From Arenicola marina (lineage: Eukaryota; Annelida; Polychaeta; Arenicolidae), in NCBI GenBank assembly GCA_964019135.1, contig OZ025265.1, positions 5,896,318 to 5,960,317 on the forward strand: 64,000 bases of DNA. Direction: 5' to 3'. Below the pieces are notes generated by a model. It did not search any database. It was not told the DNA's origin and saw only the letters and a list, made by a program, of their open reading frames with translations. Numbering within the stretch: position 1 is the stretch's first letter; every line of letters starts with the position of its first letter. Made by a program: the position numbers and the translations under genes. Shown here in pieces: positions 1 to 64,000 of the stretch.

Positions 1-1224
1 GAGACCCCCTGTAACGGCCCATGACGGGAGACCCCTGTAATGGCCCATGACGGGAGACCCCTTTAATGGCCCATGACGGGAGACCCCCTGTAATGGCCCA
101 TGACGGGAGACCCCCTGTAATGGCCCATGACGGGAGACCCCTGTAATGGCCCATGACGGGAGACCCCCCTGTAATGGCCCATGACGGGAGACCCCCCGTA
201 ATGGCCCATGAAGTGAGACCCCCTGTAATGGTCCATGACGGGAGATCCCCTGTAATGGCCTATGACGGGAGACCCCCTGTAATGGCCCATGAAGTGAGAC
301 CCCCTGTAATGGCCCATGACGGGAGACCCCCTGTAATGGCCCATGAAGTGAGACCCCCATGTAATGGCCCATAACGGGAGACCCCCTGTAATGGCCCATG
401 AAGTAAGACCCCCTGTAATGGCCCATGAAGTGAGACCCCCTGTAATGGCCCATGACGGGAGACCCCCCTGTAATAGCCCATGACGGGAGACCCCTGTACC
501 GGCCCATGACGGGAGACCCCTGTACCGGCCCATGACGGGAGACCCCCTGTAACGGCCCATGACGGGACACCCCCTGTAACGGCCCATGACGGGAGACCCC
601 CTGTAACGGCCCATGACGGGAGACCCCTGTAATGGCCCATGACGGGAGACCCCCTGTAATGGCCCATGACGGGAGACCCCGTGTAACGGCCCATGACGGG
701 AGACCCCCTGTAATGGCCCATGACGGGTGACCCTGTAATGGCCCATGAAGTGAGACCCCCTGTAATGGCCCATGACAGAAGACCCCCTGTAATGGCCCAT
801 GAAGTGAGACCCCATGTAATGGCCCATGACGGGAGACCCCCTGTAACGGCCCATGACGGGAGACCCCTGTAATGGCCCATGACGGGAGACCCCTTTAATG
901 GCCCATGACGGGAGACCCCCTGTAATGGCCCATGACGGGAGACCCCCTGTAATGGCCCATGACGGGAGACCCCTGTAATGGCCCATGACGGGAGACCCCC
1001 CTGTAATGGCCCATGACGGGAGACCCCCCGTAATGGCCCATGAAGTGAGACCCCCTGTAATGGTCCATGACGGGAGATCCCCTGTAATGGCCTATGACGG
1101 GAGACCCCCTGTAATGGCCCATGAAGTGAGACCCCCTGTAATGGCTCATGACGGCAGACCCCCTGTAATGGCCCATGACGGGAGACCCCTGTAACGGCCC
1201 ATGACGTGAGACCCCCATGTAATG
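1..1224. repeat. ~27-bp minisatellite in the intron after CDC27 exon 18 (continues off window)
   Basis: About 44 imperfect copies of a 26-28 bp unit whose plus strand centres on TGTAATGGCCCATGACGGGA. It begins about 20 bases after the exon 18 donor and does not contain the splice site. Variants include AAGTGAGA in place of ACGGGAGA. A higher-order period of 832 bp is visible: the variants CCCTTTAATG (59, 891) and GTCCATGACG (231, 1063) recur at exactly that offset. The array runs into the window edge, so its true length is unknown. Confidence 0.95.
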
Positions 1225-1245
1225 GCAATGGCTGGCGACGCTCAC

Positions 1246-1387
1246 CCTCCACGGGATCCTCGTCGTCCGTGACGTATCGCTTATCGATGGCCTCCTTGAT
1301 GTGGTTGTTGGCGCCCTTGGGGTCGAGGTCCATGGCCCACGAGAAGTTCATCAGAGCTAGGTGCGTGTTCCCCAGCTTCTTATGCAC
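1246..1387 (-). CDS. CDC27: CDC27 exon 18 (last TPR, start of acidic tail)
   Basis: Reads VHKKLGNTHLALMNF, SWAMDLDPKGANNHIKEAI and DKRYVTDDEDPVE plus one base, matching the C-terminal TPR and the start of the acidic tail of CDC27. The acceptor GTGCAG ends at 1388; the donor GTGAGC starts at 1245, phase 1. The final exon with the stop codon must lie beyond position 1. Confidence 0.97.
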
Positions 1388-1624
1388 CTGCACGGGGCAC
1401 AGCAATACAGTCAGTCAGGTCTTTGAGGGCGATGTCAAAGATAACAGGCTAAATAACATGCACACTATCAACTTAGGTTCGATGGTTAAGTGGAAACGGT
1501 TTTATTTTATTCTATTAGCATAGTTCATTATTTTCTTATTATTTATATTGCATCGCCTGTTATTTTAACAGCCATTGCTATTTTCGCAACAATATGAAAC
1601 GTTATAGCATAATGTATGATTCAC

Positions 1625-1696
<72 letters not shown>

Positions 1697-4600
1697 TAGC
1701 AAGTTATACAATGGAAGTGGGAGCAGTCAAATCTATGGCACCATAGTGCGCTTGCACCATAGTGTGGACCAGGCTATGACGGTGATGTGATCCCATGGGT
1801 CTGGCGGCCCCCTCACCTTGCCGATCAGGAAATACACGAGGGATTCCTTGGGTATAATTTCCTTCAGCTCTTCGAGCTCACTTAACGCGTCCTGGACAAA
1901 AAATACATGATATTTGAAAGTCCAGAAAGTAAAACAAAATTACCTACAGCCAACAATCCATGGTTGGTAGGGCGCTTTAACCTCAGGCTATATCGCCATC
2001 ATGGCAAGGGTCAAGGTCGAGAGAAGCCATGTCTCCAGGATTAACCCCCTAGGCCAGTGGGTGACCAAACATGGCCGAACGCGCTACGTACTAGGCCAGT
2101 GGGTGACCCAACATGGCCGAGCGCGCTACGTGCTAGGCCAGTGGGTGACCCAACATGGCCGAACGCGCTACGTATTAGGCAAGTGGGTGCCCCAACACGG
2201 CCGAGCGCGCTACGTACTAGGTCAGTGGGTGACCCAACATGGCCGAACGCGCTACGCACTAGGTCAGTGGGTGACCCAACATGGCCGAACGCGCTACGCA
2301 CTAGGTCAGTGGGTGACCCAACATGGCCGAGCGCGCTACGTACTAGGCCAGTGGGTGACCCAACATGGCCGAGCGGGCTACGTACTAGGCCAGTGGGTGA
2401 CCCAACATGGCCGAACGCGCTACGTACTAGGCCAGTGGGTGACCCAACATGGCCGAACGCGCTATGTACTAGGCCAGTGGATGATCCAACATGGCCGAAC
2501 GCGCTACGTACTAGGCCAGTGGGTGACCCAACACGGCCGAGCGCGCTACGTACTAGGCGAGTGGGTGACCCAACATGGCCGAACGCGCTACGTACTAGGC
2601 CAGTGGGTGACCCAACATGGCCGAGCGCGCTACGTACTAGGCCAGTGGGTGACCCAACATGGCCGAACGCGCTACGTACTAGGCCAGTGGGTGACCCAAC
2701 ATGGCCGAGCGCGCTACGTACTAGGCCAGTGGGTGACCCAACATGGCCGAACGCGCTACGTACTAGGCCAGTGGGTGACCCAAAATGGCCGAGCGCGCTA
2801 CGTACTAGGCCAGTGGGTGACCCAACATGGCCGAGCGCGCTACGTACTAGGCCAGTGGGTGACCCAACATGGCCGAACGCGCTACGTACTAGGCCAGTGG
2901 GTGACCCAACATGGCCGAGCGCGCTACGTACTAGGCCAGTGGGTGACCCAACATGGCCGAACGCGCTACGTACTAGGCCAGTGGGTGACCCAACATGGCC
3001 GAACGCGCTACGTACTAGGCCAGTGGGTGACCCAACATGGCCGAGCGCGCTACGTACTGGGCCAGTGGGTGACCCAACATGGCCGAACGCGCTACGTACT
3101 AGGCCAGTGGGTGACCCAACATGGCCGAGCGCGCTACGTACTAGGCCAGTGGGTGACCCAACATGGCCGAACGCGCTACGTACTAGGCCAGTGGGTGACC
3201 CAACATGGCCGAGCGCGCTACGTACTAGGCCAGTGCGTGACCCAACATGGCCGAGCGCGCTACGTACTAGGCCAGTGGGTGACCCAACATGGCCGAGCGC
3301 GCTACGTACTAGGCCAGTGCGTGACCCAACATGGCCGAACGCGCTACGGACTAGGCCAGTGGGTGACCCAACATGGCCGAACGCGCTACGTACTAGGCCA
3401 GTGGGTGACCCAACATGGCCGAACGCGCTACGTACTAGGCCAGTGCGTGACCCAACATGGCCGAGCGCGCTACGTACTAGGCCAGTGCGTGACCCAACAT
3501 GGCCGAGCGGGCTACGTACTAGGCCAGTGGGTGACCCAACATGGCCGAGCGCGCTACGTGCTAGGCCAGTGGGTGACCCAACATGGCCGAGCGGTTTGGG
3601 ACCTGACCAGATTATTTAATGTTTGGTCATTGTTCAGATAAAATAAAACGGAGAAACTGACATACCGTCAAACACAAGTGTGTCCATTGGCTAATCCATT
3701 ATTACATTACCCTCATCAACTAGAAAGAGTAGAAGCGCTTTTAACATTCCTGGCAACAAAGAACATTTTTTAATGAAAATGAAGTAAATTGCCATGGTTA
3801 CCTTGTGTCTCTCGTTTGCAAACAAGATGGACGCCCGGTGGAACTTGCACAGCGGGTTTTTGGGGTCTGTGGCAATTGCTTTGTTGAGAATCTGTAGCGC
3901 GCTTTCAGACTTCTTCAAGGCGTGTTGCACCTGTTTGGGAGTTGGAATAGTTAAGTATAACGTCCTGGCTTTGTTACTGTACACACAAGGCTAATAATTA
4001 CTGTCATCTTATAGACATTTCCCTCTCATGACTTTGGTATTAACCCACGAAGCCAGTCACCGTGAATGGAATTGGGCCATTAGGATAGACTGGAAACCAC
4101 ACAAAAATCCGTCCCACCTAATGTGAGCAAACTATAACCGGATACTCACCACACCAATGTGACACAGCAACACAGAGCTCTGGGGGTTGATGGACAAAGC
4201 TTTTCGGAAGTGCACCTCGGCCAGGGCCAACTTCTCTTGTTTGTAGTACACCATCCCTAAACCGTACCTGAGGTAGTCAGACAAATGGTCAATTAACAGG
4301 TCAATTATGTAACTCTTTTACATCCTAATATCATAATAATACCATAAGATATTGGTGACATGTTGCCTCGCTACATCACGATAAATATGCCATAAGAAGT
4401 AAACAAATAAAATCATAATGACAAAAAACAAATGGGGAAGTAGAACTGAAAAGATAGAAGAGAATATAGCGCGTTGGACAGCACCCCACCCCCCCTCCCT
4501 GTCACCCACCAGGCGTTGTAGTGTCGCGGGTCGCCCCGCCCCCCCCCCCCCTTACTCACCATGCGTTGTAGCGGCGCGGGTCGAATCCCCCCCCTCCCCC

Positions 4601-7600
4601 TCCTCACTCACAAGCGTTATAGTGTCGCGGGTCGCCCCGCCCCCCCCCTTACTCACCAGGCGTTCTACTGTCACGGGTCGCCCCGCCCCCCTCCCTGTCA
4701 CCCACCAGGCGTTGTAGAGGCGCGGGTCGACCTCCCCCCCTCCCTGTCACCCACCAGGCGTTGTAGCGGCGCCGGTCGACCTCCCCCCTCCCTGTCACCC
4801 ACCAGGCGTTGTAGCGGCGCGGGTCGACCTCCCCCCCTCCCTGTCACCCACCAGGCGTTGTAGCGGCGCCGGTCGACCTCCCCCCTCCATGTCACCCACC
4901 AGGCGTTGTAGCGGCGCGGGTCGACCTCCCCCCCTCCCTGTCACCCACCAGGCGTTGTAGCGGCGCCGGTCGACCTCCCCCCTCCCTGTCACCCACCAGG
5001 CGTTGTAGTGTCGCGGGTCGCCCCGCCCCCCCCCCCCTTACTCACCATGCGTTGTAGCGGCGCGGGTTGACCCCCCCCCCACCTTACTCATCAGGCGTTG
5101 TAGCGGCGCGGATCGACCCCCCCTCCACCTTGATCACCAGGCGTTGTAGCGGCGCGGGTCGACCCCCCCCCCCCTTACTCACCAGGCGTTATAGTGGCGC
5201 GGGTCGCCCCCCCCCCCCTTACTCACCAGGCGTTGTAGTGGCGCGGGTCGACCCCCCCACTCCCTCTCTCGCTCACTCACCAGGCGTTGTAGTGGCGCGG
5301 GTCGCCCGCCCCCCCCACCTTACTCACCAGGCGTTGTAGCGGCGCGGGTCGACCCCCCCCCCACCTTACTCATCAGGCGTTGTAGCGGCGCGGGTCGACC
5401 CCCCCTCCACCTTGATCACCAGGCGTTGTAGCGGCGCGGGTCGACCCCCCCCCCCCTTACTCACCAGGCGTTATAGTGGCGCGGGTCGCCCCCCCCCCCC
5501 TTACTCACCAGGCGTTGTAGTGGCGCGGGTCGCCCCGCCCCCCTTACTCACCAGGCGTTGTAGTGGCGCGGGTCGCCCCCCCCCCCTTACTCACCGGGCG
5601 TTATAGTGGCGCGGGTCGCCCCCCCCCCCCCTTACTCACCAGGCGTTGTAGTGGCGCGGGTCGCCCCCCCCCCTTACTCACCAGGCGTTATAGTGGCGCG
5701 GGTCGCCCCCCCCCCCTTACTCACCGGGCGTTATAGTGGCGCGGGTCGCCCCCCCCTTACTCACCAGGCGTTGTAGTGGCGCGGGTCGCCCCCCCCCCCC
5801 TTACTCACCAGGCGTTGTAGTGGCGCGGGTCGCCCCCCCCTTACTCACCAGGCGTTGTAGTGGCGCGGGTCGCCCCCCCCCCTTACTCACCAGGCGTTAT
5901 AGTGGCGCGGGTCGCCCCCCCCTTACTCACCAGGCGTTGTAGTGGCGCGGGTCGCCCCCCCCCCTTACTCACCAGGCGTTGTAGTGGCGCGGGTCGACGC
6001 GGATGGCGTTCCTGAAGCAGGCCAGCGCCTTGTCCAGCTCCTCTGTCAACACGTACTCGTGGGCCAGCAGCGTGTAGGCGTAGGCGAACTCGGGATCCAC
6101 CTGGCGGCAGACGCACCAACATGTGGGTACAGAAACCTCTCCCTCTCAGACTGTCAGCCGTTCGGTACTGATCCCCCAGGATCACTGGGTCAATAGAGGC
6201 AACATTACTTTACATGTATCACTTACCTATGGCCAGCCATCTTAGTACGATAATACTTGTAACTTGCAAAGTGACCCGTCCCTCCCACACCAGAGGCTGC
6301 CATCCCCTACACAGTATAACCTGTCCCTCCCACACCAGAGGCTGCCATCCCCTACACAGTATAACCTGTCCCTCTCTCACCAAAGGCTGCCATCCCCTAC
6401 ACAGTATAACCTGTCCCTCTCTCACCAAAGGCTGCCATCCCCTACACAGTATAACCTGTCCCTCTCTCACCAAAGGATGCAATCCCCTACACAGTATAAC
6501 CTGTCCCTCTCTCACCAAAGGATGCAATCCCCTACACAGCATAACCTGTCCCTCTCTCACCAAAGGCTGCCATCCCCTACACAGTATAACCTGTCCCTCT
6601 CTCACCAAAGGATGCAATCCCCTACACAGTATAACCTGTCCCTCTCTCACCAAAGGATGCAATCCCCTACACAGCATAACCTGTCCCTCTCTCACCAAAG
6701 GCTGCCATCCCCTACACAGTATAACCTGTCCCTCCCACACCAGAGGCTGCCATCCCCTACACAGTATAACCTGTCCCTCTCTCACCAAAGGCTGCCATCC
6801 CCTACACAGTATAACCTGTCCCTCTCACACCAAAGGCTGCCATCCCCTACACAGTATAACCTGTCCCTCTCTCACCAAAGGCTGCCATCCCCTACACAGT
6901 ATAACCTGTCCCTCTCTCACCAAAGGATGCAATCCCCTACACAGTATAACCTGTCCCTCTCTCACCAAAGTCTGCCATCCTCTGCACAAGCTAGCCTGTC
7001 CTTCTCTCACCAGAGGCTGCCATCCCCTACACAGTATAACCTGTCCCTCTCTCACCAAAGGCTGCCATCCCCTACACAGTATAACCTGTCCCTCTCTCAC
7101 CAAAGGCTGCCATCCCCTACACAGTATAACCTGTCCCTCTCTCACCAAAGTCTGCCATCCTCTGCACAAGCTAGCCTGTCCTTCTCTCACCAGAGGCTGC
7201 CATCCCCTACACAGTATAACCTGTCCCTCTCTCACCAAAGGCTGCCATCCCCTACACAGTATAACCTGTCCCTCTCACCAAAGGCTGCCATCCCCTACAC
7301 AGTATAACCTGTCCCTCTCTCACCAAATCTGCCATCCTCTGCACAAGCTAGCCTGTCCTTCTCTCACCAAAGGCTGCCATCCCCTACACAGTATAACCTG
7401 TCCCTCTCTCACCAAAGGCTGCCATCCCCTACACAGTATAACCTGTCCCTCTCTCACCAAAGGCTGCCATCCCCTACACAGTATAACCTGTCCCTCTCTC
7501 ACCAAAGGCTGCCATCCCCTACACAGTATAACCTGTCCCTCTCTCACCAGAGGCTGCCATCCCCTACACAGTCAAACCTGTCCCTCTCTCACCAAAGGCT

Positions 7601-10600
7601 GCCATCCCCTACACAGTATAACCTGTCCCTCTCTCACCAAAGGCTGCCATCCCCTACACAGTATAACCTGTCCCTCTCTCACCAAAGGCTGCCATCCCCT
7701 ACACAGTATAACCTGTCCCTCTCTCACCAAAGGCTGCCATCCCCTACACGGTATAACCTGTCCCTCTCTAACCAAAGGCTTCCATCCCCTACACAGTCAA
7801 ACCTGTCCCTCTCTCACCAAAGGCTGCCATCCCCTACACAGTATAACCTGTCCCTCTCTCACCAAAGTCTGCCATCCTCTGCACAAGCTAGCCTGTCCTT
7901 CTCTCACCAAAGGCTGCCATCCCCTACACAGTATAACCTGTCCCTCTCTCACCAAAGGCTGCCATCCCCTACACAGTATAACCTGTCCCTCTCTCACCAA
8001 AGGCTGCCATCCCCTACACAGTATAACCTGTCCCTCTCTCAAAAAAAGGCTGCCATCCTCTGCACAAGCTAGCCTGTCCCTCTCTCACCAAAGGCTGCCA
8101 TCCTCTGCACAAGCTAGCCTGTCCCTCTTACACCAAAGGCTGCCATCCCCTACACAGTATAACCTGTCCCTCTCTCACCAAAGGCTGCCATCCACTACAC
8201 AGTATAACCTGTCCCTCTCTCACCAAAGGCTGCCATCCCCTACACAGTATAACCTGTCCCTCTCTCACCAAAGGCTGCCATCCCCTACACAGTATAACCT
8301 GTCCCTCCCACACTAGAGGCTGCCATCCCCTACACAGTATAACCTGTCCCTCTCTCACCAAAGGCTGCCATCCCCTACACAGTACAACCTGTCCCTCTCT
8401 CACCAAAGGCTGCCATCCCCTACACAGTATAACCTGTCTCTCTCACACCAAAGGCTGCCATCCCCTACACAGTATAACCTGTCCCTCTCTCACCAAAGGC
8501 TGCCATCCCCTACACAGTATAACCTGTCCCTCTCACACCAAAGGCTGCCATCCCCTACACAGTATAACCTGTCCCTCTCTCACCAAAGGCTGCCATCCCC
8601 TACACAGTATAACCTGTCCCTCTCTCACCAAAGGCTGCCATCAACTACACAGTATAACCTGTCCCTCCCACACCAGAGGCTGCCATCCCCTACACAGTAT
8701 AACCTGTCCCTCTCTCACCAAAGGCTGCCATCCCCTACACAGTATAACCTGTCCCTCTCTCTCACCAAAGGCTGCCATCCCCTACACAGTATAACCTGTC
8801 CCTCTCTCACCAAAGGCTGCCATCCCCTACACAGTATAACCTGTCCCTCTCTCACCAGAGGCTGCCATCCCCTACACAGTATAACCTGTCCCTCTTTCAC
8901 CAAAGGCTGCCATCCCCTACACAGTATAACCTGTCCCTCTCTCACCAAAGGCTGCAATCCCCTACACAGTATAACCTGTCCCTCTCTCACCAAAGGCTGC
9001 CATCCCCTACACAGTATAACCTGTCCCTCTCTAACCAAAGGCTGCCATCCCCTACACAGTATAGCCTGTCCCTCTCACACCAAAGGCTGCCATCCCCTAC
9101 ACAGTCAAACCTGTCCCTCTCACACCAAAGGCTGCCATCCCCTACACAGTATAACCTGTCCCTCTCACACCAAAGGCTGCCATCCCCTACACAGTCAAAC
9201 CTGTCCCTCTCACACCAAAGGCTGCCATCCCCTACACAGTATAACCTGTCCCTCTCTCACCAAAGGCTGCCATCCCCTACACAGTATAACCTGTCCCTCT
9301 CTCACCAAAGGCTGCCATCCCCTACACAGTATAACCTGTCCCTCTCTCACCAGAGGCTGCCATCCCCTACACAGTATAACCTGTCCCTCTCTCACCAAAG
9401 GCTGCCATCCACTACACAGTATAACCTGTCCCTCTCTCACCAAAGGCTGCCATCCCCTACACAGTATAACCTGTCCCTCTCTCACCAGAGGCTGCCATCC
9501 CCTACACAGTATAACCTGTCCCTTTCTCACCAAAGGCTGCCATCCCCTACACAGTATAACCTGTCCCTCTCTCACCAAAGGCTGCCATCCACTACACAGT
9601 ATAACCTGTCCCTCTCTCACCAAAGGCTGCCATCCCCTACACAGTATAACCTGTCCCTCTCTCACCAAAGGTTGCCATCCCCTACACAGTATAACCTGTC
9701 CCTCTCTCACCAAAGGCTGCCATCCCTTACACAGTATAACCTGTCCCTTTCTCACCAAAGGCTGCCATCCCCTACACAGTATAACCTGTCCCTCTCTCAC
9801 CAAAGGCTGCCATCCCCTACACAGTATAACCTGTCCCTCTCTCACCAAAGGCTGCCATCCACTACACAGTATAACCTGTCCCTTTCTCACCAAAGGCTGC
9901 CATCCACTACACAGTATAACCTGTCCCTCTCTCACCAAAGGCTGCCATCCCCTACACAGTATAACCTGTCCCTCCCACACCAGAGGCTGCCATCTCCTAC
10001 ACAGTATAACCTGTCCCTCTCTAACCAAAGGCTGCCATCCCCTACACAGTCAAACCTGTCCCTCTTTCATCCAAAGGCTGCCATCTCCTACACAGTATAA
10101 CCTGTCCCTCTCTCACCAAAGGCTGCCATCCCCTACACAGTATAACCTGTCCCTCTCTCACCAAAGGCTGCCATCCCCTACACAGTATAGCCTGTCCCTC
10201 TCTCACCAAAGGCTGCCATCCCCTACACAGTATAACCTGTCCCTCTCTCACCAAAGGCTGCCATCCCCTACACAGTATAGCCTGTCCCTCTCTCACCAAA
10301 GGCTGCCATCCCCTACACAGTATAACCTGTCCCTCTCTCACCAAAGGCTGCCATCCCCTACACAGTATAACCTGTCCCTCTCTCACCAGAGGCTGCCATC
10401 CCCTACACAGTATAACCTGTCCCTCTCTCACCAAAGGCTGCCATCCCCTACACAGTATAACCTGTCCCTCTCTCACCAAAGGCTGCCATCCCCTACACAG
10501 TATAGCCTGTCCCTCTCTCACCAAAGGCTGCCATCCTCTGCACAAGCTAGCCTGTCCCTCTCTCACCCAAGGCTGCCATCCCCTACACAGTATAACCTGT

Positions 10601-13600
10601 CCCTCTCACACCAAAGGCTGCCATCCCCTACACAGTCAAACCTGTCCCTCTCTCACCAAAGGCTGCCATCCCCTACACAGTATAACCTGTCCCTCTCTCA
10701 CCAAAGTCTGCAATCCCCTACACAGTATAACCTGTCCCTCTCTCACCAAAGGCTGCCATCCCCTACACAGTATAACCTGTCCCTCTCTCACCAAAGGCTG
10801 CCATCCCCTACACAGTATAACCTGTCCCTCTCTCACCAAAGGCTGCCATCCTCTGCACAAGCTAGCCTGTCCCTCTCACACCAAAGGCTGCCATCCCCTA
10901 CACAGTATAACCTGTCCCTCTCTCACCAAAGGCTGCAATCTCCTACACAGTATAACCTGTCCCTCTCTCACCAAAGGCTGCCATCCCCTACACAGTATAA
11001 CCTGTCCCTCTCTCACCAAAGGCTGCCATCCCCTACACAGTATAACCTGTCCCTCTCTCACCAAAGGCTGCCATCCCCTACACAGTATAACCTGTCCCTC
11101 TCTAACCAAAGGCTGCCATCCCCTACACAGTCAAACCTGTCCCTCTCTCACCAAAGGCTGCCATCCCCTACACAGTATAACCTGTCCCTCTCTCACCAAA
11201 GTCTGCCATCCTCTGCACAAGCTAGCCTGTCCTTCTCTCACCAAAGGCTGCCATCCCCTACACAGTATAACCTGTCCCTCTCTCACCAAAGGCTGCCATC
11301 CCCTACACAGTATAACCTGTCCCTCTCTCACCAAAGTCTGCCATCCTCTGCACAAGCTAGCCTGTCCTTCTCTCACCAAAGGCTGCCATCCCCTACACAG
11401 TATAACCTGTCCCTCTCTCACCAAAGGCTGCCATCCCCTACACAGTATAACCTGTCCCTCTCTCACCAGAGGCTGCCATCCCCTACACAGTATAACCTGT
11501 CCCTCTCTCACCAAAGGCTGCCATCCCCTACACAGTATAACCTGTCCCTCTCTCACCAAAGGCTGCCATCCCCTACACAGTATAGCCTGTCCCTCTCTCA
11601 CCAAAGGCTGCCATCCTCTGCACAAGCTAGCCTGTCCCTCTCTCACCCAAGGCTGCCATCCCCTACACAGTATAACCTGTCCCTCTCACACCAAAGGCTG
11701 CCATCCCCTACACAGTATAACCTGTCCCTCTCTAACCAAAGGCTGCCATCCCCTGCACAGTATAACCTGTCCCTCTCTAACCAAAGGCTGCCATCCCCTA
11801 CACAGTCAAACCTGTCCCTCTCTCACCAAAGGCTGCCATCCCCTACACAGTATAACCTGTCCCTCTCTCACCAAAGTCTGCCATCCTCTGCACAAGCTAG
11901 CCTGTCCTTCTCTCACCAAAGGCTGCCATCCCCTACACAGTATAACCTGTCCGTCTCTCACCAAAGGCTGCCATCCCCTACACAGTATAACCTGTCCCTC
12001 CCTCACCAAAGGCTGCCATCCTCTGCACAAGCTAGCATGTCCCTCTCTCACCAAAGGCTGCCATCCTCTGCACAAGCTAGCCTGTCCCTCTTACACCAAC
12101 GGCTGCCATCCCCTACACAGTATAACCTGTCCCTCTCTCACCAAAGGCTGCCATCCTCTGCACAAGCTAGCCTGTCCCTCTCTCACCAAAGGCTGCCATT
12201 CCCTACACAGTATAACCTGTCCCTCTCTCACCAAAGGCTGCCATCCCCTACACAGTATAACCTGTCCCTCTCTCACCAAAGGCTGCCATCCTCTGCACAA
12301 GCTAGCCTGTCCCTCTCTCACCAAAGGCTGCCATCCTCTGCACAAGCTAGCCTGTCCCTCTCTCACCAAAGGCTGCCATCCTCTGCACAAGCTAGCCTGC
12401 CCCTCTTACACCAAAGGCTGCCATCCCCTACACAGTATAACCTGTCCCTCTCACACCAAAGGCTGCCATCCTCTGCACAAGCTAGCCTGTCCCTCTCTCA
12501 CCAAAGGCTGCCATCCTCTGCACAAGCTAGCCTGTCCCTCTCTCACCAAAGGCTGCCATCCTCTGCACAAGCTAGCCTGTCCCTCTTACACCAAAGGCTG
12601 CCATCCCCTACACAGTATAACCTGTCCCTCTCACACCAAAGGCTGCCATCCTCTGCACAAGCTAGCCTGTCCCTCTTACACCAAGTCTTACTCACCTGAA
12701 CGGCGCGTTGAAAGAACTTAATCGCCACGTCGTGTTCCTTCTGAGAACTAAATAAGTTTCCAGTAACGCACCAAGTCTGAAACAAGTACCAAAACGAGAT
12801 CGCGTTATTATACGTTATATGGACATGTTAAATGATGACAACGAACAGTACCGCCCAACATGTCAACCAGTGACAGGTCTGTCCGTAAATCACACCACAC
12901 TGATCCTGCCAGGTTTTGTCCTTTTGAACGAAGATTTAAATACAACGATATAACCAGCATTTTAAGAAAATCATGTTTCGATTATTCTCATGGTCAAGAA
13001 AATGCACACTGGATAACTATGAGAGATCAATAAATGCTAGTTTTGTTACGACCTACCTGTGGGCAGTGCTTGTCAAGGTCGGTGAGATCATGACCTACCT
13101 GCGGGCAGTGCTTGTCAAGGTCGGTGAGATCATGACCTACCTGCGGGCAGTGCTTGTCAAGGTCGGTGACATCATGACCTACCTGTGGGCAGTGCTAGTC
13201 GAGGTCGGTGACATCATGACTTACCTGTGGGCAGTGCTAGTCGAGGTCGGTGACATCATGACCTACCTGTGGGCAGTGCTTGTCAAGGTCGGTGACATCA
13301 TGACCTACCTGTGGGCAGTGCTTGTCAAGGTCGGTGAGATCATGACCTACCTGCGGGCAGTGCTTGTCAAGGTCGGTGACATCATGACCTACCTGTGGGC
13401 AGTGCTAGTCGAGGTCGGTGACATCATGACTTACCTGTGGGCAGTGCTAGTCGAGGTCGGTGACATCATGACCTACCTGTGGGCAGTGCTTGTCAAGGTC
13501 GGTGACATCATGATCTACCTGTGGGCAGTGCTAGTCGAGGTCGGTGACATCATGACCTACCTGTGGGCAGTGCTTGTCGAGGTCGGTGACATCATGACCT

Positions 13601-16600
13601 ACCTGTGGGCAGTGCTTGTCAAGGTCGGTGACATCATGATCTACCTGTGGGCAGTGCTAGTCGAGGTCGGTGACATCATGACCTACCTGTGGGCAGTGCT
13701 TGTCGAGGTCGGTGACATCATGACCTACCTGTGGGCAGTGCTAGTCGAGGTCGGTGACATCATGACCTACCTGTGGGCAGTGCTAGTCGAGGTCGGTGAG
13801 ATCATGATCTACCTGTGGGAAGTGCTTGTCGAGGTCGGTGACATCATGACCTACCTGTGGGCAGTGCTAGTCGAGGTCGGTGAGATCATGACCTACCTGT
13901 GGGCAGTGCTAGTCGAGGTCGGTGAGATCATGATCTACCTGTGGGAAGTGCTTGTCGAGGTCGGTGACATCATGACCTACCTGTGGGCAGTGCTAGTCGA
14001 GGTCGGTGACATCATGATCTACCTGTGGGCAGTGCTAGTCGAGGTCGGTGACATCATGACCTACCTGTGGGCAGTGCTTGTCGAGGTCGGTGACATCATG
14101 ACCTACCTGTGGGCAGTGCTAGTCGAGGTCGGTGACATCATGACCTACCTGTGGGCAGTGCTAGTCGAGGTCGGTGAGATCATGATCTACCTGTGGGAAG
14201 TGCTTGTCGAGGTCGGTGACATCATGACCTACCTGTGGGCAGTGCTAGTCGAGGTCGGTGAGATCATGACCTACCTGTGGGCAGTGCTAGTCGAGGTCGG
14301 TGAGATCATGATCTACCTGTGGGAAGTGCTTGTCGAGGTCGGTGACATCATGACCTACCTGTGGGCAGTGCTAGTCGAGGTCGGTGAAATCATGACCTAC
14401 CTGTGGGCAGTGCTAGTCGAGGTCGGTGACATCATGACCTACCTGTGGGCAGTGCTTGTCAAGGTCGGTGACATCATGACCTACCTGTGGGCAGTGCTTG
14501 TCGAGGTCGGTGACATCATGACCTACCTGTGGGCAGTGCTAGTCGAGGTCGGTGAGATCATGACCTACCTGTGGGCAGTGCTAGTCGAGGTCGGTGACAT
14601 CATGACCTACCTGTGGGCAGTGCTTGTCAAGGTCGGTGACATCATGACCTACCTGTGGGCAGTGCTAGTCGAGGTCGGTGACATCATGACCTACCTGTGG
14701 GCAGTGCTTGTCAAGGTCGGTGACATCATGACCTACCTGCGGGCAGTGCTTGTCGAGGTCGGTGAGGTCCTGGGCCACGGTAGAAAGCAGCACCTCCTTC
14801 TGCAGGTGCCACAGGGTGGTGCTGTAGGTCTCCATGCCCTCCACGCGGTGGGGCTCCAGCAAGCGCACCTCACTGAAGACCTTCTCAGCCTGCCAAAAGC
14901 ACAACCACTCATCATCAGTATCATGGTCACCATCATGGTCACCATCATGGTCACCATCATGGTCACCATCATGGTCAATATCATGGTCACCATCATGGTC
15001 ACCATCATGGTCAATATTATGGTCAATATTATGGTCAATATCATGGTCAACATGATGGTCACCATCATGGTCAACATCATGGTCACCATCATGGTCACCA
15101 TCATGGTCAATATCATGGTGACTATCATGATCAAAATCATGGTCACCATCTTGGTCACCATCATGGTCACCTGAAAGTGTTGCGTCTAAAAATATTTCAA
15201 AGTGGACCAAAACTCACGCGCATAGACATCGAACGCGCGCCAGTTCGGAAAATATTGCAGACTACTCGAGTACCAATTGTTTGATACCCTCGCTACTCTA
15301 TGTTTACTACTGTCCAGCGCTATCTCCACGGTTTGGCATGGGTAGTGAACATCAAAGTATAGTGCTGTTCAAATGCTTCTTTCTATCGATGGAGAAATAT
15401 GCAGGTGAGGGGGAAGGTGTCAACAGTGAGCCCTCTCCCCCTCCCACCCCCTCAGGGGAAGTCACCTATCATCCGTCATTAACAATTACATCACATCCTC
15501 AATCACATCTGTGTTATCTACACACTGGGCCACCAGGACGGTCCTACCGTTTCCTAACTGATACCCTTATAACTAAGTTACGTACAGTTCACATGACATG
15601 CCCACGCACCTTTTGGTACTCTGCCATCTCAAAGTAAGCGCGACCGACTTGGCAGAGGACCCAGCCTGTGGTGTAGTGGTGGGGAGGGAGGTCTGCCAGC
15701 AGCTGGATGGCCTTGCTGCACTCGTAGTGTGCCAGGGCCACGTAGGCCCGTCCCAGGTCCTGCAGCAGAGCCATCAGCCCCTCTGTAGGCAAACAACACA
15801 TTCATATCAATACAGCAGCAGAGCCATCAGCCCCTCTGTAGGCAAACAACACTTTCACATCAATACAGCAGCAGGGCCATCAGCCCCTCTGTAGGCAAAC
15901 AACACTTTCACATCAGAACAGCAACAGGGCCCTCTCTAGGCAAACAACACATTCACATCAATACAGCAGCAGGGCCATCAGCCCCTCCGTAGGCAAACAA
16001 CACTTTCACATCAATACAGCAGCAGGGCCCTCTCTAGGCAAACAACACATTCACATCAATACAGCAGCAGGGCCATCAGCCCCTCCGTAGGCAAACAACA
16101 CTTTCACATCAATACAGCAGCAGGGCCCTCTCTAGGCAAACAACACATCCACATCAATACAGCAGCAGGGCCATCAGCCCCTCTGTAGGCCAACAACACA
16201 TTCACATCAATACAGCAACAGGGCCATCAGCCCCTCCGTAGGCAAAAAACACATTCACATCAATACAGCAACAAGGCCCTCAGCCCCTCTGTAGGCAAAC
16301 AACACATTCACATCAATACAGCAACAGGGCCATCAGCCCCTCCGTAGGCAAACAACACATTCACATCAATACAGCAACAGGGCCATCAGCCCCTCTGTAG
16401 GCCAACAACATATTCACATCAATACAGCAACAGGGCCATCAGCCCCTCTGTAGGCCAAATACATATTCACATCAATACAGCCACAGGGACAGCAGCACCT
16501 ATCTAGGCAAACAACACATTCACATCAATACAGCAACAAGGCCATCAGCCCCTCTGTAGGCCAACAACACATTCACATCAATACAGCAACAGGGCCATCA

Positions 16601-19600
16601 GCCCCTCTGTAGGCCAACAACACATTCACATCAATACAGCAACAAGGCCATCAGCCCCTTTGTAGGCAAACAACACATTCACATCAATACAGCAACAGGG
16701 CCATCAGCCCCTCTGTAGGCCAACAACATATTCACATCAATACAGCAACAGGGCCATCAGCCCCTCTGTAGGCAAACAACACATTCACATCAATACAGCA
16801 ACAGGGCCATCAGCCCCTCTGTAGGCAAACAACACATTCACATCAATACAGCAATAAGGCCATCAGCCCCTCTGTAGGCAAACAACACATTCACATCAAT
16901 ACAGCAACAGGGCCATCAGCCCCTCTGTAGGCAAACAACACATTCACATCAATACAGCAATAAGGCCATCAGCCCCTCTGTAGGCCAACAACATATTCAC
17001 ATCAATACAGCAATAAGGCCATCAGCCCCTCTGTAGGCAAACAACACATTCACATCAATACAGCAATAAGGCCATCAGCCCCTCTGTAGGCAAACAACAC
17101 ATTCACATCAATACAGCAATAAGGCCATCAGCCCCTCTGTAGGCAAACAACACATTCACATCAATACAGCAACAAGGCCATCAGCCCCTCTGTAGGCAAA
17201 CAACACATTCACATCAATACAGCAATAAGGCCATCAGCCCCTCTGTAGGCAAACAACACATTCACATCAATACAGCAATAAGGCCATCAGCCCCTCTGTA
17301 GGCAAACAACACATTCACATCAATACAGCAACAAGGCCATCAGCCCCTCTGTAGGCCAACAACACATTCACATCAATACAGCAATTAGGCCATCAGCCCC
17401 TCTGTAGGCCAACAACACATTCACATCAATACAGCAATAAGGCCATCAGCCCCTCTGTAGGCAAACAACACATTCACATCAATACAGCAATAAGGCCATC
17501 AGCCCCTCTGTAGGCAAACAACACATTCACATCAATACAGCAACAAGGCCATCAGCCCCTCTGTAGGCCAACAACATATTCACATCAATACAGCAATAAG
17601 GCCATCAGCCCCTCTGTAGGCCAACAACACATTCACATCAATACAGCAACAGGACCATCAGCCCCTCTGTAGGCAAACAACACATTCACATCAATACAGC
17701 AATAAAGCCATCAGCCCCTCTGTAGGCAAACAACACATTCACATCAATACAGCAAGGCCATCAGCCCCTCTGTAGGCCAACAACACATTCACATCAATAC
17801 AGCAACAGGGCCAACGACCCCTCTGTAGGCAAACAACACATTCACATCAATACAGCAACAGGGCCATCAGCCCCTCTGTAGGCAAACAACACATTCACAT
17901 CAATACAACAATAAGGCCATCAGCCCCTCTGCAGGCAAACAACACATTCACATCAATACAGCAACAAGGCCATCAGCCCCTCTGTAGGCCAACAACACAT
18001 TCACATCAATACAGCAGCAGGGCCAACGGCCCCTCTGTAGGCAAACAATACATTCACATCAATACAGCAACAGGGCCATCAGCCCCTCTGTAGGCAAACA
18101 ACACATTCACATCAATACAGCAACAGGGCCATCAGCCCCTCTGTAGGCCAACAACACATTCACATCAATACAGCAGCAGGGCCATCAGCCCCTCTGTAGG
18201 CCAACAACACATTCACATCAATACAGCAACAGGACCATCAGCCCCTCTGTAGGCAAACAACACATTCACATCAATACAGCAATAAGGCCATCAGCCCCTC
18301 TGTAGGCAAACAACACATTCACATCAATACAGCAAGGCCATCAGCCCCTCTGTAGGCCAACAACACATTCACATCAATACAGCAACAGGGCCAACGACCC
18401 CTCTGTAGGCAAACAACACATTCACATCAATACAGCAACAGGGCCATCAGCCCCTCTGTAGGCAAACAACACATTCACATCAATACAACAATAAGGCCAT
18501 CAGCCCCTCTGTAGGCAAACAACACATTCACATCAATACAGCAACAAGGCCATCAGCCCCTCTGTAGGCCAACAACACATTCACATCAATACAGCAGCAG
18601 GGCCAACGGCCCCTCTGTAGGCAAACAATACATTCACATCAATACAGCAACAGGGCCATCAGCCCCTCTGTAGGCAAACAACACATTCACATCAATACAG
18701 CAACAGGGCCATCAGCCCCTCTGTAGGCCAACAACACATTCACATCAATACAGCAGCAGGGCCATCAGCCCCTCTGTAGGCAAACAACACATTCACATCA
18801 ATACAGCAACAGGGCAATCAGCCCCTCTGTAGGCAATCAGCACATTTAAAAATGATCTAACCATCCATGAAGCGAGGTTGAATTAAACATGGTGCGCATG
18901 TTGGGGCCAGCGTTAAAACACGGGGCTACATTTCGCGCATGGATAACGAATAACTAACAGAGACTAACTAAGTTGAGTTCCCTATTATACTGTCGTCACT
19001 GGCACCATGCTAGTTAATTACCCAGAGTGGGTGCTGCTTGCTATCCAGGCAATAATTAATGTGAAAAAAAACCACAAAAAATAATGGGCTATTTAAAGGT
19101 AATATCATATAAGCTTACCTACATACACGTTCAACATAATCAAACATTCAGGATTAGAAGTTACGAGACTTCTGACTGGTTATTTATCTAGAGCGTTCAT
19201 AAGATAAAAAGATGTTGAGATAAATATTTATTGACAAGACAAATGGATTCCACTCCACAAGGTACCGACCTGCCGACTGTTTCTGCATCTGTGCCACGTG
19301 CAGCGCCTGCGCGCTGACCGAGGCGGCCAGCGCGACCTTGGGCTCCATGACCCCGCCAAGGTCATTGGCCTTGTTCATCTCGTTCATCTCCTGCTGAGTC
19401 TTCGCCGTCTTACATTTGGATTTCTTGGCTGGCGCTTTCGGACTTGAAAACTTCTTTTGGCTCTGACTTTTGTTATTTTCCTGCAAAAGAGCAACGCAAT
19501 AAACGTCCATTGACGTCGGAGAAATACAACTGAATGTCAAAATTCATCAAAGCAATGAAAATAACGTTTTAAAGAAACAAAAAAAATTAAGTTTTAATGC

Positions 19601-22600
19601 TAAATTCAATACAATGTGAACGCTGTACCGGTGCTATTTTACCATTTCGCAATTACGAAACAATGAGTTTAAATGATATCGATATTCTGTTGATAATACG
19701 TATCATAAAGGTCACTCACAAAACATATAGAGGCAGCACAGCAAATTTCAGGTGACAAAGACAAAGAATATTACCTTTACTGAACTACTACTCGCGCTAA
19801 ATAGCCTGGAACTTCTTCTGAGACCAGCTACATTTCCGCCCGGTATACTGAAAGTAACAAATACATGAAACAATACAATGACAGCTTAAACGTAACACGA
19901 TTCAGTAACATTTTATATTCGTGGCTGGGACCAAAGGTCAACATTACACAGAGTTAAACAAGGCCGCGCATATGATGAGGGATAGTTGTTACATGGCACT
20001 TTGCAGGCTAGACCTTCTGACACATATAAAACCACCGGAGCCCCGAATACCGGGTTCGGGAGGGTGTGTTGGTTGGTTGGTTTGAGAAAGACATGTTGAC
20101 CTGATGATATGATATGAAATATGACCTGCATGGGAAACATCAGGGGTGGCACAGAGCCATATATCTCAGGGGGAGAAGGAAATGAGATCTTTATCCTGCG
20201 CGACCATGGAGTCATAGAGCGGGGCGCGAACCCAGGAACAGCGGCATGACGGCTGGTCTGACAGAGCTCAGTGCACTGAGCCAAGAATACCTAGACTGCG
20301 GCACGACGGCTGGTCTGACAGAGCTCAGTGCACTGAGCCAAGGATACCTAGACTGCGGCACGACGGCTGGTCTGACAGAGCTCAGTGCACTGAGCCAAGC
20401 ATACATAGACTGCGGCACGACGGCTGGTCTGACAGAGCTCAGTGCACTGAGCCAAGAATACCTAGACTGCGGCACGACGGCTGGTCTGACAGAGCTCAGT
20501 GCACTGAGCCAAGAATACCTAGACTGCGGCACGACGGCTGGTCTGACAGAGCTCAGTGCACTGAGCCACGAATACCCAGACTGCGGCACGACGGCTGGTC
20601 TGACAGAGCTCAGTGCACTGAGCCAAGGATACATAGACTGCGGCATGACGGCTGGTCTGACAGAGCTCAGTGCACTGAGCCAAGGATACATAGACTGCGG
20701 CACGACGGCTGGTCTGACAGAGCTCAGTGCACTGAGCCAAGGATACATAGACTGCGGCACGACGGCTGGTCTGACAGAGCTCAGTGCACTGAGCCACGAA
20801 TACCCAGACTGCGGCACGACGGCTGGTCTGACAGAGCTCAGTGCACTGAGCCACGAATACCTAGACTGCGGCACGACGGCTGGTCTGACAGAGCTCAGTG
20901 CACTGAGCCAAGAATACATAGACTGCGGCACGACGGCTGGTCTGACAGAGCTCAGTGCACTGAGCCAAGGATACATAGACTCCTGCACGACGGCTGGTCT
21001 GACAGAGCTCAGTGCACTGAGCCAAGAATACATAGACTGCGGCACGACGGCTGGTCTGACAGAGCTCAGTGCACTGAGCCAAGGATACATAGACTCCTGC
21101 ACGACGGCTGGTCTGACAGAGCTCAGTGCACTGAGCCAAGAATACATAGACTGCGGCACGACGGCTGGTCTGACAGAGCTCATTGCACTGAGCCACGAAT
21201 ACCTAGACTGCGGCAAGACGGCTGGTCTGACAGAGCTCAGTGCACTGAGCCAAGCATACATAGACTGCGGCACGACGGCTGGTCTGACAGAGCTCAGTGC
21301 ACTGAGCCAAGAATACCTAGACTGCGGCAAGACGGCTGGTCTGACAGAGCTCAGTGCACTGAGCCAAGAATACCTGGACTGCGGCACGACGGCTGGTCTG
21401 ACAGAGCTCAGTGCACTGAGCCAAGAATACCTGGACTGCGGCACGACGGCTGGTCTGACAGAGCTCAGTGCACTGAGCCAAGAATACCTAGACTGCGGCA
21501 CGACGGCTGGTCTGACAGAGCTCAGTGCACTGAGCCAAGCATACATAGACTGCGGCACGACGGCTGGTCTCACAGAGCTCATTGCACTGAGCCACGAATA
21601 CCTAGACTGCGGCAAGACGGCTGGTCTGACAGAGCTCAGTGCACTGAGCCAAGAATACCCAGACTGCGGCACGACGGCTGGTCTGACAGAGCTCAGTGCA
21701 CTGAGCCAAGAATACCTGGACTGCGGCACGACGGCTGGTCTGACAGAGCTCAGTGCACTGAGCCAAGAATACCTAGACTGCGGCACGACGGCTGGTCTGA
21801 CAGAGCTCAGTGCACTGAGCCAAGCATACATAGACTGCGGCACGACGGCTGGTCTCACAGAGCTCATTGCACTGAGCCACGAATACCTAGACTGCGGGAA
21901 GACGGCTGGTCTGACAGAGCTCAGTGCACTGAGCCAAGAATACCCAGACTGCGGCACGACGGCTGGTCTGACAGAGCTCAGTGCACTGAGCCAAGAATAC
22001 ATAGACTGCGGCATGACGGCTGGTCTGACAGAGCTCAGTGCACTGAGCCAAGAATACATAGACTGCGGCACGACGGCTGGTCTGACAGAGCTCATTGCAC
22101 TGAGCCAAGAATACCCAGACTGCGGCAAGACGGCTGGTCTGACAGAGCTCAGTGCACTGAGCCAAGAATACCCAGACTGCGGCACGACGGCTGGTCTGAC
22201 AGAGCTCATTGCACTGAGCCACGAATACCTAGACTGCGGCAAGACGGCTGGTCTGACAGAGCTCAGTGCACTGAGCCAAGAATACCCAGACTGCGGCACG
22301 ACGGCTGGTCTGACAGAGCTCAGTGCACTGAGCCAAGAATACATAGACTGCGGCATGACGGCTGGTCTGACAGAGCTCATTGCACTGAGCCACGAATACC
22401 TAGACTGCGGCAAGACGGCTGGTCTGACAGAGCTCAGTGCACTGAGCCAAGAATACCTAGACTGCGGCATGACGGCTGGTCTGACAGAGCTCAGTGCACT
22501 GAGCCAAGCATACATAGACTGCGGCACGACGGCTGGTCTGACAGAGCTCATTGCACTGAGCCAAGAATACCTAGACTGCGGCAAGACGGCTGGTCTGACA

Positions 22601-25600
22601 GAGCTCATTGCACTGAGCCAAGGATACCTAGACTGCGGCACGACGGCTGGTCTGACAGAGCTCAGTGCACTCAGCCAAGAATACCTAGACTGCGGCACGA
22701 CGGCTGGTCTGACAGAGCTCAGTGCACTGAGCCAAGAATACCTAGACTGCGGCACGACGGCTGGTCTGACAGAGCTCAGTGCACTGAGCCAAGAATACCT
22801 AGACTGCGGCACGACGGCTGGTCTGACAGAGCTCAGTGCACTGAGCCAAGAATACCTAGACTGCGGCACGACGGCTGGTCTGACAGAGCTCAGTGCACTG
22901 AGCCAAGAATACCTAGACTGCGGCACGACGGCTGGTCTGACAGAGCTCAGTGCACTGAGCCAAGAATACCTAGACTGCGGCACGACGGCTGGTCTGACAG
23001 AGCTCAGTGCACTGAGCCAAGAATACCTAGACTGCGGCAAGACGGCTGGTCTGACAGAGCTCAGTGCACTGAGCCACGAATACCTAGACTGCGGCAAGAC
23101 GGCTGGTCTGACAGAGCTCAGTGCACTGAGCCAAGAATACCCAGACTGCGGCACGACGGCTGGTCTGACAGAGCTCAGTGCACTGAGCCAAGAATACATA
23201 GACTGCGGCATGACGGCTGGTCTGACAGAGCTCAGTGCACTGAGCCAAGCATACATAGACTGCGGCACGACGGCTGGTCTGACAGAGCTCATTGCACTGA
23301 GCCAAGAATACCTAGACTGCGGCAAGACGGCTGGTCTGACAGAGCTCAGTGCACTGAGCCAAGAATACCCAGACTGCGGCACGACGGCTGGTCTGACAGC
23401 TCATTGCACTGAGCCACGAATACCTAGACTGCGGCACGACGGCTGGTCTGACAGAGCTCAGTGCACTGAGCCAAGAATACCTAGACTGCGGCATGACGGC
23501 TGGTCTGACAGAGCTCAGTGCACTGAGCCAAGAATACCCAGACTGCGGCACGACGGCTGGTCTGACAGAGCTCATTGCACTGAGCCAAGAATACCTAGAC
23601 TGCGGCACGACGGCTGGTCTGACAGAGCTCAGTGCACTGAGCCAAGAATACCTAGACTGCGGCATGACGGCTGGTCTGACAGAGCTCTGCACTGAGCCAA
23701 GAATACCCAGACTGCGGCACGACGGCTGGTCTGACAGAGCTCAGTGCACTGAGCCAAGAATACCCAGACTGCGGCACGACGGCTGGTCTGACAGAGCTCA
23801 GTGCACTGAGCCAAGAATACCTAGACTGCGGCATGACGGCTGGTCTGACAGAGCTCATTGCACTGAGCCACGAATACCTAGACTGCGGCAAGACGGCTGG
23901 TCTGACAGAGCTCAGTGCACTGAGCCAAGAATACCCAGACTGCGGCACGACGGCTGGTCTGACAGAGCTCAGTGCACTGAGCCAAGAATACCTAGACTGC
24001 GGCATGACGGCTGGTCTGACAGAGCTCATTGCACTGAGCCACGAATACCTAGACTGCGGCAAGACGGCTGGTCTGACAGAGCTCAGTGCACTCAGCCAAG
24101 AATACCCAGACTGCGGCACGACGGCTGGTCTGACAGAGCTCAGTGCACTGAGCCAAGAATACCTAGACTGCGGCATGACTGCTGGTCTGACAGAGCTCAG
24201 TGCACTGAGCCAAGCATACATAGACTGCGGCACGACGGCTGGTCTGACAGAGCTCATTGCACTGAGCCAAGAATACCTAGACTGCGGCAAGACGGCTGGT
24301 CTGACAGAGCTCATTGCACTGAGCCAAGAATACATAGACTGCGGCAAGACGGCTGGTCTGACAGAGGTTAGTGCACTGAACCAAGAATACCTAGACTGCG
24401 GCACGACGGCTGGTCTGACAGAGGTTAGTGCACTGAACCAAGAATACCTAGACTGCGGCACGACGGCTGGTCTGACAGAGCTCAGTGCACTGAGCCAAGA
24501 ATACCTAGACTGCGGCCCGACGGCTGGTCTGACAGAGCTCATTGCACTGAGCCACGAATACCTAGACTGCGGCAAGACGGCTGGTCTGACAGAGCTCAGT
24601 GCACTGAGCCAAGAATACCCAGACTGCGGCACGACGGCTGGTCTGACAGAGCTCAGTGCACTGAGCCAAGAATACCTAGACTGCGGCATGACGGCTGGTC
24701 TGACAGAGCTCAGTGCACTGAGCCAAGCATACATAGACTGCGGCACGACGGCTGGTCTGACAGAGCTCATTGCATTGAGCCAAGAATACATAGACTGCGG
24801 CAAGACGGCTGGTCTGACAGAGCTCATTGCACTGAGCCAAGGATACATAGACTGCGGCACGACGGCTGGTCTGACAGAGGTTAGTGCACTCAGCCAAGAA
24901 TACATAGACTGCGGCACGACGGCTGGTCTGACAGAGCTCAGTGCACTGAGCCAAGCATACCTAGACTGCGGCACGACGGCTGGTCTGACAGAGCTCAGTG
25001 CACTGAGCCAAGAATACCCAGACTGCGGCACGACGGCTGGTCTGACAGAGCTCAGTGCACTGAGCCAAGAATACCTAGACTGCGGCACGACGGCTGGTCT
25101 GACAGAGCTCAGTGCACTGAGCCAAGAATACATAGACTGCGGCACGACGGCTGGTCTGACAGAGCTCAGTGCACTGAGCCAAGAATACCCAGACTGCGGC
25201 ACGACGGCTGGTCTGACAGAGCTCAGTGCACTGAGCCAAGAATACCTAGACTGCGGCACGACGGCTGGTCTGACAGAGCTCAGTGCACTGAGCCAGGAAT
25301 ACATAGACTGCGGCACGACGGCTGGTCTGACAGAGCTCAGTGCCCTGAGCCAAGGATACATAGACTGCGGCACGACGGCTGGTCTGACAGAGCTCATTGC
25401 ACTGAGCCAAGGATACATAGACTGCGGCACGACGGCTGGTCAGACAGAGGTTAGTGCACTCAGCCAAGAATACATAGACTGCGGCACGACGGCTGGTCTG
25501 ACAGAGCTCAGTGCACTGAGCCAAGAATACCTAGACTGCGGCACGACGGCTGGTCTGACAGAGCTCAGTGCACTGAGCCAAGAATACCTAGACTGCGGCA

Positions 25601-28600
25601 CGACGGCTGGTCTGACAGAGCTCAGTGCACTGAGCCAAGAATACGTAGACTGCGGCACGACGGCTGGTCTGACAGAGCTCAGTGCACTGAGCCAAGCATA
25701 CCTAGACTGCGGCACGACGGCTGGTCTGACAGAGCTCAGTGCACTGAGCCAAGAATACCTAGACTGCGGCACGACGGCTGGTCTGACAGAGCTCAGTGCA
25801 CTGAGCCAAGAATACATAGACTGCGGCACGACGGCTGGTCTGACAGAGCTCATTGCATTGAGCCAAGAATACCTAGACTGCGGCACGACGGCTGGTCTGA
25901 CAGAGCTCATTGCACTGAGCCAAGAATACCCAGACTGCGGCACGACGGCTGGTCTGACAGAGCTCAGTGCACTGAGCCAAGAATACCTAGACTGCGGCAC
26001 GACGGCTGGTCTGACAGAGCTCATTGCACTGAGCCAAGAACACCCAGACTGCGGCACGACGGCTGGTCTGACAGAGCTCAGTCCACTGAGCCAAGAATAC
26101 ATAGACTGCGGCACGACGGCTGGTCTCACAGAGCTCATTGCACTGAGCCAAGAACACCCAGACTGCGGCACGACGGCTGGTCTGACAGAGCTCATTGCAC
26201 TGAGCCAAGAATACATAGACTGCGGCACGACGGCTGGTCTGACAGAGCTCATTGCACTGAGCCAAGAATACCCAGACTGCGGCACGACGGCTGGTCTGAC
26301 AGAGCTCAGTGCACTGAGCCAAGAATACCTAGACTGCGGCACGACGGCTGGTCTGACAGAGCTCAGTCCACTGAGCCAAGAATACATAGACTGCGGGACG
26401 ACGGCTGGTCTGACAGAGCTCAGTGCACTGAGCCAAGAATACATAGACTGCGGCACGACGGCTGGTCTGACAGAGCTCATTGCACTGAGCCAAGAATACC
26501 CAGACTGCGGCACGACGGCTGGTCTGACAGAGCTCAGTGCACTGAGCCAAGGATACATAGACTGCGGCACGACGGCTGGTCTGACAGAGGTTAGTGCACT
26601 GAGCCAAGAATACCTAGACTGCGGCACGACGGCTGGTCTGACAGAGCTCAGTGCACTGAGCCAAGAATACCTAGACTGCGGCACGACGGCTGGTCTGACA
26701 GAGCTCAGTGCACTGAGCCAAGAATACCTAGACTGCGGCACGACGGCTGGTCTGACAGAGCTCAGTGCACTGAGCCAAGAATACCTAGACTGCGGCACGA
26801 CGGCTGGTCTGACAGAGCTCAGTGCACTGAGCCAAGAATACCTAGACTGCAGCACGACGGCTGGTCTGACAGAGCTCAGTGCACTGAGCCAAGCATACAT
26901 AGACTGCGGCACGACGGCTGGTCGGACAGAGGTTAGTGCACTGAGCCAAGAATACCTAGACTGCGGCACGACGGCTGGTCTGACAGAGCTCAGTGCACAG
27001 AGCCAAGAATACCTAGACTGCGGCACGACGGCTGGTCTGACAGAGCTCAGTGCACTGAGCCAAAAATACCTAGACTGCGGCACGACGGCTGGTCTGACAG
27101 AGCTCAGTGCACTGAGCCAAGAATACCTAGACTGCGGCACGACGGCTGGTCTGACAGAGCTCAGTGCACTGAGCCAAGAATACCTAGACTGCGGCACGAC
27201 GGCTGGTCTCACAGAGCTCATTGCACTGAGCCACGAATACCTAGACTGCGGCAAGACGGCTGGTCTGACAGAGCTCAGTGCACTGAGCCAAGAATACCCA
27301 GACTGCGGCACGACGGCTGGTCTGACAGAGCTCAGTGCACTGAGCCAAGAATACATAGACTGCGGCATGACGGCTGGTCTGACAGAGCTCAGTGCACTGA
27401 GCCAAGCATACATAGACTGCGGCACGACGGCTGGTCTGACAGAGCTCATTGCACTGAGCCAAGAATACCTAGACTGCGGCACGACGGCTGGTCTGACAGA
27501 GCTCAGTGCACTGAGCCAAGCATACCCAGACTGCGGCACGACGGCTGGTCTGACAGCTCATTGCACTGAGCCACGAATACTTAGACTGCGGCAAGACGGC
27601 TGGTCTGACAGAGCTCAGTGCACTGAGCCAAGAATACCCAGACTGCGGCACGACGGCTGGTCTGACAGAGCTCAGTGCACTGAGCCAAGAATACCTAGAC
27701 TGCGGCATGACGGCTGGTCTGACAGAGCTCATTGCACTGAGCCACGAACACCTAGACTGCGGCAAGACGGCTGGTCTGACAGAGCTCAGTGCACTGAGCC
27801 AAGAATACATAGACTGCGGCACGACGGCTGGTCTGACAGAGCTCAGTGCACTGAGCCAAGAATACATAGACTGCGGCACGACGGCTGGTCTGACAGAGGT
27901 TAGTGCACTGAACCAAGAATACCTAGACTGCGGCACGACGGCTGGTCTGACAGAGGTTAGTGCACTGAACCAAGAATACCTAGACTGCGGCACGACGGCT
28001 GGTCTGACAGAGCTCAGTGCACTGAGCCAAGAATACCTAGACTGCGGCACGACGGCTGGTCTGACAGAGCTCATTGCACTGAGCCACGAATACCTAGACT
28101 GCGGCAAGACGGCTGGTCTGACAGAGCTCAGTGCACTGAGCCAAGAATACCCAGACTGCGGCACGACGGCTGGTCTGACAGAGCTCAGTGCACTGAGCCA
28201 AGAATACCTAGACTGCGGCATGACGGCTGGTCTGACAGAGCTCAGTGCACTGAGCCAAGCATACATAGACGGCGGCACGACGGCTGGTCTGACAGAGCTC
28301 ATTGCATTGAGCCAAGAATACATAGACTGCGGCAAGACGGCTGGTCTGACAGAGCTCATTGCACTGAGCCAAGGATACATAGACTGCGGCACGACGGCTG
28401 GTCTGACAGAGGTTAGTGCACTCAGCCAAGAATACATAGACTGCGGCACGACGGCTGGTCTGACAGAGCTCAGTGCACTGAGCCAAGCATACCTAGACTG
28501 CGGCACGACGGCTGGTCTGACAGAGCTCAGTGCACTGAGCCAAGAATACCCAGACTGCGGCACGACGGCTGGTCTGACAGAGCTCAGTGCACTGAGCCAA

Positions 28601-31600
28601 GAATACCTAGACTGCGGCACGACGGCTGGTCTGACAGAGCTCAGTGCACTGAGCCAAGAATACATAGACTGCGGCACGACGGCTGGTCTGACAGAGCTCA
28701 TTGCACTGAGCCAAGAATACATAGACTGCGGCACGACGGCTGGTCTGACAGAGGTTAGTGCACTTAGCCAAGAATACCCAGACTGCGGCACGACGGCTGG
28801 TCTGACAGAGCTCATTGCACTGAGCCAAGGATACATAGACTGCGGCACGACGGCTGGTCTGACAGAGGTTAGTGCACTCACCCAAGAATACATAGACTGC
28901 GGCACGACGGCTGGTCTGACAGAGCTCAGTGCACTGAGCCAAGCATACCTAGACTGCGGCACGACGGCTGGTCTGACAGAGCTCAGTGCACTGAGCCAAG
29001 AATACCTAGACTGCGGCACGACGGCTGGTCTGACAGAGCTCAGTGCACTGAGCCAAGAATACATAGACTGCGGCACGACGGCTGGTCTGACAGAGCTCAT
29101 TGCATTGAGCCAAGAATACATAGACTGCGGCACGACGGCTGGTCTGACAGAGCTCATTGCACTGAGCCAAGAATACCCAGACTGCGGCACGACGGCTGGT
29201 CTGACAGAGCTCATTGCACTGAGCCAAGAATACATAGACTGCGGCACGACGGCTGGTCTGACAGAGCTCATTGCACTGAGCCAAGAATACCCAGACTGCG
29301 GCACGACGGCTGGTCTGACAGAGCTCAGTGCACTGAGCCAAGAATACCTAGACTGCGGCACGACGGCTGGTCTGACAGAGCTCAGTCCACTGAGCCAAGA
29401 ATACATAGACTGCGGGACGACGGCTGGTCTGACAGAGCTCAGTGCACTGAGCCAAGAATACATAGACTGCGGCACGACGGCTGGTCTGACAGAGCTCATT
29501 GCACTGAGCCAAGAATACCCAGACTGCGGCACGACGGCTCGTCTGACAGAGCTCAGTGCACTGAGCCAAGGATACATAGACTGCGGCACGACGGCTGGTC
29601 TGACAGAGGTTAGTGCACTGAGCCAAGAATACCTAGACTGCGGCACGACGGCTGGTCTGACAGAGCTCAGTGCACTGAGCCAAGAATACCTAGACTGCGG
29701 CACGACGGCTGGTCTGACAGAGCTCAGTGCACTGAGCCAAGAATACCTAGACTGCGGCACGACGGCTGGTCTGACAGAGCTCAGTGCACTGAGCCAAGAA
29801 TACCCAGACTGCGGCACGACGGCTGGTCTGACAGAGCTCAGTGCACTGAGCCAAGAATACCTAGACTGCGGCACGACGGCTGGTCTCACAGAGCTCATTG
29901 CACTGAGCCACGAATACCTAGACTGCGGCACGACGGCTGGTCTGACAGAGCTCAGTGCACTGAGCCAAGGATACATAGACTGCGGCACGACGGCTGGTCT
30001 GACAGAGCTCAGTGCACTGAGCCAAGAATACCTAGACTGTGGCACGACGGCTGGTCTGACAGAGCTCAGTGCACTGAGCCAAGCATACATAGACTGCGGC
30101 ACGACGGCTGGTCTGACAGAGGTTAGTGCACTGAGCCAAGAATACCTAGACTGCGGCACGACGGCTGGTCTGACAGAGCTCAGTGCACTGAGCCAAGAAT
30201 ACCTAGACTGCGGCACGACGGCTGGTCTGACAGAGCTCAGTGTACTGAGCCAAGAATACCTAGACTGCGGCACGACGGCTGGTCTGACAGAGCTCAGTGC
30301 ACTGAGCCAAGAATACCTAGACTGCGGCACGACGGCTGGTCTGACAGAGCTCAGTGCACTGAGCCAAGAATACATAGACTGCGGCACGACGGCTGGTCTC
30401 ACAGAGCTCATTGCACTGAGCCACGAATACCTAGACTGCGGCAAGACGGCTGGTCTGACAGAGCTCAGTGCACTGAGCCAAGAATACCCAGACTGCGGCA
30501 CGACGGCTGGTCTGACAGAGCTCAGTGCACTGAGCCAAGAATACATAGACTGCGGCATGACGGCTGGTCTGACAGAGCTCAGTGCACTGAGCCAAGCATA
30601 CATAGACTGCGGCACGACGGCTGGTCTGACAGAGCTCATTGCACTGAGCCAAGAATACCTAGACTGCGGCAAGACGGCTGGTCTGACAGAGCTCAGTGCA
30701 CTGAGCCAAGAATACCCAGACTGCGGCCCGACGGCTGGTCTGACAGCTCATTGCACTGAGCCACGAATACCTAGACTGCGGCAAGACGGCTGGTCTGACA
30801 GAGCTTAGTGCACTGAGCCAAGAATACCCAGACTGCGGCACGACGGCTGGTCTGACAGAGCTCAGTGCACTGAGCCAAGAATACCTAGACTGCGGCATGA
30901 CGGCTGGTCTGACAGAGCTCATTGCACTGAGCCACGAACACCTAGACTGCGGCAAGACGGCTGGTCTGACAGAGCTCAGTGCACTGAGCCAAGAATACAT
31001 AGACTGCGGCACGACGGCTGGTCTGACAGAGCTCAGTGCACTGAGCCAAGAATACATAGACTGCGGCACGACGGCTGGTCTGACAGAGCTCAGTGCACTG
31101 AGCCAAGAATACCTAGACTGCGGCATGACGGCTGGTCTGACAGAGCTCAGTGCACTGAGCCAAGCATACATAGACTGCGGCACGACGGCTGGTCTGACAG
31201 AGCTCATTGCACTGAGCCACGAATACCTAGACTGCGGCAAGACGGCTGGTCTGACAGAGCTCAGTGCACTGAGCCAAGAATACCCAGACTGCGGCACGAC
31301 GGCTGGTCTGACAGAGCTCAGTGCACTGAGCCAAGAATATCTAGACTGCGGCATGACGGCTGGTCTGACAGAGCTCATTGCACTGAGCCACGAACACCTA
31401 GACTGCGGCAAGACGGCTGGTCTGACAGAGCTCAGTGCACTGAGCCAAGAATACATAGACTGCGGCACGACGGCTGGTCTGACAGAGCTCAGTGCACTGA
31501 GCCAAGAATACATAGACTGCGGCACGACGGCTGGTCTGACAGAGCTCAGTGCACTGAGCCAAGAATACCTAGACTGCGGCATGACGGCTGGTCTGACAGA

Positions 31601-34600
31601 GCTCAGTGCACTGAGCCAAGCATACATAGACTGCGGCACGACGGCTGGTCTGACAGAGCTCATTGCACTGAGCCAAGAATACCTAGACTGCGGCAAGACG
31701 GCTGGTCTGACAGAGCTCATTGCACTGAGCCAAGGATACATAGACTGCGGCACGACGGCTGGTCTGACAGAGCTCAGTGCACTGAGCCAAGAATACCTAG
31801 ACTGCGGCACGACGGCTGGTCTGACAGAGCTCAGTGCACTGAGCCAAGAATACCTAGACTGCGGCACGACGGCTGGTCTGACAGAGCTCATTGCACTGAG
31901 CCACGAATACCTAGACTGCGGCAAGACGGCTGGTCTGACAGAGCTCAGTGCACTGAGCCAAGAATACCCAGACTGCGGGACGACGGCTGGTCTGACAGAG
32001 CTCAGTGCACTGAGCCAAGAATACCTAGACTGCGGCATGACGGCTGGTCTGACAGAGCTCAGTGCACTGAGCTAAGCATACATAGACTGCGGCACGACGG
32101 CTGGTCTGACAGAGCTCATTGCACTGAGCCAAGAATACCTAGACTGCGGCAAGACGGCTGGTCTGACAGAGCTCATTGCACTGAGCCAAGGATACATAGA
32201 CTGCGGCACGACGGCTGGTCTGACAGAGGTTAGTGCACTCAGCCAAGAATACATAGACTGCGGCACGACGGCTGGTCTGACAGAGCTCAGTGCACTGAGC
32301 CAAGCATACATAGACTGCGGCACGACGGCTGGTCTGACAGAGCTCATTGCACTGAGCCAAGAATACCCAGACTGCGGCACGACGGCTGGTCTGACAGAGC
32401 TCAGTGCACTGAGCCAAGAATACCTAGACTGCGGCACGACGGCTGGTCTGACAGAGCTCAGTGCACTGAGCCAAGAATACCTAGACTGCGGCACGACGGC
32501 TGGTCTGACAGAGCTCAGTGCACTGAGCCAAGAATACATAGACTGCGGGACGACGGCTGGTCTGACAGAGCTCAGTGCACTGAGCCAAGCATACATAGAC
32601 TGCGGCCCGACGGCTGGTCTGACAGAGCTCATTGCACTGAGCCAAGAATACCTAGACTGCGGCACGACGGCTGGTCTGACAGAGCTCAGTGCACTGAGCC
32701 AAGAATACCTAGACTGCGGCAAGACGGCTGGTCTGACAGAGCTCAGTGCACTGAGCCAAGCATACATAGACTGCGGCAAGACGGCTGGTCTGACAGAGGT
32801 TAGTGCACTGAGCCAAGAATACCTAGACTGCGGCACGACGGCTGGTCTGACAGAGCTCAGTGCACTCAGCCAAGAATAACTAGACTGCGGCACGACGGCT
32901 GGTATGACAGAGCTCAGTGCACTCAGCCAAGAATACATAGACTGCGGCACGACGGCTGGTCTGACAGAGCTCAGTGCACTGAGCCAAGAATACATAGACT
33001 GCGGCACGACGGCTGGTCTGACAGAGCTCAGTGCACTGAGCCAAGAATACATAGACTGCGGCACGACGGCTGGTCTGACAGAGCTCATTGCACTGAGCCA
33101 AGAATACATAGACTGCGGCACGACGGCTGGTCTGACAGAGGTTAGTGCACTTAGCCAAGAATACCCAGACTGCGGCACGACGGCTGGTCTGACAGAGCTC
33201 ATTGCACTGAGCCAAGGATACATAGACTGCGGCACGACGGCTGGTCTGACAGAGGTTAGTGCACTCAGCCAAGAATACATAGACTGCGGCACGACGGCTG
33301 GTCTGACAGAGCTCAGTGCACTGAGCCAAGCATACCTAGACTGCGGCACGACGGCTGGTCTGACAGAGCTCAGTGCACTGAGCCAAGAATACCTAGACTG
33401 CGGCACGACGGCTGGTCTGACAGAGCTCAGTGCACTGAGCCAAGAATACATAGACTGCGGCACGACGGCTGGTCTGACAGAGCTCATTGCATTGAGCCAA
33501 GAATACATAGACTGCGGCACGACGGCTGGTCTGACAGAGCTCATTGCACTGAGCCAAGAATACCCAGACTGCGGCACGACGGCTGGTCTGACAGAGCTCA
33601 TTGCACTGAGCCAAGAATACATAGACTGCGGCACGACGGCTGGTCTGACAGAGCTCATTGCACTGAGCCAAGAATACCCAGACTGCGGCACGACGGCTGG
33701 TCTGACAGAGCTCAGTGCACTGAGCCAAGAATACCTAGACTGCGGCACGACGGCTGGTCTGACAGAGCTCAGTCCACTGAGCCAAGAATACATAGACTGC
33801 GGGACGACGGCTGGTCTGACAGAGCTCAGTGCACTGAGCCAAGAATACATAGACTGCGGCACGACGGCTGGTCTGACAGAGCTCATTGCACTGAGCCAAG
33901 AATACCCAGACTGCGGCACGACGGCTCGTCTGACAGAGCTCAGTGCACTGAGCCAAGGATACATAGACTGCGGCACGACGGCTGGTCTGACAGAGGTTAG
34001 TGCACTGAGCCAAGAATACCTAGACTGCGGCACGACGGCTGGTCTGACAGAGCTCAGTGCACTGAGCCAAGAATACCTAGACTGCGGCACGACGGCTGGT
34101 CTGACAGAGCTCAGTGCACTGAGCCAAGAATACCTAGACTGCGGCACGACGGCTGGTCTGACAGAGCTCAGTGCACTGAGCCAAGAATACCTAGACTGCG
34201 GCACGACGGCTGGTCTGACAGAGCTCAGTGCACTGAGCCAAGAATACCTAGACTGCGGCACGACGGCTGGTCTGACAGAGCTCATTGCACTGAGCCACGA
34301 ATACCTAGACTGCGGCACGACGGCTGGTCTGACAGAGCTCAGTGCACTGAGCCAAGGATACATAGACTGCGGCACGACGGCTGGTCTGACAGAGCTCAGT
34401 GCACTGAGCCAAGAATACCTAGACTGTGGCACGACGGCTGGTCTGACAGAGCTCAGTGCACTGAGCCAAGCATACATAGACTGCGGCACGACGGCTGGTC
34501 TGACAGAGGTTAGTGCACTGAGCCAAGAATACCTAGACTGCGGCACGACGGCTGGTCTGACAGAGCTCAGTGCACTGAGCCAAGAATACCTAGACTGCGG

Positions 34601-37600
34601 CACGACGGCTGGTCTGACAGAGCTCAGTGTACTGAGCCAAGAATACCTAGACTGCGGCACGACGGCTGGTCTGACAGAGCTCAGTGCACTGAGCCAAGAA
34701 TACCTAGACTGCGGCACGACGGCTGGTCTGACAGAGCTCAGTGCACTGAGCCAAGAATACATAGACTGCGGCACGACGGCTGGTCTCACAGAGCTCATTG
34801 CACTGAGCCACGAATACCTAGACTGCGGCAAGACGGCTGGTCTGACAGAGCTCAGTGCACTGAGCCAAGAATACCCAGACTGCGGCACGACGGCTGGTCT
34901 GACAGAGCTCAGTGCACTGAGCCAAGAATACATAGACTGCGGCACGACGGCTGGTCTGACAGAGCTCAGTGCACTGAGCCAAGCATACATAGACTGCGGC
35001 ACGACGGCTGGTCTGACAGAGCTCATTGCACTGAGCCAAGAATACCTAGACTGCGGCAAGACGGCTGGTCTGACAGAGCTCAGTGCACTGAGCCAAGAAT
35101 ACCCAGACTGCGGCCCGACGGCTGGTCTGACAGCTCATTGCACAGAGCCACGAATACCTAGACTGCGGCAAGACGGCTGGTCTGACAGAGCTTAGTGCAC
35201 TGAGCCAAGAATACCCAGACTGCGGCACGACGGCTGGTCTGACAGAGCTCAGTGCACTGAGCCAAGAATACCTAGACTGCGGCATGACGGCTGGTCTGAC
35301 AGAGCTCATTGCACTGAGCCACGAACACCTAGACTGCGGCAAGACGGCTGGTCTGACAGAGCTCAGTGCACTGAGCCAAGAATACCTAGACTGCGGCATG
35401 ACGGCTGGTCTGACAGAGCTCAGTGCACTGAGCCAAGCATACATAGACTGCGGCACGACGGCTGGTCTGACAGAGCTCATTGCACTGAGCCACGAATACC
35501 TAGACTGCGGCAAGACGGCTGGTCTGACAGAGCTCAGTGCACTGAGCCAAGAATACCCAGACTGCGGCACGACGGCTGGTCTGACAGAGCTCAGTGCACT
35601 GAGCCAAGAATATCTAGACTGCGGCATGACGGCTGGTCTGACAGAGCTCAGTGCACTGAGCCAAGAATACATAGACTGCGGCACGACGGCTGGTCTGACA
35701 GAGCTCAGTGCACTGAGCCAAGAATACATAGACTGCGGCACGACGGCTGGTCTGACAGAGCTCAGTGCACTGAGCCAAGAATACCTAGACTGCGGCATGA
35801 CGGCTGGTCTGACAGAGCTCAGTGCACTGAGCCAAGCATACATAGACTGCGGCACGACGGCTGGTCTGACAGAGCTCATTGCACTGAGCCAAGAATACCT
35901 AGACTGCGGCACGACGGCTGGTCTGACAGAGCTCAGTGCACTGAGCCAAGAATACATAGACTGCGGCACGACGGCTGGTCTGACAGAGCTCAGTGCACTG
36001 AGCCAAGAATACCTAGACTGCGGCACGACGGCTGGTCTGACAGAGCTCAGTGCACTGAGCCAAGAATACATAGACTGCGGGACGACGGCTGGTCTGACAG
36101 AGCTCAGTGCACTGAGCCAAGCATACATAGACTGCGGCCCGACGGCTGGTCTGACAGAGCTCATTGCACTGAGCCAAGAATACCTAGACTGCGGCACGAC
36201 GGCTGGTCTGACAGAGCTCAGTGCACTGAGCCAAGAATACCTAGACTGCGGCAAGACGGCTGGTCTGACAGAGCTCAGTGCACTGAGCCAAGCATACATA
36301 GACTGCGGCACGACGGCTGGTCTGACAGAGGTTAGTGCACTGAGCCAAGAATACCTAGACTGCGGCACGACGGCTGGTCTGACAGAGCTCAGTGCACTCA
36401 GCCAAGAATACCTAGACTGCGGCACGACGGCTGGTCTGACAGAGCTCAGTGCACTGAGCCAAGAATACCTAGACTGCGGCACGACGGCTGGTATGACAGA
36501 GCTCAGTGCACTCAGCCAAGAATACATAGACTGCGGCACGACGGCTGGTCTGACAGAGCTCAGTGCACTGAGCCAAGAATACATAGACTGCGGCACGACG
36601 GCTGGTCTGACAGAGCTCATTGCACTGAGCCAAGAATACATAGACTGCGGCACGACGGCTGGTCTGACAGAGCTCATTGCACTGAGCCAAGAATACCCAG
36701 ACTGCGGCACGACGGCTGGTCTGACAGAGCTCATTGCACTGAGCCAAGAATACATAGACTGCGGCACGACGGCTGGTCTGACAGAGCTCATTGCACTGAG
36801 CCAAGAATACCCAGACTGCGGCACGACGGCTGGTCTGACAGAGCTCAGTGCACTGAGCCAAGAATACATAGACTGCGGCATGACGGCTGGTCTGACAGAG
36901 CTCAGTGCACTGAGCCAAGAATACATAGACTGCGGCACGACGGCTGGTCTGACAGAGCTCATTGCATTGAGCCAAGAATACATAGACTGCGGCACGACGG
37001 CTGGTCTGACAGAGCTCAGTGCACTCAGCCAAGCATACCTAGACGGCGGCACGACGGCTGGTCTGACAGAGCTCATTGCACTGAGCCAAGAATACATAGA
37101 CTGCGGCACGACGGCTGGTCTGACAGAGCTCAGTGCACTGAGCCAAGAATACCTAGACTGCGGCACGACGGCTGGTCTGACAGAGCTCATTGCACTGAGC
37201 CAAGAATACCCAGACTGCGGCACGACGGCTGGTCTGACAGAGCTCAGTGCACTGAGCCAAGAATACATAGACTGCGGCACGACGGCTGGTCTGACAGAGC
37301 TCATTGCACTGAGCCAAGAATACCCAGACTGCGGCACGACGGCTGGTCTGACAGAGCTCAGTGCACTGAGCCAAGAATACATAGACTGCGGCATGACGGC
37401 TGGTCTGACAGAGCTCAGTGCACTGAGCCAAGAATACATAGACTGCGGCACGACGGCTGGTCTGACAGAGCTCAGTGCACTGAGCCAAGAATACATAGAC
37501 TGCGGCACGACGGCTGGTCTGACAGAGCTCAGTGCACTGAGCCAAGAATACATAGACTGCGGGACGACGGCTGGTCTGACAGAGCTCAGTGCACTGAGCC

Positions 37601-40600
37601 AAGAATACATAGACTGCGGGACGACGGCTGGTCTGACAGAGCTCAGTGCACTGAGCCAAGAATACCCAGACTGCGGCACGACGGCTGGTCTGACAGAGCT
37701 CAGTGCACTGAGCCAAGAATACATAGACTGCGGCATGACGGCTGGTCTGACAGAGCTCAGTGCACTGAGCCAAGAATACATAGACTGCGGCACGACGGCT
37801 GGTCTGACAGAGCTCAGTGCACTGAGCCAAGAATACCTAGACTGCGGCACGACGGCTGGTCTGACAGAGCTCAGTGCACTGAGCCAAGAATACATAGACT
37901 GCGGGACGACGGCTGGTCTGACAGAGCTCAGTGCACTGAGCCAAGAATACATAGACTGCGGCACGACGGCTGGTCTGACAGAGCTCAGTGCACTGAGCCA
38001 AGAATACCTAGACTGCGGCACGACGGCTGGTCTGACAGAGCTCAGTGCACTGAGCCAAGAATACATAGACTGCGGGACGACGGCTGGTCTGACAGAGCTC
38101 AGTGCACTGAGCCAAGCATACATAGACTGCGGCACGACGGCTGGTCTGACAGAGCTCATTGCACTGAGCCAAGAATGCCCAGACTGCGGCACGACGGCTG
38201 GTCTGACAGAGCTCATTGCACTGAGCCAAGAATACCTAGACTGCGGCACGACGGCTGGTCTGACAGAGCTCAGTGCACTGAGCCAAGAATACCTAGACTG
38301 CGGCATGACGGCTGGTCTGACAGAGCTCAGTGCACTGAGCCAAGAATACCTAGACTGCGGCACGACGGCTGGTCTGACAGAGCTCAGTGCACTGAGCCAA
38401 GAATACCTAGACTGCGGCATGACTGCTGGTCTGACAGAGCTCAGTGCACTGAGCCAAGCATACATAGACTGCGGCACGACGGCTGGTCTGACAGAGCTCA
38501 TTGCACTGAGCCAAGAATACATAGACTGGAGCACGACGGCTGGTCTGACAGAGCTCAGTGCACTGAGCCAAGAATACCTAGACTGCGGCACGACGGCTGG
38601 TCTGACAGAGCTCAGTGCACTGAGCCAAAAATACCTAGACTGCGGCACGACGGCTGGTCTGACAGAGCTCAGTGCACTGAGCCAAGCATACATAGACTGC
38701 GGCACGACGGCTGGTCTGACAGAGCTCAGTGCACTCAGCCAAGAATACCTAGACTGCGGCACGACGGCTGGTCTGACAGAGCTCAGTGCACTGAGCCAAG
38801 AATAACTAGACTGCGGCACGACGGCTGGTCTGACAGAGCTCAGTGCACTCAGCCAAGCATACATAGACTGCGGCACGACGGCTGGTCTGACAGAGCTCAT
38901 TGCACTGAGCCAAGAATACCTAGACTGCGGCACGACGGCTGGTCTGACAGAGCTCAGTGCACTGAGCCAAGAATACCTAGACTGCGGCACGACGGCTGGT
39001 CTGACAGAGCTCAGTGCACTCAGCCAAGAATACCTAGACTGCGGCAAGACGGCTGGTCTGACAGAGCTCAGTGCACTGAGCCAAGAATACCTAGACTGCG
39101 GCACGACGGCTGGTCTGACAGAGCTCAGTGCACTGAGCCAAGCATACATAGACTGCGGCACGACGGCTGGTCTGACAGAGCTCAGTGCACTGAGCCAAGC
39201 ATACATAGACTGCGGCACGACGGCTGGTCTGACAGAGCTCAGTGCACTGAGCCAAGAATACCTAGACTGCGGCACGACGGCTGGTCTGACAGAGCTCAGT
39301 GCACTGAACCAAGAATACATAGACTGCGGCATGATGGCTGGTCTGACAGAGCTCAGTGCACTGAGCCAAGAATACATAGACTGGAGCACGACGGCTGCTC
39401 TGACAGAGCTCAGTGCACTGAGCCAAGAATACTTAGACTGCGGCACGACGGCTGGTCTGACAGAGCTCAGTGCACTGAGCCAAGCATACATAGACTGCGG
39501 CACGACGGCTGGTCTGACAGAGCTCATTGCACTGAGCCAAGAATACATAGACTGCGGCACGACGGCTGGTCTGACAGAGCTCATTGCACTGAGCCAAGAA
39601 TACCTAGACTGCGGCACGACGGCTGGTCTGACAGAGCTCATTGCACTGAGCCAAGAATACCTAGACTGCGGCACGACGGCTGGTCTGACAGAGCTCAGTG
39701 CACTGAGCCAAGCATACATAGACTGCGGCACGACGGCTGGTCTGACAGAGCTCATTGCACTGAGCCAAGAATACCCAGACTGCGGCACGACGGCTGGTCT
39801 GACAGAGCTCAGTGCACTGAGCCAAAAATACCTAGACTGCGGCACGACGGCTGGTCTGACAGAGCTCATTGCACTGAGCCAAGAATACCTAGACTGCGGC
39901 AAGACGGCTGGTCTGACAGAGCTCAGTGCACTGAGCCAACAATACCTAGACTGCGGCACGACGGCTGGTCTGACAGAGCTCATTGCACTGAGCCAAGAAT
40001 ACCCAGACTGCGGCACGACGGCTGGTCTGACAGAGCTCAGTGCACTGAGCCAAGAATACCTAGACTGCGGCACGACGGCTGGTCTGACAGAGCTCATTGC
40101 ACTGAGCCAAGAATACCTAGACTGCGGCAAGACGGCTGGTCTGACAGAGCTCAGTGCACTGAGCCAACAATACCTAGACTGCGGCACGACGGCTGGTCTG
40201 ACAGAGCTCAGTGCACTGAGCCACGAATACCTAGACTGCGGCACGACGGCTGGTCTGACAGAGCTCAGTGCACTGAGCCAAGAATACCTAGACTGCGGGC
40301 TAGGCGTCTGCACGTCTCTCATGCTGTTGGTGCTGATGTTGCCGGACTGGCTGAAGACGGGGGGACGGGGGGCGGGGTGGGCGGCCGTCTGCTGGCCACG
40401 CCTCGTCGTCAGCTGGGGAGAGAGAATCAACAAGCATCATCACCATCGGGATCCGGCGGGAAGGGGGTGGGGGGGGGCACAGGCACACTTTGAAATGAGA
40501 CGCCTCATGTGAGTTTAACTTTCGAAGGAATTAATGTTCATGCTAATAATCTTATTTACACCTGTGGTATTAAGCAAAAGAAAGCCTGACCCTTACGATC

Positions 40601-43600
40601 AGCTGACATAACATCCATCACTGTTTACCTTCTTTATGGGTGCCTTGGGCACGGAGCTAGGCTGATCAGGGCAGGCTAGGGCGGGGGTGGGGGTGATCAG
40701 GGTGACAGAGCCGCGACACCCAGGACTCGGGGTGGCCTCAATGGGCAGAACCCCGAAACTGGAGGGGAAGGCAGCGAGACACAAGAAATAAATCTAACCG
40801 GTTACCATATGTAGTCTTTCATATAATCAAGCAGGAACCCGAAGGATCCACGGCCGCATTGCTCCGAAGGTCACTGTATAACTCTTCTCAAGTCCAGTAA
40901 TAATTTCAAGTAGAACAATTAGGAACTTCGTAGATTATACAGCAATTAAAATTGTATCATACATGTAAAGAATATAGCTAAACCGTTCATGTTTAAAGTA
41001 CCAATCAAAGTGTCCAATTCCCACAGAATGTGGTGCCATCAGCAAGATCAAGTTGGTCATAAACTTGTTAATTACCATTGTGGTCAACTTCGTAAGATTA
41101 ATATTGTAGTTAAAAAGACGGGTAGAATCAGTGTCAAACCCATCATCACAAATCCAACAAATCCCTGCAAATAACAATTCATTATGACAAACACGGACCT
41201 GGGAGTCATGGGACTGAGCAATAGCCGCATCCCCCTAGCGGCCACCTCGCGAGGCTGAGTGACTGTCTTGGGCGCCCATAACATACGCGCAGACTCCACG
41301 GTCAGGGCATCACCAATAGGGGGTGTGTCCATGGCAACGTTATCAGAGTGCGCGGACAGGGTCAGCACTTGGTGTTGGGGCGTATTGCTGGCTGGCGGCA
41401 GGGAGATGGTCACGTTCTGTGCGTTGATTTGATCCTGCACGGAGTAAAAATTGGTGTCTTAGACCGCTGTTGTGCACACAAGGACTGAACTGGACCAAGC
41501 AACCTCCCGGTACGATAGAGGATGAAACATGCCCCGGTGGTGGATTTCACCAACGCAGTTTAGCCGACTACGGGGCTTAGTCGGCCAAAATTTACCATGT
41601 AAATGATGCCCCGTAGCCGGCTAAACTATGTACGTGAAATAGGTCAGGTGGCTGGGCCGAGATTCGAATGCAAGGCCCATTGATCCGCGGTCTCGTACGC
41701 TAACAACTACACAAGAGGGCGGCCCCCCAAAAGGATTAGAGACTGGTCAAACCGGACACAGCAGACCAACGCTGGGGCATTTTGGGGCAAGTGTTTTAGT
41801 TGATCTATAAAGATCTTTTAAGCCTTTCACATTCCCACAATATCAGTGTCTTATGCTAGCATGCAGATATACATGGCTGGAGGTCAGCCCCCCGTGTGTA
41901 CACATGGGCTGAATAGGGACGAGCAGCTCCCTGTGACATCAGGGTCAACGATATGTGAAACAATACCCAGAATTAATGATATCAACTGAGCTTCGGAGAT
42001 TAAAGATTTATTAATTGAACATGTTCTATCAGTTGTTGAAAGACACAACAGAAATTGCGACAGTAAACATAAAATATTACGCAAAGTGAGCGCCATAAAA
42101 GCATGAATAGGTGAAAGGAGAATTGTTTTAGTTTTTAGTCGTGATGAGTCGATGCAATAAATATATCTGGAGCACTTATGTAAACTTCTGTTTAATGGTA
42201 GAATAGGACATGATTTGAGCATAAGTCTAAATGCCTCAAGCACTTTGTGTTGTTTCCGGGACTCATGTGTGAGTATACGTAATGGATTGTGCAACACATT
42301 GACAACACAACACAAAAAAACATATTACACGAAACCGATGTTTACTGTGTGAAAAGAATAATGACACACCCGCAATACCAACAGCGTACGGATTAGACTC
42401 CTACAATGACTGGTGTTCAAATAATAAATACTTACTTGCAAGGCAGATAACGACAACAATGGCGTCTGCTCCTCTGGGATACTACGCGCGACGGATGACG
42501 TCACCGATGTTGACGTCACAGATGATGACGTGACAGTCGAAGATCTATTACTATTGGCTGAGTGTACAGACAGCACGGTAGCTGTGGAGGACGGGGCGGG
42601 TGCAGGGGAGACCTGTGGAGGGGGGGCTGGGGCCGGGGGTGGGGTCAACAGACAAATTGGGGTGTTTGTGTAAGAGTTACTTTGGCACAATGTGCTACAA
42701 TTCTGGGCTGTGACCTGGAAGGTTTTAACCGGGTCGGGCCGCTCTCCTAACTGGCAGAGAGATTCAAAGGCGCTCCACAGAAAGGGGTTCAACTTGAGGC
42801 TTCTTCTGTAGCTCTCGGCAGCCATCGTTGCTCGTTCTGTTTTACTGCAGGGAGAAAGAACCAAATTATAATTGCAAATATATATTTTTTGATTCATTCA
42901 CAACCAGGTGATACAGTCGAAATGCGGAAATCTAGATTCGTTGGTTGGTTGATTTGTCAGGACGCTTCGACTACTTTAGTCATATTGTGTCAATGGGAGA
43001 AAGAAGAGAGAGAGGAGCCATGTCCCCGGGGGTAACCCCCTACTCTTTGCGAATAAGTACATGAGATATTTATCCTGCGACCACACAGATTGAGCACTGC
43101 TTCCGGTAATTAATAGCTTGAGGCCCTCACCAATAAACTCTGGCAAGAAGGCGCAATGCGAAGCAAGCCATATCACCAAACTCAGCGATGACCTCATCAT
43201 TCGATCTGCTCTTGTGCAGTACATTTCCTACAAGTGCAGTTTCTGCTTCAGCCAATCTGCAACCACAAGAGTTACTGTATGCTAGACATGTACGACATGT
43301 AACAATGATTATATTAGGACATCAATTTACAATTTGTGGTAAATATGCACCCTTGGTTAGCGATTAGTATTGATTCTGTTATACTTAACGTTAAATACCA
43401 TGAGGCAAACAGGACCAAGTGGACTTTTTTGGTTGGTATTTAAATACCCAGTCAGCTACTAAATTATGAAGAATATAATCACCAATGCATAGGCATACTG
43501 GAACAAAACTTCAAGTATGAGACGAACCAGCCTGAATTGCTGATTTTTCCCATCAAGACACAGATACTCAGATCGACAATGCCAGGTACCTACCAAAGCT

Positions 43601-46600
43601 GACAAGGCGTGGAATACAGAAACAATTGAGTTTTTAACCTAAGGATTGAGATGGCAGAGCGACATTTACTTGTTGATCTCCAGGCAGCACTGGGCCATGA
43701 GGTACTTGCACTGAGGCGTGGGACACCCCTTGGCTTTGAGCAGCGTGTAGGCTCGAATCGGTTTCCCAGATCTATAGTAGCATGTGGACAGCAGGAATAG
43801 TGTTTCATCGCTGTAAACTGAAAAGCAATGAATGGAGTATAAAAGCCACGTCATTTTGCTGATAACATAATTAAGGCATTTACACCCTTTTCACTTTGAG
43901 ACTTTCCAAGATAATAACCATAATCTTATAATATACAGATGGGTGGTCAGTCATATAGCATCTCTATAAACTGGGGAGGGGGTTGGGGGTGACGACAGTC
44001 AGTGTATCCATTTCCCCTTAATTTTTACTATTTTAATATATATATATGACATCTTACCTTCAGCGTAAAGTCTTTCTGCCAAAAATATGGCATCTGGGTA
44101 GGCAAAGTGGTTCAAGCAGCGCCATATGGCAGCCTGCAAATACAATTAAAACATTCACTAGCATTGATTTTCAATGAAGGGATCGGCTTAACTTCTCATA
44201 TATATAACATAGAATAAACATCAATATAACCTGGGTACAGTTGTGCTAGACATCCCTTTGGTTCTCATCAAGGTTTAGGTATAATAATCATACTTACTCG
44301 ACTTTTCCACCCTTACAATAGGATCGATAAATATATGGGTCAAAATATGTGAACTGTTATATGACTGCCTCCCTTGTTTCTTGCAACTCACTTATAAATT
44401 CTACTTGGCATGACAGATGGGAGTGCCTCCCACGCTTGTTACTCCATGCCTCCCCATTGTTTAAACATCAGAAATGGTGGCATCCTACCCTGGTTGTGCA
44501 AAGTTCTATGCTTTGCATGCCTCTTGCTCTTGAAGCTTCTTGGGACGGCAATAGGTTTTTGGCATATACAACAATAATCTTTTTCCCAATTTTTAAAATT
44601 CCATAACACACCAGTAAACATACTTGAGATATGGCTTTAGAAGGCTTCAGGCAAAATACATGCATATACCCTGCTCTCAAGTTATTATTCTTTAAAAACA
44701 CATCTGTATGAGGATACCAATGGCATAGCTTCAAGTGATTTTTCACAGACAGGCCTGAAATTATTTTATTAGTTTATTAATTAAACACCAATCAGAAACC
44801 GTCTCTGGGTTAACTTCAGATGATTATCCACTATACAGCAGTGCATCTATTGAAAGCGGAGAAATCAGCTAAGCCTAGGTCCAATGAGAAGAGTATTGTA
44901 ATAGCTTTCCCATCAAACGAATGTTTTTGTACTGTGCTGTGCTAAAGCAGTCAAAAGTCTATCTTAATCTCATCGTACAATATTTTCCTAAGATTAAGTC
45001 TTTGATGCAGGTCTGGTTCCTCTTTCCCTCTTATCCAGGATAACACCAGCATTCAGTCTAACAATGTTGTTAAGCTTATATGCTGATTATGGTTTCTCCA
45101 GCTCTGTGCCGTTAACTTGCATCAACAATCTGATCCTAAGATCAACATTTTGATTGTGTCTTCCAGCCATTGTCTGCATGTACACAAAAGGTGTGAATAA
45201 CAATGATGCGCTCTTAGACATCTGCTCATTAACAACCAGTCAGATTAGCGCAAAATGTGTTGTTTGTTCAGGTCGATTGCCACACCACGCCGCATTAGCA
45301 TGCAGCCAGTTAACAAGGGATTATATTGTATGTCGGTCGCTTAACTAGCCGAAATGTTGGTCGTGATTCGCATAAATAAGGGGCTTTAACATGTAAAAGT
45401 GTTCTGCGCACAGAGAAAAGACCGGATAACGGAGGGAGTCGTATAATGCGGGGACCACTGTACAGCAAAGTATCACAGTATTTAGCCAGATTTTTTTTTA
45501 AAGTATTTGGTGTATGCAAATAAACCAATCAGGTGTCTTTTTGTGGGTGGCCCAACAAACAGCAGCTGAGTGCATGCCTGTCTGAAAAACTGCCTGCTCC
45601 AAGCTAATAATGGCACAGTAATTAGTCTATTCCCATCACACTGATGTCGTAAAGGGTAGAGGGCTTGTAAGGTTAGTCAGTCCAAGAGCTGCCATGGTCG
45701 CAGCCACCACAAAAGGTGTGTAGGAGGGTGGGGTAGGGTTGTAAGGCGCCTGGCCTGCAGTGTGTTAAACAATTCACTGTGCTAGAGTGTTAGGGCATGG
45801 GTCGAGAAAGAGCGGGAAGGTGTCACAAACTTAGCTCCTTAGCGCTCCTTGTCTACTCCTTACAGTAGAAACAGGCATCAGGGGCTGTATTCATAATCAC
45901 CACTTAGGCTATGCCACTGCACTTAGTGCTTAAGTGGAAGATTTGTTGAGCGATTATCGGGCTCAAAATAAATAAGATTGCATTACTGGACACCTTACAC
46001 ACTTATGATACCGATATTGTAAAGACAGATACAAATTCAATGTAAAATTTGAGAGTGCAGTGCTCTGCACTAATGTACTTGTCAATATTTTCCATTTACC
46101 TGTCCTATCAAATTGAGAAACAACAACATTGATACAACTAATAAACAATTTATTTACTGTGCTATTTACAAAGATTTCAACAATTCTGCAATGTCATGTT
46201 TGAAAAGTGAGCACGTATTACTGAGCACACAGTTTTCTGATGTTATATTGTTCGCACTGATCAGTGCCTGCAGGTTGTGGCCCAGAGTAACTGCTGAACA
46301 TTGCTCAATGATGAGAGATTGCAGTCTAAATCTTCACCTGCCCTGTTGGGCATACAACAATTTTTCTGACCTATCCGATCATGTAACTCAACTGTCTCAG
46401 GCAGTTATGTCTCTCCCTGGGAGTTGAAAACATATCAGTGAAAGCAAATAGTTTAGAGTACTTTGCACTTGTCGAGCAAACAGTTATAATATCTGGGAAT
46501 TGTTTACTTACCTGACAGGAATTTGTTTACTTGCCTGACAGGCAAAATCACAGAGCTGACAATTAAGTGTTAATGTGGGGCCCCGGAGTGGTAGGTGAAA

Positions 46601-47945
46601 CAGTTATAAAGCGATACTCCAGGATAAAGTATAGATTTATCAGCATTTGCCAAAGAATTTTAGAAAATTGGGGTATACCAAAACATTTGATATAAAAAAT
46701 TACCCATCTTCTCATGCTTCTGGTGTGTACCAAAATATATTTACTTCCGGTTATTAGCCATAATTCTTTTTTACCCCTGATTTTTGTCTGATACTTTTCA
46801 ATGGCAGTGAGTGGCAGAAGGTTTGTTTTGGTAGATATCTTATAGGCTGATGAATTAGTGAGTAGCCTTGGCACCTTCAAAGTGACAAAGATTTCTTGTC
46901 GATGATTGTATGCATATACATTAGGATAAAAAAGCTACAGTGGATTCCCCACCAAGGTCTAAGGAGGGTAATATTGACAAGTTGTAAAGTCAAAGTCACA
47001 AATACCATAGACTCACGGTTCGGTCCATATTTTCTATAAATTTACTGTTATCGTTCTGAAAATCACTGAGTGACAAAGCAACCCCGGACAATTTTAATGA
47101 TACCAAAGTTACGTTTGTACTGCGATGTTATCCCTTTTTATGATATAAACACTATTTCTTCATGCTGACGCTCCATTGGCAGCAGATATATTATTGCAAA
47201 TAGACTAAATCACAGACAGTGAAAGGCTCTATAGTTGCCATGGCATGTATGGCTGGTGTAAATATAGCCTGTATTATTCATCTAGCATATTCAGCGCCAT
47301 GGCAACTACATCATTTTATGACCTGTATTTTAGTATGAAGAAATATTATTTGTGTCATAAAAAGAGATAACATCGCAGTACAAACATAAGTTTGGTATCA
47401 TTAAAATTGCCCAGGATTACCTTCTCACATCAATGATTTTCAGAACGATCACGGAAAATATGGACCGAAACATGAATCTACGGCATTTAGGACTTTGACT
47501 TTAACATGGTACCGTTAGAAAAGTAGGTTTCCCTATAGCCTGTGTGGGCACTTGCACCAAAGATTTTGGGTTCTAAAACATACAACTCTAAATGACTTAC
47601 TTCTGTTCTGATTAGAACCGTTTGGTTGAGTATGCCACTGAGCTATCGGGCCAGCCCCCAGATTAGAACCAGAGCTTATGCCACAACTTCCACTGCACAG
47701 CAAAGAAATTGACGACTGTCCTAATGATTAACTCCTGACTTACTTTCCCAATGTTTTCCAAGAGGCCCACAAGACCACAGACACAGTGCCAGTGGTTTTT
47801 GAAGTGGTTTGTCTTCCAACTGATGAATGACAGTTCAAATTGTGTTTGTCTGACAACGCGACCATCCACATGCAAGGACTCATTATTTCCTTCATTCTAC
47901 TCTAGTTCTCATAAAACTTACCTGTACCGGTTCTTGAATAACCAT
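1246..47945 (-). CDS. CDC27: CDC27/APC3, anaphase-promoting complex TPR subunit (18 coding exons, 3' end off window)
   Basis: CDC27 is a scaffold subunit of the anaphase-promoting complex (APC/C), the nuclear ubiquitin ligase for cyclin B and securin. In the known structure it dimerises through N-terminal TPRs, and its C-terminal TPR superhelix binds the IR tails of CDC20, CDH1 and APC10. Eighteen exons splice in consistent phase: 47945-47922, 44133-44058, 43817-43670, 43256-43131, 42844-42436, 41434-41199, 40758-40629, 40412-40288, 19847-19775, 19480-19270, 15782-15610, 14889-14737, 12776-12696, 6100-5973, 4267-4150, 3930-3802, 1891-1817 and 1387-1246. They total 2557 bases (852 codons plus one base); human CDC27 is about 824 aa. 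Diagnostic matches to the family include CYYRSGKP, LNPFLWSAFESLC, RRSSRLF, TGWVLCQVGRAYF, RNAIRVDPRHYNAW and THLALMNFSWAMDLDPKGAN. The acidic C-terminal exon is beyond position 1. Most of the gene's length is minisatellite, some of it copying its own splice sites. Confidence 0.97.
1626..1695. repeat. AAT trinucleotide microsatellite
   Basis: Uninterrupted (AAT)n run of about 23 copies in the intron between CDC27 exons 17 and 18. Confidence 0.97.
1817..1891 (-). CDS. CDC27: CDC27 exon 17 (TPR)
   Basis: A 25-codon exon, DALSELEELKEIIPKESLVY then FLIGK, matching ALQELEELKQIVPKESLVYFLIGK of vertebrate CDC27. The acceptor GTCCAG ends at 1892; the donor AAG|GTGAGG starts at 1816, phase 0. Confidence 0.96.
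2014..2051 (-). mobile_element. SINE tail fragment abutting the 42-bp array
   Basis: Minus strand reads TAGGGGGTTAATCC, then TGGAGACATGGCTTCTCTC. This aligns with TAGGGGGTTACCCC, GGGGACATGGCTCCTCTC at 43005-43050. The array begins where the SINE body would continue. Confidence 0.5.
2050..3596. repeat. 42-bp minisatellite in the intron between CDC27 exons 16 and 17
   Basis: About 37 copies of a 42-bp unit with plus-strand landmarks CTAGGCCAGTGGGTGACC and CATGGCCGA[A/G]CGCGCTACGTA. Copies alternate between GAACGCG and GAGCGCG versions. It lies in the interior of the intron, away from both splice sites. Because 42 is divisible by three and the unit has few stops, two frames stay open for over 500 codons; these are not genes. 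Its low-coordinate edge (2016-2050) is a SINE tail shared with 43005-43110. Confidence 0.95.
3802..3930 (-). CDS. CDC27: CDC27 exon 16 (TPR)
   Basis: Encodes 43 codons, VQHALKKSESALQILNKAIA then DPKNPLCKFHRASILFANER and HK, a highly conserved CDC27 TPR block. The acceptor AAACAG ends at 3931; the donor GTAACC starts at 3801, phase 0. Confidence 0.97.
4150..4267 (-). CDS. CDC27: CDC27 exon 15 (TPR)
   Basis: Encodes YGLGMVYYKQEKLALAEVHF, RKALSINPQSSV and LLCHIGV, matching the YGLGMIYYKQEKFSLAE...NPQSSVLLCHIGV block of CDC27. The acceptor CCTCAG ends at 4268; the donor GTGAGT starts at 4149, phase 0. Confidence 0.97.
4488..5972. repeat. ~44-bp C-rich minisatellite copying the CDC27 exon 14 5' splice site
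   Basis: About 34 units of 42-48 bp in the intron immediately after exon 14. On the minus strand each unit repeats the exon end CGCCACTACAACGCCTG (RHYNA + TG) followed by a GT donor and a long G-run. The high-coordinate half (about 5030-5972) carries GTGAGTAAGG donors and C9-C12 runs; the low half (4488-4990) carries GTGGGTGACAGGG donors and shorter runs. The copy at the exon is the true donor. Unit length varies through the C-run, so alternative donor use would usually shift frame. Confidence 0.95.
5973..6100 (-). CDS. CDC27: CDC27 exon 14 (TPR; its donor seeds the C-rich array)
   Basis: Reads VDPEFAYAYTLLAHEYVLTE, ELDKALACF and RNAIRVDPRHYNA plus TG, nearly identical to vertebrate CDC27. 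The acceptor CCGCCAG ends at 6101. The donor TG|GTGAGT starts at 5972, phase 2, with TG + G giving the conserved W of NAW. The exon end and donor are repeated about 34 times downstream. Confidence 0.97.
6278..12690. repeat. 45-bp minisatellite in the intron after CDC27 exon 13
   Basis: About 142 copies of a 45-bp unit with plus-strand landmarks GGCTGCCATCCCCTACACAG, TATAACCTGTCCCTC and TCTCACCAAA. A second type (CTCTGCACAAGCTAGCCTG) is concentrated toward the exon 13 end. On the minus strand many units show TTTG|GTGAGAG, a donor-like site, but the unit is not a copy of the real exon end. The array starts about 10 bases after the real donor. A 700-codon plus-strand frame (6214-8316) across it is an artefact of the 15-codon period. 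Confidence 0.95.
12696..12776 (-). CDS. CDC27: CDC27 exon 13 (TPR)
   Basis: Encodes 27 codons, TWCVTGNLFSSQKEHDVAIK then FFQRAVQ, matching W.A.GN.FS.Q.EHD.AIKFFQRA.Q of CDC27. The acceptor TTTCAG ends at 12777; the donor CAG|GTGAGT starts at 12695, phase 0. The 45-bp array begins about 10 bases after the donor. Confidence 0.96.
13050..14736. repeat. 42-bp minisatellite copying the CDC27 exon 12 5' splice site
   Basis: About 40 units of 42 bp in the intron immediately after exon 12. Read on the minus strand each unit has 24 bases of exon end (DLDKHCPQ) followed by GTAGGTCATGATGTCACC from the intron. The 42-bp period (14 codons) keeps reading frame. Three linked types occur: CTTGACAAGC, CTCGACAAGC and CTCGACTAGC; the last puts a TAG stop in the exon frame. 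Plus-strand reading gives an open frame of 733 codons that I do not regard as a gene. Confidence 0.96.
14737..14889 (-). CDS. CDC27: CDC27 exon 12 (TPR)
   Basis: Reads AEKVFSEVRLLEPHRVEGME, then YSTTLWHLQKEV and ends DLTDLDKHCPQ, matching the family motif MEIYSTTLWHLQK...DLTD.DK. The acceptor TTGGCAG ends at 14890. The donor is CAG|GTAGGT from 14736, phase 0. The last 24 exon bases and this donor are repeated in the adjacent 42-bp array. Confidence 0.96.
14915..15170. repeat. 12-bp short tandem repeat upstream of CDC27 exon 12 acceptor
   Basis: About 21 copies of ATCATGGTCACC with ATCATGGTCAAT and ATTATGGTCAAT variants on the plus strand. It ends about 25 bases before the exon 12 acceptor. 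In one minus-strand frame it reads as Asp-His-Asp-Gly repeats, which is not expected to be translated. Confidence 0.93.
15610..15782 (-). CDS. CDC27: CDC27 exon 11 (first C-terminal TPRs)
   Basis: Encodes GLMALLQDLGRAYVALAHYE and later HHYTTGWVLCQVGRAYFEMA with EYQK, closely matching the first C-terminal TPRs of CDC27. The acceptor GCCTACAG ends at 15783; the donor GTGCGT starts at 15609, phase 0. Its first ~21 bases plus the acceptor are copied in the 53-bp array immediately upstream in transcript sense. Confidence 0.96.
15783..18846. repeat. 53-bp minisatellite copying the CDC27 exon 11 3' splice site
   Basis: About 57 units of 53 bp directly upstream (transcript sense) of exon 11. On the minus strand each unit contains TGTTGTTTGCCTACAG followed by AGGGGCTGATGGC, the acceptor and the first bases of exon 11. 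The copies next to the exon keep the exon-like CTCTGCTGC; farther copies have CCCTGTTGCTG or CCTTATTGCTG. A block near 17640-18120 is repeated near 18220-18700. The unit length is not divisible by three. Confidence 0.96.
19270..19480 (-). CDS. CDC27: CDC27 exon 10 (basic linker)
   Basis: Reads ENNKSQSQKKFSSPKAP, a lysine-rich stretch, then ends ALHVAQMQKQSA plus G. It continues the KEN.K basic linker before the C-terminal TPRs. The acceptor TTGCAG ends at 19481 and the donor GTCGGT starts at 19269, phase 1; G joins AG of exon 11 to give E. Confidence 0.92.
19775..19847 (-). CDS. CDC27: CDC27 exon 9 (RRSSRLF motif)
   Basis: Encodes one base plus IPGGNVAGL and then RRSSRLFSASSSSVK, matching the RRSSRLFTS...TTKEN segment of vertebrate CDC27. 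The acceptor TTTCAG ends at 19848 and the donor GTAATA starts at 19774, phase 0. The exon lies 20.4 kb from exon 8, almost all of it minisatellite. Confidence 0.93.
20120..20240 (-). mobile_element. tRNA-derived SINE tail with B box, its head absorbed into the 57-bp array
   Basis: Minus strand reads CTGGGTTCGCGCCCCGC, a pol III B-box match, then GCAGGATAAAGATCTCATTT and ATATATGGCTCTGTGCC. The same body occurs at 43005-43110 and 52905-53097. The region where the A box should lie is the first unit of the adjacent array, which reads TTGGCTCAGTGCACTGAGC, close to a tRNA A box. Confidence 0.6.
20241..40287. repeat. 20-kb, 57-bp minisatellite copying the CDC27 exon 8 5' splice site
   Basis: About 350 units of 57 bp fill the intron from the exon 8 donor toward exon 9. 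Minus-strand unit: CCGCAGTCTAG|GTATTC (the last 11 exon bases plus donor), then CTTGGCTCAGTGCACTGAGC, then TCTGTCAGACCAGCCGTC. The 57-bp period (19 codons) has no stops in two frames on each strand, so open frames run up to 1795 codons, including one continuous with exon 8. Main variants sit on the splice site: TCTAG|GT, TCTAT|GT and TCTGG|GT, and GTATTC, GTATGC or GTATCC. Each unit also holds a 16-bp palindrome. Higher-order repeats with 4387-bp and 3532-bp offsets are present. Confidence 0.97.
40288..40412 (-). CDS. CDC27: CDC27 exon 8 (linker; its donor seeds the 20-kb array)
   Basis: Starts LTTRRGQQTAAHP and contains PVFSQSGN, matching the conserved VFSQSGN of vertebrate CDC27; it ends TPSPQS plus AG. 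The acceptor CCCCAG ends at 40413. The donor GTATTC starts at 40287 and is weak (T rather than G at +5). The last 11 exon bases and the donor are repeated in every copy of the 57-bp array that begins here. Confidence 0.9.
40629..40758 (-). CDS. CDC27: CDC27 exon 7 (linker, SFGVLP motif)
   Basis: Reads (S)FGVLPIEATPSPG, matching the SFG.LPLETPSPG motif conserved in animal CDC27, and ends SVPKAPIKK. The acceptor CTCCAG ends at 40759 and the donor GTAAAC starts at 40628, phase 0. Confidence 0.93.
41199..41434 (-). CDS. CDC27: CDC27 exon 6 (linker)
   Basis: Encodes 78 codons of low-conservation linker, starting DQINAQNVTISLPP and ending LLLSPMTP plus AG. The last residues align with the LSPLTPSFG motif of vertebrate CDC27. 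The acceptor GTGCAG ends at 41435; the donor GTCCGT at 41198 is non-optimal but the phase (2) fits exon 7. Confidence 0.9.
41544..41640. repeat. Hairpin (foldback/MITE-like) in CDC27 intron 5
   Basis: Inverted arms GTTTAGCCGACTACGGGGC (41558-41576) and GCCCCGTAGCCGGCTAAAC (41608-41626) differ at one position. They are flanked by ATTTCAC and GTGAAAT outer arms. The loop is about 31 bases. It could be a short MITE remnant; I see no coding potential. Confidence 0.65.
41650..41735 (-). mobile_element. tRNA-like SINE head in CDC27 intron 5
   Basis: Minus strand shows GTGTAGTTGTTAGCGTACGA (A-box-like), then GGATCAATGGGCC and GCATTCGAATCTCGG (B-box-like) at tRNA-like spacing. The acceptor stem and cloverleaf are not convincing, so a tRNA-derived SINE is likelier than a tRNA gene. 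Confidence 0.45.
41741..42435. other. Rest of CDC27 intron 5, no recognisable feature
   Basis: Between the SINE head and exon 5 I see no exon, RNA gene or clear repeat. The 143-codon minus-strand frame at 41884-42315 has no recognisable motif and is AT-rich intron. Confidence 0.5.
42436..42844 (-). CDS. CDC27: CDC27 exon 5 (end of N-terminal TPRs and start of linker)
   Basis: Starts with the KTERATMAAESYRRSLKLNP TPR helix and the hallmark FLWSAFESLCQLGERPDP, then passes into a low-complexity linker rich in P, S, T and V. In the human protein this linker is disordered and phosphorylated in mitosis. The acceptor CTGCAG ends at 42845. The exon ends CAA with donor GTAAGT from 42435, phase 0. Confidence 0.94.
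43005..43110 (-). mobile_element. SINE body near the CDC27 exon 4 donor
   Basis: Minus strand reads GCAGGATAAATATCTCATGT, GCAAAGAGTAGGGGGTTACC and GGGGACATGGCTCC. It shares these blocks with 52905-53097 and 20120-20240. It lies about 20 bases inside the intron following exon 4. Confidence 0.6.
43131..43256 (-). CDS. CDC27: CDC27 exon 4
   Basis: Reads LAEAETALVGNVLHK, then NDEVIAEFGDMACFALRLLA and RVY plus TG. It corresponds to the family segment with the conserved EFGD.ACF.L.LL stretch. The acceptor TTGCAG ends at 43257 and the donor GTGAGG starts at 43130, phase 2. A SINE tail lies about 20 bases inside the following intron. Confidence 0.93.
43670..43817 (-). CDS. CDC27: CDC27 exon 3
   Basis: Encodes the N-terminal TPR motifs around DETLFLLSTCYYRSGKPIRA and TPQCKYLMAQCCLEIN. 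The acceptor CTTTTCAG ends at 43818; the donor GTAAAT starts at 43669 and leaves two bases (AA) that join with A of exon 4 to make lysine. Confidence 0.95.
44058..44133 (-). CDS. CDC27: CDC27 exon 2
   Basis: Reads AAIWRCLNHFAYPDAIFL and then AERLYAE plus one base: the first helical repeat of the N-terminal dimerisation TPRs. The acceptor TTTGCAG ends at 44134 and the donor GTAAGA starts at 44057, phase 1. The ~3.8 kb intron separating it from exon 1 holds transposon remnants. Confidence 0.95.
44850..45462 (-). mobile_element. DNA-transposon remnant (possible pogo/Tigger type), copy A
   Basis: This segment is collinear with 51770-52361 over about 600 bases, with landmarks AGCGGAGAAA, AAGCCTAGGTC, TTTGATGCAG, CTCTGTGCCG, ACAAAAGGTGTGAA and CAACCAGTC. 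It ends in the minus-strand terminal sequence CAGTGGTCCCCGCATTATAC next to TA, like Tigger/pogo ends with TA target duplications. No intact transposase frame remains. The family name is inference. Confidence 0.55.
45463..46980. other. CDC27 intron 1, unremarkable segment
   Basis: AT-rich intronic sequence. I see a short direct repeat around 46507-46545 (TTTACTTACCTGACAGGAAT and TTTACTTGCCTGACAGGCAA) and no supported gene. Confidence 0.5.
46985..47503. mobile_element. Foldback (long inverted repeat) element in CDC27 intron 1
   Basis: Two inverted arms of about 170-180 bp, 46985-47164 and 47335-47503, begin TAAAGTCAAAGTC and share GGTCCATATTTTC, CGTTCTGAAAATCA, ATTTTAATGATACCAAA and GTACTGCGATGTTATC in opposite orientation. 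Inside lies a second inverted pair, TAGTTGCCATGGC (47232-47244) and GCCATGGCAACTA (47296-47308). This is the structure of a MITE or foldback element. I could not identify a target duplication. Confidence 0.85.
47595..47662 (-). mobile_element. tRNA-like SINE head in CDC27 intron 1
   Basis: Minus strand reads GGGCTGGCCCGATAGCTCAG, TGGCATACTC and then ACGGTTCTAATCAG: A-box and B-box matches at tRNA spacing. No clean cloverleaf is evident, so I call it a tRNA-derived SINE rather than a tRNA gene. Confidence 0.5.
47922..47945 (-). CDS. CDC27: CDC27 exon 1 (start codon, 8 codons)
   Basis: Encodes MVIQEPVQ, the counterpart of the N-terminus found in vertebrate CDC27 before the AAIW motif. ATG is at 47945-47943 with A at -3 and G at +4, a good start context. 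The exon is followed by a perfect GTAAGT donor (47921-47916) in phase 0, which matches exon 2. The match to the family and the phase make this start convincing despite the tiny size. Confidence 0.88.
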
Positions 47946-48181
47946 AGTTTTGATTTTACTGTGGTAGTATGCGCTTTCTTAAAAAACGAAAGCTCTAATT
48001 ATTATAAATATCCAGTCGGTGATTCTAACTCAGTCGCCATCGATGCACCAATTCTGCTTCAGGTCATATCAAAACGAGGCTCTATAAATAGCAGCAGACG
48101 GTGTTGCCCGGAATTCCCTAAATTACGCGTGTTGGTCAGTCTTTATATCTCAGGGACAACCGCTACGCGGCGCTATCTCAC

Positions 48182-48189
48182 GACGTCAC
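48182..48189. promoter_or_regulatory. CRE-like element upstream of CDC27
   Basis: GACGTCAC (GTGACGTC on the minus strand) is a near-consensus CREB/ATF site about 240 bases upstream of the CDC27 start codon. It lies in a locally CpG-richer stretch (about 48100-48210). Its role in CDC27 transcription is inferred from position only. Confidence 0.4.
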
Positions 48190-48213
48190 TCGAGAGCCTT
48201 GCTGCAACGGACC

Positions 48214-48265
48214 AAGGATAGTGTATAATTATACACTATCCTTAATATAATTATACACTATCCTT
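48214..48265. repeat. 30-bp perfect palindrome plus an extra half copy upstream of CDC27
   Basis: AAGGATAGTGTATAA is followed immediately by its exact reverse complement (48214-48243). A third partial copy in direct orientation, ATAATTATACACTATCCTT, follows at 48247-48265. It lies about 270 bases upstream of the CDC27 ATG, in the putative promoter or 5' UTR intron. Confidence 0.9.
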
Positions 48266-49200
48266 GAACGGACAAGCCCAGCCTCGAGATCGGAAGACCC
48301 ACTCCATCACACTGTACAAGTTAGGTCTCCCAGGCTATCGAGAAGCAGGCACACTCGAGCCACCTTAAAGCCAAAATGCGTGGCTCTTATTTTACTAAGG
48401 GGGAATGCGTTCGAATCACGTAACACCACCCATCTGGAGTCCAGATATTCAGGATTTGCAAATGTGCCTATTCTATGTTTTCTATTTCAGAATCCCCGTG
48501 GGAAATACAGGCTGGAATTACCGAGACCCAACGAAGTGGTCTCCCCGATGGTACCGTGGACGATGGCCCAACCGGGAGGGGGGGGGGGGGTATGCGGTAA
48601 AGCCCCCCCCCCCCTTTTCACCGCCAAAATCTGCTCTGTCGGGGCATTTTATGGCCAACATCCGCTCGGAATGGGTATATTTTTGCAGCAACCCGCTCTA
48701 TGAAGGCATATTTTTAGACCCCCCACCCGGTGACAAGTTTTCGAAATATGCACTCTATAGCCAGTATAGGTATCTTTTTCCTTTTTTTATTTTTTTTTAT
48801 CTTGTGTAAAGTACGATTTATTCCGTTCGGCCCCAGGGCTGAGTTGTGGAGCACGATTGACCGCCGCGAACAATTTGTTGCGGGCATATCCACTAAACAA
48901 TTAATCCTAATTTGGAAATGAAAGCAAAACTCTAAATAGTATAAAATATTGATAAATAAAGGATAATAATTATGCATCGATATTTACGAGTTATTCCCAC
49001 GTATTACAGAAGAATCGTCGTACAGAATTGAATATTATGATGCGGGACTACTCTCGCTGAGGTGGTCGATCGCGGTCGACCGTGCTCCGCAACCCTGTAC
49101 AACACTGTTGGCTCGGTACGAAGCGCCATCAAGTGGCGACATGAGTCGATCTCCCGCCAGAGGGCGTTCTGCTTACGAGCTCCCTCTGCTGGCAGAAGAG
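48250..49200. other. Region between CDC27 and SEC61B, mostly featureless
   Basis: Apart from a G-run/C-run pair at about 48578-48614, which could form a hairpin or a G-quadruplex, I see no exon or RNA gene. Frames here are short and unrecognisable. Confidence 0.45.
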
Positions 49201-49218
49201 GTGAGTGACACGTTGCAA

Positions 49219-49229
49219 ACGTCACTTCC
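49219..49229. promoter_or_regulatory. Composite CRE/ETS element of the SEC61B promoter
   Basis: ACGTCACTTCC (GGAAGTGACGT on the minus strand) fuses an ETS core with a CRE half-site. This composite is common in promoters of broadly expressed animal genes. It lies 28 bases before the SEC61B ATG, so it is close to or within the transcription start region. No TATA box is seen. Confidence 0.5.
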
Positions 49230-49256
49230 TTTCCACGCAAACAAGCAGCCGAGAAA

Positions 49257-49259
49257 ATG
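49257..49259 (+). CDS. SEC61B: SEC61B exon 1 coding part (ATG only)
   Basis: GAGAAAATG followed directly by GTGAGTGCC: a good start context (A at -3), with the donor immediately after the ATG. It fits exon 2, which opens with the second codon in phase 0 (CCAGTTCCA, P-V-P) and has no ATG of its own in frame. Confidence 0.8.
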
Positions 49260-52200
49260 GTGAGTGCCGTATGAAAACGATTTATTCCTCCTTGGCTAAG
49301 TTAACAATGTGGATTGAGATAAATTAATGTTTTCAAAGTAATCTCGATAGGATGAAAGTTCATCCAGGTGACTTAGATTGGGTAATTTTGTAAGTTTGTG
49401 AGGCGAATAGATCATCTGAGAACATTCGCTCGGCGCGGCGCCTGGCCACATCATCACAAAATGCCACAAAATGAGCAGATGAGAGGCTGTGTGTGGAGAT
49501 GAGTTGGCAGGTGGAAATCAAAGAGTACCAAGCTCTGTTCTTGTTGACAAAGTTTGATTTAGTTGCATGATACTCCCTGCATCTATTGGGGTAATGCACT
49601 AAACTGTGTGGAACATTGAGTAGAAGTAGAATGTTCCTGTATTTGTGAATAGATTATTGCTAACAGTAACATATGGAAAGCCGCTTCAGAAATAGCTACC
49701 AAGCTATGATCAATATATTTAGCACAACCTCACAAATTGCTTCAATATTTATTTTTGTATGGATAAATATTATTATCTTCAAGTTGCATGTTGAGTTCTT
49801 TCCTGCCAAAACTATGCCCAGGCAAAATTTATATCAAAATTTGCAGAAAAGTCAATTGTTTCATTCTATAAATTCAGAAACCTGATAAACATCGCCGTTT
49901 CGGCTGTGATGTAGCAAATGTGTCTATACCGGGACACCACAGAACTCTGTCGAGACAGGGGGAGGGGGTTGCATTAGTGCAGGGTTTGGTGGTCCTGTTT
50001 GAAGGGGTGGAGGCATGCCTAGGTCTGGTGGGGATTACGATAGATGACGGCTGGGCACTGAGCTGCGGGGCTTGTTGTTATTCGTTAATCAGCTAAAAAA
50101 AAACATCGCGGATACCTGTATATGTTATATACCCTATATTTTATTCAACACATTCAACCGCTTATCTCCCGACCTGAGTCAGGTCGGAACTCTGCTGATG
50201 GAAAAGAATAGCGAGGATATTAAACGTAGGTGAGCGACATATCCAAGTTAGGAGCGGACCGCATTTAATTTATTGAACTAATTGGCCTGAAGCAAAACAA
50301 TAACCGTTTGATCGGTTCGCCCTTCAGCCTCTGCTTAATCCCTAATCCTCTCTGCCTAATATCCTCCACCCCTCCTAGCAGCCTAAATGTCCAGCGGCCC
50401 AGACATCCAGCGGCCCACGCGGGCGTAAACCCTATTACCAAAGTATCACAAAGCATACAAACTGATGACGTTTACCACTAAAATGAAAACTTATGGTAAA
50501 TTGATATCGCAGGCAAGGCTAAGGGAAACTATTTGGTAGTCTGGCAAGGGTGGAGTGCAGGGTCTTAGCCAGAATTTTTGTTTCGCCAGCCAACATTATG
50601 GCTGGTAGACGAAAGTATTTATATGAAACTGTGAGCGTCTCTTCTGACCTGAGCAGGGGCTCTGAAGACTTGTGACCGGGGGTGGTTGCTCTGTGCTCTG
50701 AAAACTTGTGACTGGGGGGGGGGTGGGGTTTATTAGAGAATCCAACTTTAACAGTGTATGTTCAGTTTCCCAAGAGGGGGGTTGCGCTCTGACCACTTGG
50801 GACTTTAACATATTTGTTAACATGTATGTTTTATGTTCTGGTCCCCAAGGGGTGGGGGGTGGGCAAAGACCATTTTTGGACAGGTAAACAGCGCCTGAGT
50901 ACCCGCCAAACTGAAAATCTGCCCGCTAAAATTTAAACTGCCCGCCGGATGGGTGGGCAGTTTGAATTTTTAGGTAGGTCTCTGGCTAATACCCTGGTGG
51001 AGTGTAGACAATGGAAATTTTGAACGATTCAAGGACTGATTCCTATTGGTATTTTGACCTTTGGTTTTGGTGGGAAAGAGCTATGCCTGTGTGTGTCTGA
51101 TTGGCTATTGCTCATGATGTCACAATATTAATGGTCATAAACTATGTAGCGCTATTTGACTAGCAGGTTTTACTCCTGGGATATTGCACTGAGATACTGC
51201 TGTATTTTATGTTTTAGTTAAACTTTGTTCGGAAGCCGGTCACAGCAAAATATGTACTTTGTGATAATAATGTATTTAAGACATTTTTATTTATATAAAT
51301 TAATTACATTTAAATAAATCTTTATTTATAAGTATGGCAGCCCCAGTAATCAGGAGAATTATAGATATAGCTAACATTATGGAATATCATAATGTTATTT
51401 CTTTTAAGTTATGTGTAATATGAAATTCCATAATTTAAAAGATATATAAATTAGCATTTTTTTTAATATAAGAAATAAGCTAAAAACTGTAATTTCTTAT
51501 ATTTAAAGTTTTACAAATAAAGTATCAGTATGTTCAGGCATACATAGTTTAACTTTGTAACCCTAAGAAAACATGAATATGATATATAGTGGTCTTCTGT
51601 TCTGCCAGTCCGAAGAGACTATAACTGAGGGAGTTGTACAATAGAGGGATGAGTCAAATATCTCGAATACATAAATCAGCTACCATCTTCCAGTTAACTT
51701 GGGTCAACTCTCTACTCAGCACTGATGCTTTTATATTCTGGCATCGCTAGAAGCTGTACAAGCTGCCCCTTGCAAGCGGAGAAACCATTTAAGCCTAGGT
51801 CTAGTGGGAAAAGCAATATATAAGAACTTTCCTGTCAGGAATGTGCTTGGACTGTGCTGTGCTTAATCAGTTTAAGGTCAGTCTGTAAAGCTCATCGTGC
51901 AATATTTGCCTAAGCTTCAGAGTCTTTGATGCAGCTTTGGCTCCTTTTTCCAACTTTTCCATAATAGCATCAGCATTCAGTTTAACAAAGCTGCTATGCT
52001 GATTATGTTTTTTTTCGGCTCTGTGCCGTGTAATTGCATTGACATGCTGTTCCAAAGTTGGGACATTTTGCTTGCGCCTTCCAGTCACTGTGTACTTGTG
52101 CACAAAAGGTGTGAAGAACAATGGTGTGCTCTTAAAGGTCTGTTTCTCAACAACCAGTCTGATTAGTGCAATGTGTTTGTTCAGAGCCAATCGAGTCGAC

Positions 52201-54800
52201 TGCACCGCCACAAAGCGAGTTAACAAAGGGATTAAATTGTATGCCGGTCGTAAGTCGCTTCAGTAAGGGAGTCACATAATAAAGGGGCATTAACATGTAA
52301 AAGTGTTCTGTGCACAGCGAACAGATAATGGAGGGAGTTGTATAATGCAGGGATCACAGTATCACTAAGCTACAGTTTTATATTGTATAAAGGGGTGTTG
52401 CTACTTTGCAAAAGAAAATCTTAGTACATTTTATCCCAGCAAGAAAACTGAAATTTGTGTGCCCATGACAGGAAAATAACTGGTTCAAATGATCCAGCCC
52501 TGACCTACATTTAGTTATTTTTATAACCCTGAACGTACAATGACGTTTCAATGATCCTTATGTTCTTTTAAGGCACCAGGCATATAACTAATTTACTAAT
52601 AGATGAAACTGTATAATTTGTTATTTACTTCTATGAAGCGACTGCTATCTTATGCCTTCTAGTAATGTATGCTGAATGGATAAGATATATTATTATTAAT
52701 TAGTATAATATTAGCTATATTCATTACTCCCCTGACTGCTCAAGTATTATTTTATAATTAAGCTTACTTAAAGTTACTTATTCAATGAAAGGTAAACATT
52801 GGATGAGCTGGAACATAAACACTTGGTAGGAAAGGTTTCAAGAGTTCAGATGAGCTATCTAAACATTTGGTTGTATATTCAGGAAGCTTTCACCAATGAT
52901 TGCCACGTTACATCAAGGGGGAAGGGAAGGGAAGACCTGAGTACTCCCCTACTCTTTGTAAAGAAGGAAATAAGACCTTTATCCTCTGACTACACACAGC
53001 AGAGTTGAAACCACTGATTGTGTGCCATGTAGCTCTTAGATGCTTAGTATGCTCAATGCAAGTGTTCTAACCCAATGAGCTAACGGGCAGCCCCTTAGTC
53101 TGTATGAAGCCTGGGTGGTGCAGTAGATGGGAGGGGTAGCCTTCAGGGACAGACCTTAATTTTGGATGTCACCTGTCCAGTCCAGCACATGGTGTTGATA
53201 TTGACCTGCCACGCTTTTGTTAAAATATCTTCTGCATGGTCTTCTTTGCAGTTTCATTTCCATATGACTCCAGCATTTTTATCATGTGCAATATAATTTA
53301 GCATGTTAAAGCCCCTTCATTATTAGCCTGAACACAAGATGTTACTGTCATAAGCCAGTTGGGAAAGAGGCAACAGCGACTGGCTGTGAACAAATAATAT
53401 TGTATCACCTAGAACTGGGTGTCAACCTGCAGGCAGGTGAAGTTATGTAATGCAGGAGCCACTGCACTTTTGATATAGATACCAGTTTTTGGACAAGGAA
53501 TAGTCCCTGGCATTTCCATTAGGAATAGATAGGTGCATATCTTAGCCCTCTTAACCCTTTTATCACATGTCTTTGTCTGTTTCTTCTGCAGCCAGTTCCA
53601 GCAAGTGCCACGAGTGTTGGGGGCGGTAGGAGCCCGACCAAGGCGGTCACCCCGCGGTCAGGGGGCAGTAGCACAGTAAGACAAAGGTAAGACAAAATCT
53701 TTGCCATCGATCAAACTTTATCTTGTTTCTTTTGGTTTGGTATTTTCATATTTTATGTAATCTTCAATAAGTCCCTGGTTCGAAATATGATCTAAGTTGG
53801 GGCATATTTCTTCCAGATCATCCTTTGTCCCTGGAGGTTCCTTGGTCGAATTTAGCCCTCATATGTGCAAACAGACTTCAAACAACAATCGTTTCATTTC
53901 AGTTCGCTTTTTGTTTCTTAGCTTGCTGCAATGTGTATTAGAGTATTTGTTTTGTGTATACATACACTACTAGTAAAGTCTGGGGGTTTCCAAGCCTGAT
54001 TAAAGTGCTGTATTAACAAGACCCTTTTTGTTCATGTAGAAAAGGACCTGCTGCCGGAGCGACCACCCGCACAGCCCAGAGGGGGTCTGGGGCGGCTGGT
54101 ATGTGGAAGTTCTACACTGAGGACTCCCCTGGCATCAAAGTGTAAGTATTATCGCAAAGGGGTCCAATAGCCTAGTAGGTAGATCCCAGGTCTTCAGGAA
54201 GAGTAGGCAGTTACTCTTCTCTACTTTAGTCCAATATGACCTATGGAGATTATGGTAATGCATCCAAGCCACACCGAAAAATCCTGTTATGTATGAATAC
54301 CCTGAAGTTTAATTAAGTTTACATTGTTCAGATTGGGAGAGCGATGTAGCTATAATGGAAACCATGTCATGAAGATGTTAATAATTCAGGATGAATAATG
54401 TTAGGCAACAAGTCATTTTTAATGATCTAACTATCTCACAGATCACTTATATTCGGAAATCATGTTCATGTCGCAGTTCTAATCCTGTAAATATAGCAAA
54501 CCTTAATGTGGGTCACCGGCTTGTAACGATAGGCTCACATTGTAGATTCATGTAAATAACATATGTAAATACAAAGAGTTGTTTCTCAGTACTGCGATAC
54601 GGCACTGTTACTAGACCTATTCTAGGCAATGTCAGTATCCTGTTCAATATTCTATTATGTCAGTGTCTTTCCAGAAGTATAATTGTTGACTATATTGTCT
54701 TGGTCTTTGCAGTGGTCCTGTCCCTGTGCTGGTCATGTCTCTTATCTTCATTGCATCAGTGTTCATGCTTCACATCTGGGGCAAGTACACTCGAGCCTGA
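49257..54800 (+). CDS. SEC61B: SEC61B, Sec61 translocon beta subunit (4 exons)
   Basis: Sec61-beta is the small tail-anchored subunit of the heterotrimeric ER protein-conducting channel. Joining 49257-49259, 53592-53686, 54040-54141 and 54713-54800 gives 288 bases, 95 aa plus stop; vertebrate SEC61B is 96 aa. Order in the protein: a short S/G/T-rich cytosolic head with [10 protein letters not shown] and STVRQRK, the conserved [20 protein letters not shown] motif, then one C-terminal membrane segment [16 protein letters not shown] and the GKYTRA end. Splice phases all agree (0, 2, 2). It is head to head with CDC27, with start codons 1.3 kb apart. No frameshift or odd feature is seen apart from the ATG-only first coding exon. 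Confidence 0.97.
51770..52361 (-). mobile_element. DNA-transposon remnant (possible pogo/Tigger type), copy B
   Basis: Collinear with 44850-45462 and ending CTGTGATCCCTGCATTATAC (minus strand) beside TA. A 119-codon minus-strand frame (52226-51867) includes [18 protein letters not shown] and [14 protein letters not shown]. This loosely resembles the N-terminal region of pogo/CENP-B-like transposases, but I cannot identify it firmly. A similar end-like sequence lies at about 51606-51655. Confidence 0.5.
52905..53097 (-). mobile_element. tRNA-derived SINE, most complete copy
   Basis: From 53097 downward the minus strand reads GGGGCTGCCCGTTAGCTCAT, TGGGTTAGAAC (A box), then GTGGTTTCAACTCTGC (B box), then the family body AGGATAAAGGTCTTATTTCC and AAAGAGTAGGGGAGTAC. 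It is the best reference here for the fragments at 43005, 20120 and 2014. Confidence 0.65.
53592..53686 (+). CDS. SEC61B: SEC61B exon 2
   Basis: Starts after TTCTTCTGCAG. Encodes [31 protein letters not shown] plus AG, the cytosolic head. The donor is GTAAGA at 53687. Confidence 0.95.
54040..54141 (+). CDS. SEC61B: SEC61B exon 3
   Basis: Starts after CATGTAG. Encodes [20 protein letters not shown] and [13 protein letters not shown], plus GT. The donor is GTAAGT at 54142. It contains the invariant FYTEDSPG motif. Confidence 0.97.
54713..54800 (+). CDS. SEC61B: SEC61B exon 4 with tail anchor and stop
   Basis: Starts after TCTTTGCAG. Encodes [20 protein letters not shown] then IWGKYTRA and TGA at 54798-54800. 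It carries the single C-terminal transmembrane helix. Confidence 0.97.
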
Positions 54801-55595
54801 GACCGCCTGATGACGACCCCAATCCGGTTACCTAGGCAACAGCCTGGTGACGCTGTGTCTGCGTTTGTTGACGAGAGATTGTTTTGTCCGGCTGCGTTGC
54901 GTAATAGTCTGAACCTTGTGCGTGTGCATGCGCGAATATATACTATAATCTTCCTGAGAATGACATGTTCTGTTTCAACTGTTCATTCAATGTTTGGTAA
55001 ATATTATCAAACAAGGCTGTATAGTATGTTATGTCAACTGTGTCTTAGTGGTCGGCTCAGTGGCCTCCTTCATGTAAATGGTTTTCGTGGCAGCGTTGAA
55101 GAAACGTAACTTATTATTAGGTAGATAAGTTAATGAAGTTTATGAATTCATACAACTTTAGCGACGCAATATGCTAGCCTTATATGGGCTTAAAATGTTC
55201 TGAAAATTTATCAAAATATTTGTCTAAACGATACATTTAATTCAATCTCGTCATCAGAGAATCAAAACTTGGTAAATAAGGATTGTATCTGACGCAAAAC
55301 GAGATAACCCTTCCTCGTTTGTGTGAAAGGAGGGTTGTTCTAGATAATCATTCCAGAGCTAACTATTCCTTTCTCGTTGGTTTCGCCTTTGGAGAGGAAG
55401 TGAATGAATGTCTGAAGGGTACTGTGTAACTCAAACAAATAAAAAAATAGCATTATTCAATTTGATTATTTGCGTTCCTTTTGTGGTAACGATGTTTTTT
55501 AAACGCTGAATAAGCAGATTTACCTGCTGTTCACTCCTTTGATATCCTTCAACCATCTGTTGTCAAGGAATGGCTTTTGTCGACCATTCAATAAA
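54801..55595 (+). other. SEC61B: SEC61B 3' UTR with two polyadenylation signals
   Basis: Follows the TGA at 54798-54800. Canonical AATAAA hexamers occur at 55438-55443 and 55590-55595. Which is used cannot be told from sequence. The 99-codon frame at 54810-55109 has no recognisable motif. Confidence 0.6.
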
Positions 55596-56194
55596 TACTA
55601 TACCGTACAGGATTATAAGTGGGGTTTCTACTTTTATTGGACAGTTCAATATTCTGATACATAAAACTTAGTTGGTTTACACATTTGAACAATGTTAGGA
55701 TTACAAGGAAACAAACTAGTCGACGTATCGAAAAACGTGTAAACGTAATATCTTAATAACTTTTGTAAGTCACCGAGACCGTATCGTCCTTTTTGGTCTT
55801 CCATTGAATGACAATAAAATGTCCAATTTCTTTTTGCGACAATTGTTTAAAATTGCTCATATTACGTCCTGGTCAGAATGACGTAGATTGTACTAAAAGA
55901 ACTAGCCAGCCCCATTATATGACTGGTAAGACAATAACATCGCTCTGAAAACTCTCTAGACAGACGCTAGTCATGACCGCTACTACAAATGTCCCCGAAC
56001 ACGGCTATTAAAGTACTGTTAATAGCCTTTCTTCCCATGTTAACAAAACAACGAATATCATTACTGATAATCTCAACAAATTGAATAGAACTATACGAGG
56101 TATATATAGAACTATCAATGAAAACAGGTTTCGTGGCTGGCATACAAAAATCAGGAGCAAATGCCGCATCATTGTTTTCAGAGGTGGGAAACTG
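55596..56194. other. Intergenic segment, nothing recognised
   Basis: AT-rich sequence between the SEC61B 3' end and the 44-bp array. The minus-strand frame 56244-56008 starts inside the array and has no recognisable domain. Confidence 0.5.
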
Positions 56195-59100
56195 AACCGC
56201 ACTGGGTAGGGAGACCAGCGGTCCCCCATCAGTCCTGTCTTCACACTGGGTAGCGAGACCAGCGGTCCCCCATCAGTCCTGTCTTCACACTGGGTAGCGA
56301 GACCAGCGGTCCCCCATCAGTCCTGTCTTCACACTGGGTAGGGAGACCAGCGGTCCCCCATCAGTCCTGTCTTCACACTGGGTAGGGAGACCAGCGGTCC
56401 CCCATCAGTCCTGTCTTCACACTGGGTAGCAAGACCAGCGGTCCCCCATCAGTCCTGTCTTCACACTGGGTAGGGAGACCAGCGGTCCCCCATCAGTCCT
56501 GTCTTCACACTGGGTAGGGAGACCAGCGGTCCCCCATCAGTCCTGTCTTCACACTGGGTAGCAAGACCAGCGGTCCCCCATCAGTCCTGTCTTCACACTG
56601 GGTAGCGAGACCAGCGGTCCCCCATCAGTCCTGTCTTCACACTGGGTAGCGAGACCAGCGGTCCCCCATCAGTCCTGTCTTCACACTGGGTAGGGAGACC
56701 AGCGGTCCCCAATCAGTCTTGTCTTCACACTGGGTAGCGAGACCAGCGGTCCCCCATCAGTCCTGTCTTCACACTAAGTAGGGAGACCAGCGGTCCCCAA
56801 TCAGTCTTGTCTTCACACTGGGTAGCGAGACCAGCGGTCCCCCATCAGTCCTGTCTTCACACTGGGTAGCGAGACCAGCGGTCCCCCATCAGTCCTGTCT
56901 TCACACTGGGTAGGGAGACCAGCGGTCCCCCATCAGTCCTGTCTTCACACTGGGTAGCGAGACCAGCGGTCCCCCATCAGTCCTGTCTTCACACTGGGTA
57001 GCGAGACCAGCGGTCCCCCATCAGTCCTGTCTTCACACTGGGTAGGGAGACCAGCGGTCCCCCATCAGTCCTGTCTTCACACTGGGTAGGGAGACCAGCG
57101 GTCCCCCATCAGTCCTGTCTTCACACTAGGTAGCGAGACCAGCGGTCCCCCATCAGTCCTGTCTTCACACTGGGTAGGGAGACCAGCGGTCCCCCATCAG
57201 TCCTGTCTTCACACTGGGTAGCGAGACCAGCGGTCCCCCATCAGTCCTGTCTTCACACTGGGTAGCGAGACCAGCGGTCCCCCATCAGTCCTGTCTTCAC
57301 ACTGGGTAGGGAGACCAGCGGTCCCCCATCAGTCCTGTCTTCACACTGGGTAGGGAGACCAGCGGTCCCCCATCAGTCCTGTCTTCACACTGGGTAGCGA
57401 GACCAGCGGTCCCCAATCAGTCTTGTCTTCACACTGGGTAGCGAGACCAGCGGTCCCCCATCAGTCCTGTCTTCACACTGGGTAGGGAGACCAGCGGTCC
57501 CCCATCAGTCCTGTCTTCACTCTGGGTAGCGAGACCAGCGGTCCCCCATCAGTCCTGTCTTCACACTGGGTAGCGAGACCAGCGGTCCCCCATCAGTCCT
57601 GTCTTCACACTGGGTAGGGAGACCAGCGGTCCCCAATCAGTCTTGTCTTCACACTGGGTAGCGAGACCAGCGGTCCCCCATCAGTCCTGTCTTCACACTA
57701 AGTAGGGAGACCAGCGGTCCCCAATCAGTCTTGTCTTCACACTGGGTAGCGAGACCAGCGGTCCCCCATCAGTCCTGTCTTCACACTGGGTAGCGAGACC
57801 AGCGGTCCCCAATCAGTCTTGTCTTCACACTGGGTAGGGAGACCAGCGGTCCCCCATCAGTCCTGTCTTCACGCTGGGTAGGGAGACCAGCGGTCCCCCA
57901 TCAGTCCTGTCTTCATACCGGATAGCGAGACCAGCGGTCCCCCGTCAGTCCTGTCTTCACACTGGGTAGCGAGACCAGCGGTCCCCCATCATTCCTGCCT
58001 TCACACTGGGTAGCGAGACTAGCGGTCCCCCATCAGTCCTGTCTTCACACTGGGTAGCGAGACCAGCGGTCTCCCATCAGTCCTGTCTTCACACTGGGTA
58101 GGGAGACCAGCGGTCCCCCATCAGTCCTGTCTTCACACTGGGTAGCGAGACCAGCGGTCCCCCATCAGTCCTGTCTTCACACTGGGTAGCGAGACCAACG
58201 GTCCCCCATCAGTCCTGTCTTCACACTGGGTAGGGAGACCAGCGGTCCCCCATCAGTCCTGTCTTCACACTGGGTAGGGAGACCAGCGGTCCCCCATCAG
58301 TCCTGTCTTCACACTGGGTAGCAAGACCAGCGGTCCCCCATCAGTCCTGTCTTCACACTGGGTAGCGAGACCAGCGGTCCCCCATCAGTCCTGTCTTCAC
58401 ACTGGGTAGCGAGACCAGCGGTCCCCCATCAGTCCTGTCTTCACACTGGGTAGCAAGACCAGCGGTCCCCCATCAGTCCTGTCTTCACACTGGGTAGGGA
58501 GACCAGCGGTCCCCCATCAGTCCTGTCTTCACACTGGGTAGGGAGACCAGCGGTCCCCCATCAGTCCTGTCTTCACACTGGGTAGCAAGACCAGCGGTCC
58601 CCCATCAGTCCTGTCTTCACACTGGGTATCGAGACCAGCGGTCCCCCATCAGTCCTGTCTTCACACTGGGTAGCGAGACCAGCGGTCCCCCATCAGTCCT
58701 GTCTTCACACTGGGTAGGGAGACCAGCGGTCCCCAATCAGTCTTGTCTTCACACTGGGTAGCGAGACCAGCGGTCCCCAATCAGTCCTGTCTTCACACTG
58801 GGTAGCGAGACCAGCGGTCCCCCATCAGTCCTGTCTTCACACTGGGTAGCGAGACCAGCGGTCCCCCATCAGTCCTGTCTTCACACTGGGTAGGGAGACC
58901 AGCGGTCCCCCATCAGTCCTGTCTTCACACTGGGTAGCGAGACCAGCGGTCCCCCATCAGTCCTGTCTTCACACTGGGTAGCGAGACCAGCGGTCCCCCA
59001 TCAGTCCTGTCTTCACACTGGGTAGGGAGACCAGCGGTCCCCCATCAGTCCTGTCTTCACACTGGGTAGGGAGACCAGCGGTCCCCCATCAGTCCTGTCT

Positions 59101-61372
59101 TCACACTAGGTAGCGAGACCAGCGGTCCCCCATCAGTCCTGTCTTCACACTGGGTAGGGAGACCAGCGGTCCCCCATCAGTCCTGTCTTCACACTGGGTA
59201 GCGAGACCAGCGGTCCCCCATCAGTCCTGTCTTCACACTGGGTAGCGAGACCAGCGGTCCCCCATCAGTCCTGTCTTCACACTGGGTAGGGAGACCAGCG
59301 GTCCCCCATCAGTCCTGTCTTCACACTGGGTAGGGAGACCAGCGGTCCCCCATCAGTCCTGTCTTCACACTGGGTAGCGAGACCAGCGGTCCCCAATCAG
59401 TCTTGTCTTCACACTGGGTAGCGAGACCAGCGGTCCCCCATCAGTCCTGTCTTCACACTGGGTAGGGAGACCAGCGGTCCCCCATCAGTCCTGTCTTCAC
59501 TCTGGGTAGCGAGACCAGCGGTCCCCCATCAGTCCTGTCTTCACACTGGGTAGCGAGACCAGCGGTCCCCCATCAGTCCTGTCTTCACACTGGGTAGGGA
59601 GACCAGCGGTCCCCAATCAGTCTTGTCTTCACACTGGGTAGCGAGACCAGCGGTCCCCCATCAGTCCTGTCTTCACACTAAGTAGGGAGACCAGCGGTCC
59701 CCAATCAGTCTTGTCTTCACACTGGGTAGCGAGACCAGCGGTCCCCCATCAGTCCTGTCTTCACACTGGGTAGCGAGACCAGCGGTCCCCAATCAGTCTT
59801 GTCTTCACACTGGGTAGGGAGACCAGCGGTCCCCCATCAGTCCTGTCTTCACGCTGGGTAGGGAGACCAGCGGTCCCCCATCAGTCCTGTCTTCATACCG
59901 GATAGCGAGACCAGCGGTCCCCCGTCAGTCCTGTCTTCACACTGGGTAGCGAGACCAGCGGTCCCCCATCAGTCCTGCCTTCACACTGGGTAGCGAGACT
60001 AGCGGTCCCCCATCAGTCCTGTCTTCACATTGGGTAGCGAGACCAGCGGTCTCCCATCAGTCCTGTCTTCACACTGGGTAGGGAGACCAGCGGTCCCCCA
60101 TCAGTCCTGTCTTCACACTGGGTAGCGAGACCAGCGGTCCCCCATCAGTCCTGTCTTCACACTGGGTAGCGAGACCAACGGTCCCCCATCAGTCCTGTCT
60201 TCACACTGGGTAGGGAGACCAGCGGTCCCCCATCAGTCCTGTCTTCACACTGGGTAGGGAGACCAGCGGTCCCCCATCAGTCCTGTCTTCACACTGGGTA
60301 GCAAGACCAGCGGTCCCCCATCAGTCCTGTCTTCACACTGGGTAGCGAGACCAGCGGTCCCCCATCAGTCCTGTCTTCACACTGGGTAGCGAGACCAGCG
60401 GTCCCCCATCAGTCCTGTCTTCACACTGGGTAGGGAGACCAGCGGTCCCCAATCAGTCTTGTCTTCACACTGGGTAGCGAGACCAGCGGTCCCCCATCAG
60501 TCCTGTCTTCACACTAAGTAGGGAGACCAGCGGTCCCCAATCAGTCTTGTCTTCACACTGGGTAGCGAGACCAGCGGTCCCCCATCAGTCCTGTCTTCAC
60601 ACTGGGTAGCGAGACCAGCGGTCCCCCATCAGTCCTGTCTTCACACTGGGTAGGGAGACCAGCGGTCCCCCATCAGTCCTGTCTTCACACTGGGTAGCGA
60701 GACCAGCGGTCCCCCATCAGTCCTGTCTTCACACTGGGTAGGGAGACCAGCGGTCCCCCATCAGTCCTGTCTTCACACTGGGTAGGGAGACCAGCGGTCC
60801 CCCATCAGTCCTGTCTTCACACTGGGTAGCAAGACCAGCGGTCCCCCATCAGTCCTGTCTTCACACTGGGTAGGGAGACCAGCGGTCCCCCATCAGTCCT
60901 GTCTTCACACTGGGTAGGGAGACCAGCGGTCCCCCATCAGTCCTGTCTTCACACTGGGTAGCAAGACCAGCGGTCCCCCATCAGTCCTGTCTTCACACTG
61001 GGTATCGAGACCAGCGGTCCCCCATCAGTCCTGTCTTCACACTGGGTAGCGAGACCAGCGGTCCCCCATCAGTCCTGTCTTCACACTGGGTAGGGAGACC
61101 AGCGGTCCCCAATCAGTCTTGTCTTCACACTGGGTAGTGAGACCAGCGGTCCCCAATCAGTCCTGTCTTCACACTGGGTAGCGAGACCAGCGGTCCCCAA
61201 TCAGTCCTGTCTTCACACTGGGTAGCGAGACTAGCGGTCCCCCATCAGTCTTGTCTTCACACTGGGTAGCGAGACCAGTAGTCCCCCATCAGTCCTGTCT
61301 TCACACTGGGTAGCGAGACCAGCGGTCCCCCACCAGTCCTGTCTTCACACTGGGTAGCGAGACTAGCGCTCC
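56195..61372. repeat. 44-bp minisatellite downstream of SEC61B
   Basis: About 117 copies of a 44-bp unit with landmarks CACTGGGTAG[G/C]GAGACCAGC and GGTCCCCCATCAGTCCTGTC. The unit length is not a multiple of three, so no long frames cross it. A higher-order duplication of 1980 bp (45 units) is clear: rare variants at 57121, 57521, 57911 and 58018 recur exactly 1980 bases later at 59101, 59501, 59891 and 59998. Confidence 0.96.
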
Positions 61373-62165
61373 TGTCTGTCCTGTCTTGTTAACATTAGCG
61401 AGGAATATATCTCCAAATAATGACATGCTAGTTTCTCTCCATGATACAATAAATACGTGTTGTGCAAGATATAGAAATAAAATCGTATCAAGAGGTATAA
61501 TAATAAATGACTGTAAAGGAAATACATCTTCCTGGGACGATTGTCGCCATAAGATATGTTGATATACGAATTAAACAAAGCTTGTTAGGAATACAGGAGT
61601 ATAGATCATTACAGGTGATCAGACTTCTCGGCTTCATCAAGATATGGTTGATTGAAACCTGAGGCCGCGGCCCACTGTCACTCCACCCCAGAAGGGGAGA
61701 CATCCGGCATGTTAATGTCCAGCCTATACAAGCATGTACAGCCAGGTTTAGTACATCGGTCAATCTATGACAGCAATAGTTTCAGTTTTATCTTGAAATG
61801 CAACTTACTTTTTCACAGGCTCAAAAACATGTGAATATAAAATTTGGAGGTGAAATAACTCTTCGATGACATATGTAAGACTCCATAAAGGTCAGCTCAG
61901 CTAACCTAGCGTCTCAGTGTCCCCCCATCAGTCCTATCTGACAGGGCCACGCTGTGCACAGACAATATACCTAGCGTCACACCATTGAGGTCGTGCAAAC
62001 AAAATGCAAGCACGTAATTCCAAATCAAAGAAGGAAAACACATGTTTTCGAAATGAGCCAAGAAGAGATAAATCCGACCCAACCTTCTCTCTCGAACTAA
62101 CAGTAGGTTTGTACAATATTGTGACTGGCTAGGCATTAACTACACAGTTGGAACATTACTGGCCG
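61373..62165. other. Segment between arrays, nothing recognised
   Basis: No coding exon, RNA gene or repeat family is recognised here. A short CCCCCCATCAGTCCTATCTG at about 61920 resembles a stray partial copy of the preceding array unit. Confidence 0.45.
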
Positions 62166-62173
62166 TATAAAAG
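62166..62173 (+). promoter_or_regulatory. Candidate TATA box
   Basis: TATAAAAG within GCCGTATAAAAGCTAATG lies 95 bases before an ATG followed by a consensus donor (62261-62275). The spacing suits a core promoter. No transcript evidence is available. Confidence 0.35.
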
Positions 62174-62260
62174 CTAATGTGATAACTAATTCAGACAAAT
62201 ATTGTCGAATATTGATCAATGCTGTCAATCTTTTGTCATTTTATCTAGAACAGCCGAAAT

Positions 62261-62269
62261 ATGGCATTG
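62261..62269 (+). CDS. Candidate short first coding exon of an unidentified gene
   Basis: CGAAATATGGCATTG|GTGAGTAAT: a start codon followed by two codons (M-A-L) and a strong donor GTGAGT, with a TATA box 95 bases upstream. Both genes recognised in this window also have tiny first coding exons. The rest of the gene would lie beyond 64000, and the 58-bp array would then be in its first intron. Could easily be chance. Confidence 0.25.
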
Positions 62270-62846
62270 GTGAGTAATAATATAGTTTTTTATAATAAAA
62301 AAAAAGATTTACGAAACAATTGCCATCAGCCGATTAAAATTTACAGCACAGAGCTGCCCGCCCCCTCCTCCCAAAGTGGCTGGACTCGTATGTTGTGACG
62401 GGAGGCGAGCGAGTCACAAGGATCCCTTGACCCCAACCTCACATTTACCGGCAAGTTGTATTTAATCAGTGCCCGGTATGTACACTGCAAAGTGGTATAT
62501 ATATCATTACAGCAGTGTAAAATCTAAGCTTATCCTACAGATCTATAATCTTACACACACGTCTCAACGATCATCATTCATTACAGCAATCAACAAACCA
62601 GTTACATTCAGTCATAAATGAAGAACACCCCCCCAAATACCCTTGTACGTTTAGCTGTTCCGCTCAATGCATAAGGAACTCCCTCATTCAGTCTTCGTTG
62701 TGTTCGTAGCAGCGGCGTACGCACTACATTTGTGACATACATGGCAAACTTCAGCTCCATATTCAAGTCCCCTGATGAGTTGTTATATGGCAAGCAACAA
62801 CACTTTTCACCCGGCCGGCACCTCATTTCTTGTCACGTACACACAG

Positions 62847-64000
62847 AGCCATCCACGCCGTGACACGGGCGGGCGGCACGGCTTCAATCAGACACGGAGT
62901 CAGTCGCCATCCACGCCGTGACACGGGTGGACGGCACGGCTTCAATCAGACACGGAGTCAGTCGCCATCCACGCCGTGACACGGGCGGGCGGCACGGCTT
63001 CAATCAGACACGGAGACAGTCGCCATCCACGCCGTGACACGGGTGGACGGCACGGCTTCAATCAGACACGGAGTCAGCCGCCATCCACGCCGTGACACGG
63101 GCGGGCGGCACGGCTTCAATCAGACACGGAGTCAGTCGCCATCCACGCCGTGACACGGGCGGGCGGCACGGCTTCAATCAGACACGGAGTCAGTCGCCAT
63201 CCACGCCGTGACACGGGCGGGCGGCACGGCTTCAATCAGACACGGAATCAGTCGCCATCCACGCCGTGACACGGGTGGACGGCACGGCTTCAATCAGACA
63301 CGGAGTCAGTCGCCATCCACGCCGTGACACGGGCGGGCGGCACGGCTTCAATCAGACACGGAGTCAGTTGCCATCCACGCCGTGACACGGGCGGGCGGCA
63401 CAGCTTCAATCAGACACGGAGTCAGTCGCCATCCACGCCGTGACACGGGCGGGCGGCACGGCTTCAATCAGACACGGAGTCAGTCGCCATCCACGCCGTG
63501 ACACGGGCGGGCGGCACGGCTTCAATCAGACACGGAGTCAGTCGCCATCCACGCCGTGACACGGGCGGGCGGCACGGCTTCAATCAGACACGGAGTCAGT
63601 CGCCATCCACGCCGTGACACGGGCGGGCGGCACAGCTTCAATCAGACACGGAGTCAGTCGCCATCCACGCCGTGACACGGGTGGACGGCACGGCTTCAAT
63701 CAGACACGGAGTCAGTCGCCATCCACGCCGTGACACGGGTGGACGGCACGGCTTCAATCAGACACGGAGTCAGTCACCATCCACGCCGTGACACGGGCGG
63801 GCGGCACGGCTTCAATCAGACACGGAGTCAGTCGCCATCCACGCCGTGACACGGGCGGGCGGCACGGCTTCAATCAGACACGGAGTCAGTCGCCATCCAC
63901 GCCGTGACACGGGCGGGCGGCACGGCTTCAATCAGACACGGAGTCAGTCGCCATCCACGCCGTGACACGGGTGGACGGCACGGCTTCAATCAGACACGGA
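62847..64000. repeat. 58-bp minisatellite running off the window end
   Basis: About 20 copies of a 58-bp unit with landmarks GCCATCCACGCCGTGACACG, GGCGGGCGGCACGGCTTCAA and TCAGACACGGAGTCAGTC. Two main types alternate, GGGCGGGCGGC and GGGTGGACGGC. GC-rich; no open frame of note. True length unknown. Confidence 0.96.

Follow-up and report, generated by a model that had tools for sequence, protein, structure and literature searches.

Tandem arrays of splice junctions in CDC27 and neighbouring genes of the annelid Arenicola marina

What becomes of a gene when a minisatellite takes in the very splice site of the exon on which it borders? This question is raised by CDC27 in a stretch of 64,000 nt from Arenicola marina (GCA_964019135.1, OZ025265.1:5,896,318-5,960,317, forward strand; hereafter the window, always at its full length), in which 42,127 of 64,000 bases (66%) are tandem array as delimited by TRF. 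In the original prediction, the arrays after exons 8, 12 and 14 were proposed to repeat the exon end with its 5' splice site, the array before exon 11 to repeat the 3' splice site with the exon start, and all of them to resemble the "mirage" minisatellites known from lancelets. In the accessible text of two reports, lancelet mirages comprise donor and acceptor forms and have been described in Adh3 (Canestro et al. 2002, as related in PMC3087553), in the globins BflGb6 and BflGb9, in TnC and in PGBD5, reportedly without disturbing splicing (PMC3087553, PMC3902484). We have thus examined whether the units span authentic junctions in CDC27, how often such spanning is to be expected in this genome, and how a donor may be chosen among so many copies.

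The CDC27 gene and its host lineage

CDC27 lies on the minus strand, and its exons 2 to 18, placed by homology with GT-AG borders at all introns, form an 844-aa reading frame without stop (Table 1). The predicted protein aligns to human CDC27 (PDB 5g04_F) with an E value of 4.1e-280. Given the short coding exon 1 listed in the table, the numbering of exons 8, 11, 12 and 14 used originally holds. A tRNA scan of the window and an Rfam scan of positions 40299-56199 were both empty.

Regarding the host, an amphioxus had been assumed from the sequence, and this assumption had to be abandoned. Indeed, CDC27 of Branchiostoma floridae is 46% identical to the window protein, while the annelid Paralvinella provides the top match among the 120 listed (61% identity along the full query). 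A quick tree of 44 CDC27 proteins places the window protein in a set of six, made up of itself, Paralvinella, Lamellibrachia and three other proteins (SH-aLRT 96), and the lancelet joins hemichordates, echinoderms and vertebrates (SH-aLRT 99). The same assembly (762 contigs, 867 Mb) includes a contig with a COX1 that, when translated with code 5, shares 92% identity with that of Pilargis wolfi and 90% with that of Namalycastis, among the best 120 of 7,999 scored. The genome is thus that of an annelid by the CDC27 tree and by COX1, with a probable phyllodocidan affinity close to Pilargidae and Nereididae.

Table 1. Exons of CDC27 and tandem arrays associated with them, in window coordinates
Feature	Position	Strand	Basis
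CDC27 exons 2-18 (17 exons); last coding part beyond window	1246..44133	-	homology
CDC27 coding exon 1, MVIQEPVQ, then gt	47922..47945	-	motif only
CDC27 exon 8; authentic donor TAG/gtattc at low end, inside array edge	40288..40412	-	homology
CDC27 exon 11; authentic acceptor at high end	15610..15782	-	homology
CDC27 exon 12	14737..14889	-	homology
CDC27 exon 14	5973..6100	-	homology
57-bp array, 352 copies; unit = exon 8 last 11 nt + intron 8 first 46 nt (5' splice site first)	20241..40298	-	TRF, probe, alignment
53-bp array, about 58 copies; unit = intron 10 last 32 nt (ending ttgcctacag, 3' splice site) + exon 11 first 21 nt	15762..18846	-	TRF, probe, alignment
42-bp array, 41 copies; unit = exon 12 last 29 nt (ending CAG) + 13 nt of intron 12 (gtaggtcatgatg)	13050..14765	-	TRF, probe, alignment
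about 46-bp array (variable G run), about 32 copies; unit = exon 14 last 24 nt (ending CTG) + intron 14 start gtgagtaagg + G run	4489..5996	-	TRF, probe, alignment
45-bp array, 142 copies; starts 12 nt past exon 13 donor; intronic, non-spanning	6274..12684	-	TRF
27-bp array; starts 20 nt past exon 18 donor; continues about 1.6 kb outside window; non-spanning	1..1226	-	TRF
42-bp array within intron 16, 158 nt from nearest junction; ordinary intronic minisatellite	2049..3593	-	TRF
12-bp array; ends 31 nt before exon 12 acceptor; non-spanning	14920..15171	-	TRF

Splice junctions repeated in CDC27

Each of the 34 junctions of exons 2 to 18 was represented by a 24-mer probe and sought over the whole window with at most 4 mismatches. 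Four junctions recur, with 349 (exon 8 donor), 54 (exon 11 acceptor), 40 (exon 12 donor) and 30 (exon 14 donor) extra copies, each solely in the array adjoining its own exon and on the same strand; in the same search of the window, the remaining 30 of 34 had no further copy, and no junction had a copy on the opposite strand. Alignment of the units with the exon-intron boundaries, which had been suggested as a check, places 11 (exon 8), 21 (exon 11), 29 (exon 12) and 24 (exon 14) exon nucleotides within them, in agreement with the ends delimited by TRF, and consensus and true exon differ by two substitutions in the exon 12 part and two in the exon 11 part. Agreement over 11-29 exon bases, in the expected position and orientation, is not due to chance, and the original description of the three donor arrays and of the acceptor array is hence borne out.

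The arrays contain the authentic junction itself, and most further copies (hereafter decoys) keep the splice dinucleotide: GT is intact in 346 of 351 decoys at exon 8, 40 of 40 at exon 12 and 29 of 31 at exon 14, and AG in 50 of the 56 decoys scored at exon 11. The nine bases of the true donor are found in 141/351, 31/40 and 15/31 decoys, respectively. At exon 8, decoys are spaced by 57 bp (346 cases) or 55 bp (5 cases), and 189 of the 351 score at least as high as the true donor. Exact copy numbers of the arrays may be wrong in the assembly.

The four spanning units (57, 42, about 46 and 53 bp) differ from each other, and their independence, claimed at the outset, holds. In the 264 kb around the window, moreover, 49 of 54 arrays match nothing but themselves when searched against 318 kb; units there are thus local and do not belong to a dispersed satellite. 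The other four of the eight CDC27 arrays, with units of 27, 42, 45 and 12 bp, are ordinary intronic minisatellites and differ from mirages in that they do not reach the exon, though three come within 31 nt of a junction. Those after exons 13 and 18 were considered as mirages and rejected, since they start 12 and 20 nt inside the intron. Unit length is divisible by 3 in six of the eight arrays, a count that includes the four wholly intronic ones.

The likeness to mirage minisatellites is thus apt for 4 of 34 junctions, the unit consisting of exon and adjoining intron with its splice site. As in lancelets, a tandem unit spans an authentic donor or acceptor boundary and many repeats keep AG or GT. 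The host, an annelid, lies outside the lancelets to which the mirage reports refer, and we regard the taxon as a circumstance of these reports and not as a defining feature. The differences are of scale: lancelet units, in the accessible text, measure 10-160 bp and, where counted, occur in few copies (two BflGb6 haplotypes have 6 and 3, and PGBD5 has 3 of 108 bp), whereas the annelid arrays hold 4 to 664 decoys, extend up to 30 kb and occur several to a gene. The acceptor version, originally viewed as part of what looked exceptional, has a precedent in the acceptor-side mirage of the lancelet globin BflGb6 (Ebner et al. 2010, as given in the accessible text of PMC3087553).

In man, the minisatellite of IFI6 (6-16) similarly presents repeated donor sites at an exon end; its unit, in work attributed to Turri et al. 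in 1995, is reportedly 12 bp long and its donors are said to be used in part. In the open-licence literature searched, no report of a mirage in an annelid was found, and the accessible text of a paper on earthworm metallothionein describes intron minisatellites, with no mention in that text of junction-spanning units. As far as can be told, what is new here is the phylum, the size of the arrays, their number per gene and a hint of donor bias.

Arrays in neighbouring genes and the expectation from chance

How exceptional CDC27 may be depends on its surroundings. A sample of 18 stretches of 3 kb at preset positions on 18 contigs (20 were intended and two contigs were too short) had 28,263 of 54,000 bases (52%) in arrays of period at least 7 and a length of about 100 bases or more; 15 of the 18 contigs contained arrays and three stretches had none. 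Around the window, 58 arrays of at least 150 bases cover 58% of 264 kb. With about half of the sampled genome in arrays, some overlap of arrays with junctions is thus to be expected.

A scan for coding edges, that is, exon followed by a repeated splice site, retrieved 10 of the 58 arrays at a score of at least 20 and 14 at a score of 15, the numbers for controls, in which the sequence was reversed or complemented, being 1 of 58 and 5; it missed the exon 14 donor, where an opposite-strand artefact occurred, and one of its 10 hits, the array at 6042213, was kept out of the mirages as low-complexity sequence. In each of six neighbouring arrays, picked by donor score or by eye, an open frame extends into the array as far as the repeated donor. 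Exon prediction over the whole region gave 31 exons at a score of at least 20, those of CDC27 and the DPP-like gene described below included, against 3 in the reversed sequence; the other predictions in the flanks are mostly single exons or doubtful.

The gene adjoining CDC27 belongs to the DPP-IV/DPP6 family (Pfam Peptidase_S9, 1.5e-11; DPPIV_N, 7.4e-14 and 2.5e-7; structure matches to DPP4 and DPP6) and carries five donor mirages, so that several mirages in one gene, thought at the outset to set CDC27 apart, are also present next to it. Their decoys number 664, 64, 22, 4 or 5, and 4, the largest array being 30 kb long with the nine bases of the true donor in 537 of its decoys. No homology supports the N-terminal DPP exon, and the array beside it comprises 4 decoys, with GT in 2 and the true 9-mer in 2/4; DPPa shares 9 exon nucleotides with its unit, and the donor of DPPe is ambiguous between two GT sites, both of them repeated. 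Elsewhere in the region, a Ly6-type exon has a mirage with 18 decoys, and an LGIC-type exon (5797089) is weakly identified (Pfam E 0.02, below cut-off; no PDB match), its decoy figures, computed one base off, being left unused.

On another contig, C1, four tandem-donor arrays were taken from the head of the list returned by a genome-wide pattern search. A zinc-finger exon matching HDAC6 (E 1.7e-10) has a mirage, the first decoy of which contains 22 exact exon nucleotides, and at an acidic exon 33 nt of exon are shared. The third array, L045, is a donor array and hardly a mirage, since its first decoy shares 3 exon nucleotides (CAG) only; the peptide resembles a lustrin-type cysteine domain just under the Pfam cut-off. 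The sequence obtained for the fourth, L047, lies almost entirely inside the array, with the exon edge out of view.

For the placement tests, each array was reduced to a single unit and positions wholly within exons were left out, placement being either uniform or matched for GC. The spanning criterion relied on is a minimum of 1 nt of exon, the 10-nt version overcounting the DPP-like gene by one, via DPPa; the tests took the end of one DPP-like exon as 5961405, the true end being 5961407, so that the adjacent array is 15 and not 13 nt away. Under uniform placement, 1.02 of the 8 arrays of CDC27 are expected to span a junction and 4 do (P 0.011), and 1.08 of 12 are expected in the DPP-like gene, where 5 do (P 0.0023). 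GC matching raises these expectations to 2.05 (P 0.11) and 2.18 (P 0.043), and the overlap in CDC27 alone, which had been viewed as exceptional, is thus not significant. For both genes, 9 of 20 arrays span a junction against 2.1 expected uniformly and 4.23 with GC matching (P 0.029). With GC matching, donors amount to 8 against 2.44 expected (P 0.004) and acceptors to 1 against 1.80; by gene, donors are 3 against 1.18 in CDC27 (P 0.12) and 5 against 1.26 in the DPP-like gene (P 0.009). The donor share among the nine spanning arrays has a P of 0.053, in two adjacent genes. The excess beyond the GC-matched expectation is on the donor side and hints at a donor bias.

Donor-like sites in the 58 array units were no commoner than in the reversed units at 6, 7 or 8 bits (20 vs 20, 14 vs 15 and 9 vs 11) and numbered 7 vs 5 at 9 bits, whereas words of 10 bits were present in 7 of 58 units, 0 of 58 reversed units and 0.85 expected from shuffles. 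Genome-wide, the donor word CAGGTGAGT in triple tandem occurs at 2,860 places against 928 for its backward form (3.1-fold), and the acceptor word TTTTGCAGG at 41 against 93, with no excess; these figures are places and not arrays, so that long arrays dominate them, and they refer to a single word of each type, without AAGGTAAGT for donors and CTTTCCAG for acceptors.

These figures bear on two rival explanations of the arrays. Spanning arrays might be a pure by-product, placed at random with respect to gene structure except for a weighting by GC, those observed being survivors and donors having no privilege. This remains a tenable, if less probable, explanation: the GC-matched expectations are already substantial, CDC27 by itself does not exceed its own significantly, and the window was picked by a reader for its junction arrays. 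The DPP-like gene was not so selected, and its excess, above all of donors, argues against a pure by-product, as does the genome-wide excess of the donor word in the face of none for the acceptor word. The DPP-like model, with 15 exons, is surely incomplete, and were it to miss a third of the junctions, the donor P there would rise to 0.043. Alternatively, exon 3' ends and 5' splice sites might themselves nucleate minisatellites, through pausing, R-loops, U1 binding or the GGTRAGT word. The ratio of 8 donor to 1 acceptor arrays and the genome-wide donor words would fit such a birth, and so would three more arrays that start 12, 15 and 20 nt after a donor, the one at 15 nt by a DPP-like exon without homology support. 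The same pattern is nevertheless obtained if donor decoys are better tolerated, two other arrays are found 16 and 31 nt ahead of an acceptor, and GC matching alone favours donors (2.44 vs 1.80); we thus consider a donor-specific birth unlikely.

Donor choice among decoys

Splice-site choice has as a rule been studied with few competing sites. Taken together, seven donor arrays from CDC27 and its DPP-like neighbour contain 1,176 decoys, 664 of them from one array; 1,145 have GT, 809 the true 9-mer and 899 a score at least equal to that of the true donor in a simple matrix. The true 9-mer is present in no more than half of the decoys in the arrays of exon 8, exon 14 and the N-terminal DPP exon. 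With decoys of identical nine bases and of equal or higher score, the choice of the donor cannot rest on the nine bases of the site. With 664 donor copies in one DPP-like intron and 351 in intron 8 of CDC27, the strength of the motif cannot explain this choice, and position or exon definition must.

Reading frames give a further constraint. When read through beyond the first donor, as in a mucin-type coding repeat, the frame remains open at exon 8, for 5,239 nt or 1,747 codons, and is stopped after 23 codons at exon 12 and 1 codon at exon 14. Use of the first donor is thus needed at these two exons for the full protein. By exon definition, the likely rule, the first suitable donor would be the one used. 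Our favoured reading, to which we give a probability of about 0.68, is that the arrays of CDC27 and of the DPP-like gene are mirage-type minisatellites that would be kept as splicing takes the exon-proximal donor, donors being favoured over acceptors.

GC content is 43-71% in the window arrays, 40% in introns and 56% in exons. In the mechanism that we propose, short GC-rich duplications would arise constantly, and most readily where the sequence is GC-rich, as it is in exons. An array confined to the exon would be purged because it alters the protein, while one including the 5' splice site could grow freely, the exon's own acceptor pairing with the nearest downstream donor (exon definition) and the copies beyond this donor becoming intron. 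Turnover by unequal exchange and slippage might then lead to tens or hundreds of copies. Units do turn over, as is seen in the variety of those at exon 8 given below. Donor arrays would be tolerated, or born, more often than acceptor arrays, as the GC-matched donor excess suggests, and a regulatory function would be unnecessary.

Several other explanations need to be weighed against the use of the exon-proximal donor. The decoys could be alternative donors that provide variants of protein length or dosage, and exon 8 seems suited to this, with a unit of 57 bp, a multiple of 3, its long open frame and an in-frame stop in just 3 of 351 units. An open unit of 19 codons is not rare by chance, though, read-through stops early at exons 12 and 14, 21 of the 40 exon 12 units contain an in-frame stop, and human CDC27 is without such a repeat, its roughly 11 extra residues at the joint of exons 8 and 9 being of unrelated sequence; such a use is therefore improbable. 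Equally little likelihood, or slightly less, is to be granted to the arrays serving as a source of new introns, a role put forward for those of lancelet globins, where a central copy becomes a new exon (model in PMC3087553, as given in its accessible text). The arrays do hold intact donors and, at exon 11, acceptors, and yet, over the part of CDC27 that aligns to the human protein (residues 228-285 being unaligned), no exon was seen to have been newly split. That the repeats were falsely expanded or scrambled in the assembly is the least credible of all. No direct sign of it was observed, the 346 exon 8 units of 57 bp comprise 91 distinct ones, the five units of 55 bp are found apart from one another, higher-order periods are present in several arrays, the window is without any N in a contig of 33 Mb, arrays were found on 15 of the 18 contigs sampled, and C1 also has donor arrays.

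It is suggested by the present arrays that mirages are not a peculiarity of lancelets, and that the birth of a repeat at an exon end may be harmless once the splice site has been taken in. Annotation tools that rely on splice motifs are likely to mis-annotate genes in such genomes. A broader and more speculative proposal, which we put forward with considerable reserve, is that, throughout the genome of this annelid lineage, 5' splice sites are preferred places for minisatellites to be born or to persist, many genes having tens to hundreds of intact decoys that would be ignored by position alone. If true, such genomes would represent a natural replicated experiment on the choice of a donor among identical rivals, and would point to a donor-directed route of repeat birth, of which we have found no report.

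Within the exon 8 array, the units themselves vary at the donor: variation is greatest at position -1, and positions -2 and +5 also rank among the five most variable columns. Selection for weaker decoys was considered for this array and rejected, since the changes occur in both directions and a single ancestral change, propagated by turnover, would give the same look.

Arrays at the DPP-IV-like and HDAC6 exons

The exon beside the 30-kb array matches DPP4 around the SYGG motif, and the array repeats the donor of this exon as 664 decoys, GT being present in 643 of them. The 9.4-kb array precedes the acceptor of a DPP-like exon, from which its end is separated by a gap of 16 nt; the sequence ahead of this acceptor is similar to the unit, and the exon itself is not repeated. 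On contig C1, the first decoy of the HDAC6 mirage shares 22 exact nucleotides with the exon, with a 50-bp spacing.

Coordinates of the features (G000, genome assembly; C20, contig holding the window; L-numbers, sequence stretches)
Feature	Unit	Location
Array with donor of DPP-IV-like exon	46 bp	G000:C20:5962793-5993010 (L015-L018)
Array with acceptor-like ends	39 bp	G000:C20:5995997-6005402 (L018-L019)
Mirage at HDAC6 zinc-finger exon		G000:C1:2205400-2207300 (L046)
CDC27 exon 8 array		window 20241-40298
142-copy array, CDC27		window 6274-12684
CDC27 intron 11 array	12 bp	window 14920-15171
Array between CDC27 and DPP-like exons	44 bp	window 56200-61372
Array between CDC27 and DPP-like exons	58 bp	window 62848-64000
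Predicted RING-finger exons		G000:C20:5887297-5889487 (L005)
Long receptor-like frame		G000:C20, at 5875891

Unit variability and other CDC27 arrays

Within the exon 8 unit, variability is highest at position -1 of the decoy donor, where 214 of 346 units have G and 129 have T; positions -2 and +5 are also among the five most variable columns. The 142-copy array begins 12 nt past the exon 13 donor and its unit carries a donor-like TTTG|gtgaga of its own, not derived from the exon. Read on the minus strand, the intron 11 array is an open Asp-His-rich repeat, ending 31 nt ahead of exon 12.

Genomic surroundings

No array was seen within the predicted exons of the RING-finger gene (Pfam zf-RING_UBOX, 1.2e-11), near which the receptor-like frame lies. 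Across 18 sampled stretches of 3 kb (L025-L042, G000), 52% of the bases belong to tandem arrays, whose units measure 10-130 bp; two stretches are entirely array and three have none.
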